A DNA stretch of 64,000 nucleotides from Tremella fuciformis (lineage: Eukaryota; Basidiomycota; Tremellomycetes; Tremellales; Tremellaceae), in NCBI GenBank assembly GCA_032768795.1, contig CP136499.1, forward strand, positions 558,001 to 622,000, read 5' to 3'. The first letter of the stretch is position 1, and each line of letters opens with the position of its first letter. Positions 1 through 64,000 of the stretch are shown one piece after another. The position numbers and the translations under genes are program-made. Under the pieces are notes generated by a model that saw nothing but the letters and a program-made list of their open reading frames with translations, ran no database searches and had not been told where the DNA came from.

Positions 1-194
1 AGGTTGAGCGACACTTCACTTTGACATGCATTCATGCTCCATTGAAGTATTACTCGTACTCACTGTGCCCAATCACATCAGAAAATGGCCCCCAAGCACA
101 AGCACAAAGCCCAACCGCAGATCGATGCAAGTAGAGTCGCGGCGGTCAATCGCGAGGTTTTCGTTCGTCGGCAGGGCCAGCAGAAGGAAGAAGC
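1..194. other. no gene recognised
   Basis: Short leading interval. I see no supported coding exon, repeat or RNA gene here; overlapping small open frames look like chance. Confidence 0.4.
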
Positions 195-971
195 TTGACT
201 GACAAGGCAGGCGCAGGCCGTAGCCAGCGAGAACAACTTCCAATTGGTCATCGCCGGATTGATTGGTGCCATGTGCCAAAAGCTCCAGCTCATTCCGGCA
301 CAACATGGAACTCGGTCGGGCGCTCCAGCTTCGGCATCAAAGTCAGTTGTGTCGACAACCCTGGTGACGGTGAGTCGAGTGGTTCCACTCGCGTTGAACA
401 CGGGTCAGAGCTAACCCTTCAGCAAAAGAACACCCTCTTGGACGCTCTGGACGCCAAGGGGAAGCCTCTCAACTCTCTAGTGGGCGCCCTGCTCGGAACG
501 GCGACTGGAAAGCAGTTTAGCAGGGACAAGGGGGTGCTCAAATACATCAGAGATGTTGACATCGCCCGCCGTGATGAGAGGGCTCATCTACCCCCTCATT
601 CTGTGCTGCAAGACCTGCTGCGAACCGAGCAGATACGCGCACGCGTGTTCGAGGTGCTCCAGTCAACCGGATCCGACCCTGTGCTCGTTGACGGCATCAG
701 CACGTCGTCCTACGATCCTGCTCTAGCCAAGCTCATCGATCTGTTCACCCTCTCGATGGGATCAGAGGCGGACGCCATGTGGTCGAAGGCGACCACTCGT
801 GATCCGGACGAGCTGAGCCGAGTCATGATGAGCCTCGGCTCGCCGAGCGATCCGCTCCTCAATCCCCAGGATCTGGGCCCTCGAGCACAGAAAGCGACTG
901 TAGATCAGCGCTTGTACATTCCGGAGAGCCAGGTCGTGCTCCACGCCCGCAATCCAGAGCATCGACCTTGA
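195..971 (+). CDS. hypothetical ORF upstream of the integrase-like remnant
   Basis: Open frame of 258 codons that I do not recognise. The second half (from about residue 70) looks protein-like, with alternating charged and hydrophobic residues and a likely helical stretch around PALAKLIDLFTLSMGSEADA. The first 60 residues are less convincing. It lies about 340 bp upstream of the integrase-core remnant on the same strand, so it could be a 5' part of that broken gene or the 3' end of an unrelated one. No domain, signal peptide or membrane segment is visible. The start is arbitrary. Confidence 0.3.
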   Translation: MTDKAGAGRSQREQLPIGHRRIDWCHVPKAPAHSGTTWNSVGRSSFGIKVSCVDNPGDGESSGSTRVEHGSELTLQQKNTLLDALDAKGKPLNSLVGALLGTATGKQFSRDKGVLKYIRDVDIARRDERAHLPPHSVLQDLLRTEQIRARVFEVLQSTGSDPVLVDGISTSSYDPALAKLIDLFTLSMGSEADAMWSKATTRDPDELSRVMMSLGSPSDPLLNPQDLGPRAQKATVDQRLYIPESQVVLHARNPEHRP

Positions 972-1308
972 CGAATCATTACCCGTCGTTCTTAGACGAA
1001 TCGTTCGATGCCATGGCTCAGCACCCAGATCCGGCCGTGGGCTGACAGGAAACCGCCCTCGCCGAGCATAGAACCGATAAGGACATGGTCCGCTACTCGA
1101 GGTCCAACATTCATACCGCTATGGCGGGCCCAGCCCGCCAAAACCTGTTTCTGATCCCGAAAATCACCCATTCAAGACGAAAGGTTCTCACTATAGCTCG
1201 CAGGCCATCCGGTGGATCGCCAGCCGCCCCGCCGAGCGAGATCCAGCCGCATTACCTCGCCATATTGCGTCTGTCACCCAACTTATCGTCGATCTTCGGG
1301 CTATCGAG

Positions 1309-2836
1309 ATGGCTCTGCTGGCCCAGACCTTTGCTCCGCTGCACATACACCGCACACTCGTGCATGATATGCTGCAGGACGCTCAGAGGTCCATCGACAC
1401 CTACCTGGGGCCGATACAGCCACCTTTGCGGCGTCAGAGTGTATCACAAACCAGAGCAAACGGCCGCCCACCCCTTGACTGTCCTGAGCAGATGCTCCGA
1501 GACCTACATGGGCTGGTATGACCGAGAGAAGGCTGGCTGCTCGTCTACATGTCTCGGAGAGGAAGATACAGAGGTGGAAGGGGTCTCTGGGTTTGAAGAA
1601 CGCCGAGGACGGTTCCCTGACGGACATACAGGTGCAGGCAGTAGGTATCAGTCGATCTTACCTTCATGAACATTGTCGCCCCCATAAAGCTTCTGTAAGG
1701 CTTCTAGGCTGACTAGCAGGAGGTGGACTGGTGCTGGAAGGAAGGAGGCACGGCAGGCTATCGTTTGCTGCAGGCAGCTTTCAAGGGTCAGGCGATCAAG
1801 GCTTCAAGATCGTAGATCCGCCTCGCCGTTCGCTCTCTCGATTCGGACAAGGCCCCTCGACGTTTCGCTCAAACAAGTACACGTCGGGTGTATAGAGTAC
1901 TATTCGCCAACAGTCTCTGGCACATTGATGGCTATCACAAACTCATAGACGTCCAAAACGTCATTCATGGCGGAACGGCCTGTCGAAAAGTCGTCTTTCT
2001 GCAAGCTACTGCAAATAATCGAGCGGCCATCTTCGACAGCTTTCAGGAGGCTGTTGGACTCTACGGAGTACCCAGCAGAGACCTGGGCGACTGTGGGATG
2101 AGAATCTGGACTCAAAGCATAACATGGAGGCACGGCGAGGTGAGTGCCCTCAGACCGCCACCAATTCGGGTGTCCTTGGGCTGACTGCTTTTCAGGCGTA
2201 GATCCACACGCATTTATGCAAGGGCCGTCTAACTACTAGAACCAGAGGATAGAGCGCTTTTGAGTCGATCTCCAGTGGCGATGTACATTCCGACACCGCG
2301 TGTTGTTCGACAGCTTTAAGGAGAGAGCCCTTCCCAGTCTCGACAATCCCTTTGACATTTGGTGTCTCCAACTCTGCTACCTCCCGCTGCTCGATGCAAG
2401 CCTGCAAAACACTGTGAGGGAGTGCAATAGACACAAGATGGACGGCATGAGGGGCCAGACTCCGGATCTAATGCGGCGAGACAGTAAGTGACGATCTTTA
2501 AAGGTCATGGAAAGGACTGGGCGGCTGATGAGAGATGCCCTCGATGCCGAGGACCGAGGGATCGACATCTTGGCCGATCGAGGCGCCATACTCAAGCAGG
2601 AGACTTGCCAGTGGATAGACAACGGCCAGCAGGGGCCTCTAGCCTTTCCCGAGTACGGCCTGGATGATTACGGCCGCACACCCGACGGTCAGCTCTCATA
2701 CGATAACCCTCTGGTCGATGTTCAGCTCGTCATGGGCCATGTACCCCTCGATATAACCACCGCACTCGAAGACTCGGAGCTTCAGAGCAATCTGCTTGCC
2801 AAGATCGGAGGCTGGGAGCTTGGAATGGACGACTAA
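1309..2836 (+). pseudogene. integrase-core (DDE-type) protein remnant
   Basis: Pieces in all three frames line up in order with a family of integrase-catalytic-core proteins that I recall as common in basidiomycetes. First comes a helix-turn-helix-like segment (about 1518-1600, RLAARLHVSERKIQRWKGSL). Then the core start (about 1915-2080, SLWHIDGYHKLI, then VVFLQATANNRAA and YGVPSRD). Then a C-terminal part (about 2300-2480, LDNPFDIWCLQLCYLPL) and a tail ending at 2836. In intact relatives the first acidic catalytic residue lies in the WHIDG motif, which is present here. Frame changes at about 1518, 2184-2300 and 2489 are not clearly explained by introns, so I call it a pseudogene. An intron-rich gene with splice sites I missed is possible. 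It may derive from a transposase or a domesticated integrase. Confidence 0.55.
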
Positions 2837-4171
2837 GGAGAGAAAAAGTCTCTAAAATGCCGGCGAGAGATCCATGAGCTATTGAGCCGCCGTTCTCCGT
2901 CGTTACTCGGTCAGATTTGATGCTACATTCATGAGATCAATGCAAGCCATGGCCCCAAGTGTGCTGAGCAGCCCCATCATCATGTCAATGCATTCCCATG
3001 AGATCCTGTTGAACGAACGAACAAGGGAAAGGAAATGTCGCGATCTCACTGCCGACCTTTCCTTCTGTCCCATCCGTTAGCTATGTCATGGCTGTTCGAA
3101 CGATGATATCTGCTTTTCAGCCCATTTTCGGTCATTTTTGAAGCTACAACGACAAATGAAGATGCAGGAGAGACGTCTGACTCGCCTCTACAGACCCATT
3201 GGGGTTTCGGCGTTAGGGAGCAGACCTGCTCGGGTAGAGTTGCGGGTGACCCGAGGCTGCGATTCGTGCCGCTGTGAAAACAGCGATGACCACTGGACTC
3301 GCTGTCTCCGGCTCTTGGGGTCCTGCGACCACGTGTGCTGGGTGTACTGAGGCCCACAGGGCTGGTTAAAGCATGCCTAGACGGTGTGGCGGCTCCCTCT
3401 CCCTCAGGCGGGCCGGTCTGGTACCCAGAGGTGATCCGCCCTGTCTCGGACTCGAGTGACGTTTCCGAGAGCACCTGCTCGGCGACTGTGGCCAAGAAGC
3501 CTATTGCAGCAGCCTCCTCGCTCGCAGAGGACAAGCAAGCAGGTCACAACAGGCTGACCGCTGTCGGCTTGACCTCGACCCATTCCGCTGCCTGAGAGTC
3601 TCTCTGTCATCAGCCAGCGACGTGTGCAGGCCTCTGGGCTGGCCCGCAGAGGCCTACACAGCCCCCTGGCCCAAGACACGACTCTTGAAGCGTTTGCCCT
3701 TCGATTTACCCGCCTGGACGATCTCATAGACCGACACAGCCATTTTCCAGTCCTGCAGGAACTCCGTCTGGATCTCATAGCCGCCGAAGACGTCGACCAT
3801 GGGGGTCCCTCTCTGCTAGCCAGCGGACTCGATCAGATTGGGTCGGATCAGGGGGTGGGACAAGGGACACTGAGTGCTTGGGCGACCACAGATCCCTCTA
3901 AACAAGAGCAACAAGGCATCGTGGTGCTGAGCGAACGAGGAGACATTCAAGTCAGGTCAGGGGGGGAGACGTACGGTATGTAGTACCGTATGTACAGTAG
4001 AGCGCTGCTTGGCTTCACACTGGACCTTCCCTCTTCAAAGTGGCCGCGCCTTTAGGCAACATTCATACACGTGATACGCTACAAGCTGTCAACCCCGGCC
4101 CCAATGTATGTACAGTATGAAGCCCAAGATCATCAGATGGACGCGCGAAGTGTTTGAGCTTTGTTGCAATC
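2837..4171. other. interval without a supported gene
   Basis: Several overlapping open frames of 70-160 codons occur on both strands (for example 3138-3350, 3335-3595 and 3624-3983 on plus, 3046-3534 on minus). They contradict each other and show no recognisable domain. A short stretch with paired cysteines near 3250-3330 on the plus strand could be a remnant of a metal-binding segment but is too short to call. Confidence 0.4.
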
Positions 4172-4521
4172 ATGGAGAGACAGGACAAAGGGGTTTACTT
4201 GTTTCCCCAAACGGGCCGCCAGCTGCCGTATGCACGCTTCGGCGACCTCTCAAAAAGGTGAGGCGCCGAATTGAATGCCGATCGACGGGCAAGCTGAGAG
4301 GGGAAGGAGACGGCGACGGCTCCCGTGACATTGGCACAGTCGACAAGTCAGTACAGCACAGCACCTTGCCGTAGATCAACATCGATGATCTCCAAGGCCT
4401 TGGCCGAGATCGGACGAATCCAATCGGGGTGCTGCATGAATTCTGCCGAGTTAAGATGACAAAGGACTACAAGATCTGCAGGCAGCAGTGGACAGATTCT
4501 ACAAGCGAGAAGGAAGATTGA
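4172..4521 (+). CDS. small hypothetical protein, at least two exons
   Basis: Unrecognised gene. Exon 1 starts at ATG 4172 (MERQDKGVYLFPQTGRQLPY...) and runs into a strong donor GTGAGG at 4258. The last exon starts at about 4375 after a TAG acceptor (INIDDLQGLGRDRTNPIGVL...) and ends at TGA 4521. The two visible exons are not in compatible phase if joined directly, so a small middle exon or another acceptor is likely. The protein is about 80-90 residues, charged, with two cysteines near the end and no signal peptide. It is convergent with the gene at 4621-5845, with about 100 bp between them. Function unknown; the exon-like composition and clean stop make it more likely real than chance. Confidence 0.4.
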
Positions 4522-4620
4522 ACTTCGACCCATGGGTTCCGGTGTGGGTGCAAGGTGTGTGTCCAGAGTTCAGAGGAGAAATCGGATAGAGTAACCAGTC
4601 AAGCGGACCCCTTTCACTGA

Positions 4621-5845
4621 TCAGTGCCGATGTTTTTTACGTCCGAACGCCTTGGCGAGGTTGGCAGCGTGCTTGTCGACTATTTTGTCATCCGCGAGGA
4701 AGGGGTTGGAGGCGACCACCTTGGCCAGATGATTGTTTGGTTCGTATAATTTTCCTATGAGTATGTTGTAGCGGCGTGTGTTCGCCTTTGCGAGCGTATC
4801 TGACCAGCTGGCAGGGGCAAGTGATCGTATGTTCGTCTTCAGGTGAGCAAGTCCCTCAAAGGTTGCAAAAGGCGCGACGCACCAACAGAAAACGTCCAAA
4901 GATCGCGTCTTCCGGAATAAAATACACTGTCGACCTGTCTACGCCCCCTTCTCCCGAACTGACCGAGTCTTGCGAGCTCGGGGGTAGCAAGTGACCTGCT
5001 TGGATACCTGCTGGAATTGTAAGTGCACGAACATGAATACTTATCACGGCCGGAGCCTCAGACTCAGCTGTATAACTCACCCGCTCGCTGCTTCGCGAAT
5101 CCCACATCGAATGGGTCTTTCACACGTTCTTGCTTCGGCGTTGGCGAGAACAGTGCGATCTTCCATGGTAAAAGCAATTTTGGGTTGGATTTGACGCGGC
5201 GGCTGTCGACAAAGAGCCTGCCACGCGTGAGATTGGCCACTCAACAAGACAGATCATGATCCCACCCTTTGCACGACTCCCAATTCACGCACAGGAGGGT
5301 GACCCCACGAGTAATTTCCTCCAGCGTCACCTCGCTCGAGTAGAAGTCGCCCTTAGCCTTAGGCGATCTCGCCTCCCTACCCAACAACCCCAAGTAAGTG
5401 GCGACGTCCCTGTGCATGCCAAGACAGAAGTGAGGCGGAGCGGGCGAGCAGCGAACGAGACGTCAAACATAGAGACACGTTTCCCAATATCAGCTATGGT
5501 CGAGTCATTTCAGATCCGAACGAGAAAAGGAGAAGGGAAAAGAGCAACCGACCTGGTCAGAGGGGTCGTCAGGCTCAGGTCGACCAATAATTGTTCCGAC
5601 GAGAATCGGACAGTCTTGTCCGATGGAATACAGCATGTCACCAGCCGATCGAGCTTGGGACGCCAGCGGACCAGTTTAAAGTCGGACTGATCTTTCGGTA
5701 CATCGCATATTTCGTACTTGGCGACGAGCTTTTCGTCGTTTCCTAGAGGAGCAGTCTCCCTGGTGTGTTGGTTCAATCACCTCTGGCTCATGACCACTTA
5801 CCATTCCCAATACTCGATCCTAATCTGTCGACCCGTGGAGGACAT
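4621..5845 (-). CDS. hypothetical protein, intron-rich
   Basis: Unrecognised gene read on the minus strand from ATG 5845 (MSSTGRQIRIEYWEW...) to TGA 4621. Exons are joined by short GT-AG introns: the first at about 5801-5760 (donor GTAAGT, acceptor CAG), then about four more of 45-130 nt. The last exon (about 4849-4621) ends in a basic tail, AFGRKKHRH. The joined product is about 280 residues and stays open across all proposed junctions, which supports the model. It is soluble-looking, with no signal peptide or membrane helix and an acidic/serine patch near residues 190-205. Three 16-bp repeats lie directly upstream of the start. No family recognised. Confidence 0.6.
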
Positions 5846-5861
5846 GCTGTGATGCGAAGCC

Positions 5862-5909
5862 ATGTCTTGATGCATCGATGTCTTGATACATCAATGTCTT
5901 GATGCATTG
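5862..5909. repeat. 3 x 16 bp tandem repeat upstream of the 4621-5845 gene
   Basis: Three consecutive imperfect copies of ATGTCTTGATRCATYR (5862-5877, 5878-5893, 5894-5909), beginning 16 bp upstream of the proposed start codon of the minus-strand gene. Each unit contains a TGATRCATYR core close to palindromic. It could be a transcription-factor array or simply 5' UTR repeat variation. Confidence 0.75.
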
Positions 5910-6974
5910 ATGGACGATGGTGGACAAACGAAAGGTACTAGTAGAGAGGAGAAAGGACAATCAATCTCCGGCAATCGCCGAAAGTGGCCGCCACATTCCG
6001 CGCACGACCTCCACCTCCTAATCCCCCAATTAGAGAGTACAAGTACTAAGCCTTCTGTGTGTAGCTTGGGAGTAGGGGTTGCGTTCCGATTCTTCGGTCG
6101 CTACTGTCTCGACGACACCTCCCGGGGTTGATCACGACATGGAATGATTATTCTTTCTTACTTTGCATACTTGTGTTGTCTGCATCCTTTGTTCCTATCA
6201 GCTGTGTATAACTCTTTCGATCCTGTGCTCTTCGAGCTGCTGCGAGAGCATCCCGGGAAGACATCGCCCTCATCCTCCCGCCGGAGCGACATCTTCCCGG
6301 CGAGGGCATTCAGCACCAGTCGGCGAGGAAGGCGGTCCTGATCAAGAGGATCCCGGTTCATCCACAGGCGAAAGGTCGAGGACTGACACGGTTTGAATCT
6401 ACGAACTGATCGGCCTGTAGCCCAGGCTCATCTGGAATGGCGCTCCAAAAACGACTGGGAATCCCATTTGCCGTCAAAGAAAGGAATCTCAAGGAGGGTG
6501 ATCATTCGGGCGGGGACCGACAATACGAGGCGACAGACAAGAGGACCCCGAGAACGACCTCATCTCCCCTACGATTGCCAGTACCTGGCAGGATGCGGGC
6601 GTGACTTGTACAGGAAGGGCCGTGAGCGGGCAGCATTCAAGCCTCATGCCACGGCGTTGAGAACACTGGGGGTTTGGAACTCCGTGCCAAGTGATCACGA
6701 CACACCATGTCTCCTCCCCTCGCCGTTTCCGGCTATGTCCATAAGCCTCGCGGAGAAGGAAAGGGTCTTGCATGTTTGGTACGATACCCTGAGAGAGCGT
6801 CTCTTTTAGCAGGGCTTGCGATAGTCGTGACTCGGGAGACTTGCCCTCGCCCAGCTGGTCACGGCAGGCGGCGCATACTGCGCCGATGGATCGTTCCGAA
6901 GTCTTCTTCCTGCAGTTGTTCTCTGCAGACACATACTTGGCCTGCTCAGTTCCGTCACCGACAATCCATCCCCT
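5910..6974. other. interval without a supported gene
   Basis: Only short, mutually overlapping open frames on both strands. No domain recognised. The right end may hold the eroded 5' portion of the reverse transcriptase remnant that follows. Confidence 0.4.
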
Positions 6975-8046
6975 ATGTACCTGGCTCCAGATAACTTCTG
7001 CTGGGAGCGCAAGCTCACCCTGTTGTCCGCGAAGCGGTGGCGAACGCGCCTCTCCTTGTCACTACGGCAGCAACACGCCGCAGGACAACGCTCAGATCGC
7101 CTTTATTGTGTCCCTTCTGACGTCAAACGCCTCCTTGCCACTGGCCCCACGGCGATTCCGATCCCACCGATACCTTCTCAGGTCAGTTCCAACGCCTCGA
7201 GCGCACCGCCAGCTCTGCCACGCCGTGCTCTATCGGCTCAGAACACCCCACGGCCTTCGTCTGTGGCGTCTCAGGCCCCGGACGACCGCTCCGGCCAGCC
7301 TTCGTCAGACACATCGCAGCCTGAGTCCTGGCGCGAAGGTCTTGATGACACGGAGGCCCTAGCCCACCTGGAGGCGCTTCCTCCACACTATACCCAGAAA
7401 GCTTGACGTGGCCCTTCATCGAGGCGGCGCTAGGATCACGGACGCCTATGTCAATCAGCCCTCTTCTAACGGTTTACTTGACATTCTAGCCTTAGTCAAA
7501 GTTGGACTAATACCTGGCTTAAGTGATAGGAATGCGGAAGCCAGACTGGCCGCCTTCCCCATCGTTGAACGAACGCTGCCCGACACCTCTAGCCGAGCCG
7601 TGAGGACGCCAATCCAGTCGGCGTTCCGCCTGGTAGAGCGAGGGCGCCTAGGTGTTGCGATGCGCGCACTCGAGGCGAAAAACGATGTCCATGAGCCCTC
7701 CTTCCAAGTCCTGACTCTATCCTTGCCAATGCGCCGCCTCCCACTCTTCCTGTCGTCGAGCCTCCTTCCATCGACGACATCCATGTGGTGACGAGATCAT
7801 TCAAGACGGACTGGGCACCAGGCCTCTCAGGCTGGACAGTCGATCTCCTTCGGCTAGTGTCTCGGGTCGACAGGTTCCAGTCCTCCCTGGATTTCCTTTG
7901 TGACTCGCTCCTCAATACAGAGGTCCCGAATATGGACCTGTCCTGCGTAGTTCGCCTCACCCCGTTCAACAAGGATCCGCCTGGTGTCCCTGTCCATCCG
8001 GCCGCACCCGATGTGAGAAGAGTCGCAGAAGGAGAACTCTTCTACC
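6975..8046 (+). pseudogene. non-LTR-type reverse transcriptase remnant, 5' part
   Basis: Frames at 6975-7406, 7408-7791 and 7785-8046 follow the order of a class of eukaryotic reverse transcriptase ORFs. There is a Pro/Ser-rich spacer, then a helical linker (FRLVERGRLGVAMRALEAK), then the start of the RT domain (SFKTDWAPGLSGWTVDLLRL, VVRLTPFNKDPPG and VRRVAEGELFY). In intact relatives the last segment reads close to RPIAVGELFYRL, so the family match is by motif order. At least two frame changes show decay. The frame is cut at codon Tyr by Copia-1 and resumes in the same frame at 13737 beyond the 5-bp duplication. I cannot place it in a named clade (R2-like or other) by eye. Confidence 0.6.
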
Positions 8047-8210
8047 TGTTGAACAATAGGCCCCGAGGACCCCGAGGACGCCTCATAGGGTCAGAATTGC
8101 CTCTTGCGGCCAAATGAGTAACCTTATGTAGATGGCTTGAGCAGAGCGACAGCTCATAAGTAGAGAACTGCAGAGATGGACGAATGCATAGCTCTCATCA
8201 TTGTGTAACA
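8047..8210 (+). repeat. Copia-1 5' LTR
   Basis: 164 bp, TG...CA ends. Relative to the Copia-2 LTR it carries an extra 9 bp (a second copy of CCCGAGGAC near the start) and lacks the TATATA stretch found there at the equivalent of position 100. Its terminal CA is followed directly by the primer-binding region. Confidence 0.95.
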
Positions 8211-8230
8211 GATTAAAAGTCCCAAGTCTC
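8211..8230 (+). other. Copia-1 primer-binding region (candidate half-tRNA-Lys type)
   Basis: GATTAAAAGTCCCAAGTC follows the LTR directly. It is not the TGG... start expected for a tRNA 3' end. Its complement, TTGGGACTTTTAATC, reads like the 5' half of an anticodon arm with loop CUUUUAA, the layout of tRNA-Lys(UUU). This suggests priming by an internally cleaved tRNA, as known for Drosophila copia with initiator tRNA-Met. The identical sequence follows the 5' LTR of Copia-2. Confidence 0.5.
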
Positions 8231-8554
8231 AGCCCGAGACTACAGAGAGCATACGGGCTGTCTATCGAGCCGTCGCCGTCGCCGCAGACGCTCTAGACAC
8301 CGCCACAAACCGAGCCGTCGCCGTCTACATCGCCGCGGACGCTCGAGGAAGTTCCTAGCCGTCAGAGAAGGCTAGAGGAAGAACGAGAACACCTCGTAAG
8401 CACACAGGGAGAGCGTCGGGCCTAGTAACAGGCGCTCTATCGCGAAAGTCGTCCCCTGTGAGGTATCGTTCCGCTGACGCACACCGTGCCGTCATATCTA
8501 TCAAAATCAGCACCCCCGCGTGTGCACAGACCGCCTTTACCTACCTTTATCGCG

Positions 8555-11500
8555 ATGTCTGCTACCAGAGTCAACATCGACGCGATCCCAAAGCTCTCGC
8601 ACGATCCCTCGTCATACGCCCCATGGCGGGCGGCCGTAGAAGTCGCCCTGCAGCTCGGAGACTGCTGGAATGCAGCCTTGGGCCTCGATCTTGAGCCAGG
8701 GCGCGTTGCAGCCACCGAGCGCCGCACTCGAGCCGGGTCTGTCATGCCGGCGGGATCCGAGGCTGGCGGGCTCAGCAGCGAGGATAAGAAAGACTGGGAG
8801 AGGTGGCAAGCCCGAGAGAGCAGGGCACAGGCGATGTTGAAGGGGACGGTTTCGGAGGCCGTTCGGCTCGACATTGAAGACCTGCTCGCTGCAGTCGACA
8901 TGTGGAAGTATTGCGACAGGATGCACGAGGCTGATCTGCTTGAGAATCAGAGGATCGTGCACGCCCGCCTGTGGACGCTCGATCTTCGAGGGGACGCCTC
9001 CGCAGACGAGATGAGCGCTCATGTCGAGACGTTCTCCAAGGCGATTTCGGACGGCAAGCGCGTCGGGATCGTCCTGAGCGACACCGAGCGCGCTCAGAGG
9101 TTCCTCGCCACGATCCTTGACCCCGCCTTCAACATCGTGAGGGCTGAATTGGCCCCCATCGCCAAGGACAAGCAGTCCTGGGCCGTCGTGCTCTCGAAAT
9201 ACACGACCGAGATCGCGCGACGACGGGCTAGGCCGCCTCAACGGCAAGGTAATGGCGGCAAACCGCTCGCGATGGCTGTCGAGCGTCGCCCGCGCTTCGA
9301 GAGAGACAAGACCAATGACGAATGTCGACATTGCGGCAAGAAAGGTCATTGGGAGCGTGATTGCCGCAAGAAGGCTGCAGAACTGCAGCGCGGCGGCCTG
9401 CAGGGCCGTGGCGGTCGTTCTGCTCGACAGAGAGGTGGCCGCGGCGAACGCAAGGGCGTCCAAGGACGCCAGGACGTCACCGCCGCCGATAAGAGGATCA
9501 CGATCCCGCCTAAGGCCGACTCCGGACTGCTCGCTGCAGCCCTGGAAGTTGACATGGATCCATGGGCAGGTCTCACCGTTGCCGCTACCGAATGGGCCGA
9601 GCTCGACGACGATAGCGACGATCGCATCGTCTTTCCCGACCAGCTCGACGACCCGTGGTTTGAGGACGAGTCTGCAGAGGCTGGTAATGACGCTCTGTTC
9701 ACCGCAGACACCCTGCAGGTCGAGTCGGAGGCCGTCGAGCCCGTCTGGGTCCTAGATAGCGGGGCCACCGATCATTTGACCCCGCACCGGTCAATCCTAA
9801 AGCGTGTCCGCCGTCTTGACACGCCTCGAGTCTTTGGGCTAGCCAGCGACACCGGCACAATCCAGGCTATCGAGGTGGGCGAGGTAGATCTCGTTCTGTC
9901 GTCCGGGCAACGCCTCACGCTTCGAGACGTCTATCATGTCCCGACGGCTCGGGTCAGCCTCTGCTCGCTCTCGAGGCTGCTTCGGTGGGGCTGGCGGGCC
10001 GATTTGAAAGGGGACGGCGGGACGCTCGAGCGACGGCAGGAAAGGCTAGCTCTGCGAAAGAAAGGCTCGCTTTGGACCGTGCGACTTGGCAGGACGCACC
10101 CCACGATCTTGCTTGCCACCGCTGTCGACGCTAGATCACCGCTCGAGGCTGAGCATCAGCGTCTAGGTCATATAGGCGTTGAGCGGCTCAAAGAGCTGGG
10201 TAGGAAAGACCTACTTACCGAGCCCTGGCGCGCCTATAAGGACGATCCGTTCGTCACTGCTGCATGCGAGGTGTGCGCCCGCACCAAAATTACCAGGCCG
10301 CCCAAGGCGGGTGACGCTCCGCTGCTCAGAGGCGGCGGCGACGGTGTCGGCGTTGATGTTGACATTACCGGACCGTTCGAGACATCCATTGACGGATGCG
10401 AGAACATGCTCGTAGCTATCGAGCGCTCAAGCAAGATCCTTGGTGTGGTCCCGATAGGCCGGAAGTCAGAGGCGTTTAACGCCCTGCAGCAGTTTGTAGC
10501 CAAGATCGAGCGGCAGCTCGGAGATCGCGTCCGAGTCATTCGCAGTGACGGCGGAGGCGAGTTCGACAGCTTGGAAGCCCGCGCTTTCTATCAGTCAGCC
10601 GGTATTCAGCATTACATGACGCCTAGGTACACGCCCGAGCTCAACGGGGCGGCTGAACGAACGATACGCACGATCAAAGACATGACGGCCGCGATGTTGG
10701 CTGATAGCCGTCTCCCTCACGCCTATTGGTCTTTCGCGGCCCGTTACGCCGCAGTAATCATCATGAAGCTGTCCGTGTCAGCACGGACCGGCTTGTCGGC
10801 CTGGAGCGCGCTTACAGGACGCGAGAGAGGCCTGGAGTCCGTCCTGCGATTCGGGCAAAGGTGTCATGCGCAGATCCCGTCTCAAATCCGCCGTAAAGCG
10901 TCATTTACGACAGAGCGCGGCGAGGCGTGTCGGGTGCTTGGCCAGAGTGAAGCTCAGAGCGGCTGGATCGTGCAGCTCGACGCTACGGGTGAGATCGCTC
11001 ATCGAAGAGACATCAAAGTGCTCGAGTTGTCAGAGCAGAGTGAGACGGATTTTGGTCACGTGACCCAAAGCGACCAAGCACAGCTCATACCCATTGGATC
11101 GATGGGGGGCAAGATCGCCAGTCATCCAAGCAAGGATGATGATAGAGACGATTTGGAGGTATCTGAGGATCAGCAGGACTCCGGGCAAGCCCAGAAAAAT
11201 GTCGCTGGGGCGGATGCATTGGGAGAAGAGCTCACAATCAACGATCCCGCAGTCACCGTTTCCAACACACCCGAGCAGCCTCGGGCTCCACGTCCGTCCC
11301 GTCTCCCAGTGGCCACCAATCGTCCTAGGATCCCTGTTGCCGACCGCTGGACCTATGTTCCCGTCTCGGCGACACCACCGGCACCTCCTGTGGCTACCAC
11401 TACCGTCGGACGGCCCGTCCGCGACAAAAGACCGCCTCCAAAATTCGGTGCGATCGCAGAACGGCTGCACAGCCCGTTTGCCTTTCTGTCCGCCAATGCC

Positions 11501-13573
11501 GCCGACGGCCCCGTAATGCCTGTGGATCCCAGGAGCCTAGCAGAGGCGATGGCGGGCGACGACAGGGAAGAGTGGATTGCCGCCATGGAAAAGGAGATCT
11601 CGAACATCGAGAGTAAGGGGACCTGGCGCGAGGTGAAGCTTCCTGCAGACCGCAAGGCTGTCGGTTCGCGATGGGTATTCAAGGTCAAGACCGACGCGGA
11701 CGGCAACGTCGTCAAACACAAGGCGCGGCTCGTCGCACAGGGCTTCTCGCAGGTGCCGGGTATCGATTTTGAAGAGACGTTTGCGCCTGTAGGCCGCCTT
11801 GGGTCTCTGAGACTGTTGCTGGCGATCGCCGCAGCCGACCGCATGATCGTCGCGCAGGCCGATGTCGAGGGTGCCTACTTGAACAGCCCTATTGATACCG
11901 AAGTCTACATCCGTTACCCCGACGGGATGCGGCGGAGGCAGGGCTGCGACGCTCTGCTGCTCTTGAAGAGCCTGTACGGCCTAAAGCAGTCAGCAAGGAA
12001 CTGGTGGGAAGAGCTAGGACGAGTCTTACGTCGACAGGGCTTCCAGAGGACGAACGGCGACTGGGGACTGTATGTCCGACAGTCCAAAGGGCAAGGCCAA
12101 ATCGTGCTTGTTTTGGTCTATGTCGACGACATCGTGATTGCCGCATCGTCGCAGGGGGAGATAGACGCCCTGTGGACCGCTCTCAAGGCCGAGTGGACAA
12201 TCACTGTCATAGGGGAAGTCGGCACCGTGCTCGGCATGAAGGTATCGCAGGACAAGGCTAGGCGGACGATCTGGCTGAGTCAGCCCGCATACATCGATAG
12301 GGTGCTCGAGCGCTTCCCGGAGCACATGAATAGACGCTCACGATCGACACCGTTGCCGCAGGACGCAAGGACGAAGGTAGACGACGACGACCTAGCCGCA
12401 TTAACACCTTATCAAGAGCTTGTCGGGTGTCTCTTATGGCTAGCGGGCTGCACGCGTCCGGACGTCATGTTCGCGGCCTCATACCTCTCCAGGGCACTCG
12501 CAGCACCTACCCGTCAGCATTGGGACCTCGCACAAGGCGTCCTGACTTACCTAGCCCACACACGGACTGTCGGGCTCAGGCTGGGCGGCAGTGACGGCGG
12601 GCTGCAGGGCTGGGTAGATTCGGACTGGGCGGGTTGCAAGGACACCCGGCGGTCAACCACGGGTTGGTTGATGGAGTTCAAGGGCTCGCCGATCACCTGG
12701 TCGTCCAGACGGCAGGCTACCGTGTCAACATCCACCGTCGAGGCCGAATACATCGCTGTCGCAGAAGCAGCCAAGGAGGCAGTTTGGCTCAGGAATCTAC
12801 TCTGTGAGCTAGGACTCGAGCAGAGATCACCAACGCCGCTCTCCTGCGACAACCAGGGGTCTATCAGGCTTGCAGGACAGCCAACCACTCACTCTCGGAC
12901 CAAACATATCGACATAAAGCATCATTTGATCCGAGAACTTGTCGACGCAGGCAAGGTGAGCCTGCGATACGTCAGCTCTGCAGACCAGAAGGCGGATATC
13001 CTCACAAAGTCGCTCCCGGCGGCCGCTCACGCGCGCCATTTTGAAGCTCTGGGTCTGGGGCGTCCGCCTGCCGGCGGGGAGCGCGCTCTTGTCCACCTAG
13101 CGGCTGCATTCAGCGATCTAGAAGGCTTCGGCGGTAGCGGGAAGATGTTGAATGACAAAGTCAGTCGCGCTCCGAATCGTCTGCCACACCACGTGGTCAA
13201 GCCAAAACGCCGAAATGCCGCTAGTCAAACCCATCAGCTCGCACATCAGCAACGCTTCGCTGCATGCGCACGGGGAGTGAGAGACTGTATGCATGCAGGG
13301 GGAGCCAGAGGATCCCAAAGAGGATCAGGGCTACCGGCAGACACCAAGATCATCGATTTTGGGTCGGTATTGATGGAGAACGGCCGGACGCCTTCCCATC
13401 AGCCTGAAGGAAGTGTTGGTCTGGACCGTGCGACGCTCGCGACGCGCGGTCTCGGGCCTCTATCGTCCTGGGGCGAAGATCAACAGGCTTGGGGATGCCC
13501 GGTAGGTCCTTGGCACAACCGCCAGACCTGTTGCGGCCACCTGCAGCCTGCAGACTTCGAGGGGGAGTGTTGA
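8555..13573 (+). CDS. Copia-1 Gag-Pol polyprotein
   Basis: Single open frame of 1672 codons from ATG 8555 (MSATRVNIDAIPKL...); the frame is open upstream to 8486 but without ATG. In order: Gag, with a CCHC zinc knuckle CRHCGKKGHWERDC near residue 260; aspartic protease DSGATDHLTPHRS near 405; GAG-pre-integrase HQRLGHIG and zinc-binding CEVCARTK; integrase core with D...D...E (DVDITGPF, IRSDGGGEFDS, PELNGAAERTIR); reverse transcriptase with YVDDIVIAAS near 1190; RNase H with GWVDSDWAGCKDTRRSTTG and EAEYIAVAEAAKEA. After the RNase H (KADILTKSLP) the frame continues about 180 residues to a stop inside the 3' LTR. Produces the particle proteins and enzymes for retrotransposition in the cytoplasm and integration in the nucleus. 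No frameshift or stop, so probably functional. Confidence 0.95.
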   Translation: MSATRVNIDAIPKLSHDPSSYAPWRAAVEVALQLGDCWNAALGLDLEPGRVAATERRTRAGSVMPAGSEAGGLSSEDKKDWERWQARESRAQAMLKGTVSEAVRLDIEDLLAAVDMWKYCDRMHEADLLENQRIVHARLWTLDLRGDASADEMSAHVETFSKAISDGKRVGIVLSDTERAQRFLATILDPAFNIVRAELAPIAKDKQSWAVVLSKYTTEIARRRARPPQRQGNGGKPLAMAVERRPRFERDKTNDECRHCGKKGHWERDCRKKAAELQRGGLQGRGGRSARQRGGRGERKGVQGRQDVTAADKRITIPPKADSGLLAAALEVDMDPWAGLTVAATEWAELDDDSDDRIVFPDQLDDPWFEDESAEAGNDALFTADTLQVESEAVEPVWVLDSGATDHLTPHRSILKRVRRLDTPRVFGLASDTGTIQAIEVGEVDLVLSSGQRLTLRDVYHVPTARVSLCSLSRLLRWGWRADLKGDGGTLERRQERLALRKKGSLWTVRLGRTHPTILLATAVDARSPLEAEHQRLGHIGVERLKELGRKDLLTEPWRAYKDDPFVTAACEVCARTKITRPPKAGDAPLLRGGGDGVGVDVDITGPFETSIDGCENMLVAIERSSKILGVVPIGRKSEAFNALQQFVAKIERQLGDRVRVIRSDGGGEFDSLEARAFYQSAGIQHYMTPRYTPELNGAAERTIRTIKDMTAAMLADSRLPHAYWSFAARYAAVIIMKLSVSARTGLSAWSALTGRERGLESVLRFGQRCHAQIPSQIRRKASFTTERGEACRVLGQSEAQSGWIVQLDATGEIAHRRDIKVLELSEQSETDFGHVTQSDQAQLIPIGSMGGKIASHPSKDDDRDDLEVSEDQQDSGQAQKNVAGADALGEELTINDPAVTVSNTPEQPRAPRPSRLPVATNRPRIPVADRWTYVPVSATPPAPPVATTTVGRPVRDKRPPPKFGAIAERLHSPFAFLSANAADGPVMPVDPRSLAEAMAGDDREEWIAAMEKEISNIESKGTWREVKLPADRKAVGSRWVFKVKTDADGNVVKHKARLVAQGFSQVPGIDFEETFAPVGRLGSLRLLLAIAAADRMIVAQADVEGAYLNSPIDTEVYIRYPDGMRRRQGCDALLLLKSLYGLKQSARNWWEELGRVLRRQGFQRTNGDWGLYVRQSKGQGQIVLVLVYVDDIVIAASSQGEIDALWTALKAEWTITVIGEVGTVLGMKVSQDKARRTIWLSQPAYIDRVLERFPEHMNRRSRSTPLPQDARTKVDDDDLAALTPYQELVGCLLWLAGCTRPDVMFAASYLSRALAAPTRQHWDLAQGVLTYLAHTRTVGLRLGGSDGGLQGWVDSDWAGCKDTRRSTTGWLMEFKGSPITWSSRRQATVSTSTVEAEYIAVAEAAKEAVWLRNLLCELGLEQRSPTPLSCDNQGSIRLAGQPTTHSRTKHIDIKHHLIRELVDAGKVSLRYVSSADQKADILTKSLPAAAHARHFEALGLGRPPAGGERALVHLAAAFSDLEGFGGSGKMLNDKVSRAPNRLPHHVVKPKRRNAASQTHQLAHQQRFAACARGVRDCMHAGGARGSQRGSGLPADTKIIDFGSVLMENGRTPSHQPEGSVGLDRATLATRGLGPLSSWGEDQQAWGCPVGPWHNRQTCCGHLQPADFEGEC
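13559..13567 (+). other. Copia-1 polypurine tract
   Basis: GAGGGGGAG immediately precedes the 3' LTR, the expected primer site for plus-strand DNA synthesis. The same tract lies next to the 3' LTR of Copia-2 in the opposite orientation. Confidence 0.75.
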
Positions 13574-13731
13574 ACAATAGGCCCCGAGGACCCCGAGGAC
13601 GCCTCATAGGGTCAGAATTGCCTCTTGCGGCCAAATGAGTAACCTTATGTAGATGGCTTGAGCAGAGCGACAGCTCATAAGTAGAGAACTGCAGAGATGG
13701 ACGAATGCATAGCTCTCATCATTGTGTAACA
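13568..13731 (+). repeat. Copia-1 3' LTR
   Basis: 164 bp, read as identical to 8047-8210. Contains the stop codon of the Gag-Pol frame at its fourth to sixth base. Followed by target duplication CTACC. Confidence 0.95.
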
Positions 13732-13736
13732 CTACC

Positions 13737-14110
13737 GACTCGTCACCCGGGCGTGTCTCAACAGGGTCATCGGGCCCGATATGCTCGCACTTGTCCCATC
13801 TGGGAGTTGCCTCAGCCAGCGGGACTGATCGCATTGTCCGACTCCTCGACAAGGTGCTGAAAGGCGAGCTGGGCCCGTTGAGCGAGATTTCGGGCGCGTC
13901 GACGTGCAAATCAACAACGCGGGTGCGTCTCTTGTGTGACAACGACTCGTGCGAGTGCAGGGTCGATGAGCAGGCGCCGCATACGATTACGTGGCTCTCG
14001 GGGGCAAGTGGACAAGAGCATCCCGTCAATGGACGCCAGCCCGGCGACGGGCTGTTCCAAGGAAGTCAGGTCCGATTTCGCTTCCGCACACCGCTCGAGC
14101 AAGGCGGGCC
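13737..14110 (+). pseudogene. non-LTR-type reverse transcriptase remnant, 3' part
   Basis: Continues the frame broken by Copia-1. Across the duplicated CTACC the reading is ...ELFYRLVTRACLNRVIGPDM..., matching the order expected after the GELFYRL motif of this RT class. It decays soon after: a stop follows near 13830, and frame changes separate pieces such as IVRLLDKVLKGELGP and the eroded segment that should hold the catalytic YxDD box, which I cannot find. Together with 6975-8046 this is an old insertion into which Copia-1 landed. Confidence 0.55.
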
Positions 14111-14499
14111 TCAAAATGATAGCGAGGGAATGGCCCCTCACGCTGCTGAACGACAAGGTCAAGTGTTACATCCTGAGCATGTCGGGCTATGCGACAGAGC
14201 TGGGCGGCGTGGTCCCGGCCCAGAATGCCGAGGGAACATACCGGGTCGGCAGGTGGCGGGCGAGTGGGTGAGGGGCTTAGAAGGTGAGCGCGAGGGCGAA
14301 CAAGACTAGTTCATGGCGCTTGAAGGGGAGAGGGGATGGTAGGGCGGGGGCAGTAGGATGCCACAATGACCGCCATACGAGCTGGTCTGACTATTTGCAT
14401 CCATGACTCACGTGAGCTACGGCGCTAACACTCTGTACTCATGCCTGCTCACTGTGCTGGACTCGTGCCGCGGTAGGAGTACTGAGTGAAGCCCTCTAC

Positions 14500-15708
14500 G
14501 GCTTCTCTTTACCTGAGACGCTTGCGACACTGGTCACATGTCGAGGCAGGCGTATGCGGGGGACAGCTCTGGCACCGGTCTGAGGCACAACATCGCGCAG
14601 CCGAGCGCTTTGGCAACACAGCCACTCTTGTCCAGGAACCAGATCTAAATGTCGGAGCCAGACAACTACACAAATGCCAGAGAGCCCACCGTGTCGTATG
14701 GTCGACACCAGCCGACAAGCCGCTTCCACCTCGGTTTAGTATCGTCACTCTCAAGATTTGCCCCCAAAGGCGATACCCCGCCCGGCATGAGCTGGGCTGT
14801 TGTAATGAATTTGCCTGGATTGCAGGGGGACCAGAGATTCTTCTTCACTGGATCACGGCCATACTAAAAGCTCGTACTGAAGACGGTCATATCGAAGGGC
14901 TCGCCATCCGAGAGGACAATTATGCTCACAGGGAAATGTGGTGCAGCAATCTTCTGCTTGTCGTCGGCGTCCGAGTCGGCGCCGTGGACGCGGAGCTCGT
15001 TGTCTTTCGGCTAGGCAGGGACGAGATCTGTGGGGGACGCGCACATCGGCAAAGTAGCACCAGTTGTCGCCCGGCTGGAACTGTCCGTCCCAAAAGCAAT
15101 CGACTGGTGTATTGGCGGGACGTCCGACGGCGGCTCGCAGTCCGCACATGTAGAAGACGATCTCAGGGGCTTCGACCGCCAGCTCCAGGACGGTAGGTTG
15201 AACAGACGGGTCTAGGGGCAGGTGAGATGCCTCGGCTTGGCTCTAGGCGGCGTCACCGGCTTTTCAGAAGCGGCTGTCGATCTCGACGCGGAAGAGGCAA
15301 TGATGAAATCCGCGATGGTGCTCGATACGAAGGCGAACGAACGTGCTCTGCCGTTGCAAAGACCTGCGCCCAGGTGAGCCATACCCTGGCGAATACTTGC
15401 TTGATCCCCTTTCTGTCTCGGTATACGCAGCTCTCACCCAATGTCTCCTGGCCTTTACCCTTGCCGTGCTCCCGTTTCTTCTGTAAAAGACTCTTCAGCC
15501 GAGCCGCTTGGACGGACGGAGAATGCTGCCTTCCAACCCTCGTTGCTGCTCGTTGCGACTCTTGTAAACCCGCCGTATTGTCTTTCTCCTCTCCCGCTTC
15601 GGCCCCGGTCAAGATGACCGTCTTCACAGCCCATGATCTTAGACAGGCTTCGTCAGAGTAGTCCGTATTGCATATAGCCGGATTGTACTGCTGCTGCGGT
15701 GTCTCCAT
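14500..15708 (-). pseudogene. family X, copy A (unknown function, broken)
   Basis: Unrecognised protein family with four copies in this window. Copy A starts at ATG 15708 (METPQQQYNPAICNTDYSDE), followed by the shared motif KTVILTGAEAGEEK. Further blocks shared with the others appear in changing frames: VGRPANTPVDCFWDGQFQPGD (about 15110-15050), VLSDGEPFDMTVFSTSF (about 14915-14870), NLWSPCNPGKF (about 14840), LVGWCRPYDTV (about 14715) and a Cys-bearing tail PASTCDQCRKRLR (about 14545-14510). The frame changes around 15450-15250 and 14900 are not fully explained by introns, so I treat it as broken. No membrane segment or signal peptide. Function unknown. Confidence 0.55.
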
Positions 15709-16289
15709 CGGCTGGCAAGGTCTCCACAACTTCCTGAAGGACGTGAGTTCTTTATGGCAGCTGGAGATGCTCACATAGCAAGACAGTCGATGCAAGGCTT
15801 TAGGGGCTCAGACAAGGCGCATACAGGGAGAAAGAGCAAAGAGGATTAATGCTTGCACACTTACTTACGCACGCGTCAGACTTCTCGACTGGTCCGAGCG
15901 CTAAGCGGGCCCGCGCTTTGCCTTGTACCCGGCGTGTACCTGACTTTGCGCGTCGCACAGGGACAACACGGTCTTCAGGATTGAATGGTACCGCATGATT
16001 CTGCCCCCCCGGTCTCACTGCTCAAATCTCGCTCGAGCAGCGGAAGTTCCCCAAAGTCACTTCAGGCGCTACGATGTCACGGATATATATGGGACACGAC
16101 GCAGGTGGAAGCGATTCTTTGGGGTTTTATGATATGAACACGGAAGAGGGCGTTGACACCTGGGATTCTACGGCTTTCGATATTCGTTGTGGGAGTGCCA
16201 GTTTCTTTTAGCGTCATGTAGGCAGATATAGTCATACGTCCGAAAGCACAAGGCGTCTACATGCTTGTCATTTGTACTGACATCCCCTC

Positions 16290-17540
16290 GGCGCCTTGGT
16301 CGGTATTCTGCGGAACGGGCAACACCTCGTGTCGCTCGGTCGACCGTAGCTCAGGTCTGCAGACCTTGCAAGTCGAGGCCGGGCCATGAGGAGGGCTGAT
16401 CTGGTAACGTCTGGATGTACAGGAGCGGATGGGGGTACCTTGATGGTCGACACAACCGAGTTCTTCGCCAAAGAAGTTCTGGCAGTCAAAGGCTATCGGT
16501 GCACCGTGAGTCGAGGATGCACCCACCGTATCGTAAGGCTTACTCCATCCCCAGCTGCTTCCATGGCATCCATCTCGGCACTTCCAATGTCAACTCCGAT
16601 CCGCTTCTGCCCGCATGGAATCACCTTGGCCTTCTCGTTGGAGCGCGCTGGCTTGTATGGATTCCAAAGAGGTTGTTCTCCTATGGTCATTCCCGTGTGA
16701 GAGGTAGTGGTGACAGCAGTGAATTCGAATGGCTGGCCGTCCGAAACAACCACAAGGCCACCGTGAAGTCAGGAGCTGGCACCTTCAGGTCTAAGTCGCT
16801 CTGGGACAGCACACACAGGGTACTGTACAACCTTTCCCCGCTCCCTTGACGAGTGGAGAGGGGTGAAGCCCGCGGCAGTCGCGCTTCAGCTACAGTATGT
16901 ACATCCGACGATCGCCTGGCTGGAAGTGTCCGTCCCAGAAACTGTCTATGTCGGATTCGGCGGGGCGACCGACAGCGGCCCATGGACCAAAGAGGGCGAT
17001 GTCTGGGCCTTCAGCGGACGAGTTTACTGCTGTGGGGTCCTGGCGCAGAGAGAGTGGGAGCTGCAAACCGTTGACAATGCTCTGAAGAGCCTCGCCAGGC
17101 TTCCACAGTCGGCAGTTGATTGCGACTCGATATAAGTTATGGGAAGGCGGCGGGTCACGCTGGACCCGAAGGAGGAGAAAGTGCGCCTTGCGGCCATTGA
17201 ACAGGCCGGGCTCCACCCAGGTAATTGCTGGGGCTGCCACAGAGGGCTGGTGGCCTGTGCTGTCACTTTTGGGAGACGAATTTGACTTGGCTGCTCGTCC
17301 AAACAGTCTCGACACAAAGCCTTTGCGAGCGGGTAGCGAGTCAGACACGTTTCCAGCCAGGTTCCCAACGCCCTTCGAGCTCCGATCCCCCTTCTTCTCT
17401 TCTCCCGCTTCGGCCCCGGTCAGGATGACAAGCTTTGGGACCCACGATTTGACGGAGGCTTTCGTCGAAAAGTCGAAATCTTTCACGGCTTCCCCAAGCC
17501 GTGGAGGTGATGGCTGTTCTCTTGCGAATTTGAGCTTCAT
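16290..17540 (-). pseudogene. family X, copy B (unknown function, one-base frameshift)
   Basis: Best preserved X copy. Starts at ATG 17540; the shared motif KLVILTGAEAGEEKKG follows at about residue 35, then a basic Ser-rich spacer, ITWVEPGLFNGRKAHFLLL, VAINCRLWKPGEALQSI and VGRPAESDIDSFWDGHFQPGD. An intron is likely at about 16903-16815 (donor GTACAT, acceptor CCCAG), after which SDLDLKVPAPDFTVAL continues. Directly after this the frame must shift by one base to reach VVSDGQPFEFTAVT and the rest. Copy D reads through the same place, so copy B appears to have lost one G near 16756. The tail has PASTCKVCRPELR. Function unknown; perhaps a lineage-specific gene family. Confidence 0.6.
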
Positions 17541-18716
17541 ACTGCTAGCGCCTATAAGCCGGAAGGTCTACAATGATAGCGATGAGCCACAATACAGGGG
17601 TCTCTTCGACTCAGTCGTGGCTGGCAACGATCTTGAGGGAGATGAAATGCTTGCGGATGCGCGTTTGGCGAGGGCTGTATGGCTTCGCCTCGCCTAATGT
17701 TCACCTCGTTGTGATGACTTCTACGTGCATGCAGCGAGACTCGGGCATCAATCGCAGGCAGTTGATGCTTCTGATGCGCTTTAGGCATACAATGGAGGCC
17801 GCACGCTGCGAGGCGGGCGAAGCACTTCTGTACGTCGTCACTTGACCCACGCCACCCTTCGACAACAGATCCGCAACGATGGCGCCCTCACTCGTCAACA
17901 CCATCTTTTCTTGCAGGACCTTGGTGACTGGTTCGCCTGGGAGCCGAGACGTTCAGCCCAACGACGATCAAATGCTAGTCCTCAAGACTCTGTTTAGAGC
18001 TGCTTCGGCCTGCCGAACTAGAGCCCTTCAAAGCCTTTGAACGCTCTTGGGTGCTCGAGTCAACCGGTGCTGCTGTGCCCGATATCACGTACCTGCCCAA
18101 CTACATCACCGGGTGAGAGGGCCGCTCCGATGGGCGATCTTTACTGAGCGAAGTAGGAATCAAGTCACTATGGAGCACATCATTGAGGTATTCTCGGGTC
18201 TTCTTCTCTCATTCCAGGCGCACGCTACCCCGCCTTTCTCCCAATCGCTGTCACGTATCATGACCACCCGCGTAGCTGGACGTCCTTACGATGCCATATT
18301 GGATCTACCGGCGCTCAAAGACAGTGGCAACATGGTCAGACCTCGTGCGATTGCCCTGCAACGACTCTCTGTGCGACTTGGGTCTCCACTGCCCGTGTTT
18401 CAGCAAATGCCCCGCATACGAGCATCTCCTGACCGATGTCGATGAGGTCAAGGCTGCCCTACTGTGCTGACATCCTCACAAGGCCTATTTGGGGGTTAAT
18501 TCTCCAAAGCCTGCCTCGAAGCGGCCCTGTCGCCCGTCATAACCCATGCGATGTTCCAAGACACATCAAGCCAAGGCACTGCGCTTCACGCAACCGCGAG
18601 TACAGCACACCTCACCCCGCATTGCAGCTGACCACTTCAGATCGTCAATTGCCATACGCGTATCTGCCGTTACCGGTACATGTGTCTGACCGACAAGCCA
18701 TCCTCCTGACGAAGTG
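17541..18716. other. interval without a supported gene; possible remnant near 17985-18460
   Basis: On the plus strand around 17985-18110 a coherent stretch reads LRPAELEPFKAFERSWVLES followed by TGAAVPDITYLPNYITG and a GTGAGA donor. Another at about 18380-18460 carries a CxxxCP-like pair and EHLLTDVDEVKAALL. These look like exons of a decayed gene but I do not recognise it. The remaining frames are short and overlapping. Confidence 0.35.
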
Positions 18717-19600
18717 TCATTGGACAACACACTTCTTGTCCTTTTTCCACCACGCCGCGGCGCCATCCGGCGCTCTCTGCGAGGCCCTGACGCCCCTCAC
18801 ACAGCTCCTGAACGCCGGGTCGACGTTAGTGTTCGTCTTGGCGCTCGCCTCGAAAAACTCGCACCCGCGGCGCCGCGCCAGCCGCTGCCCCTCCTCGGTC
18901 GACACCTCGCGCAGCGCAAACTGGTCCCGCTTGTTCCCGACGAGCACGATGGGCAGTCGCGGCCGGCCGTATGGCGAGCCGAAGGGCCGGGGATTGGCGG
19001 GGAACGCGTCGTCTTTGATGCGCTGGATTCGCTCGATGATGCGGTCGGCGCACTCGAATGTCGCGCGCGAGCAGATCGAGTAGAGGATGAGGTACCCGTC
19101 GCCGTCGCTGCGAGTCAGCGGGCTGCACACGACAATGGGCAGTGCCAGGAGAGGAAAGGCGCACCGGATCCATTGATCCCGTAATGCGGTGTATTCCTCT
19201 GTGCTGTCAGCCTCGAGTCGGACCGTGAGACGGCGGTGACTCACCCTGCCCCGCTGTGTCGAGTATCTCGAGCGTGCACGCTTCATTGTCCACCACGCAC
19301 TGCTTTCTGTAGGAGTCTTCTATTGTCGGGTCGTACTCCTAACAGGTCAGTTGGCGGCACCACAGCAGCTGGCGACCGTGCCCACCTCGATAAATGACTG
19401 CATGGTGAACTGGCCGTCAGCTCGACTCATGCCAGCGGGGTGGATCCGGCAGGCCAGCCGGCTCACCTGGAGAACCAGGGCTGTCTTGCCCACACCGCCG
19501 TCGCCCAGCACCGAAATCTTGTACCGCGCGATCTTCTTTTGAGGGGCCTGGGAGATAAGCTCCACCCATCCGGGCGCTGCACTTCGTTTGTACATACCAT
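18717..19600 (-). CDS. Ras-family small GTPase
   Basis: Six exons: 19600-19598, 19547-19467, 19409-19386, 19338-19245, 19198-19165 and 19107-18717. They total 627 nt, giving 208 residues; every junction is GT-AG and in frame. The first exon is only the ATG, followed by a GTATGT donor. Motifs: P-loop GDGGVGKT (residues about 15-22), switch I/effector YDPTIEDSY, switch II DTAGQEEY with the catalytic Gln, base recognition NKRD (in place of NKCD) and EASAKT. It ends in a CAAX box CVVQ, so farnesylation and membrane anchoring are expected. This is a molecular switch of the Ras type, probably in morphogenesis or nutrient/mating signalling; which fungal Ras paralogue is unclear. The left end of the MULE lies about 115 bp upstream of the start and may replace or alter its promoter. 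Confidence 0.92.
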
Positions 19601-19715
19601 GGTGGGCAGCTAGGAGGTCCGTCGTCCTGGACACGGATGTTAAACGAGTTTCGGATCGGGTTGACTGAGCGGTGTGTGGGCCGTTTCGACTGCAACTCGC
19701 CGACGCAAGCAGGGG

Positions 19716-19780
19716 CAAATATTCTGGATATAATTGTAATTATTCCCGACAGGATTTCCCACGGTATCCCCGGTTTCCCA
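19716..19780 (+). repeat. MULE left terminal inverted repeat
   Basis: 65 bp. Shares with the reverse complement of 44955-45024 the blocks TATTCTGGAY, TTATTCCCRACAGGATTTCY and CACGGTATCCCCGGTTTCCC, with scattered mismatches. It lacks six bases near the tip (ACCAGA) present at the right end. Confidence 0.8.
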
Positions 19781-20151
19781 ATGCATAGCTCCGGAAAAGC
19801 AACAAGCTTGCGGAGGTTCTCTACACCTCTTGTCTTAGCCGTTCCCCAGCTCGGCACGCTGTCCCCCTCCCGCCAGAGGGTGTCTGCTCACTGTCTGACC
19901 ATACTACGCAGCGAGCGAAGCTGATTCTCACCCTTCTAATTGAATGGACCGCATCCATCAGGAAAGCTTCGCCGGAGGTCCTTTGTCGCAAGCGTAGAAG
20001 TTGATTCAACCTTACCTCGGCACAAACAAACATTGGGTTCGACGTTCTTGCCATCGTAGCTTCGCACTGTGTCTCTCACAGCTCTCATCTGCGTCTCTTC
20101 TCACCGCAACAACCGCAAACTTCAGCCTATCTTGACTTTTTACCCTACAAT

Positions 20152-22548
20152 ATGGCTCCGAAGCAGACTACACGCTCGCCGCGCGTCTCAAAGACCGCCC
20201 GTACTTCCGCGTCGACAGACCGCACCCTTCCTCCTCCTTCCGCTAAACTCTCGCAAGCCTTGCGGGAGTTTATGACCAAGGAAAAATCCCGCCATCCTAT
20301 TCACAGAAGTGAGGCGACCCTAGTCGCCGCAGAAAAACGATTTGGCGCTTCTATACAACCATGGTGGCACGCTAAGGACACTGTTCTTCCGGCCACGATG
20401 AGATCATTTGGCTGTCAGGAGGCCGATTACGACCAGTTGACCTCCGGTCAATATTATACCTGTCGATCTAAGGGCCCCGCATGTCGCGACGGTTGTGTTC
20501 AACACAAAAAGGAGTGCCTACCGGCGTTTGCATATGTGTGAGTACCTCCGCTGCCTTATATGTTACTTCCGCACACTCGCGGAACCGTCTCAAAACTTCC
20601 GCCCATGGCTCCGCTGACTGACAGGCATCCCTCCGCTGTGTGTGCCTCCGCCCAGAAGGCCGAGGGTGTCACACTCATCACTCGGACCTACGGAGGTCGG
20701 TTCGCCACCTGTCATGCGTGCTGGATGGACGGAAAACGTCCTCCCTGCAGTTGCGCACAAGTTCCGCTGAGCACTTCTACACAAGCCGGACCTTCGCAGC
20801 AAAGGGGCAATACCTCCTCTGAACCTCCGCCCTCCAGCGCCTCGCAAGACCAAGATCAAGACGAGCTGGCCGCCGAGTACGACATGGCCCCCGAGCAGTA
20901 CGATCCTGACTCCATCCACGTCGACAATCTGCCTGCGTCAGAACCGGTGGACGAGTCTTACCTCCGCAAACGACCTCTAGAGGAGGGCGAGGATGAGCTC
21001 GACTCGGACGGGGAGCCGATCGACCCTCCGTCGAAGAAGGTCCGTCGTCCGCTAGACGTCCGCCGCCTCTCTGGAGCACTCCAGAAACTTCCGTCACCTC
21101 GTTCTTCTCCCCAACCATCCTCCGCTGGGACCCTGAGTCTCCCTCCTTCATCGCCGCTCAAAACTCCGAGGCTGGACAAAGGCAAGCAGCGGGCGGAACC
21201 TGTTACTTCCGCGACAGCGAAACCTCCGCCTTCTCGCGGTCCATCTTGGCGCACTGATTCTCAAGCTCCGCATGACTCCCCCTTAGCCGATAGATCATTT
21301 AACAATGAATCACTCCGGCCGTCAGTTCCGCCCTCGTCTCCTGCAAAAGCGCCTATCGACTATGAAGCCCGCTGGCGACATATGGCAACCGAGCCTGGCA
21401 GTTCTCGGACAGCCACACCATATCAGACGCCTCCCGCACCTCCGCACGGTCAAGGACGTACCTCCGCTACCGTCGCACAGGTCCCTGCGCGCTCAGCTCT
21501 ATCTCCGCTGGCCCTATCCTCTGCGCCAAAAACCTCCGCTGCTAGCTTAGCACCCTCCGCTCCCATCGTTTCAACCTCCGCTGTGCCGACCTCAACCTCC
21601 GCAGGCCCTAGCAAAACCTCCGCAATCCCTCGCTTGACCTCCGCTATTCCCGAGCTCTCTTCCGCACAAACCTTCGCTGTGCCAGGAAGCTCCGCTGGCA
21701 CCGCAAAGTTGTCATCTGGCTCAGGTTTCCCGTTCCCTGGTTCTACCACAGCCACGACTGCGAAACAGCTGCAGACCACTTCAGAGATGTACGAAAAATT
21801 GTACTCCGCCATCGAAGAGATTCAATCCGTGGCAGGCAGACAAGAGACATTTCTCAAGACGATCTTAGAGGATGCTTGGCACACGTACGCCGCATACTTC
21901 AAGAGCACTCGCGAAGCGGTAGAGGCCGATTTTCAGAATTTCCGATATTTCATGAAGACCTGCACGGAGGTTGCGAAAGACGACCGAGCATTCTTTGCCA
22001 ATCTGGACAAGATAAGCAAAGAAAACGCGGAGGAGCTTATCAAATATAAGCGAACGGTTCGAATGCTTGAGGAGCAATGCTCCGAAGCACTGCAGGCCAA
22101 AGAACGTGCGGAGTCAGCAGCAGCAGAGAAGTTTCGAGCGTTGAATGCGGAGCTTGTGTCTAAGGAGAAGGCGAGGGAGGAATTAGCAAACCAGCTGTCC
22201 GATATGACCAACTTATGGCATTCGGCAATCTCAGAGCGGAAGGTCGCGGAAGTTCGAGAGAAGGAGGCCTGGGAAAAGGCCAATAACATCGTGGAGGAGA
22301 TGAAGACGCAGCGGGACGCAGCTGTTGCTGAGGCGACGCTCAATGCGGAGCTACGGGACGTCGCTCTGCGTCGAGCGGAGGAAGCCGAGGCTAGTGCGGA
22401 GGTTCAGCGGGACCGACCAAGAGTGCAGCGGAGGTACTCCTTTGGAGCTACGCCGTCTCTGGGCCCCATCCCCAGGCCTTTCCCCGCTCTGACTCTTCGC
22501 TCTTTGCCTTCTCACAAGAGCGCATCTCCTGTGTCGGGGAACGTTTGA
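20152..22548 (+). CDS. MULE accessory protein: Cys-rich module plus C-terminal coiled coil
   Basis: Two exons, 20152-20537 and 20625-22548 (intron 20538-20624, donor GTGAGT, acceptor ACAG), 769 residues. Domains by eye: a basic Ser/Thr N-terminus; two clustered cysteine groups at about residues 100-175 (CRSKGPACRDGCVQHKKEC and CHACWMDGKRPPCSCA) that could bind zinc; a long disordered Pro/Ser/Thr region (about 180-510) with acidic patches and repeated Thr-Ser-Ala; and a long coiled coil (about 520-740, for example LEEQCSEALQAKERAESAAA). It has no transposase or nuclease signature. It is convergent with the transposase gene, 140 bp apart, inside the same inverted repeats. Its sequence is packed with the octamer ACYTCCGC, including inside the intron. 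A DNA-binding regulator or anti-silencing role is inferred from context only. Confidence 0.75.
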
Positions 22549-22687
22549 TGCGAGCATCGTGTACATAGTTTGTTTCTCAGCCTTTGGGTCTACGTGTAAC
22601 ATGACCGCAGCTCGTCTCTTCATGTATGGTGACATGCATGTCTTGTGGTATGTCTTTTTTACATGTACTATGCATCCCAACCACTTC

Positions 22688-25595
22688 TCATACCATCGCC
22701 ATCAGCTCCTCTCGACTCCACAGTCTGTGCGCCCACTGGCCTCGCGCTTCCGCTGTCAACCACTGAGTTCCGGCTGGCAACCTTGAAAGGCTTGATGATA
22801 AGGCAAGGCGTAGGGCCCAATGGCGAAGAGCACGACCAAAATCAGGATTTTCGTACACGAACCGAAAGTCTCGCTCAACATCTCCGGGGCGATACCCGAG
22901 ACTCAGCTCAACGATGGCCAGCAGCGCCAGTGGACCACAACTGTAGCCGTCGTTCTGCTCAAGCCAGCCAAGCTGATTTCTAGTCCTCTGAGTGTCAGCT
23001 GGCCGCAGGACTAGGCAACAATCTCTGACCGATCCAAGGGGAGCAATAATCCATCCTTCGTTATCCCTTTCCGTCACCAGGTTCTTCCGCAGCTCCCAGT
23101 TCAGGCGTTCTTGCAGAGAAACGCGAAGATTCTGCCTTCAGCCTGGCTCTCTGTTGCCTCGACTCACCTCCTCTCTTTTGGGGTCGTGCTTGCCGCAACC
23201 ATCATAGATTGCAAGCAGCTTTTCGGGGCCGTAGACGACCAGCAGTACCCAATGCTGATTCGCGGGTAGGCCAAGCAGAAGTACCGAAATCTGATCGCGC
23301 CAAGAGGCGTCCTTGCCCATGGAGTGGAAGGGTACGTCTTCCTTTTTCGGCAACTTCCAGCTTGGCGTTAGACAAGAGAAGCGGAGCCGGACGGCCGGAA
23401 GCTGTAGGGGTCGGCTTTCCCGCGGATCAATCTTCGATTTCGCTGAAACTAGTTCGGCTACAGAGGCTGCAAGGTTCTCGATCAGGAAGTTGCTCCACCA
23501 TGCCGTCGGGGAAGACAGATAGCCCCAAGATCTTTTGTTAAGAGTAGCATCTAAGCCGTAGAGCGGAAGTGTGCCGGAACGTATTCCACGCGGAGCAGGA
23601 TCTGCATCGAATGCAGTAGTTATTGCCGCGATAGCTGCGGCGTCTGGCCACGGCGAGGTGAGCTCCATGGATATGCGATGCATTACCCTTTTCGAAGTGC
23701 TCGTTGCAACGCGCCAAGGAATGTTCGACAAGCGTCGCTGAATTTCCGCAAAGAGGGGGTCGATCTCGTATGATCGAACGCCTCTGTCCACTCCATGATC
23801 AGCAGTGTCCTGACGTTGCAGCTCGATAGTTTCGCCGGCGGAATCGGAGGCCGAGGGGCGGTGGTAGAAAAGGTGCTTCGGTAGGCGAGTCCCAGTGAAG
23901 ACGTCACTCATCAACAAGAACCTGGTGACCTTGCCGTCGTCGATCTCCCACCAGGCTCCTTCTGAGAGGACAATACAAACGTAATGCCCGACATTCTTGT
24001 AGCAAATGACACCGCATAGCTGGTATTCCTCCCCATCGAAAGCTACCATACCGCGTCGATCGCCAGAGAGGACACTGAGCGGAAGTGAGACAGGAATTTG
24101 GAAAGTCCCGCTCATCAAAGGGCGGCCGTCTTCTCCCGCGAGCCATGCAATTTCGACAGACAGGATGGGAGGCGGTGACGCCTGGCCAAGCTCTACGAGC
24201 TGTCCAATTAATGCCTGGCGGGTTGGAACACCGCAAGTAGGACATATTGCTCCATTGTCCTGCATATGAAGAGAATGTCGAATCATATCCTCAAGGGAAG
24301 GGGACTGGCCGCGGGAGAAAGCATGATGACCGGGCTTGACCATAAGACCCAGCATGAGGCTATTGGCTCTTGCGCCCGGCGTGTCGACCATCGCCCTATG
24401 TTCGCAAGGACCCGGAAAAGTCCACTGGATCCTCAGGCCGACGAGGTTGCTGAAAGCCGTGGCTTCGAGAGCTTCATCAAGGCGTGAGAGAAGGCGTCCC
24501 AGTGTTTCTGAAGGGTCATGGTGGTCTGGTTGTCCGGTTGAGGCAGGAGAGTCAAGGATTCCGTCAACTGTCAAACATTAGCAAGTCGAGCTCGAAGGAA
24601 AGACGAATCGAACTCACTCCGCAGTCTGTCATTCATGTTCTTGATGTCGACCACTGTCATAGTCCTAACGGCGTGCAGGAATTCCTCCAGTAAAGTCACG
24701 ATGTTTGGACATGAACAGCGCAGCGCGTCTTTGTTTCGCTCAAAGACTTCGACGAAGGCCTTCTGACGGAGAACAATATGGAAGAGGCTGAGGGCAAAGC
24801 ACTGGTTCCCCTTGTTGTTCTTGCCCCCAGCCGGGCGGGTGACGGGGGCGAGCGGAATTGCAAGCGATGACTTTTGCCCACGATTCTTTGCCAATGAGCT
24901 TCGGTTTGGGTGAAGAGGGCGGAGGCGTGCAGGGCGCCCAGAGAGCTGAACTTCCGCTGGCGCTTCGCCTTGGGCTAGCGTCGTCTTCGGTGGGGAGGCA
25001 GATGGGGTCCGAGCCCGCTTGCGAGCTCTTGCTGCTCTTCGATTGACAGGCTCACTTGGTCTATCTTCCGCGTCGAGATCCGCGCTGTCGATAGAAATCA
25101 TTTTGGAACCGTTTGGGCGATAAGGTGCTTCCCCTGGCTCTGATGGTGTGAGGCGGGGATCGTAGGTTCCGCCATACCATTGGCGGAGGTCCCAAGCGTC
25201 CTCCTCGATATTGATGGCTGACGTGCGAAGTGCCTTGGAATTGATACTTCCGCATGCTTTTCTCCATTCCGAGCTCGCAGACTTTTCTATGGCGTATTGT
25301 ATAGCCGTAGCTTGTGACTCAAACTCTTGCACGCGCCCACAGTGCTGTAGGTAGGCCCAAGCATACAGAGCGCAGCATTGCTTGCCGGTCTGTTGAAAGT
25401 ATGGACAGGAGCAGAATTGCCTTTTGCCACCGGTTCTGATTCCGCAGTAATGGGTGATATGTGGGTCATCCGGGTCTTCGACAGCGTGAGTCTCTTCGAG
25501 CTGGGGAACTGAGGACGGAGTCTCGCTCAAGGAGCAGAGTCGGATGCTATCGGTCGACCAGAGGCGGAGACCATCTCTACTTGCTTTCCGGACTT
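22688..25595 (-). pseudogene. MULE transposase, 3' half: SWIM finger, USP-like and Ulp1-like protease domains
   Basis: Second half of the transposase gene that starts at 42770, cut off by Copia-2. Across the 5-bp duplication the frame is continuous (...RSDPQV to RKASRDG...). In order: a SWIM-type zinc finger CSCPYFQQTGKQCCALYAW (about 25420-25365); a basic, disordered linker; a ubiquitin-protease-like Cys box KGNQCFALSLFHIVL (about 24820-24775); an intron at about 24629-24580; the USP His box GHYVCIVLSEGAWWEIDDGK (about 23985-23925); then a C48/Ulp1-like half with QHWVLLVVYG, IYDGCGKHD and QNDGYSCGPLALLAI (about 23265-22935), giving the His-Asp-Gln-Cys layout. A further short intron lies near 23170-23135. 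Disrupted only by the retrotransposon insertion; otherwise open. Confidence 0.8.
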
Positions 25596-25750
25596 TGTTA
25601 CACAACGATGAGAGCGATGCATTCGTCCCTCTCTGCAGTTCTACATATATAAGCAGTCGCTCTGATCAAGCCATCTCCTTAAGGTTACTCATTTGGCCGG
25701 AAGAGGCAATTCTGAGCCTATGAGGCGTCCTCGGGGCCTATTGTTCAACA
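25596..25750 (-). repeat. Copia-2 3' LTR
   Basis: 155 bp, identical by eye to 40023-40177. In the sense direction it holds a TATA-like CTTATATATG that the Copia-1 LTR lacks, and only one copy of the CCCGAGGAC-type repeat. Confidence 0.95.
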
Positions 25751-27162
25751 CTCCCCCTCGAAGTCTGCAGGCTGCAGGTGGCCACGACAGGTCTGGCGGT
25801 TGTGCCAAGGACCCACCGGGCATCCCCAAGCCTGTTGATCTTCGCTCCAGGACGATATAGGCCCAAGATCAGACGTCGCGAGCGTCGCACGGTCCATAGG
25901 CCTGCCTCCTTCAGGCTGCCCGGAAGCGATCCTGCCGTTCTCCGCCATTTCTGCACCAAACTCAATGGTCTTGGTGTCTGCCGGTAGCCCTGATCCTCCT
26001 TGATGTTCTCCAGCTCCCCCTGCATGCATGCAGTCTCTTATTGCCCGTGCGCATGCAGCAAAGCGTTGCTGACGTGCGAGCTGATGGGTTTGACTAGCGG
26101 CATTTCGGCGTTTTGGCTTGACCACGTGGTGTGGCAGACGATTCGGAGCGCGACTGACTTTGTCATTCAACATCTTCCCGCTACCGCCGAAGCCTTCTAG
26201 ATCGCTGAATGCAGCCGCTAGGTGGACAAGAGCGCGCTCCGCGCCGGCAGGCGGACGGCCCAGACCCAGAGCTTCAAAATGGCGCGCGTGGGCGGCGGCG
26301 GGGAGCGACTTGGTGAGGATGTCCGCCTTCTGGTCTGCAGAGCTGACGTACCGCAGGCTGACTTTGCCTGTGTCAACAAGTTCCCGAATCAAATGATGCT
26401 TTATGTCGATATGTTTGGTTCGAGAGTGAGTAGTAGGCTGTCCTGCGAGTCTGATGGACCCCTGGTTGTCGCAGGAGAGCGGCGTTGGTGATCTCTGCTC
26501 GAGTCCTAGCTCACAGAGTAGATTCCTGAGCCAAACTGCCTCCTTGGCTGCTTCTGCGACAGCGATGTATTCGGCCTCGACGGTGGATGTTGACACGGTA
26601 GCCTGCCGTCTGGACGACCAGGTGATCGGCGAGCCCTTGAACTCCATCAACCAACCCGTGGTTGACCGCCGGGTGTCCTTGCAACCCGCCCAGTCCGAAT
26701 CTACCCAGCCCTGCAGCCCGCCGTCACTGCCGCCCAGCCTGAGCCCGACAGTCCGTGTGTGGGCTAGGTAAGTCAGGACGCCTTGTGCGAGGTCCCAATG
26801 CTGACGGGTAGGTGCTGCGAGTGCCCTGGAGAGGTATGAGGCCGCGAACATGACGTCCGGACGCGTGCAGCCCGCTAGCCATAAGAGACACCCGACAAGC
26901 TCTTGATAAGGTGTTAATGCGGCTAGGTCGTCGTCGTCTACCTTCGTCCTTGCGTCCTGCGGCAACGGTGTCGATCGTGAGCGTCTATTCATGTGCTCCG
27001 GGAAGCGCTCGAGCACCCTATCGATGTATGCGGGCTGACTCAGCCAGATCGTCCGCCTAGCCTTGTCCTGCGATACCTTCATGCCGAGCACGGTGCCGAC
27101 TTCCCCTATGACAGTGATTGTCCACTCGGCCTTGAGAGCGGTCCACAGGGCGTCTATCTCCC
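25745..27162 (-). pseudogene. Copia-2 Gag-Pol, 3' part (RT end, RNase H, C-terminal extension)
   Basis: Continues the Copia-2 frame after the Gypsy insertion: IDALWTALKAEWTITVIGEV, then the RNase H motifs GWVDSDWAGCKDTRRSTTG and EAEYIAVAEAAKEA and the end motif KADILTKSLP, then the 180-residue extension to a stop at the LTR edge. RNase H is almost identical to Copia-1. The extension differs at many residues (for example GAEMAENGRIASGQPEGG against GSVLMENGRTPSHQPEGS). Broken only by the Gypsy. Confidence 0.9.
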
Positions 27163-27934
27163 TGTCAGACCTGTACCCGGTGACCTGTATTAGATCCAAC
27201 TAAAGCTCACCTAAATCAATCTATCGGTTCAAGCTGCTAACTATTAACGACTATTCGTAACAGATAGTAACGAACAAGAGTAGAGTGGAACCAAGCTGGG
27301 TGAGGAGCGATCAAGACTCACTTCACTTATCTATCTCTCGTCACTGGTACGGTCGATTCTCTAAGTAGACGTTCTATCTAGAGGACTAGTTAACTAGATC
27401 GCTGAGGAACTTCCTCTGCGATCTTCCTTCTTAAGTATCTGCTGACTCTCGCCCGCTCTCACTCTGATCCTTCTAGCATCGTCCTTCGTGGATCGTTCCA
27501 TCGTTCTCCTAGTCGCTTCTACTCGTTCCCAATACTCTCTAGTATTCTCTCGTCGTCTCTCTTCTCTTCTATCGTCTTCTCTCCGCGCTGGCTTGCATCT
27601 AATCTCCTTGCGTGCCCGTCGTCGTCCTTATCGTCCTCGGTCTCCGCCCCGTGGCCCTGACTGTGAGATAACTCTATCCTCCGTTATCGTGGACCTGACT
27701 CTTGTCCTTGCGTGCGTTCCTATCTCAACTCGGCCGATGGAAGACTGAGACGTATCCTTCTATCGTTCTCCAGGTTGTTCCAGCGCTTTCAAGAGCAAGT
27801 CGTAGTTATTCGTGACTAATAGTGACGGTTCTATCGTACTCACGTTCTTCGGTTCGTAGGATCCTTTGGATGTTTCCGTCGGAAGTTGCCTCGTGGTAGT
27901 CTCGTGGTCAGGATGCCGTGTCGGTTTCCTGACA
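27163..27934 (-). repeat. Gypsy 3' LTR
   Basis: 772 bp, read as identical to 35297-36068. Contains the motif pair TATTCGT and CTAATAGT (about 27805-27825) that recurs through the element, and the 13-bp site TAACTAGATCGCT at 27391-27403. Confidence 0.95.
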
Positions 27935-28244
27935 CTCCTCCCTCCTTTACATCATGAGTCCCTTCATGATAAGATTAGTCGCGACTGATTTTTATTTGTT
28001 CTTGATACCGCCTATCGGTTGTCGCTTATCGTCCCGTTGCCTAGCAACGACTTTCTACATGTCGAGCATCTGCGAGTTGTCACCCTAGTTGCCTAGCAAC
28101 CGCTCGCTCTTGCGCCTGCCTCATACTCGTTTTTACTCGTAACGCCGTTTTGCCGATAGACGCCCGCAGGATACATAAGGGCGTGACTGCGCCCTCTCGT
28201 TGTTCGTTCGTACATCTACTTTTCTTGACCTTTGGCGTACCCCT

Positions 28245-29604
28245 ATGGCCCGCTCTCGCGCATCCGCCCAACGACGTGTGAGTACTCGATCATGTTCGTG
28301 GCTATTACTGACCAAGAGCATAAGGGACGCTTCACGCGCAAGTCCACCTCGCCCGCTATGACGCCCCTGCCTGAGTTGGACGAGTTGGCTCCGTCAAACG
28401 AAACCCGACAAGATCTCACCCAGATGGATGCGGACCCGAGTGAGTTACTACTACTCGCTCGTATTTGTCACTAATAGCAGATGAGACACCTGCCCTCCCC
28501 ACTCTCTCGGATGGAGAAGGCGTCACCCAGCCTCTCGCCCCCGCCGACACCGTCTCAGCTCCCGCTGCTCTCGAACGTGCCCCCACTGCCCCTCTGAACA
28601 CCGCCCAAGACAAGACTTCGTCGCCCGCCCCGGAGGCTGACAACAAATCCGAAGGTGTGTTTGTTTTCTTGTATTCGTGTGTATTCGTTCCTAATAGTTT
28701 CCAGATGGATCCGAGACTACTGATCCCGAGGGTAACGTCGATGAAGACCCTAGTAAGTCGTTCCTATTCGATTGTATCCGCAACTAATAGCAGCCTTCCT
28801 TCTTTCCTCCGATCCCCCCGCCATCGAAGACGAGCTGGACTCGTCGGAGACAGAGTCCGAACCCCCTCGCAAGAAGGGTTCCAAGGGGAAAGGGAAACAA
28901 CGCGCCATTGTCGATACTCCTATTCGCGAGCTCGACGAGACCAAGCCCATTCCGTCCACTCCGGAATCAGTTGATCCCGACGAGATCCTGGCCATTGTGA
29001 GTAGTTTCTATTCGTTACGAATAGTAACTAATTGTAGGACTATGCCACGTTCATGTCAGCCGCCCACGCGAGTCAGACCCCGTCTAAGTTTGTTCCGAAG
29101 GCAAGTGATCTCGTACTGTTTGGGGTTAATAGTGACGAATAGTCCCACACTGTCGATGTCCCCCCGCCCTACAAACGGCCGTCCGAACTTAAGGCCGGTG
29201 AGGCGCCGCCCAAGCGTGCTGCTCGCGGCACGCGCCCACTTTCAAATGAGAAGTTCGCCGAACAGCAAAATTATCCGGTCTCGGTTCCACCGTGCCGAGG
29301 CTGTCTCAAGGCCAAGCTTGTTTGTCGAGTCAAGCCAGGCTCAATTCGCTGTGCTGTGTGCACTTCGGCATGTTCTTTCTCAGACCCCGCGCCTTATCTT
29401 CAGGTTTTACGAGAGCATTTCCTTTCCCTCAAGGAAGGTCTGAAGGGACTCGAACGCGCTCGATTGAATTCGTCTACCTCCGGGACAGTCACTATCCCTG
29501 CGGGCACTTTTGCGGACATACATTCGCGCATTTCCCAGATAGGTGAAGCCGAGGCAGCTGTTCGTACTTTGGAGTCGCTGAAGAGGAAGAATAGGGAAAT
29601 GTAG
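28245..29604 (+). CDS. Gypsy antisense accessory protein with a Cys-rich (zinc-cluster-like) module
   Basis: Seven exons on the strand opposite gag-pol: 28245-28277, 28319-28439, 28481-28654, 28705-28752, 28794-28996, 29038-29100 and 29143-29604. They total 1104 nt, giving 367 residues; all phases agree. Introns are 41-50 nt; the last (29101-29142) is GC-AG. The N-terminal 210 residues are disordered, Pro/Glu/Ser-rich with a basic patch (PRKKGSKGKGKQRA). At residues 265-290 lies CRGCLKAKLVCRVKPGSIRCAVCTSAC, cut here as C-x2-C-x6-C-x8-C-x2-C-x3-C, similar in spacing to fungal Zn2Cys6 clusters except for the last gap. A helical C-terminus follows. Because it is antisense to the genomic RNA its introns cannot be lost during reverse transcription. 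Role unknown; DNA binding is inferred. The element's dispersed motif lies in most of its introns. Confidence 0.82.
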
Positions 29605-29785
29605 CATATAGTCATCTATCGTTGTACCTATGAAGTCCTCAATCGCACTGGGTGCTATTTGGGACTAATAGTTACTGACGACTTCTTAGATTATGCCTGT
29701 GCCCGGTCTCTTGCCTGACTGACTCTTGAGTTCGTTGTCGTTTGTTAGGTCGTATAGGCTCTTCTTTGTCGCTATTTGTCTTTAT
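29605..29785. other. short gap between the convergent antisense gene and pol in the Gypsy
   Basis: 181 bp between two convergent stop codons. T-rich, with another GACTAATAGT motif at about 29666. Probably shared 3' UTR/polyadenylation sequence for both transcripts. Confidence 0.5.
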
Positions 29786-32700
29786 TCATTTTGAATAGCT
29801 CCTATCTTTCTTGATTCCTCCGAATGTGTGACCAATGGGCTTGTCGGGGTGTCGCTCGTGGAATGTTCTTACAACCTCTGCCGCGTTTCTGACGTTCACC
29901 TCCGGCTCCCAGCCCACTTCATCGTCCCCGTAGCCTCTCCACTCCACTAGGTACTCGACTTTCCCATTCCTTGTTCTTCTTGAGTCCAGAATCCTCTCGA
30001 CTTCAAATTCAGCATCAGGCTCCACTATAGTTGGTAGTCCTTGTGGTTGCCCTTTTGGTCGTATTCGTTTGTCTTCGACGCTAATAACGTCCACAGGATG
30101 CAGTCTGGACACATGAAAAACATTGTGGATCTTGAGCGTCGCTGGTAACTTCAATTTCTTCGCGTGTGTTCCTATTGATTCTTCCACCTGGAAGGGTCCA
30201 TCTCGCCTGTAGTCGAGTTTCTTGCTGGGTCGTTTCGTGTTAAGGCCCTCGAGGTCCAACATGACATAGTCTCCGTCCTTGATCTCGACTTGAGGCTGAT
30301 GCTTCCTGTTGTAGTACTTCTCCATCTCCTTCCCTGCTCGCACATAGTTCTCCCTGCAGATTGAGTGCACCTCATTCATTGAGTTCGCACGTTGTCTTGC
30401 TTGCTGATTGTCGACTTTATTCGGTTCTAATATTTCCTGAACCCATCTAGGATGAAATCCGTGTAGCGCATAGAACGGGGTCATTCCTATCGTATCGTGA
30501 TGGGCGTTGTTGATGGCGAACTGGGCGAATGCCAACAACGGTGCCCAGTTGTTCTGGTCGAAGTTGGTGAAGATCCTCATGAATCCCTCTACTTTCTGGT
30601 TATGTCGCTCGGTTTGACCATCAGTCTGCGGCCTTCTTGCCGTACTGAGTGCCAATCGAATGTCGAATTGCTCCGTTAGACTCCTCCAGAAGTCTGATAC
30701 AAATTTACTTCCCCTGTCAGATACAATCGTGCTCGGCAGTCCGTATCTGGAGAAAACCGTATCGAATAGTAACGAACACATTTCGGGTGCGTTCAACTTT
30801 GTTACCGTGGGTATGAGCACTGTGTACTTTGTCAAGCGGTCGACCACTACTAGTATTGAATTGAAGTTGTTTGAGACTGGCAGCTCTTCGATGAAGTCCA
30901 TCGTGATGTCCTCGAACGGTAGGCGTGGAACTTCCAAGGTTCGTAGCTGACCTCTTGGTCTCTGGTTGAAAGGCTTGGTGCGCAGACAGGCTGTGCAGCT
31001 CGACACGTACTTGGTGACGTGCGCAGTGAGCCCAGGCCAGTAATAGTCCTGTTGAACCGCCTTCATAGTCCTTTTAACTCCTGGATGTCCTGCCAACGGA
31101 GTGTCGTGTCTTGAGTTTATGATCTTGAACCTCAAATCATCGTAGTCTGGGATATAGATTTTGCCGTCGATGCGGATGAATCCTTGTTGGTCTATTTCGA
31201 CTCTAGTATCGCTTGATAGTCGCAATTCGTTCCTAATATCTTCGAGCGGTTTCTGTGCGGCAATCCCTTCGATGACTTGCCTGCACTGCTCGTCCTTCAT
31301 ATACCCTTCCCTTACTCTGCTTCCATCGATGATCCAATCATACGTGTTCGGGTCTGCTGTACTGGGTGATTCGGTCGTTGTAACCCCATACATTTCAAGG
31401 GGTTCCTGGTCTTCGACGATTGAAGCTGTCTTCTTTGACTCTTCTAAGTTCGTCACTATTTGGTCCAATTCGTTCTCAGCATCGATTGTCTCGATCACCT
31501 GTCGAACCTTCGAGTCCGTTTGGTAACTGTCACCGCCTCTTGTCCCTGCCAGGTCAGGTCGTCTCGACAGGGCGTCTGGTACCACGTTGCCCTTACCTGG
31601 GGTGTACACTATTCGTAGATCGAAGCGAGCCAGGATCTCTGCCCATCTGGCCTCCCTGTTTGATACCTGCTTCGGCATGGTATACCCTATCAAGGGCTGA
31701 TGGTCGGTAACAAAGATTATTGGCCATTTGCTGCCCTCGAAATATGCTCGATGATGTTGTAAGCAATAAATAATTGCGAATAGTTCTTTCTCGGTGACAG
31801 TCCAGTTCTCCTCATTCGGTTTGAGCCTTGCTGAACCATAATGGATTGCCGTTCGCTTCATGGTGTTGCGATCCACATGGTAGATCACATACCCAATGGC
31901 GAAGTCCGAGGCATCCGTGTGTACCTCTATCGGGAGCTCTGGATCGAAGTGCCCGAGAATAGGCGGTGATGATAGGGCACCTTTCAGCGACTGAAATGCC
32001 TTGTCAGCCTCTTCGTTCCAAATAAACCTTGCTTTCTTCGACATCAACTTGTTGAGAGGTCTCGCAATTCCCGAGAAGTTGGGTACAAATCTTCGGTAGT
32101 AACTGAAAAGACCCACCGCAGATCGTAGTTCCTTCTGTGTAGTCGGGATAGGGAAGTTCCTAATAGTTTCTGTTAGTCCTTCGTCGGTTGCTATCCCCTC
32201 CGCAGACACCCTGTGTCCTAAGAATGTAATGCTGTCTTTCTCGAACTCGCATTTTGCTGCTTTTAGTCGAAGCTCCCATTGTCGTAGTATATCGAAGACT
32301 GTCTTGGTAAGAGCTCGAAGTTCTTCAACCGTTTTCGCGTAAATGAGAATGTCGTCGATATATACGTAGACACCTTTCCCTATTAGTTCCGAAAATATAT
32401 CGTTCATAAAATGTTGGAACGTTGCGGGAGCCCCTTTTAGGCCATCCCTCATCACAGTGGACTCGAACATACCAAAGATAGTCCTGAACGCTGTCAGGTG
32501 TTCGTGTCCTTCAGCCATCCGCACCAGCTGATAGGCCCCTGCCAAATCCAGCTTCGTGTAGAACCGTGCGTCACGTAGATCTGCCAAGATCTGCGAGATT
32601 AATGGTAACGGATAGGCGCTATTTACTGTGGCTTCATTTAGCTTGCGATAGTCCACGACTAGTCGTAAGCGTCCGTCTTTCTTCGGGACAAAGAACGCCG

Positions 32701-34165
32701 GCGATCCATAAGGTGATAACGAATGGTATATCTTTCCTTCCGCCTTCTCCTTTTCCAAGTATTCGTGTAAGGCGTTCTTTTCTTTCGGAGATAGTTGATA
32801 GAGAGGAGCAAGAGGCAGCTTACCTCCCTCCTTTAGTTCTATCCTGTGGTCGTACTGTCGATGTGGCGGCAGCGCTGCCGACCCACTCGGTTCTTCAAAC
32901 AAGTCTTCCCATCCTTGGTAGGCCTCTGGAATCTTGCTTTCCTTTGCCGAAGACTGTTCTTTCTCGTTCAAGGTCGTGTACGAGTCGCTCTCACTGGCGG
33001 TTACTCCGTTCACCTCTACCCTTGTTTGGTCGTATTCTTTCTCCTCAAGTGCTATTCGTCCCCATTTGTTCCAAATAGTCACATCTTGCAAATCTTCGAT
33101 TGCCGTCCAGTCCTCCGGATCGGTTCCGGCTTCATCCTTGCCGTATTTGTAATCGTCGTAGATTCCACTAGAATCATCGCTTGACTCATCATTCATCGTA
33201 GAAGGGTCACTGAGTACGGGAGTCCCGTCTTCCGTCCCAGCCCTTTCAAGAGGATCGTCCGCCATTGGCGCTTCTTCGTAGCTATTCGTTTCTGTTGCTC
33301 CTTCGCCATCGTTGCTTATTCCGGCCTCACCAGAACCTTCCTGGGTTACTGAGATCGGTCTCCATCGATTGCCGCTTTCCGCGATCTCGATGTTGTTGGG
33401 ATAGGTCGTCCCGGACGCATAGGGCTTCCTGTAAGCCTTCCCTTTTCGTCTGTGTGGTTTTCTCACCACAGGAGTGCACGGGAACTCAGCCCATCCATGC
33501 CTCGCATCAATGGTTACTCCGTTCTCGGCCATCCACGGCCATCCCAATACAATGTCGGCCCCATTTAATTCTGTCACAAGCAATTTGACATCTATTGGGG
33601 GATATTCGGGATGAAGTTGGATGTTCGTGTCGATATAGGTGTGAACCAGACCAAACGCGCTTGTACGTCCATCAAACATTACTACGTGTTTGGGTCGTTC
33701 GATCACGGTGTGGTTTAAGGTCTGGGCTATCTCTGACCTCCAGTCGACAAAGCAGGAGCTGGCTCCAGTGTCGAACAGGATGTTGGAGAGATATCCTTGT
33801 CGGCAATATAAGGAAGGGAATCCGCACTGGAGCTTTGCCCGGCCGCCAGTTAGGAGTACCCTCAATCGTAGATTCTCGGTCATGTTATCGTAGCATACAA
33901 TTGATCTTTTTGGTAGTAGTTCGTCCCCAATAAATTCTGTTCCGTTATAATTCTCGAATGCCGCACCTAGAGTGAGAGGTTTGTTTGAGCCCCGACTCCC
34001 TCTCAATTCGACGGGGCGCTTACTTTTGACTGTTGCGAGCTCGTAGAAGGGGTCGTGGTACGCTGGTAGGTGTTCGTAGCATTGGAAGAGACCACCGTTC
34101 CTTGAGATCGCGTCGATTGCGAACAGTCCTTGGCCTGATGACCACTCTGTCCGCAGGAAAAGCAT
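29786..34165 (-). CDS. Gypsy Pol polyprotein with C-terminal chromodomain
   Basis: 1459 codons. In order: aspartic protease LFDTGASSCFVD near residue 130; reverse transcriptase with PLPLISQILADLRDARFYTK and YIDDILIYAK near 600; RNase H (EVHTDASDFAIGYV, FVTDHQPLIGY); integrase zinc finger H-H-C-C (HDTPLAGHPG...CTACLRTK); integrase core with MDFIEELP, IVSDRGSKFVSDFW and RPQTDGQTERHNQK; and a C-terminal chromodomain (FEVERILDSRRTRNGKVEYL, VEWRGYGDDEVGWEPE) that in chromoviruses steers integration to marked chromatin. No stop or frameshift. Starts within the end of gag, in the -1 frame relative to it; ATG 34165 may or may not be used. Confidence 0.95.
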   Translation of the reverse strand: MLFLRTEWSSGQGLFAIDAISRNGGLFQCYEHLPAYHDPFYELATVKSKRPVELRGSRGSNKPLTLGAAFENYNGTEFIGDELLPKRSIVCYDNMTENLRLRVLLTGGRAKLQCGFPSLYCRQGYLSNILFDTGASSCFVDWRSEIAQTLNHTVIERPKHVVMFDGRTSAFGLVHTYIDTNIQLHPEYPPIDVKLLVTELNGADIVLGWPWMAENGVTIDARHGWAEFPCTPVVRKPHRRKGKAYRKPYASGTTYPNNIEIAESGNRWRPISVTQEGSGEAGISNDGEGATETNSYEEAPMADDPLERAGTEDGTPVLSDPSTMNDESSDDSSGIYDDYKYGKDEAGTDPEDWTAIEDLQDVTIWNKWGRIALEEKEYDQTRVEVNGVTASESDSYTTLNEKEQSSAKESKIPEAYQGWEDLFEEPSGSAALPPHRQYDHRIELKEGGKLPLAPLYQLSPKEKNALHEYLEKEKAEGKIYHSLSPYGSPAFFVPKKDGRLRLVVDYRKLNEATVNSAYPLPLISQILADLRDARFYTKLDLAGAYQLVRMAEGHEHLTAFRTIFGMFESTVMRDGLKGAPATFQHFMNDIFSELIGKGVYVYIDDILIYAKTVEELRALTKTVFDILRQWELRLKAAKCEFEKDSITFLGHRVSAEGIATDEGLTETIRNFPIPTTQKELRSAVGLFSYYRRFVPNFSGIARPLNKLMSKKARFIWNEEADKAFQSLKGALSSPPILGHFDPELPIEVHTDASDFAIGYVIYHVDRNTMKRTAIHYGSARLKPNEENWTVTEKELFAIIYCLQHHRAYFEGSKWPIIFVTDHQPLIGYTMPKQVSNREARWAEILARFDLRIVYTPGKGNVVPDALSRRPDLAGTRGGDSYQTDSKVRQVIETIDAENELDQIVTNLEESKKTASIVEDQEPLEMYGVTTTESPSTADPNTYDWIIDGSRVREGYMKDEQCRQVIEGIAAQKPLEDIRNELRLSSDTRVEIDQQGFIRIDGKIYIPDYDDLRFKIINSRHDTPLAGHPGVKRTMKAVQQDYYWPGLTAHVTKYVSSCTACLRTKPFNQRPRGQLRTLEVPRLPFEDITMDFIEELPVSNNFNSILVVVDRLTKYTVLIPTVTKLNAPEMCSLLFDTVFSRYGLPSTIVSDRGSKFVSDFWRSLTEQFDIRLALSTARRPQTDGQTERHNQKVEGFMRIFTNFDQNNWAPLLAFAQFAINNAHHDTIGMTPFYALHGFHPRWVQEILEPNKVDNQQARQRANSMNEVHSICRENYVRAGKEMEKYYNRKHQPQVEIKDGDYVMLDLEGLNTKRPSKKLDYRRDGPFQVEESIGTHAKKLKLPATLKIHNVFHVSRLHPVDVISVEDKRIRPKGQPQGLPTIVEPDAEFEVERILDSRRTRNGKVEYLVEWRGYGDDEVGWEPEVNVRNAAEVVRTFHERHPDKPIGHTFGGIKKDRSYSK

Positions 34166-35247
34166 AAGCCCGAATCCCTTCGTCTCTGCTTCTCGAACTC
34201 ACTCAGGCGTGGTCGCATACCCAGGCCCGCAAATGGGTTGCCATTCCATGGGGTGGTCGCACGCGGTGGCTGAGTGCTCTTGACTGTGCTGGTTTCTGAT
34301 GAGCGGTTAAAACTGGTAACGGTTGGTCGCACTCGCCCACTATTCGTCTCTATTTGTCGTTGTTCGTGCCTCTCTGGGCGTCCTTGTTCGTTCTTCTTCT
34401 CTTGTTCCCGCTCGAACATGCGTTCATCAAGTCTCGTGATCACCGTGACAAAGTCGTTCCAGGTCTTAGGGATTTCCTCCACCTTGGTAGCGATGGCGTC
34501 CTTGAGAGAGGGCTTCAAGCCTTCCCTAGCCTTGGCGATGAGGACCGAATCGGGCCAATCCAGCAATGATGATAACTGTTCGAACTCTGCAAAGTAATTC
34601 GTAACAGAAGACTTTTGTTGGATCGCTAATAGTTTCCGTTCGGCTGTATGAACTTCATCTGGATCTCCGTAGGTTCGTTTGATGTGTTTGATAAACAACC
34701 CGTAATCGTGAAGCCATCTAGGCTGATCGTCGACATCCTTAGCTAAGTGCGCCTCAATAGAGTGCAATGGCGCCTTCCTAAAGAACGATATCATATATCG
34801 GATCTTGGCATAGTCGGTGGCGTATCGGGCTGGTTGTAAGTCGAAGACCAGCTGACACTGCGTCAGGAATCCGGTGAGCTTGTTCCTTTCTCCTTGATAC
34901 TCGTCCGGAGAGTTGACCTTTGGTTCCTTGTTGTTCGATTTGTTCGTATTAGTCCCGAATTGGTTCACTCGATGCTCAGCCATCATCCTTTGATTCTGAC
35001 TCAACAGCAATAGTGCCTCACCAATCTTATCGAGTTGGGTCCTGATCGAAGAGAGCCCATCATCCTGGGTAGACTCCATCGTGTCTTCTTGAGCGCCTGG
35101 CTCGTACACGCCTGGCGTACCTTGGGCTCCTTCTCCTTCCTCCGTGGTAGTCCCAGTGGGAGGAGTGATCAGCTCATGCTCTGCGTCGGGATTGCCTGTC
35201 GCGCCTCGGTTCCTAAGGCCGTACCCGGTCGCAGGTGCAGAAGACAT
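34003..35247 (-). CDS. Gypsy Gag
   Basis: 414 residues from ATG 35247 (MSSAPATGYGLRNRG...). A disordered N-terminus is followed by a retrotransposon Gag domain (about 115-265, with FLTQCQLVFDLQPARYATDY and WLHDYGLFIKHIKRTYGDPD) and a basic linker. Then comes a CCHC zinc knuckle CFSCGQSGHQAKDC (about 365) and a Ser/Thr-rich tail. Forms the virus-like particle and packages the RNA. Its last 163 bp overlap pol in the -1 frame. I see no canonical X XXY YYZ slippery site in the overlap, so how Pol is expressed is open. Confidence 0.93.
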   Translation of the reverse strand: MSSAPATGYGLRNRGATGNPDAEHELITPPTGTTTEEGEGAQGTPGVYEPGAQEDTMESTQDDGLSSIRTQLDKIGEALLLLSQNQRMMAEHRVNQFGTNTNKSNNKEPKVNSPDEYQGERNKLTGFLTQCQLVFDLQPARYATDYAKIRYMISFFRKAPLHSIEAHLAKDVDDQPRWLHDYGLFIKHIKRTYGDPDEVHTAERKLLAIQQKSSVTNYFAEFEQLSSLLDWPDSVLIAKAREGLKPSLKDAIATKVEEIPKTWNDFVTVITRLDERMFEREQEKKNEQGRPERHEQRQIETNSGRVRPTVTSFNRSSETSTVKSTQPPRATTPWNGNPFAGLGMRPRLSEFEKQRRRDSGLCFSCGQSGHQAKDCSQSTRSQGTVVSSNATNTYQRTTTPSTSSQQSKVSAPSN

Positions 35248-35282
35248 GTCGTCTTGATTTGGTGGCTTGTCGAAGGATATGA

Positions 35283-35296
35283 GCGATCTAGTTATC
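35283..35296 (-). other. Gypsy primer-binding site, self-priming type
   Basis: Read on the minus strand, GATAACTAGATCGCTC follows the 5' LTR directly. Its TAACTAGATCGCT (13 nt) is perfectly complementary to the LTR's own sense strand at 35525-35537 (AGCGATCTAGTTA). This matches the self-priming scheme known for Tf1-type fungal chromoviruses, where the RNA 5' end folds onto the primer site, and would place the transcription start near 35540. Confidence 0.7.
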
Positions 35297-36068
35297 TGTC
35301 AGACCTGTACCCGGTGACCTGTATTAGATCCAACTAAAGCTCACCTAAATCAATCTATCGGTTCAAGCTGCTAACTATTAACGACTATTCGTAACAGATA
35401 GTAACGAACAAGAGTAGAGTGGAACCAAGCTGGGTGAGGAGCGATCAAGACTCACTTCACTTATCTATCTCTCGTCACTGGTACGGTCGATTCTCTAAGT
35501 AGACGTTCTATCTAGAGGACTAGTTAACTAGATCGCTGAGGAACTTCCTCTGCGATCTTCCTTCTTAAGTATCTGCTGACTCTCGCCCGCTCTCACTCTG
35601 ATCCTTCTAGCATCGTCCTTCGTGGATCGTTCCATCGTTCTCCTAGTCGCTTCTACTCGTTCCCAATACTCTCTAGTATTCTCTCGTCGTCTCTCTTCTC
35701 TTCTATCGTCTTCTCTCCGCGCTGGCTTGCATCTAATCTCCTTGCGTGCCCGTCGTCGTCCTTATCGTCCTCGGTCTCCGCCCCGTGGCCCTGACTGTGA
35801 GATAACTCTATCCTCCGTTATCGTGGACCTGACTCTTGTCCTTGCGTGCGTTCCTATCTCAACTCGGCCGATGGAAGACTGAGACGTATCCTTCTATCGT
35901 TCTCCAGGTTGTTCCAGCGCTTTCAAGAGCAAGTCGTAGTTATTCGTGACTAATAGTGACGGTTCTATCGTACTCACGTTCTTCGGTTCGTAGGATCCTT
36001 TGGATGTTTCCGTCGGAAGTTGCCTCGTGGTAGTCTCGTGGTCAGGATGCCGTGTCGGTTTCCTGACA
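35297..36068 (-). repeat. Gypsy 5' LTR
   Basis: 772 bp, identical by eye to 27163-27934. In sense direction about 530 bp precede the proposed RNA start near 35540 (U3) and about 240 bp follow it (R/U5). Confidence 0.95.
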
Positions 36069-39000
36069 CTCCCCCTGCGACGATGCGGCAATCACGATGT
36101 CGTCGACATAGACCAAAACAAGCACGGTTCGGCCTTGAGACTGCCGCATATACAGCCCCCAGTCACCATTCGTCCTCTGGAAGCCCTGTCGACGTAAGAC
36201 CCGTCCTAGCTCTTCCCACCAGTTCCTTGCTGACTGCTTCAGGCCATACAGGCTCTTTAAGAGCAGCAGAGCGTCGCAGCCTGGTCTCCGCCGCATCCCG
36301 TCCGGATACCGAATGTAGACCTCTGTGTCGATTGGGCTGTTCAGATACGCTCCTTCGACGTCGGCCTGTGCGACAATCATGCGGTCGGCTGCAGCGATGG
36401 CTAGCAACAGTCTCAGAGATCCGAGACGGCCTACCGGCGCGAACGTCTCTTCAAAATCGACGCCCGGCACCTGCGAGAAGCCCTGTGCGACAAGCCTAGC
36501 CTTGTGTTTGACGACGTGGCCGTCGGCATCGGTCTTGACTTTGAATACCCAACGCGATCCGACTGCCTTGCGATCTGCAGGAAGTTTGACCTCTTGCCAT
36601 GTCCCCTTACTCTCGATGTTCGCAATTTCCTTCTCCATGGCGGCAATCCACTCTCCTCTGTCATCGCTAGCCATCGCCTCGGCTAGGTTCCTGGGATCTA
36701 CAGGCATCACGGGGCCGTCGGCGGCATTGGCGGATAGGAAGGCGAAAGGGCTATGCAGCCGCTCAACGATCGCACCGAACTTTGCGGGCGCTTTCTTCTC
36801 GCGGACGGGCCGTCCGACGGTATTGGCGGCCACGGGAGGTGCCGGCGGGGTCTCGACGACTGGTACATACGTCCACCTGTCGGCAACGGGAATCCTGGAA
36901 CGATTGGTGGCTACAGGAAGACGGGACGGACGGGGGACCCGAGGCTGCTCGGGTGTGTTGGACACGGCAACTGCGGGATCGTTGATTGTGAGCTCTTCCT
37001 CTGAGATCTCTACTCCAGCGACATTTTTCTGAGCTTGCCCCGGCTCAGGCTGATCTCCAGGTACCTCCAGATCGTCTCTATCATCATCCTGGCTTGAATG
37101 ACTTGCGATCTTGCCTCCCATCGATCCAACCGGTATGAGCTGTGCTTGGTCGCTTTGGGTCACGTGACCGACATCGGCCTCATCGTCCTCCGACATCTCA
37201 AGCACTTTGACGTCTCTTCGATGGGCAATCTCGCCCGTGGCGTCAAGCTGCACAATCCATCCGCTCTGGGTCTCACTCTGACCGAGTATCCGACACGCCT
37301 CGCCGCGCTCTATCGTAAACGACGCCTTGCGGCGAATCTGAGACGGGATCTGCGCATGACACCTTTGCCCGAATCGCAGGACGGAATCTAGGCCTCTCTC
37401 CCGCCCTGTAAGCGCGCTCCAAGCCGATAAGCCCGTCCTGGCTGACACAGACAGCTTCATGATGATTACTGCGGCATAACGGGCTGCGAAAGACCAGTAG
37501 GAATGAGGCAAGCGGCTATCGGCCAGCATGGCGGCTATCATGTCTTTGACGGTGCGTATCGTTTGTTCAGCCGCCCCGTTGAGCTCGGGCGTGTACCTAG
37601 GCGTCATGTAATGTTGAATACCGGCTGACTGATAGAACGCTCGGGCTTCCAGGCTATCAAACTCGCCTCCGCCGTCGCTGCGAATGACTCGGACGCGATC
37701 TCCGAGCTGCCGCTCGATCTTGGCTACGAACTGCTGCAAGGCGTTGAACGCCTCTGACTTCCGGCCTATCGGGACCACGCCAAGGATCTTGCTCGAGCGC
37801 TCGATAGCCACGAGCATGTTCTCGCATCCGTCAACGGACGTCTCGAATGGCCCGGTAATGTCGACATCAACGCCGACACCGTCGCCGCCGCCTCTGAGCA
37901 GCGGGGCGTCACCGGCCTTTGGCGGCCTGGTAATTTTGGTGCGAGCGCACACCTCGCATGCAGCGGTAACGAACGGATCGTCTTTATAGACTCGCCAGGG
38001 CTCGGTAAGTAGGTCTTTCCTACCCAGCTCTTTCAGACGCTCGATGCCTATATGACCGAGACGCTGATGTTCAGCCTCGAGCGGTGATCTAGCGTCGACT
38101 GCGGTTGCAAGCAGGATCGTAGGATGCGTCCTGCCGAGTCGCACGGTCCAAAGCGAGCCTTTCTTTTGCAGAGCTAGCCTTTCCTGCCGTCGCTCGAGCG
38201 TTCCGCCGTCACCCTTGAGATCCGCCCGCCAGCCCCATCGCAGCAGCCTTGACAGGGAGCAGAGGCTGATTCGAGCTGTCGGGACGTGGTAGACGTCTCG
38301 GAGCGTGAGGCGTTGCCCAGACGACAGGACAAGATCTATCTCGCCTACTTCGATGGCCTGCATTGTGCCGGTGTCGCTGGCTAGCCCAAAGACTCGGGGC
38401 GTCTCGAGACGGCGGACGCGTTTTAGGATCGATCTGTGCGGGGTCAAGTGGTCGGTAGCTCCGCTATCGAGCACCCAAACGGGCTCGACGGCCTCTGACT
38501 CGACCTGCAGAGTGTCTGCGGTGAACAGGGCGTCATTACTGGCCTCTGCAGACCCGTCCTCGAACCACGGGTCATCGAGCTGGTCGGGAAAGACGATGCG
38601 GTCGTCGCTATCGTCATCGAGCTCGGCCCATTCGGTGGCGGCAACGGTCAAACCGGCCCAAGGATCCATGTCAACTTCCAGGGCTGCAGCGAGCAGTCCG
38701 GAGTCAGCCTTAGGCGGGATCGTGATCCTCTTATCGGCGGCGGCGACGGCGGTGTCCTGGCGATCTTGAACGCCCTTCCGCTCGCCTCGGCCACCTCGCT
38801 GTCGAGCAGAGCGGCCGCCGCGGCCCTGTAGGCCGCCGCGCTGCAGTTCTGCAGCCTTCTTGCGACAATCACGCTCCCAATGGCCCTTCTTGCCGCAATG
38901 TCGACATTCGTCATTGGTCTTGTCTCTCTCGAACCGCGGGCGGCGTTCGACAGCCATCGCGAGCGGTTTGCCACCGCCGTTACCTTGTCGTTGGGGCGGC

Positions 39001-39677
39001 CTAGCCCGTCGTCGCGCGATCTCGGTGGTGTATTTCGAGAGCACGACGGCCCAGGACTGCTTGTCCTTGGCGATGGGGGCCAATTCAGCCCTCACGATGT
39101 TGAAGGCGGGGTCAAGGATCGTGGCGAGGAACCTCTGAGCGCGCTCGGTGTCGCTCAGGACGATCCCGACGCGCTTGCCGTCCGAAATCGCCTTGGAGAA
39201 CGTCTCGACATGAGCGCTCATTTCGTCTGCGGAGGCGTCGCCTCTCAGATCGAGCGTCCACAGGCGAGCATGCACGATCCTCTGATTCTCGAGGAGGTCG
39301 GCCTCGTGCATCTTGTCGCAATACAGCCACATATCGGCTGCAGCGAGCAGATCCTCAATGTCGAGCCGAACGGCTTCCGAGACCGTTCCCTTCAACATCG
39401 CCTGTGCCCTGCTCTCTCGGGCTTGCCACCTCTCCCAGTCCTTCTTATCCTCGCTGCTGAACGCGCCAGCCTCGGATCCCGTCGGCATGACGGATCCTGC
39501 TCGAGTGCGACGCTCGGTAGCTGCGACACGCCCTGGCTCGGGATCGAGGCCCAAGGCTGCATTCCAGCAGTCTCCAAGCTGCAGGGCGACTTCTACGGCC
39601 GCCCGCCACGGCGCATATGACGAAGGATCATGCGAGAGCTTTGGGATCGCGTCGATGTTGACTCTGGTGGCAGACAT
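36069..39677 (-). pseudogene. Copia-2 Gag-Pol, 5' part (Gag, protease, integrase, RT up to YVDD)
   Basis: Open frame from ATG 39677 (MSATRVNIDAIPKL, as in Copia-1) to the Gypsy insertion just after VYVDDIVIAASSQGE. Contains the CCHC knuckle CRHCGKKGHWERDC, protease DSGATDHL, integrase core (DVDITGPF, IRSDGGGEFDS, PELNGAAEQTIR) and most of RT. Differs from Copia-1 by scattered substitutions and one or two small indels near 38750. No stop of its own, so the only lesion is the insertion. Confidence 0.92.
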
Positions 39678-40002
39678 CGCGATAAAGGTAGGTAAAGGCG
39701 GTCTGTGCACACGCGGGGGTGCTGATTTTGACAGATATGACGGCAGAGTGTGCGTCAGCGGAACGATACCTCGCAGGGGACGACTTTCGCGATAGAGCGC
39801 CTGTTACTAGGCCCGACGCTCTCCCTGTGTGCTTACGAGGTGTTCTCGTTCTTCCTCTAGCCTTCCTGATGGCTAGGAACTGCTCTCGAGCGTCCGCGAC
39901 GGTAGACGGCGACGGCTCGATTTGTGGCGGTGTCTAGAGCGTCTGCGGCGGCGGCGACGGCTCGATAGACAGCCAGCGGTATGCTCTCTGTAGTCTCGGG
40001 CT

Positions 40003-40022
40003 GAGACTTGGGACTTTTAATC
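40003..40022 (-). other. Copia-2 primer-binding region
   Basis: Minus-strand GATTAAAAGTCCCAAGTC directly after the 5' LTR, identical to Copia-1. Same tRNA-Lys(UUU)-like half-tRNA interpretation. Confidence 0.5.
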
Positions 40023-40177
40023 TGTTACACAACGATGAGAGCGATGCATTCGTCCCTCTCTGCAGTTCTACATATATAAGCAGTCGCTCTGATCAAGCCA
40101 TCTCCTTAAGGTTACTCATTTGGCCGGAAGAGGCAATTCTGAGCCTATGAGGCGTCCTCGGGGCCTATTGTTCAACA
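40023..40177 (-). repeat. Copia-2 5' LTR
   Basis: 155 bp, identical by eye to 25596-25750, with TATA-like CTTATATATG in the sense direction. Flanked by GACTT. Confidence 0.95.
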
Positions 40178-42770
40178 GACTTGAGGGTCTGATCGCTGCT
40201 TCTCCGGAGGGTATGATTGGAACGAGGGGAAAAAGTCGACAACAATGATGACTACAAGTCGATCAAGTCGTTTGTTTGCGACTCCGTCGAGGTAAACTCT
40301 GTCGAAGACGCGAAAGGCTCCTTCCACCAGATTGTTAGTGGTAAACGGTCCCCCTCGAGTCACGTTGGGCGGAAGTCCATAATCGACAAGACATTCCCGC
40401 CAACGATCGCTAAACCACCAGTTCATAAGCCAGGTATCGATCTTGCTCCATATCGTCTCGATCGACTGATCCGGCCGCAGCAAAGCTCTGATGCTTTGGC
40501 GGAACTCTTCGTAAACGTCCGGCCACTGGCTTTCGTCCGGGCATCTCTGGCATTTTCGTAATGCTCGCAGGAAACACACCGTCTGTAGTCTGCCTCGCTC
40601 ATTCCTGCCGAAGAGGTGACCTCCCTTGAGACGAGCAGCTTGCATGAAGTGGAACTGGCACAAGATTATGGTGACATTTCCCCACACCTCTCGAATAGCG
40701 TTCCTCTCAGCGTCGTCGCAGTCGATGGTCACAAAGGCGGGACAAAATTCTTCCGCTACCACCACGTCCTCCGCATACGAGAGGAGATCTGCGGAATGCT
40801 TTGCCGGAAGGGTGGACCTGTCGGGCTCATCAAGTATTCGCTGTGCTTCGTCCTGGATCGCTTGTCGGACTTTGCGGAGGAACATGGTGTAAGTCTCGGT
40901 GTCGGCATGGCTAGAAACCATGACAGCAACTACTAGTGAGCTTACGAGTGATGGACAGAGGAGTGCTAGGCGTACCTGGGACAAGGTGCCCATATTCATT
41001 TGACGTCGATACGATTGTGACGGGGCTACGATTCGCATTTTTGTTTCGCCAGGAGCTATCAACGTTGAGCCCGTTTTCAGCTGCAAAGCGCAGGGCGTTA
41101 TGTAGACCATGAGGGGGGGCGATGATACACATGAAGCGAGAATTTTTGTCGAAGCGAGGTGATCGCATGTCATAGAGAAGCGATGGATACTCGCAGCTGA
41201 CAAGTGAGCATCTCCTCCCGGAAACTTGAGCACTTGCCGGGACTCACAATAGGAAGCTTTCGGGATGCCTTTGGTTCAGTACCTCGATAGCAGCTAGTGG
41301 CATCTCGTCCAGCCGTTCGCGCCGCATAGCTGTCTCCAGAGCTGTCTCGAAGTCCTTCTCGGTGGGTCCCCGATGCGCCAATGGCCCATTTGCCGCCAAC
41401 ATTGTGCGATGAGCACTCCCATTTCGCTCGCTGATCTTCCATAGCTTCTTCATCTTGCTCATCGAGGTTCCTAATGATGTGGCGGAGGTGTGTAGGAAGT
41501 TACGCGCGGCCAGGGAGATTCGGAGGAGCTCCTTGTTCTGTGGTTCCGCATGAAATTCCGGCATGCCGAGGATAAGAAACGCTACACCCTTCTCTATGGA
41601 TGACGGCGTCATCTCAAGCTGGCGACTTCAGCCATTGGGACTCCAGGTGGAATGCAACAAACTCACAAAGAGATTGAAAGGGCAAGGAGCATGCTTTCTC
41701 GTGGGAATGACTTCTTCCGGCGTATCATCTCGTTCTTGAGGATGATCAAGAAGCTGCAGGAAGTTGTCGGTCTTTCCGCTCGGGTTGACGTGTAGATGGT
41801 AGGCGGGATCCACTCTCTCGCAACTGCCCGAACACGTGTAGACGGATCTCCATACACATTTGTCCGGGCCTTCTTCCAACGCGTACGAATCGACGGCGAA
41901 CTTCGCAAACCGCCCGCGTACATCGTAAGGCTTGAGACCGGGGGGTCCCAAGAATCGAACAGTCACGAGTTTGGAGACTGTTTGATATTGTAGGTTGTAA
42001 TCGTTATTCTACTTACTCAGCACGCTCATGAACAACATGGTAGTTCTCACCAGGGAATCGAAAACAATTGGCAGCTGATCGAGGAGAACCTGTTTCTTCT
42101 CATATGCGGCAGCATCGTGAAGCGGAGGTCCGACGCCGGAGAGGTATTTCTCGACCAGGCGATAGTTCGCTGCGAGCTGCAAGTTGATGCCCGGCATGGC
42201 TTGGCGGTCCTCAATTGCCTTCACTTCATCGTCATGCAGTATCGGCAGATCATCTCCCCAATCCTCCAAGGCCCGACGACTCCAGAATTCCTCCCGAGCC
42301 GGCAAAGAGTCGTCTAAAATGGGAGCGTAGGTGGTAGCATTCCGAGCGCGGAGCTTAGGCGTTTCCGCTGGCTGAATCGACGAGGCCTCGAGGGGCCGGA
42401 AACGGCCGATCCTCGGTGTGTCAGACGGAGTGTGCTCTTCATCTCTTGTATGAGTGCCGAACGAGACATCTGAGCCGAGATCTAGGTTCTGTGAGGCGCT
42501 GGCCGAGTTGTCGAGAAGCTCTGAAGAGGGCTGAGCGGAGGAAGGGGATGCGGCCGGCCTATCTTTTTCTCGACCAAGCACTGAAGCGTTAGACTGCGGG
42601 GTCGGATAGGCAGTCGGAGTGGGTGAACAGCTGGACGATCGCGCGAGCAAATCAGGGGATCTTGCAGTGACAGGTCGGTATTGATATGCTGGTCGGCCAG
42701 GGGTACGGCTGGCCAAGCTGCCGACCGGGATGCTGACCCGCGGTAGCGATTTCTTCCCCATCGATGGCAA
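40178..42770 (-). pseudogene. MULE transposase, 5' half: disordered N-terminus, zinc-binding-like region, MULE DDE core
   Basis: Minus-strand gene from about ATG 42770 (MPSMGKKSLPRVSIPVGS...). Exon 1 to about 42009 encodes a disordered Ser/Pro region, then helices. Later exons encode LVTVRFLGPPGLKPYDVRGR with a Cys pair (CVWRSVYTCSGSCE), then RISLAARNFLHTSATSLGTS. The MULE core follows: VDSSWRNKNANRSPVTIV (first Asp, about 41065), FVTIDCDDAERNAIREVW (second Asp, about 40730), the CxxH-type LCQFHFMQA and TTNNLVEGAFRVF with the Glu (about 40330). Introns of about 50-90 nt separate these at roughly 42008-41967, 41640, 41244-41180 and 40985-40930. The frame then runs into Copia-2. It would cut at the inverted repeats and reinsert the element. 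Confidence 0.8.
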
Positions 42771-43005
42771 GTGAGAGAGAGACAGTCAAAGAGCAAGCAG
42801 TGATGAGGAAACAGCAAGTCAGATGCGACACGCACGCACCCTTGAGAAGCAAAAACACGCTAACGGGCAAACACGGGGAAGTTGGATGATTATCTACGCG
42901 CAATGACCCCGGCCATCACTTGAGCCCGTGATGTTTGTATCTTGCAATCCCAAATTCTTTCAACAGCCCTACGATACTTGCGACCTGCCCCAGCCGATCA
43001 ATAGC

Positions 43006-43562
43006 ATGGCCGAAAGCATTAATGCGCACACCAGCAGGATTTTCCGCGAGTTGGAGGGGACAAGGGTCGGCATCGAAGGCGGGACAAGGTTACGACAAGG
43101 GCGGGGCTTCGTAGAATTAAGGCGGACCTACAACGCCGTCTACGGAGAGTACGGGCCTTTCGCTTGGTCGGTTGTGATGGCGCATGAAGGGCCTCTGGTG
43201 GCTACACAGTGAGTTCTGGCTGGCACAGCGTTTCCGGAAGTTCCGCTGACGTTGAGGATTGAATTTGACGGCTTGACTTTCACAATTCATGGCACACACC
43301 ATAGCACGATGTTTCCATTCTCGAATGGCTATACTCCTGGCATCATCATGGAGGAGTATGGCGTTTTCCTCAGGCTCATGAGTCCAAAAAAAAGGCCGGA
43401 GTGAGTAATGAATGCCGAATATGACAGTCAGACTGCTGAGCTGATGTCAGCCTTGTCGAGCGGGTCCTGGACATTTTAGACGAGTGGGAGGTGTTGCTTC
43501 CCCAGGGTCGCAACTTCCTGTGGACGCTATGCAAGGTGTTTGCCCCGGAGGCCTTTCAGTGA
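43006..43562 (+). CDS. MULE third gene, 152-aa protein of unknown function
   Basis: Three exons, 43006-43208, 43257-43400 and 43451-43562 (459 nt, 152 residues), with GTGAGT donors at both introns and in-frame joins. Starts MAESINAHTSRIFRELEGTR and ends FLWTLCKVFAPEAFQ. Mixed alpha/beta character, no cysteine cluster, no membrane segment. An in-frame ATG exists farther upstream (42931). Divergent from the transposase gene (start-to-start about 240 bp) and inside the right inverted repeat, so it probably belongs to the element. I do not recognise it. Confidence 0.6.
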
Positions 43563-44316
43563 CACCTCCAGCGAGGCGGAGATTCGGGCGGAAGTTGTAA
43601 TCGCGAGGACGGACGGGATGCTCCAACGAGAAGCGAGGCAGCCAGCGGGCAGGGCGAGACAGAGATAGGATCTGGACTCTTTACGGTAGAATGTGAGGTC
43701 TTCGGGACAGCTCTGTGTGTAGCAAGCCTCATGCACCGCTCTGCCGGCATGATTCTGTGATCGTGATATCGTGATAGCTTGGGCTACGATAAGTGCGGAC
43801 ATGCAACATCAGCTCAATCAAATGTACGCCAGGGAGACAGTGCTCACCGCTTCTGTCGCAGAATGTCTGTAGCCATTGCAGCAGGTTGGATGTCTGAGCC
43901 GCAACTGGCACCGCTGTGTCAAGCCGTTCCCTTCGACCCAAGAGACCATTCGTTCCGCACCACCCGCCGGCCAAGCGCCGCTTTGCAAAGGCTCGAACGA
44001 GATCAGCGGATGCCTGCCCTTCCCGTTCTCTGCATCGCCGCCCGCAAAATCGAAGACTGGCTCCCCGATGGACATACGGGCGCTTTGCCTTGCCCCCCTT
44101 GGTCTGGGTGTCGGCCGATGCTGCAGAGCGTACAGAGGAGTCCGGGTCTCGTGACGACTTCGGGGAAAGCAGAGAATCAGAGGGAACTGGTGAATGCGAA
44201 GACCTTGCGACGTCGCAGCGGATCCGCAGCGGATCCGCAGGGATGGATCCGGACCCTCTGCGGAGACGCAGTCGAAGCAGATCCTCCGCAGCGGTTCCGT
44301 TGCGACAGAAAGGAAC
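43563..44316. other. interval without a supported gene, inside the MULE
   Basis: Long but contradictory open frames on both strands (43779-44384 plus, 43818-44330 minus), neither with a recognised domain. A short GC-rich direct repeat, GCAGCGGATCC, occurs twice at about 44217-44237. Copies of the ACYTCCGC octamer continue (43588). Confidence 0.4.
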
Positions 44317-44327
44317 CCTCGCCGTTG

Positions 44328-44756
44328 CAAAACCCGATATTCTGGACAGGTTCGGAATTATTCCCTACAGCTTTTGGGGGGTAAAACCTACAGTTTGGCT
44401 TTGAAAGTTTCTCATTCATGCACAAGGTCACATACAGGATCTTGAATGGTATGGGCAGAAAGCTGGGTTTCTTGCGCTCCTTTTGATACCCAAGTTCAGC
44501 CTCATGCATGAATCCATGGTCAGCTACAGCCCGCCAAAAAAGTTCCGGCAGCAAAGTTCCGCCTGCATCTCAAGAGAGCTACATGCATGCTATCTGAATG
44601 ATCTTAGGCTTGAAAGCTTCCTCTCTTCTCAGGCTTTCTCATGATGTACATGCGAAAGCTATTGATGGAAAACTGAATGAGAGAGAAAGTTGCGGAGATA
44701 TGGGCGTCAAAACCTGTAGGGAATACCCCCCGACTTGTCCAGAATAAAGGTACCTG
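44328..44756. mobile_element. 429-bp non-autonomous MULE-like element (MITE)
   Basis: Flanked by an 11-bp direct repeat CCTCGCCGTTG (44317-44327 and 44757-44767). The left end reads CAAAACCCGATATTCTGGAC and the right end, inverted, CAGGTACCTTTATTCTGGAC. The ends then share an ATTCCCTACAG block, followed by AAACTTTCTC-type sequence. The left tip nearly equals the right tip of the large MULE (CAAAACCAGATATTCTGGAC), so the large element's transposase is the likely source of mobility. No coding capacity. Inserted within the large MULE near its right end. Confidence 0.75.
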
Positions 44757-44954
44757 CCTCGCCGTTGAGTCTGCGGAGGTTGGTGGCAATGTGTCTGACA
44801 GGCTTTCGCGCACCCTCAAAGTTGGCAGAGATGTCCGCTTCTGACTACATAAGAAGACTTGAGAGCTAGATATGCGCATATGCAATCTGGACTGGACGAA
44901 ATAGACTTTGTATGGTTCCGCCGGAGATCTGTAGAGTTCTCCGCTGAACCTGTC

Positions 44955-45024
44955 GGGAAACCGGGGATACCGTGAGAAATCCTGTTGGGAATAAATACGA
45001 TTATGTCCAGAATATCTGGTTTTG
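44955..45024 (-). repeat. MULE right terminal inverted repeat
   Basis: 70 bp. The reverse complement starts CAAAACCAGATATTCTGGAC and continues through TTATTCCCAACAGGATTTCT to GGTATCCCCGGTTTCCC, pairing with 19716-19780. Confidence 0.8.
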
Positions 45025-45038
45025 CCCGGGCGCTTCAG

Positions 45039-45140
45039 ACACTACTCACTGCCACGTGGTTTTACACCCACCTGCCACAGTAAAACCACGTGGCAGCGAG
45101 TAGTGTTCGGTAAAACCACGTGGCAGCCAGTAGTGTTCGT
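45039..45140. repeat. CACGTG-containing inverted and direct repeats
   Basis: Two direct 30-bp units TAAAACCACGTGGCAGCS... (45081-45110 and 45111-45140) follow an inverted copy (45039-45067, ACACTACTCACTGCCACGTGG...). The inverted copy and the first direct unit could form a hairpin with a loop of about 13 bases. Each copy centres on CACGTG, the E-box bound by fungal bHLH factors. Lies just outside the MULE and just upstream of the Y fragment. Confidence 0.8.
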
Positions 45141-45640
45141 CTGGAAGCGTATTGCCGACGATATCAGCCTCGACAAAGAACAGTCGTTCTTCCGATGGCG
45201 TTGTGCAACAGCGATGCGCGAATGGATGCCCTTCACCTCGTTCCAGCTGGAGTAATCTGGTCGGAAAGACCTTCTCGCTCTCTGGCCTGTGGCGACTCGT
45301 CGCTCCTCGTCCCGGGAGCCGGAGGTCTTGAATATTCTCGGGACTCTCCGAGGCATGCGCCACGCGCAAACAGACAGGCCCACGCTGCGCAGTTCTATGG
45401 AGAACCATATACGTAACCTCATCACTTGCCACGATATGCGCGGCCGGGACGAGTTCCTGTTGGCACTTCAGCTTCCCCTGCACTTAGTCTTCCCCTCTCT
45501 TCAGAAGGTGTTGCGCCGCATTTCGTGGAAGCTCCACACAATCATGATGCCGATCGCCACTTGGATCCTCGATTCGGCGCTGCTACACCCTCTCGGTCTC
45601 TGGACCAGTGAGGATTCCGATGTGGCCGAACCATGAATGC
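45121..45640 (+). pseudogene. family Y fragment (unknown function)
   Basis: Partial copy of the gene at 47955-49903. QSFFRWRCATAMREWMPF corresponds to EFLIWRCARALRACVPF there, and LQKVLRRISWKLHTIMMPIA with WILDSALLHPLGLWTSED corresponds to LRRLSWRLHMGMMALTPW with VLDAMLLHPLGLW. The N-terminal half and the C-terminal third are missing, and the frame changes at about 45255. It ends four bases before the stop side of X copy C, next to a G homopolymer. Confidence 0.6.
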
Positions 45641-45665
45641 CCGTTATCTGCCAAATCCTCCGCAA

Positions 45666-45688
45666 GGGGGGAGGGGGGGGGGGGGGGG
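45666..45688 (+). repeat. G homopolymer tract (16 consecutive G)
   Basis: Six G, one A, then 16 consecutive G (45673-45688). On the minus strand it adds the Pro run at the end of the truncated X copy C. G-quadruplex capable; its length may be unreliable. Confidence 0.85.
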
Positions 45689-45689
45689 T

Positions 45690-46198
45690 AAGACTTCCGC
45701 GAGGGGCTTGTGGGAGTACTCGGCCATGCTCTTTACCGCGTCACCCGCTCGCCAGACGCGAATGTCGAGCGACATTCTCTCTAGGTAGATGTCTTCTCGC
45801 CGTTTGTGCTCGAAATGCAGCAGGACGAAGTGGGCTTTCGTGCCATCCCATAGCCCTGGCTCCACCCAGGTGATACCCCCTGTGATGTATGAAGGTATGG
45901 TGGCTGAGGGATGCGCAGAGGTGGGCGTGCGTTGAAACTGCTTCGTCTTGTTCCCCCTCTCTGCAAAAGAGTTCCACCAGCCACCCTCTGCAACCTTTTC
46001 TTCGTCTTGCACGCCAGGAGGTCGAGCCAGCTCCTTACCAGCGTCTGACTCGGTGACGATGATCGTCCTGCTAGTGTAGGTCCGCACGCATGCTTTGCGC
46101 GAATAGTCTTTGTCGGCGACAGCTTTATCGAACAGCTGCTGAGGGGAGGGGTTTGGTGTCGCGAAATCTCGCTTCCTTGCGGTGGGACACTTGACCAT
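45690..46198 (-). pseudogene. family X, copy C (3'-truncated)
   Basis: Starts at ATG 46198 (MVKCPTARKRDFATPNPSPQ). Shared blocks: QQLFDKAVADKDYSRKACVR, SRTIIVTESDAGKELARPP, GITWVEPGLWDGTKAHFVLL, LDIRVWRAGDAVKSMAEYSH. Then similarity to copy D stops at KPLAEV and a proline run encoded by the G tract follows. The VGRPA...FQPGD, SDG.PF and Cys-tail blocks are missing. Closest to copy D. Unknown function. Confidence 0.6.
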
Positions 46199-46499
46199 CC
46201 TAAAAGCGGTCAGAGGGGACACCCTTTTGCTCCTTTGCTCGCCCTGATTGCCCTGGCGGTTTTTCTCGGTGGATGACAGAACAGCACAAACTACGGAGAG
46301 CTGACGAGGGCGGCGAAGCAGCACGATGGATGTGTGTAGCCTGAAGGCCTTGCGCTTAGGACGATTGCACATGAGACTCTCTGGATATCGCGGGGCCACT
46401 GAAGCGTGTGGTCTGCGCCTAGAGGCTTCCTCTTATGCTCGTGACACTGCTTAGAGCCCAAAGATCGAATAGCAGACAATGCATACACATCCCGAGTCC

Positions 46500-47703
46500 T
46501 GTCGCGACTGCACGTTCGCATCAGGTCTCAACAGCGACCGTGGCACCTGGCGCAAGCTCGTCTAGAGCAGCCACGAGTGTCTTCTGGTGCTCTCTCGACG
46601 CATCCCAGCTCGTTCCCGAACCAGATCTGGTCATCAGTCGCCGATACTGTTAAATATCAGAGAAGCGACCGTACCGTGTCATAAGGCCGACACCATTGTA
46701 CCAGCTCTTTCATCTTCGTCTTCATCTCCTCGCTCGCAAAGTCGCATCGGATAGGCATTGCACCCTTGAGCCTCAGATGAGCAGATTGAGAGAACCTTGC
46801 TGGTCGGTATGGGGACCACAGGTACTGCTTGATTGGAGCGAGATCCCAGTAAAATGTGACATCGAACACTGTAAGATCGAACGGCTTGCCGTCTGAGTGG
46901 ACAACGAGAGCGAGGGAGAAGTCGGGCGCTGGGACTTGATCATCGAGGTCACCGTAGGCGACTATATGCACGAGGCAGCGTGGGTGAGTCAGCGTCGGAC
47001 CCTCGAAGGTCATTTCACGAGGCGAATGCAGGTCGGCACCATAGCGGATGTGATCGCCTGGCCGAAAGTCGCCTTCCCATTATGGCTCGACTTGGGCGTC
47101 GGCGGGTCGACCGACAACCGTACGGGGAGCGTAGAGAACGACGGGGGGTGCGTGGTCGGCCAACTCCTCGGCAAGTGGAGGGGGAACACTGCTGAGAGGT
47201 TTGTCAGAGTGTTCAGCGATACTCTGCAGAGCATCGCCCGCTCGCCAGACGCGCACGTCCAGCTCCACACGCTCCAGATACTCTTGGCCCCGACGATGTG
47301 CAAAGTCGAGTAGGACAAAGTGTGCTTTCTTCCCTTTCCACAGCCCTGGCTCAACCCAGCTGATGTGTCCGGTAATGTAGGCGGGCGTTCGGTTCACAGA
47401 GTTCTGCACAACGCTCGACGGGATGCTCCTCCGCTTACTGCGTCCCGAAAAACGGTTCCACCAGTGTTCGTCAACCCCTTCACCTGCTTCGCCCCCTGCA
47501 ACCTTGTCCTTGGGAGGAGCGGGCGGTGCTCGCCTCTCCTGTCCAGCGTCCGGACCGGTAATCACGATGGTTCTGCTGCTGTAGGTTTTCAAACAGGCCT
47601 TCTTGCCATAATCTTCGTCCGCCAGAGCCTTGTCGAACATCTGCTGCGCATATCTGCCTCCGGAGGAGGAGAGACGAGTCTTCTTAGAGGGGAACAATTT
47701 CAT
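46500..47703 (-). pseudogene. family X, copy D (in-frame stop)
   Basis: Starts at ATG 47703 (MKLFPSKKTRLSSSGGRYAQ). Then QQMFDKALADEDYGKKACLK, SRTIVITGPDAGQERRAPP, ISWVEPGLWKGKKAHFVLLD and LDVRVWRAGDALQSIAEHSD. At VGRPADAQVEP a TAA (about 47082) replaces an aromatic codon present in copies A and B (DCFWDG, DSFWDG), after which the frame continues WEGDFRPGDHIRYG. Following a likely intron: VPAPDFSLALVVHSDGKPFD, QYLWSPYRPARF, ELVQWCRPYDTVRSLL, and a tail near 46640-46540 with QIWFGNELGCVERAPEDTRG. Divergent from the Y gene (252 bp between starts). One nonsense change in an otherwise full-length copy. Confidence 0.6.
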
Positions 47704-47954
47704 TCTGCTGAGTTGTCAGTCCACACGCTTGGGACTTCATTACCTACTCTGTGGGCAGTCATGTGGGTCGAGCACTCTGTCGGTTGGGAAGTTGAAAAGC
47801 AGGAGAGGTGCCGCTGAGGGAAGGGAGGGGGGGCACCGCGATTACGGCAAAGAAGCGCGATGGCGTGTGTGTATGTGTGGCCTCGAGGCTGTTAGCTCGC
47901 TTTTCCATGCGTTATGGAGACCGATTCGGTGAGGCGAGAACCCACTTCTCTGGC

Positions 47955-49903
47955 ATGGGGCACAGCGAGGCGTCGCCGCCTTCCCATACATTTCTTCTCA
48001 AATTGCAGATCACCACTGCTCGTACGGACTGGACTAGCTTCTCGATCACCTCTGGTCGCGTTACCAAAGTGAAGGCTGGATTGCGAAGCGGTCTTCCCTG
48101 GTTCAAACAGGATGGATTATTCAGTGGTTTTGAACGCGTCCCCACCTCACATGAACAATCCCTGGTCGATCGGCTTTGGAATCTGCTCGGCGCGTCTCTG
48201 AACGCATCCTTCCCCAGCTTCAAGCGTCCTTGGCATCGAGCTGGCAGCACAAAGACACTTGACATGACTCCAGGTCCCAAAGCCGACTTGTTCTCTGCGT
48301 GCGTCGTCTTTCTGCGTGGTGGCGCAAGACTGAGGAGTAGAATCGAGGCATCGGTGTCAGGGTTTCTGGAAGGGCTACCTGAACTACTCGCTCTCAAGCA
48401 TCCCGACGCTATTGTCGCCCCAGAGGTCGCTTGCTCACAGGCGATGGACATTCGAATGACGGGCCATACGTACAAGGCAGCGTGCTCTTTGAAGGCTGTG
48501 ATCGACTCGAATGGTTCCGTGTCCAGTGTGCTTTATGTTCATTACGCGGATGCTCTCTCTTGCTTGCGTCTCCACGATCCCGAGCTACAGCGGCTGCCAC
48601 GTATCGACTCTCAACCACAGGATACTCCGGGTCACGATGCTGTCAAGACAGCTTTGGCCATGTACATCGATGCAGAGAAGCTATTTCGAAGCCTCAGCAC
48701 TGCTTCAAAATTCTCTTTCATCCCGTCAGCCGAGCAAGTGATGTTCCGTGCCTCGCTGCATGGTCTCGAACTCCCGTCCATTTTTGCCACAATCAGCCCC
48801 TCAGCCATTTGGCACTCAAGTGCTTACAAAGATAGATATGCTACTGCGAAACACTCATAACGTGCCTTCGGTTCACCTGTGCGATCCAGGCTGCAATTTA
48901 CGCCAAACTATCCGAAGGACAAGACAAGGCCGTTGTGCGACTGCTACAAATATGGCAACATCTACGGAGCGACTCGCCCGTGGAGCAGCGAGAATTCCTC
49001 ATTTGGCGCTGCGCTCGCGCTCTCCGTGCCTGTGTTCCCTTTCACGATTCCTTGCCGGGCCTGTCTGCCAACGGCGACTCCATGTCCCCATTCATTGGCG
49101 AGAAAGGCGACCCCGACCCGGAGCTCTTGGTAGTGTTCCAGCTATGGAGAGCAGGACATGCCGTTCATAACCGCCAACTGCTTCTGACGACCGACCACCT
49201 CGCAATGATCAAAGAGCGGCGCGACATAGCTGCGGTCGACGATGCTCTATGTGCCCTGCAACTCATCGAGCACAACGACCTGATCCCTCTTCAGAGACGT
49301 CTTCGTCGCCTGAGCTGGAGACTGCATATGGGTATGATGGCTTTGACGCCATGGGTTCTCGATGCAATGCTCCTACATCCACTGGGCCTCTGGGTGGGCA
49401 CGAAAGGTCGCGAAGGACTTTTGTTCTTCCCGGAAGCTCCTGTCCCCGAACTCGCCTCTGCGTCGGTCGGCTCCATCGGCGATGAAGGTCCCAAAACACA
49501 GCCAGCTGCTTACCACCGGCTCCAATTCGGTTTTGGCGACCTGAAAGGATCTGACGCTGAGTCGCAATTCCTGCATTCGTGGGCAATTCTCTCCCAGTGT
49601 CTGCGGTACACGCCTGCCCCGCTCGACGATAGCCTGTATCAGCTCCTCTTTCTTGATTCGGACGTGTTCTCCTGGAGTCAGCTTTGCTTTCGCCCCCGTC
49701 AAGTGTGCCGACAGCGCTCCCTGCTTGCTACCGGTCTCCAGAGGGTGTCTCTCGACGGCACAAGTCTCGAATGTTGTTATACGGCGGGCCTTGGAACAGC
49801 CAGTCTGGGCAATGAAGGGGAGGTCGGCGTGTCCCGACTCCAACAGCTGATCGATTCTCTCGATGAACTTCGGGATAGGCTCAGTCACGAGTGGGATTAC
49901 TGA
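47955..49903 (+). CDS. family Y protein, unknown function
   Basis: Likely one gene of at least two exons: 47955 (MGHSEASPPSHTFLLKLQIT...) to about 48810, then about 48885 to 49903, with an intron around 48810-48888 (acceptor GATCCAG). About 600 residues, soluble, Leu/Arg-rich helices. A characteristic block near the middle of exon 2 reads RLRRLSWRLHMGMMALTPWV followed by LDAMLLHPLGLW. The end is SLDELRDRLSHEWDY. The exact splice junction is not settled. Divergent neighbour of X copy D; a fragment of the same family lies next to X copy C. I do not recognise the family. Confidence 0.55.
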
Positions 49904-50306
49904 TGTTTGAGCTACGATAGCTTCTGCTGCCGTTACAACAGAGCGGTACAGCCCTACCGGCAACGGCTTTGGTACCGCGGCTGCAGCTGCAGCGGGAGCG
50001 GGACCGAGGGGGCGAGTAGAGGTGGTGGCGGCGGCGGATGAAGTCCGAGAACAGTAGGCAGAGGGCTGATCGACCGGGCCATGCTCAAGGCTGGGGGAGA
50101 ACCCCTAGTATGAAGCTCGACTCAGAGTGCCGAGATTTGGAATCAAGCTGGGGTGAGGACATGTAGACCGTGAAATCAGTCGTCGCGAAACTGTGACACG
50201 TGACTTGTCGCTGTGTGTGTGTGTTGGGGAGAGGGGGGGGGGGGGGGGGGGCGTTGATCATGTCCTCAACTCGTACAGTATTCGTGTACGCTCCTCTACA
50301 TACTAG
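49904..50306. other. gene-free interval with a 19-base G tract
   Basis: No coding signal. Contains a CTGCAG/GCAGCGGGAG-rich stretch near 49978-50020 and a GTGTGTGTGT run leading to 19 consecutive G at 50233-50251. Confidence 0.5.
50233..50251 (+). repeat. G homopolymer tract (19 G)
   Basis: Nineteen consecutive G after GTTGGGGAGA. Second of three such tracts within 6.4 kb, all with G on the plus strand. Confidence 0.85.
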
Positions 50307-50879
50307 ATGATGTGCTCTTCATCTCAAGCCAATCACGGTCCTGCATCCATAGAGACCATTCGTTACCTTGACGAGTACGAACATCAGCTCTTGGTCGTCG
50401 TCTTGCCCCTGAAGGGCGCTCTCCCCGGTTGGCTGTCGTTGATCAATCGTGCCTCTGCAGTTCCGGTCCCGTCGTCATCATCCAGGAGAGACAGCGAGTC
50501 AGGAGAAGCCGTCGCATCCGCGTCAGGTTCCTCGTCTCCGCCACTCGACCAAGGGCACACCACACCGGGCGCAGATGGTAGGGAATCTGGCTCGCGGACT
50601 CCCGATGCATCCCACGCCTCGAGCCGATCAGATGTGAGGAAGGAGCAGAACGAGGTCAATGGCCGGCACGGAGTGATGCAAAAACCCGGACTCACGGTGT
50701 CTCGCGGCCAAGGTGTAGACCCGACTTCTGGGAACAAGTCTTTGTATCGCTATGGCCGGTACGAAAAAGGAACTCTGGAAGTAGGAAAAGCACTCGTTGC
50801 GCTGAACAGAGTGTGGGTGTTTGTGTTTTGTCGTAATTGTGAGCGGAGAGGTGTGTATGCTGAGATGGTGCAGATATGA
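50307..50879 (+). CDS. hypothetical ORF, Ser-rich
   Basis: 190 codons. The start, MMCSSSQANHGPASIETIRYLDEYEHQLLV, and a hydrophobic stretch LLVVVLPLKGALPGWLSLI look protein-like. The middle is Ser/Asp/Glu-rich and disordered, and the end reads VWVFVFCRNCERRGVYAEM. An overlapping minus-strand frame (50384-50737) competes. Could be an exon of a longer gene. Function unknown. Confidence 0.3.
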   Translation: MMCSSSQANHGPASIETIRYLDEYEHQLLVVVLPLKGALPGWLSLINRASAVPVPSSSSRRDSESGEAVASASGSSSPPLDQGHTTPGADGRESGSRTPDASHASSRSDVRKEQNEVNGRHGVMQKPGLTVSRGQGVDPTSGNKSLYRYGRYEKGTLEVGKALVALNRVWVFVFCRNCERRGVYAEMVQI

Positions 50880-51035
50880 ACGATGGGTGGAGGAGCAGCC
50901 AGTACTCTGTCGGTCTCTCCTACAGGCGTAAGTGCTGTTTGCATCCACTTGAAAACGCACCGGCATCCCCACTTTCCTCACTGCTCTGCGGCCTACCCAC
51001 TCCCCCTACCCCTACAACCGTTCACACTGATGCAT

Positions 51036-51506
51036 AGAATTTTACAAGTCTGTATCGATTTCGCTCTCGAGGACGACTTTGGAGTCCTCAAATCGATGAG
51101 ATATGGCGACCCACATCTGGGTCTCGTGGCCCTGAAGGAGTACACCAAGCCCTCGAAAAGCCGTGATCGACTTGATCTCTTGCTGGAGAGCAAGGGCATT
51201 GGCTCCGATGAGACCCCCAACGAGGAGCCCCAATTCGGGGTGGTAGTGGTTGGGATCGACTTTCCCAGCCCAAGGGAAGGCCCAAACACCCGCGATGACA
51301 GCGGACCCGGCCTCATAGGGAGGTTGAAGAACCGCAATGGCCTGAGGCAGCGGCCTGTCGACCTCCTTGGCGAGTATCATGTGAGCTCGGGCAACACGTT
51401 TGGGACGGCCAGGCATGTCCAGAGCGTCTCGGGGCTGGGAATAGGTTATGGACCGGGACGGTTCGTAAACGTGGGTTTATATCCTCTGTGTTCTGCTCTT
51501 CTCTGA
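51036..51506. other. ambiguous coding interval
   Basis: Both strands are open. Plus reads ILQVCIDFALEDDFGVLKSM...; minus (51416-51042) reads AGSAVIAGVWAFPWAGKVDP and LGLLVGGLIGANALALQQEI, which would be two membrane-like helices. Nothing decides between them. Confidence 0.3.
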
Positions 51507-52002
51507 AAGGACCTTGCCCCATGCGAGCATCTGCGGGTGATTGAGATATTCAGGCCCATCTTGTTGTACAAGCGATCAACAGACACCTCCACTCAGGTTG
51601 CGCTTGACGTCGCGGACAGGAGTCAAACCGAGGTTTCCCGGACGCTGACAGACAGCATCAGTGTACTCAGTGCACGATGGATACCAAATGGCACACGCTT
51701 CCAGAGCCAAACGGCAAGTCTTTACCCTGGTTCAGACGACTGGAATTTCGCGTGCGCAAGACACTCAATGTGTCTCGGGAAGTGACGTGGCGTTACGACA
51801 CGGACTACTGTGAGTTACATCGCCTTTCCTCTGTATGGGCATTCTCCTCGACATGGCTTCGAAAAGATAGTCGCTGACGCCAACAAGTTGGGGATGAATG
51901 GTCGGTTGTTCGTGAACTTGGAATGACAGCTGACAGGAGATCAGCATGTGCGGTTGTCGTGGAGATCCGTAGATCCCACCGTATCGAGATTGGTGGGGGG
52001 GC

Positions 52003-52024
52003 GGGGGGGGGGGGGGGGGGGGGG
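52003..52024 (+). repeat. G homopolymer tract (22 G)
   Basis: Twenty-two consecutive G, preceded by GTGGGGGGGC. The longest of the three G tracts. Confidence 0.85.
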
Positions 52025-52228
52025 AAGAGGAGGGAAGAGGCGGGTCTGCCATCGTGGGGATGGTGTGTAGGTAAATCAGTGTGGTCGATCAGAGCGTATA
52101 CATCATACTCTTACCGTAACGATACCACCAGGTTGTATTCGGCGAAGAGCGACCACACGACATGTCCTACGAGGTATGACAAAAGTCGTCCATCCTCATG
52201 TCTTTATGTACTTTTAAACTGCTCTGCC

Positions 52229-52489
52229 TCAATCCGACTGCGAGACGTCCTCATGCTCCGCCTGTCCGACAACATCTAGCTTCGGCATCGCCTTTGGGAT
52301 GAGAGGCTGAGGTTTGGCCTTCGTCTTCCACTTCTTTCCTCGCGGAATCGTGACAGCTGAGCGTCCCCGCTCGTCTTTGGCTCCGAAGCTGTTGCGCAGT
52401 ATCGCATGGAGCGCTTTGATGGCAAGATTGATCTCGAGCGGGGTCAAGGTTCTCCGTATGTAAACGGCCCAGCGCACCCTAGAAGGCAA
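52229..52489 (-). CDS. fragment of an unknown gene next to the Copia remnant
   Basis: 86 codons on the minus strand ending at 52229, with a plausible protein segment RRTLTPLEINLAIKALHAIL and a basic KKWKTKAKPQ patch. Its upstream side meets the start of the decayed Copia fragment at about 52500-52545, so it may be the 3' end of a host gene broken there. Family unknown. Confidence 0.35.
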   Translation of the reverse strand: MPSRVRWAVYIRRTLTPLEINLAIKALHAILRNSFGAKDERGRSAVTIPRGKKWKTKAKPQPLIPKAMPKLDVVGQAEHEDVSQSD

Positions 52490-52544
52490 AGGGTAGACGC
52501 TGATGGTCTCGCTCGCGTGTAACGCGGTCAGGGCAAAAAAGCTC

Positions 52545-53848
52545 GGATTCGGTCTCTGTCGCCTTGGGTATCTAAGACTGTTGTTGGCAATCTCAGCCGC
52601 CGATCGGATGATCGTCGCACAGGCCGACGTCGAAGGGGCCTACTTGAACAGCCCTATCGACACCGAAGTCTACATTCGCTATCCAGATGGAGTACGGCGG
52701 AGGCCAGGTTGCGACGCCCTGATGCTCTTGAAGAGCCTGTACGGCTGGAAGAAGTCAGCAAGGAACTGGTGGGAGGAAATATGACGGATCTTTCGTCGAC
52801 AGGGCTTCCAGAGGACGAGTGGTGACTGGGGACTGTATGTGCGGCGATCGCAAGGTCGGGCCGTATTCCTATTGTATATCGACGATATCGTGGTGGCTGC
52901 ACCATCGCAGGGGGAGATCGACACCTTGTGGAAAGCCCTAAAGGCCTAATGGACGATCACCGTCATAGGAGACATCGGCACCGTGCTCGGTATGAAGGTA
53001 TCGCAGGACAAGGCTAGACGGACGATCTGGCCGAGTCAGCCCTCATATATCGACAGGGTGCTCGAGCGCTTCCCGGAGCACATCGGCAGACGCTCACGGC
53101 CGACACCGCTGCCACAGGGACCGAGACGAAGAAAGACGACGATGTAGCCGCATTGACGCCTTAACAAGAGCTTGTCGGTTGTCTCTTATGGCTAGCGGGC
53201 TGCACGTGTCCGGACGTCATGTGCCTGGCCTCATACTTCTCCAGGGCCCTCGCGGCACCTACTCGTCAGCATTGGGACCTCGCGCAAGGCGTCCTGACCT
53301 ACCTAGCCCACATACGGTCTGTCGGGCTAAGGCTGGGTGGTGGCGGCGTTGATGGTGAGCTGCAGGGCTGGGCAGATTCAGACTGGGCGGGTTGCAAGGA
53401 CACTCGGAGGTCCACCACAGGCTGATTGATGCAGTTTGGGAGCTCAATGATCACTTGGTCGTCTCGCAGACAGGCCACCGTCTCGGCATCGATGGTTGAG
53501 GCCGAATACATTGCTGTAGCCGAGGCTGCGAAGGAGGCCGTTTGGCTCAGTAATCTGCTCTGTGAGCTGGGATTCGAGCAGAGGTCACCGACGCCGCTCT
53601 CCTGGGACAATCAGGGGTCCATCAGACTCGCAGGACAGCCTGCCACTCAATCTCGGACCAAGCACATCGACGTGAAGCATCATTTGATCCGAGAACTAGT
53701 CGACACAGGCAAGGTGAGTCTGCGGTACGTCAGCTCTGCAGACCAGAAGGCGGATATCCTCACCAAGTCGCTTCCCCCCGCCGCCCACGCGCGTCATTTT
53801 GAAGCCCTCGGTCTGGTGCGTCCGGCTGTCTCTAGCGCGCTATCATGA
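52545..53848 (+). pseudogene. decayed Copia pol fragment (RT and RNase H)
   Basis: Collinear with the 3' third of the Copia-1 frame: RLLLAISAADRMIVAQADVE (52567 on), LLKSLYGWKKSARNWWEE, then stop TGA at about 52782; VLLYIDDIVVAAPSQGEID; stop TAA at 52947; GTVLGMKVSQDKARRTIWPS; a frame change near 53125; GWADSDWAGCKDTRRSTTG; EAEYIAVAEAAKEAVWLSNL; KADILTKSLPPAAHARHFEA. It ends at a stop shortly after, without the 180-residue extension of Copia-1/2. No LTRs found. Clearly older than the two full copies. Confidence 0.9.
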
Positions 53849-54115
53849 ACCTGGCATCTGCGATCGATGATCTAGCGGGCGTTGGCGGGAATGAGAAGGC
53901 ATTGGATGACAAGGTGAGGGTGATACTATTACCTTAGGCACCCCAGTTATGTCTAAGCAGTCAACTAATGGAGGCGCGGTCTCACTAATGCATATTTCTC
54001 TGCGCTGATTTGCTTCCGTCTACGGAAAACGGAAAACGGCAGGGGCCTATCTCGTCTTCTGATCCTCATCTCGCAAGCCTAACTTAACGCGCTCGGTCTA
54101 CTCGTACTCGGTCGC
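53849..54115. other. interval without a supported gene
   Basis: No coding signal. Contains CGGAAAACGGAAAACGG near 54023 and probably the 5' end of the Helitron, whose exact tip I cannot fix. Confidence 0.4.
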
Positions 54116-57100
54116 TTGCTTTACTTCTTACCATCTTTGCGTCGTTCTGATCTCTTATTCATGCTTGCTGTTCCTGTCTGCTCACGCTCAAGGCGGTGCG
54201 CTGCGCCCACTCATGTTGCGTTGCAGCTGTGTCATTTTCAGAAACCCTCCTATCGGCCAGGGTCGTCATCCCTCTTCAAATCCTGCTCTTTCTGCCGTAA
54301 CGCCGAGTCCAGGCGTGCCGCTTCAAAACGTCCAGCACCTCCTCATGCGTCCCCATCCGCAGGCCTCACTCCAAGCACTCAGCGCTCTCGCCACCCGCCA
54401 CCTCGACCCGTATCCCCGAGTCCCCAGCGGCCCGCTCCCCTTCCGTTGTCGCCGTCGGTGCGGGCACAGCCTGCCCGTACCCGCCGTCCCCCTGTACGTC
54501 CGTACGACACTCCCCCCACTCCGAGTCCATCGTCTCCACAGCCTCCTGTGCCGCCGCGGCCACCTCCCACACGGCGCAAGTGCTCAAATTGCAAAAGGAC
54601 TCTCAGCCTGGACGAATTTGTGGATGAGCACGGGAACGTTACCATCGCGCTCACGCGCAGTCCGACACCCGCACCGCACACCCTGCGGCAGCTCTTCCAT
54701 CCCAGGCGGTTCACGATCCCCTCCAGCCTCACGTCTCAGCCGCCCCCTCCACACCCCCACCAGCTCCCTCCCCGCCCGACTCTCCCCTGCCAAATCGCAA
54801 CATTGCGTCCCCGCCCCGCGCATCAAACGCCCTGCGCGACACACCTTTGCTCGATGCAGCCACCCTGTCCACCGAGGATATTTCCACGGTTGACCGGTTT
54901 TACGAGAGGTTGGATGCGATGCGCATGCGCGAGTGTCCGGATTGCCGGGAGCGCTGGTTCGACATTGATGTTTCAAAGGGTGCTTGCCAGCACTGCTATC
55001 GCGCTCGGGACAAGACCCCAGGCAAGTGGACTGCCTCTAATAACATGGATCCAGGTGGGCACGTTGAACTCGTCGCTGCGCAGCGCGTGCTGACCCGCAG
55101 GGCCTGATCTGCGCGCCCTTTGCATCGAGGCTGGCATCGAGCCCCCTCCTGTACCCACCCAGGTTGAGGAAATGCTGTTGTCTCTTGTCCACGTGCAGAT
55201 ACAGATCTGGCGGGTCGGCGGCATGCAGACCAAATACGCCGGTCATACTTGCCTCTTCCCTCGCGATCACGCCACATTTGCGGACCGCCTTCCGTTGCGC
55301 CCGGCCGATCTAGACGTCTTGATTGTGCGGCCCAAAGATGACGCCCTTTCCGCTCGGCTCGCTTCAAACATCGACTTTACCGTGCGCGCGAGGACCGTCC
55401 GCGATAACCTCATGGCGTTGAGGCAATTCCATCCGTCGTATCGGCGGGTCACAGTAGACTTTGACGCCCTCGCACAGCTGCCGGACGACGCCTCGGTCTT
55501 TGACCAGCTGACAGCGGTGCACGATTCACGTGGTACGGAGGAGGCGGCCGCCGCAAGGGCGGAACCCAACGATATTGACCCCGATCATGTACCCGCAGCG
55601 CTCGTGCCAAATCTCCCTCCATTGGCTCCTGAGCTTGACGATATGCGCGGTGCGCTGGCCCAGCTCGTCCCTTGCGATCCGCCCATCGCGGCTCCGCCCT
55701 CCATCGCCGAGGAGGAACCGCCACCCGAACCTCCGCCTGTCCTGACCGCACCGCGATTGCGCTCCACTCCCATCAACGAGTTCGACCAGACTTCGACACA
55801 TCTCATTGATGCATTCCCATTCCTTTCCCCTTCGGGGCGGGCCGATCTCAATGCCGACCGGCGCTTCAAAGTGTCGGAACACCACTACTTCAAGCATCTC
55901 ATGCGATATACCGACGGCCGCTTTGCCAAACATCCTAGATTCCGGTATTACGCTTTCAACTCCATAATGCGACACCGGTCGAGGCGCGCTGCGGCCTACT
56001 TTGTTGGTCGCAATGCCGATGACTCAGCTCTCAGCGCTGCGGATATCAGGGATCTCCTAGAAGACGATGCCTCCCGTCTGGCTGGTCGCGTGTTCCGGAT
56101 GGGTGCGACCCTACGCGGTTCTTCAGCTTACTGGGCGCAGCGCGCACGCGAGCTTCAACAAATGGTTCGTCAGCTTGGGTCGCCGTGCGCATTCTTCACA
56201 CTATCCGCCGCAGATATGCAATGGCCGGGCCTTCAGAGACACATGCCCAATCAACCGTCGTCAGTGGAGGCGGAGCGTGACCGGCAAAGGCGTACCGCGT
56301 CCAATGTCAATGAGAACCCTGCGGTCACCGCATGGTACTTCCAGAAACGCTTCGACGTCTTCTTTGCGACGGTCATCAAACCGCTTTTCGACGTCACCGA
56401 TCACTGGTATCGATTCGAATGGCAGGCAAGGGGTTCAAGCCACGTCCACGGTCTCATTTGGTCGCGCACCGCACCCTCGGCGCAGACAATCGATGACGCC
56501 TTGCCGGAGTCGGCGGATCGCTTCGTGTGCTTCTGGCAACGTCACATGTCAGCCATTAATCCCGGAGCGCACTGGCCGCCCGCCTCGAGACATCCTGCCT
56601 CCCTGACGCGAGCCGACCTATCATTCAGCCCCAAAGAGCTTGCAGAGCTCCTCAACCGCATCCAACGGCACACCGTCTGCAGCGATACCTACTGTCTCCG
56701 CCGCCCAAAAGGTTCCAATGCTGATACGCCTAAAGTCTGCAGATTCCGGTATCCCAAGCCTGTCTTGCGCACCGCAAGCCTGTCGCGCATCGGCCGAACA
56801 TACGAGTTCCGTGCGCAGCGCAATGACCCCCTCCTCAACGAGTACAACCCTGTAATGATATCCGCTTGGCGAGCCAACATGGACATCGCCGCAGTCTCTG
56901 ATCGACACGCCGTTACGACATACATTGCTAAATACGTCAGCAAATGTGAACGCCCATCTGAGAACTTTGTACAGGTGCTATCGGCTACAAGCCGTGCGGT
57001 ATCGGAGAGCGCGGCGGGACGAGTCGTCTTTCAAAAAATGTTAAGCAAACTTCTCACCGAGCGGGATTGGAGTGCACAGGAGGTGTCACATTTCCTCCTC

Positions 57101-59368
57101 GACTGCCCTGCCTTTGGAGCGTCACGTCAGTTCGGCTCGCTTTGTCTAGCGGTGCGCTGGTCACGTCGCCTACGCGATCCCGACTCGAATGATTCGACCG
57201 GAGAAATTGAGGCGGATGATTGGCGCGATCGTTACTACGATCGCCCTCGCGGCGCCCCCTTTGATTCAATCTCTCTCTATCAATGCGTGAAGGAATGGCG
57301 TCCCGCGAGGAGTCGTGGGGATCCGCCGGTGCGCAGGACAGAGGAACGCGTCATCCGGCTGTGGCCCGCCTATTCGCCTCATGACGAGCAGTCCGATGAG
57401 CGCCAGGACTGGTGCCGAGCGAAAGTTCTGCTGCATCATCCGCACCGCAACCCCGACACGCTCGACCTTCGCCAAGACAACGAGCCATGGTCTGTCGTAT
57501 ACAGCCGCTGCGTGGCGGACTGCGACCACGATCACGACGATACTCTCCCCAGCCGGCAGCGCACCGGTGTTGCGGACTCGCTGTCCGAGTCCGAGTTCTC
57601 CGACGGCTCGGCAGAGGAACTACCTCGCGAGATGGAAGACTTTCACTACCTGGCCGCTTTGGGGCCTCGGGGCCAATCTGATTTTGACGATCGCCTGTCT
57701 CGTTTGGGGAGGCGTGATCTGGACATCACACATGATTGGGCGGAGGATACCAACAGTTGGACGCTGTCGGGCTTGGAGTCGCGATGCGCTTATCTTGCCG
57801 AAGCCATCGCCTCTGTACGTCGCCTTTCCCTCCGTCGTCATATGCCTGACAAGCAGAGCGGCACGCTCGATGCGGACCGCGACCAGCGCATCGACCCCGA
57901 CGCGTTAAATGATGATCAGCGCCGCGTGTATCTCAAAGTCACACGTCACCATCATGCTCTTGTGGACGGACTTGCCCCTCTGCCATTCCTTCTCAACATC
58001 GACGGCACCGCAGGCACCGGCAAATCGTTCCTCATTGATGCCATATCCCAGTTTCTGAGCGACTCCCCGCTGGCCAGCACGCGCCCGATCTTGCGTCGCC
58101 TGGCCCCTACCGGCGTTGCGGCTTTCAACATCAACGGTGAAACCTACCACTCCGCCCTTGCGCTTCGCCCAAACCCATCGACATCCGGCCTTTTCGGGGA
58201 GGTCGCTCCAAGCCGGCTTGCCGCCCTCCAGGAGTCTTGGGGTGCAGTCCGCTACCTCATCATTGACGAGAAGAGCATGATCGGCACGCTCGGCCTAGCT
58301 CAGATTGATCGTCGCCTCGCCCAGATCTTTCCTGCCGCTGCGCACCCTTTCGGCGGTCTCTCTGTCCTCCTGTTTGGCGACTTCGCTCAATTGCCTCCGG
58401 TTGGCGACACGCCTATGTACTCGCGCAACCAAGGCTCCGCTATTGGCGATCTGGCCCAAGCAAGGTTTCACGGCCGGCGATGCTTCCCCGCCTTTGCCGA
58501 GAGCATCACACTTGGCCAAATCATGCGTCAGGCGGCCACAGATCCGCAGACCGTCGCGTTCAAAAATGTTCTCCGTCATCTGCGGTGCGGCAAGGTCGTC
58601 CCGGATGATTACGCTGTACTCCGCACCAGGAGTTGGGATCAAGTCGGTCTGGCGAACCGCGAATCATTTCGAGACAGCATCCTGCTTGCATCCGATCAAA
58701 CTGTTGATAAAATTAATCACAATACGCTATAGGACACTGGCCGCCCAGTCCTTCTCTGTCCGGCTCGTCACAGCGGGCCCGGAGCGCACCGCGCGTCCTC
58801 TCATGATGCGGAAGACGTGAAAGTCAGCCTCTTCCTCATGAAAGGTGCCAAGGTCATGATCACCCGCAACCTGTGGACGTCCGCAGGCCTCACCAATGGG
58901 ACAATGGCCACCGTTCACGAAATAGGGTTTTCCACTGCTGCACAGCCCGGTCGATCGCTCCCAGACGTCGTCATGTTGGCCTGCCCGGACTATCGCGGTC
59001 CGACAGACTGGCGCACCGCATCCGGCGTGGCGCTTGTCCCAGTCGTTCCCGTCACAGCCACTCGGAAGAAAGAAACAGTCACGTGCTCACGTACACAGTA
59101 CCCTTTGAAGCTAGCCTACGCCATCACCATACACAAATCCCAAGGGATGACCGTCGACAAAGCTCGGATCGATCTCGGCGAGAGCGAGTTTGCGCCCGGC
59201 ATCACGTTCGTTGCGCTGTCCCGAGTCAAGCGCTTAGACGGCATCCTCTTCAACGGCGCCCTTTCATGGGACCGCATCCGGGCCGCGGGCCTGCGTGCGG
59301 AAGAGGATGAAGAAAGACGTCGCGGCCTGTCTTTCAGCGAATTCCCGCGGTACGCACAGTCAGAATGA
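54116..59368 (+). pseudogene. Helitron RepHel (HUH Rep endonuclease plus Pif1-like helicase), one in-frame stop
   Basis: Begins with a Pro/Ser-rich region and a zinc-like CSNCKRTLSLDEF, probably with a frame change near 54645. Next CPDCRERWFDIDVSKGACQH (about 54930); intron 55055-55100; then EEMLLSLVHVQIQIWRVGGM. The Helitron-N/Rep region has the HUH motif SSHVHGLIW (about 56435) and the catalytic tyrosines in YIAKYVSK (about 56920-56945). The helicase has Walker A GTAGTGKS (about 58005), Walker B LIIDEKS, GDFAQLPPVGD and the C-terminal AYAITIHKSQG and FVALSRVKRLDG. The frame is open from 55101 to 59368 except for one TAG at 58730-58732, between Walker B and the C-terminal motifs; the same frame resumes directly (DTGRPVLLCP). 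Inactive unless the stop is read through. Confidence 0.85.
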
Positions 59369-59539
59369 CACAGATACCCTTCCTTTGGATCAAAACGCGG
59401 ACATGTGGCGCTGACGCTTGGCAACCTGACGGCGCTCGCCGCTGCGCTCTCTTACTCATTCTCCTTGACAACGCGCCGTTGTCCTTGACGACGAGGACCA
59501 TGGTCGTCATGGATGTCTGACGCTCATGCAGCATATATG

Positions 59540-59590
59540 ATACTGACGTACCGCGCACTGTCGCACCGCTATCTTTCGCACCGCAACTCT
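59540..59590 (+). promoter_or_regulatory. GCACCGC-rich sequence upstream of the 59617 gene
   Basis: Two perfect GCACCGC copies (59563-59569, 59578-59584) and a near copy (CCGCGCACTG, about 59551) lie within 70 bp upstream of the ATG at 59617, preceded by a TATATGATAC stretch (about 59534). Likely promoter or 5' UTR; a role of the heptamer is inferred. Confidence 0.4.
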
Positions 59591-59616
59591 CTTTATCATC
59601 TTCAAACTCGATCAAC

Positions 59617-59961
59617 ATGTCACTCGTCGTAAGAAACCAGAGGAGTGCCGTCTCAGCTCGCTCAACCAGCGCGTCCGTCGAGCGCCGCTCAGGCGGTGCC
59701 GCACCGCCCCCCCCCTCCGCCGCCCCCGCCGTCCCGTCAGCCGCCTCCCTCTCGCGCTGGAGTCCCAAAACACCGGAAGAAGCGCGAGATATCCTACCGC
59801 CGCACCACTCTGAGGTGAGTTCCCGGCTGCGCGGTGCGCCTCCCACCGCAACGCTGACTTCCCAGGATCTTGATGGGAACCCGTACCATCACCACCACCT
59901 GCTCGCCAACGAAACAAACGGTCGACTGGTTCGTGTATCCCGCATCCCGCCAAATCTGTAA
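59617..59961 (+). CDS. small Helitron-associated protein
   Basis: Two exons: 59617 to about 59815, then from about 59866/59869 to 59961. The intron has donor GTGAGT and acceptor CCCAG and is in frame, so the region reads open either way. About 97 residues if spliced: a Ser/Ala/Pro-rich first half with Arg clusters, then DLDGNPYHHHHLLANETNGR with a His run. No known domain. Same strand and about 250 bp downstream of RepHel. It contains or borders five copies of the Helitron heptamer. Unknown function. Confidence 0.5.
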   Translation: MSLVVRNQRSAVSARSTSASVERRSGGAAPPPPSAAPAVPSAASLSRWSPKTPEEARDILPPHHSEVSSRLRGAPPTATLTSQDLDGNPYHHHHLLANETNGRLVRVSRIPPNL

Positions 59962-60499
59962 TGAATCACCCATTGAGTGAGACTAGCGACGTATCGATGC
60001 GCAGCGCTGACTTCAGGGTGATTGCCGTGGTCCTTCCTTTTCTGGTGGAGCGCAGGCTCATTACGGATCAAGCGTGCCAAGCCGTCATTGACCACATTCG
60101 TGTCGAGCAGCGGAGCAAGGTCGTGATGGACGTGTAGTTTAGGCCTGCACATGCATTGGATAGGCTCGTCCGGCTTCAACGACACGTGTGACGTTCTCCT
60201 ACTCGAGTAGTTAGGGACACACACAACTCTTCCCCGACAATCGTCGCAACGCTCGCCATATGCCGTCAATGCCATCGTTCCCCTTCGGTCGTCTCTTTGC
60301 TGGGAGAGCTCAGGATGACGACACTCGCTGGATCAAGGTCTACAGGTTTTCTTCATACACGTACGGTTCCCGGTATGATCCAGATCGGGCGGAGCATCTT
60401 GACATGTTCGGTGTCTTTCAGGAGCTTGTCATCTCTGCTTGCATGCTCTTTTACCATGAGCCAAAACTACAATGACGCTGGGGCAGCATCTCTGAGCTG
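59962..60499. other. interval without a supported gene
   Basis: Contains a perfect palindrome CTACTCGAGTAG (about 60208-60219). A 71-codon plus-strand frame (60260-60475) has no recognisable domain. Probably the 3' region of the Helitron and its flank. Confidence 0.35.
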
Positions 60500-60722
60500 T
60501 TGTGTCTCACCAACAAAACCGACTACAGCATCCAGGCAAAACTGGGAATCTCGTCGTCCAGCGTGACCCACATCCCCGAGCAGGATCTGGGCAAGCTTCA
60601 AGTTGCCACATCTCCCCATCAGCATCCGGTCAAGCTGGAGGATTCCCGTATTCAAAGAGTTCTCCAAGCTCTACGAGCATTACAAGGCAATGTCGGGGTC
60701 ACAAAAGCGGCAAAAGACGACA
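60500..60722 (+). pseudogene. possible helix-turn-helix fragment of a Tc1/mariner-type transposase
   Basis: The reading SIQAKLGISSSSVTHIPEQD followed by PVKLEDSRIQRVLQALRALQ resembles the N-terminal helix-turn-helix plus linker of Tc1-like transposases. After about 60722 the composition becomes Arg-rich and unlike the family, and no DDE core follows. Low confidence; a chance resemblance is possible. Confidence 0.25.
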
Positions 60723-61076
60723 CTGTCACGATACCTCTCTGTCTCTGTCCAAGTGCCCGTCACTGGGTGACCGAGACTCTTCGACTTCGGCGAGGCTGGG
60801 CGAGACTAGGAGAAGTGGCGAGGGCAAGGGCTCGGAGGACTCGTAGAGTCTCAACGAGTGTCGACGAGGGTAGCCGAGATTGGCTAGACAAGGCGAGGCA
60901 AGGCAAGGTGAACCGACAAGTGCTAGACCTTAGCAGCTGTTGGCGGGACGGAGCGAGAGATTAAGTGAGGGAATAAGTCCCATGCAACTCAATTGCGAGA
61001 GTACTGGAGTTCTACGAGGGCTCTGCGAGCCTTATGTATCCTACAGCCGGTCCCATCGTCTCTGTGAGTCTGTCTC

Positions 61077-61828
61077 ATGACCTCGCATCCACTCGCACTC
61101 GGCTCATCGCATCCTATCGCTCGCACCCCCTCGCGCCTTGACGATCCACTGACCCACCACCATGATCATGACCTCTTTCCGCCCAAGCGTCGCCTTTGCC
61201 GTCGCCGCCGTCGGGGATCAAGCTCAAGTCGAGGAGCAGGGTCCGAGATGACAGACGGACTGAGCCGCTCAGGTCAACGTCTCGAACTCACATCTGCCGA
61301 GCATCCCCCGGCGGTGGCGGCGCTCGCGCTGCAAGATGGCGAGGAAAAGGGGAGACCACATCAGGTCATGGGTTCGTGAGCGACGGGTACCTTGGGCGAC
61401 ATGACATTGTCTCGACCTGACGGGTTCGCCGATCCCTCTCCCCAGTTGTGCATGACTCTGTGGGTGCTGATCGAACGGAAAATCTCCCGGCATGTTTCAT
61501 GGCTATCGACTCTTTGCTCCCACTGCTGTCTTCCAGCCCGCTCGACTCCACACTATCCGGAATCTTGTCCGGGTTAGTTGGCTTATCTTGCCTCGCAGCC
61601 GCTGATGACCAGGAGCAAGATGGATTGTTCATCGAGCTGCCATCGCCACCGCCCACTGCCACCAATCCTCGCCACCGTTCAGCCCCTGCCCTCTCTTCGA
61701 CATACGCCTCGGCCTCAGCCTCTGGACCTGGGTCTGACAAACAAAGTCATTCTCCTCGTGCCCTCCTTGCCCGAAATGTCATCCCAAGCCGACCCAGAGC
61801 TGCTCGAGCACCTTCGGGCGATAGCTAG
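61077..61828 (+). CDS. hypothetical protein, Ser/His-rich
   Basis: Probably two exons around an intron near 61376-61445 (donor GTGAGC, acceptor CCCAG); the phase does not join cleanly as drawn, so the model is provisional. Exon 1 has HHHDHDLFPPKRRLCRRRRR, a basic, His-rich stretch. Exon 2 has a hydrophobic segment LLPLLSSSPLDSTLSGILSG and a Ser/Pro-rich tail. No domain recognised. Confidence 0.35.
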
Positions 61829-62170
61829 AAGGCAGGGTGACCCTCACTCTGCCAAAGCAATGTCGACCTCGCGCGGGGGTGTGATGGTGGTGGTGCCCAC
61901 CCTGCTCTGATCACGCTGCGACGCGAGTAAGCGTCGACTCGTCTTTACAATCTGACTGTAATTCCGGGCGAAGCACGGTTAACGGTGAGAGGGGGGTCGA
62001 ACTGACAGCGTGCCTGGCGTGATAGCAAGGAGGTGGTAGGCTTGCGAGGCAATCCAAAGGATAGGCATCCGAGGTCGAGTCAAGTGCGACGCCCGTAAGA
62101 CGGCGTGTCAGCGACGTTACATTTACTTACCTAGTTTAATGACCATAGCCTCCTTCTTCTCGCTTTCGTC

Positions 62171-63695
62171 ATGAGTGCAACTACTTCGGTGTCAGACCAG
62201 GAGATTCGGGGATCCGACGTTTTCGAGATCAATGTCGATCGTGATGGCTCAGTCGCCACTGATGCCCCTGTCTCTGAAGGTCTCGATCTTGCTGAGCTCG
62301 AAGAAGGATCGACGTACTACGCTCAACTGAGCATCTCGTGGCTTTCCGAGATCGAGACGCTGCACGGGTGTCGTGTCTTAGCGTGAGTCCCACAGTCGAT
62401 GTCCATGCCAAGGAGCAAAAAAGTAGCTGGAGCTCACACGAGAAACACCTTCGCTCGGCGGCACTCACACTCACACTCGACATTATACTTGCCTATTCCA
62501 TCCTGTGCATACTTTTGACTTCAGTCGAGGAATTGAAGTGGATCGTCCGACCAAAAGAGACCCGATGATCAAGGTCGGATATCTCCTCGTGGATGGTCCA
62601 GAGGTCAAGGACCTGGACAAAGCCTACTGGTATGTAGACCCGTCTCCTTTAGGCATGCCGTAGAGCCTCAGTCGTGCGCCGGGCCACTCGAGAGGGACGA
62701 CGGGCGAGATTCGCGGCATTTTGCTGACCTGCCAGGGTCAATACTGTCCGTCTCAAGCCCCAAAGGGACTACCATGGGCTGTCATCCGCCACATTGCTCA
62801 ACGATGCGCTCGTGCCAGAAGCGGAGAATCTCTTCTACTCCGCCTTGTTGATTTGCTCCTCGCGCCGTTTGGGTATCCGTAATGGCAAATCGCACGTCAC
62901 CTATCTAGATATCGACGGGCTCAACGCCTCGCGTGCCCATTCGACGTTCGTCAAGCGATTGCGATGCTGCTTTGAAGCGGATGATCCAAATGCCGACGCG
63001 ACCCGCGACTTGCAGCTAGCATTGTTTCCCTTCCGGAACGGAGAGCGCAATGTTATGACGAGCAACGGACAATCGGGGACAGATCTCATCGTCGATGATC
63101 ACCACTTCGACGGATTATCTGTCGGCCGTGTGACAACCGGTATCAAGCACGTGCCCGTCTTTCGGAGTATCACCGCGTGGGCTCTAGTCCACAACTCGAC
63201 AGAATGCTGGTACTTGCGGAATGGCCAGTGGTCCGTTTCCCTTCTCTTCACCTTCCGTACCTTCCCTTTAAAGTTTTGAGCAGTCCAGCCAAAGTAACAG
63301 ACGGCCTGACGACCAGGGTCTCGGACGCCTTTGATCTCGTAGACATAGGACCACTCGGACGCCGGGTGGACGAACTCGACTCGGAAGCGTTTGCACTCAC
63401 AGCACTGCACGCACGTGCCCTCGACCCCTACTGGCCGGTGAAAGACCCCATAGTCGCCGCTGTCTTCGTTCATGACGAGCACAACAGGTGGAATCAGACG
63501 GAGTTGATCAGAGCGCTGGAATATCGTCTCATGAGGCAGCAAGAGAAGCAAGCCCCTCCATCGACGCGCAAACGACAGGCAGGCGAGAGTGCTCAGAGAA
63601 AGAGGAAGCTTGAGGCGCCTGAGCGGGTCGACCCCCTGGGCGCACCCCTCTCACCGTCGGCGACCATCAGCGATGTCGGATCTGAGGAGAATTGA
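62171..63695 (+). CDS. hypothetical protein, at least four exons
   Basis: Starts MSATTSVSDQEIRGSDVFEI at 62171. Exon 1 runs to a GTGAGT donor at about 62384. A second exon around 62525-62631 reads DPMIKVGYLLVDGPEVKDLD and KAYW before a GTATGT donor. A third from about 62736 reads VNTVRLKPQRDYHGLSSATL and continues to about 63230 (AWALVHNSTECWYLRNGQW). The last, from about 63285, reads SPAKVTDGLTTRVSDAFDLV and ends at 63695 in a basic, Arg/Lys-rich tail (STRKRQAGESAQRKRKLE) that looks like a nuclear localisation signal. About 400 residues. Phases are plausible but not all verified. I do not recognise the family. Confidence 0.5.
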
Positions 63696-64000
63696 TCCTT
63701 GTCTGTGGCAGCTTGGTAGATCGCATGACGAGGGAGAGGAAGGGATCTTAGGGCACTGGACGCACGAGGATGAGGTCTCATCCTGTCATTCATCGCCGTC
63801 TTGAGCAGGGAGCAGAGCAACGCATTTGGAGGTTATCGTCCCAGCTGAGAGGCTACGGAGCATCGGGGAGGAAATCTGTGAACCTAGAAGGAGTGCGGCG
63901 TGCGAGAGATAAACAGCCGCTCGACGCGAACGTTTACCATTCCCGCTCGAAGAACAGCTGAAGCGCATTCCCTCTTGTACCCACCCACCCGCTTTCCCAG
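63696..64000. other. interval without a supported gene
   Basis: Short overlapping frames only; no domain or repeat recognised before the window ends. Confidence 0.4.

Follow-up and report, generated by a model that had tools for sequence, protein, structure and literature searches.

A dispersed private motif in two MULE transposon families of Tremella fuciformis is a candidate recognition site for an element-encoded protein

In a 64,000-nucleotide stretch of the Tremella fuciformis genome (the window), a MULE (MULE1), a Gypsy retrotransposon and a Helitron each carry a dispersed private motif. In MULE1 and a second family, MULE2, this motif (YTCCGC) may be the recognition site of an element-encoded protein, most likely the accessory protein A, and hence a self mark whose most probable use would be anti-silencing; we give this reading, drawn by analogy, about even chances, with Gypsy perhaps holding a second such system.

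Results

MULE1 (19709..45025, no strand assigned; terminal inverted repeat (TIR) arms 19716-19779 and 44955-45018) is split by Copia2 (25596..40177, minus strand; identical 155-bp LTR stretches), which itself holds a Gypsy element with a chromodomain (27163..36068, minus strand; identical 772-bp LTRs; 5-bp duplication CTCCC). Copia2 and Copia1 (8047..13731, plus strand; identical 164-bp LTRs) served as controls. The Helitron (approximately 53990..59990, plus strand) has Rep/PIF1 frames at 55094-58732 and 58733-59368 and 18 GCACCGC sites. The MULE superfamily is defined by a MULE DDE domain, TIRs and an 8-11 bp target duplication; MULE1 has TIRs, a Pfam MULE match below cut-off and, in the flanks of two of its three copies, 9-bp duplications (GAAGTGGAG and CTCTGGAGG). 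No 9-bp target duplication flanks the window copy, which is older, being ~1% diverged from the other two; 6 mismatches and one 10-bp indel separate these two. MULE2 has two copies.

Motif discovery compared the best 7-mer score, with distinct-context counting, with 60 Markov-2 simulations per element. One word dominates each motif-bearing element: CCTCCGC in MULE1 (score 37.9, null maximum 10.3), ACTATTA/CTAATAG in Gypsy (15.3, 10.6) and GCACCGC in the Helitron (23.4, 10.7); MULE2 scores 33.8 (10.3). The motifs proposed for these three elements in a preliminary description of the window are thus stronger than it had claimed. Best words remain under their null maxima in Copia1 (10.6, 14.1), Copia2 (10.3, 11.0), a second Helitron family, HelB (6.1, 12.7), and four host segments (6.3-8.0, 9.9-14.4). 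Since the simple word ATATATA lifts a 9-kb mixed locus (L053) above its null (18.5), a high word score alone is no proof of function; at another 9-kb locus (L054), GACACCC reaches p 0.06. YTCCGC occurs at 8.2/kb in MULE1 and 8.4/kb in MULE2 versus 0.99/kb in 37 kb of host DNA and flanks (Copia2, 1.8/kb), GCACCGC at 3.0/kb in the Helitron versus 0.16, and CTATTMG at 2.5/kb in Gypsy versus 0.08.

When gene A, the accessory gene, is removed, CCTCCGC is still the top word of MULE2 (20.9, reached by 0 of 100 simulations) and ranks second in MULE1 behind AACTTCC (p 0.01); ACTATTA likewise persists in Gypsy minus its antisense gene (p 0.01). The gene B region of MULE1 taken alone is not significant against the Markov null (p 0.15). 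In genome-wide pattern searches, 45 of the 100 ACYTCCGC/YTCCGC pair matches listed sit in five MULE copies; the reversed pair pattern is the more frequent overall (171, forward 111), and TCCGC triples number 318 versus 776 for the reversed control. The 100 triples listed all lie on C1 and C2 and are therefore uninformative for C11.

Within coding sequence, peptide-preserving synonymous-codon shuffles (400 per segment) reveal a YTCCGC excess limited to the larger segments: gene A (z 8.3 in MULE1, where exon 2 holds 32 sites versus 9.3 in shuffles, and 5.8 in MULE2), the transposase (5.5 and 3.8) and the USP/Ulp1 segment (3.2 and 4.7), the shortest gene B segments missing the 0.05 level (p 0.0525 and 0.0675). 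In an unbiased coding scan CCTCCGC comes out as the top 7-mer for MULE1 and for MULE2, at a level that none of 150 shuffles attained (gene B alone, p 0.040 and 0.020). The same scan gives p 0.06 for the Helitron and a family-wise p of 0.47 for Gypsy coding sequence alone. Copia1 (p 0.020) and Copia2 (p 0.027) yield other words, a weak CTGCAG-type excess with p values below that of the Helitron and on par with gene B alone. The Copia elements, put forward earlier as a motif-free internal contrast, thus still stand apart in the strength of the signal, though not absolutely.

Motif turnover between two MULE families

MULE1 and MULE2 are 51% identical in the transposase core and 29% in accessory exon 2. 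They share the core YTCCGC; identity at third codon positions is only 0.28-0.34, and among 51 aligned motif sites 4 coincide (raw count). The motif has therefore been kept while its positions turned over. For another 10 sites of gene A, a MULE2 site is found no more than 12 bases away; the alignment there is of low complexity. Flanking preference has shifted, with A at -3 in 47/95 versus 22/86 sites (p 0.0012) and T at -1 in 38/95 versus 16/86 (p 0.0020; 7 tests made), and both strands are used (50/34 and 36/37 sites).

Genes A and B of the MULE

The Cys-rich, coiled-coil accessory gene proposed for the MULE is borne out as two exons within 20152-22548 on the plus strand, encoding 769 aa. Exon 1 (20152..20537) specifies an N-terminal domain whose residues 12-132 show 47-48% identity to MULE2; exon 2 (20625..22548) specifies a Cys cluster, a low-complexity region whose 7-residue repeats place a motif every 21 bp, and an end that looks coiled-coil-like by eye. 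The intron between them (20538..20624) is the densest motif compartment, with 5 YTCCGC in 87 bp as counted on the near-identical C5 copy, motifs being visible in the window too. Accessory introns are motif-rich in both families, and the sites in that of MULE2 form an inverted repeat. Neither A of MULE1 (E<=1) nor the portion of MULE2 A scanned (exon 2 plus 34 N-terminal residues) matched DUF1985/DUF287 in Pfam, which also detected no known DNA-binding domain in A or the Gypsy antisense protein. None of 7987 protein database candidates scored was a relative of A, and a single-sequence fold of exon 1 (mean pLDDT 54) was too low in confidence for use.

Gene B (approximately 22690..42762, minus strand, split by Copia2; exon boundaries resolved in part) is predicted to combine a transposase, a SWIM-like zinc site, a USP-type deubiquitinase and an Ulp1-like part, and zinc-like Cys sites can be seen in its translation. 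The transposase has three relatives in the protein database and matches Pfam MULE at E 3.1e-4 (21.5 bits, below the 27.6 cut-off). For the USP part, the UCH match is above cut-off in MULE1 (E 2.3e-5, covering the His-box half only) and below it in MULE2 (E 4.5e-4); the Cys, His and Asp that we take from the general USP pattern are invariant in both families, and solved structures give weak deubiquitinase matches (E 0.015-0.033). With both a Cys box and a His box, gene B qualifies on sequence as encoding a USP deubiquitinase. The Ulp1-like part matches Peptidase_C48 below cut-off (E 0.0099); Ulp1 proteases have the residue order His-Asp-Gln-Cys. Among solved structures it retrieved none of the Ulp1 family, its sole match being unrelated (E 0.31).

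The Gypsy antisense gene and the Helitron

An antisense Cys-cluster gene had been placed at 28245-29604 in Gypsy. We place it at 28291..29604 (plus strand; start 28291 or 28245), with introns at 28440-28480, 28655-28704, 28753-28793, 28997-29037 and 29101-29142. Against a relative on C4, Ka/Ks is 0.21 (Ks 0.53) from about 28317-28320 on, and two exon indels measure 3 and 6 bases; the first exon is not alignable. Judged by this comparison, the antisense gene is confirmed as a real gene. Its segment has 18 matches, window included, each covering 1504 or more of the 1506 bases at no less than 98% identity. The introns carry the motif and are 73-95% identical to the relative, above silent sites, and several CTAATAG sites coincide with a branch point plus 3' splice site. 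Of 22 single motif sites, 14 are identical in the relative: 6/9 non-coding (background 0.415), 7/11 in pol (0.544) and 1/2 in antisense exons (0.337), few sites in each class. The product carries CX2CX6CX8CX2CX3C and then a probable coiled coil, resembling fungal Zn2Cys6 regulators, whose pattern is CX2CX6CX5-12CX2CX6-8C; it departs from that pattern in its last spacing (3, not 6-8) and gave no Pfam zinc-cluster match at E<=10. A self-recognition system of antisense protein and own motif is plausible in Gypsy.

Two candidate readers had been suggested for the Helitron. The small gene at 59617..59961 (plus strand) is rejected as an accessory: its frame is unlike that of its sole, decayed relative (C4:264052-264407), and it is not Cys-rich. 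The zinc-like N-terminus of Rep is weakened because HelB, which lacks the motif, has Cys pairs there as well; it is possibly a reader. HelB thrives without a motif (36 matches of equal score). The Helitron therefore has a motif and no credible accessory gene, the kind of element that the preliminary description, which tied motifs to families with such a gene, had named as evidence against itself. Its accessory-plus-motif reading is supported in the MULE, plausible in Gypsy and unsupported in the Helitron.

Discussion

The case for the MULE, drawn from few families, combines a private motif, an accessory protein diverged beyond the transposase core, replication in a second family and motif-dense accessory introns. 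We propose as the most likely reader A, whose N-terminal domain is conserved, whose middle changes fast and which also has a Cys cluster and a coiled-coil-like end. It would occupy many sites along the MULE on both strands, most densely in its own intron and gene, and would tag the element as self; tagged chromatin would most probably resist closure by host heterochromatin or RNAi, in the manner of plant VANC. We infer both the binding of A and the resulting anti-silencing; Piwi, Pre-SET and DNA-methylase matches in the host genome count in favour of this reading. The Gypsy antisense protein and an ACTATTMGT-like motif may form an independent second system of the same logic. A bolder version, which we think less likely than not, is that a private tag and its reader evolved independently in two or perhaps even three unrelated classes of transposon, that A guides the deubiquitinase and Ulp1-like domains of the transposase protein to silencing marks, which they remove, and that the short Gypsy antisense introns are both splice units and binding sites; a convergent origin is likewise our inference.

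DNA transposons often carry repeats to which transposase binds, and the motif might instead serve the transposase or Rep of its element as an assembly or cis-preference site, leaving the accessory gene another task. The Helitron, with its motif and no credible accessory, and the zinc-like Cys sites of gene B fit such a scheme; we judge it unlikely, however, as sites span the whole element on both strands and peak in the accessory gene and intron, not at the ends. A host transcription factor driving element expression is improbable in our estimation. TCCG/CGGA does resemble fungal zinc-cluster half-sites, the site-dense intron could act as an enhancer and YTCCGC is found beyond the MULEs (Helitron, 2.2/kb), but each element has a different motif, the MULE motif is sparse in the host DNA tested, selection is seen across coding sequence and flank preference is not alike in the two families.

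Sequence-specific copy control, in which the accessory protein holds down the element that encodes it, would suit the low numbers of MULE1 (3) and MULE2 (2) beside the 36 matches of motif-less HelB, as well as a motif-dense intron lying within the accessory gene itself; Gypsy, with motif and accessory gene and yet 18 near-identical matches, makes this rather improbable. Very improbable, to us, is that the motifs stem from repeated codons or peptides, biased composition or local duplication. The excess outlasts peptide-preserving shuffles, contexts are mostly distinct (28/29 in MULE1, 27/29 in MULE2) and the signal survives removal of gene A (first in MULE2, second in MULE1) or of the Gypsy antisense gene. 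These points outweigh, in our view, the 21-bp spacing from gene A peptide repeats, the inverted repeat of the MULE2 intron, the Gypsy sites that are splice signals, the p of 0.15 for the MULE1 gene B region and the word excess in Copia and L053.

To our knowledge, and in the literature searched, sequence-specific anti-silencing by transposons has been described in detail in plants only. If the self-recognition reading holds, such recognition would be a recurrent transposon strategy, given VANC-like anatomy with no detectable VANC homology, a stable core and shifting positions; every motif and reader pair is small enough for direct in vitro testing. The MULE system is best read as analogous to VANC of Arabidopsis VANDAL MULEs, a likeness of sequence anatomy. 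In two accounts (PMC5735166, PMC10398659), VANC too is a non-transposase protein encoded by a MULE with a private, short, high-density motif, including in accessory-gene introns, and has diverged more than the transposase, with repeated peptides in its variable region. The systems differ in that A lacks a DUF1985/DUF287 match, and in that VANC motifs are mainly non-coding, in one orientation and in DNA tandem repeats, with a changed core and degenerate TIRs, whereas here they are also coding, on both strands and mostly outside tandem repeats, with a core kept between two families and TIRs of ~64 bp. Spm TnpA and MuDR MURA are also linked to demethylation of their own element or family (PMC10398659); MURA is described there as acting on TIRs, whereas the MULE motifs here spread along the whole element. 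Deubiquitinases of the VTD and OTU types are encoded by Helitrons, according to PMC9741609; the enzyme predicted here, likewise borne by a transposon, is USP-type, accompanied by an Ulp1-like part, and lies in a MULE transposase gene.

Dispersed motifs in nested elements

The window comes from a genome of 28.1 Mb (11 contigs) and contains partly nested elements: Copia1 (8047–13731), MULE1 (19709–45025), Copia2 (25596–40177) inside MULE1, a Gypsy element (27163–36068) inside Copia2, and a Helitron (about 53990–59990). The LTR stretches compared contain 0 differences over 164, 155 and 772 bp. MULE1 has two more genome copies, both with 9-bp target duplications; between the two there are 6 mismatches and one 10-bp indel. 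The window copy is ~1% diverged from these and has no target duplication. An extra 440-bp insert in the window copy (~44315–44757), missing from both others and bordered by MULE-TIR-like sequences, looks like a small non-autonomous relative.

Scoring 7-mers against an order-2 Markov expectation, with distinct sequence contexts counted and the best score per element compared with 60 simulated sequences, confirms that the private dispersed motifs of the preliminary description are real in MULE1 (core YTCCGC; best 7-mer CCTCCGC, score 37.9, null maximum 10.3), Gypsy (ACTATTA/CTAATAG; 15.3, null maximum 10.6) and Helitron (GCACCGC; 23.4, null maximum 10.7). GCACCGC has 18 sites along the 6-kb Helitron versus 6 in the window's other 58 kb. 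Best scores did not exceed their own null maxima in Copia1 (10.6), Copia2 (10.3), HelB (a second Helitron family; 6.1) or four host segments (6.3–8.0). Locus L053 (C10:104000–113000) scores 18.5, above null, with ATATATA, which cautions that the Markov test can also be passed by a simple word; its seven ATATATA words lie in distinct contexts, far above expectation. Locus L054 gave p 0.06 in the same test.

When elements were split (100 simulations per part), the MULE1 accessory gene A (20152–22548, +) alone scored 30.2 (0/100 simulations). MULE1 without gene A gave p 0.01, with AACTTCC as top word and CCTCCGC second, and the region of gene B, the transposase gene (22690–42762, −), gave p 0.15 alone. 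MULE2, a second MULE family, retains a score of 20.9 without gene A (0/100). Helitron Rep alone scored 13.9 (0/100) and the non-coding part gave p 0.02; Gypsy minus its antisense gene gave p 0.01, gag-pol alone p 0.36, and a Gypsy relative on C4 reached 0/100 with the word ACTAATA.

Selection on nucleotides in coding sequence

Synonymous codons were shuffled within each gene (400 shuffles), keeping protein and codon usage. In MULE1, YTCCGC occurs 32 times in gene A exon 2 versus 9.3 in shuffles (z 8.3), 15 versus 4.4 in the transposase (z 5.5) and 7 versus 2.4 in the USP/Ulp1 segment of gene B (p 0.0075); the corresponding MULE2 excesses have z 5.8, 3.8 and 4.7, and in gene B the short segments at the N-terminus fall narrowly above 0.05 (p 0.0525, 0.0675; 400 shuffles). 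Helitron Rep holds CGCACCGC 7 times versus 0.9 (z 6.8) and Gypsy pol holds CTATTMG 7 times versus 1.6 (z 4.8). YTCCGC shows no excess over shuffles in Helitron Rep (10 versus 9.1), Gypsy pol (3 versus 4.6) or Copia1 (5 versus 7.1), nor does TCCGC in HelB (4 versus 4.3).

An unbiased word scan (150 synonymous shuffles) places CCTCCGC top in MULE1 and MULE2 (0/150 each); gene B alone gives p 0.040 (AGCGGAA) in MULE1 and 0.020 (CCTCCGC) in MULE2. Helitron (p 0.06), HelB (0.14) and Gypsy (0.47) are not significant at 150 shuffles, so the Gypsy coding evidence comes from the targeted test only. Copia1 (p 0.020) and Copia2 (p 0.027) show an excess of CTGCAG- and CTCGAG-type words. The Copia elements, previously proposed as a motif-free contrast, are thus weaker, with scores below null maxima, but the contrast is one of strength rather than of presence and absence. 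The weak CTGCAG-type excess is common to both Copia coding sequences (8047–13731, 25596–40177).

Genome-wide, ACYTCCGC...YTCCGC pairs number 111, and a reversed control pattern is commoner (171), so the MULE motif is clustered, not rare. Among the 100 of 111 pairs listed, 45 fall in the five copies of MULE1 and MULE2, which make up about 0.2% of the genome, and 55 elsewhere. None of the listed pairs comes closer than 10 kb to the nine more distant transposase relatives on C1, C4, C5, C6 and C8; the pairs listed stop short of C11, where two more such relatives lie.

A second MULE family and a proposed role for protein A

Protein searches of the genome found the two copies of MULE2. Its transposase core is 51% identical to that of MULE1 (294/574), with lower identity in the USP (175/446) and N-terminal (84/227) segments of gene B; the accessory protein is 47–48% identical at the N-terminus and 29% in exon 2. 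The best MULE2 7-mer is again CCTCCGC (score 33.8, Markov test). Inheritance of fixed sites does not fit this shared pattern, given few coinciding sites and differing flanks: third codon positions are 0.28–0.34 identical, and the coding sequence compared has 58 MULE1 sites, 51 of them in aligned codons, yet only 4 coincide with a MULE2 site. Flanks differ at −3 (A, 47/95 in MULE1 versus 22/86 in MULE2, p 0.0012), −1 (T, 38/95 versus 16/86, p 0.0020) and −2 (T, 11/95 versus 27/86, p 0.0017), positions picked after inspecting the flanks (5 of 7 tests p < 0.05). Sites repeatedly acquired and lost under a single reader with a drifting preference do explain the pattern.

The accessory intron is the densest motif compartment in both families (5 sites in 87 bp, p 0.0008, in MULE1; 6 in 195 bp, p 0.0067, in MULE2, where the sites form an inverted repeat). 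The MULE2 intron (L058, ~900–1040) is itself a long inverted repeat with the motif in pairs. C11 carries a third accessory-like match, interrupted by stops (at 192022; 35%, E 1.7e-5), with a transposase relative ~12 kb away on the same contig. Another transposase family, 36% identical, occurs at C4:1811879, C1:8170603 and C8:1536178, with open frames in three matches.

Gene B (22690–42762, −; L058 ~3300–6470) also encodes a USP-type deubiquitinase and an Ulp1-like part, the latter a weaker match. The UCH profile is over cut-off in MULE1 (His-box half) and below it in MULE2; the Cys, His and Asp of the USP boxes are invariant in both. Host genome matches over cut-off comprise Piwi (5, in three places), Pre-SET (1) and DNA-methylase (1). 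We infer that protein A most likely reads YTCCGC in its own MULE and that, once bound, it would mark the element, shielding it from host silencing; the USP-type and Ulp1-like parts could be the effector.

As described in the VANDAL21 study (PMC5735166), VANC21 binds YAGTATTAY. This motif is enriched in VANDAL21, mostly outside coding sequence and also within the VANC intron, as arrays of one orientation that often form tandem repeats; VANC is conserved less strongly than the transposase and carries DUF1985/DUF287. Against that description, protein A shares a private motif, a motif-dense intron, divergence and peptide repeats, but has neither a DUF1985/DUF287 match nor tandem DNA motif arrays. 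It may work like VANC, at least as an analogue. Judged by title and abstract start, with most subscription journals outside scope, the literature yielded no fungal VANC counterpart and, among the matches listed, no USP-bearing MULE.

Proposed accessory genes of the Helitron and Gypsy elements

The small gene proposed as a Helitron accessory (59617–59961, +) is not supported: its frame is not that of the decayed fragment which is its only relative, and it is not Cys-rich. HelB (L049+L048, L050, L055; three copies 99.98–100% identical over shared stretches) has N-terminal Cys pairs at the same place as the Helitron's, yet no private motif. The Helitron motif therefore lacks a convincing private accessory gene, and the 36 genome matches of equal score to HelB indicate that an element can thrive motif-free.

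The antisense Cys-cluster gene of Gypsy (start 28291 or 28245, end 29604, +) stands as a gene: a single frame is kept in comparison with an ~88% relative (Ka/Ks 0.21, with Ka 0.112 and Ks 0.528; 0.095 for pol), and the sole stop in the window frame is the terminal one. Its first exon could not be aligned with the relative. Its five introns are 73–95% identical to the relative despite Ks 0.53 and hold 7 of 21 CTATTMG sites (counted in 27153–35586; 20 after removing a duplicated LTR site). Several of these intron sites (CTAATAG) serve at once as branch point and as 3′ splice site, so some of the intron conservation is due to splicing.
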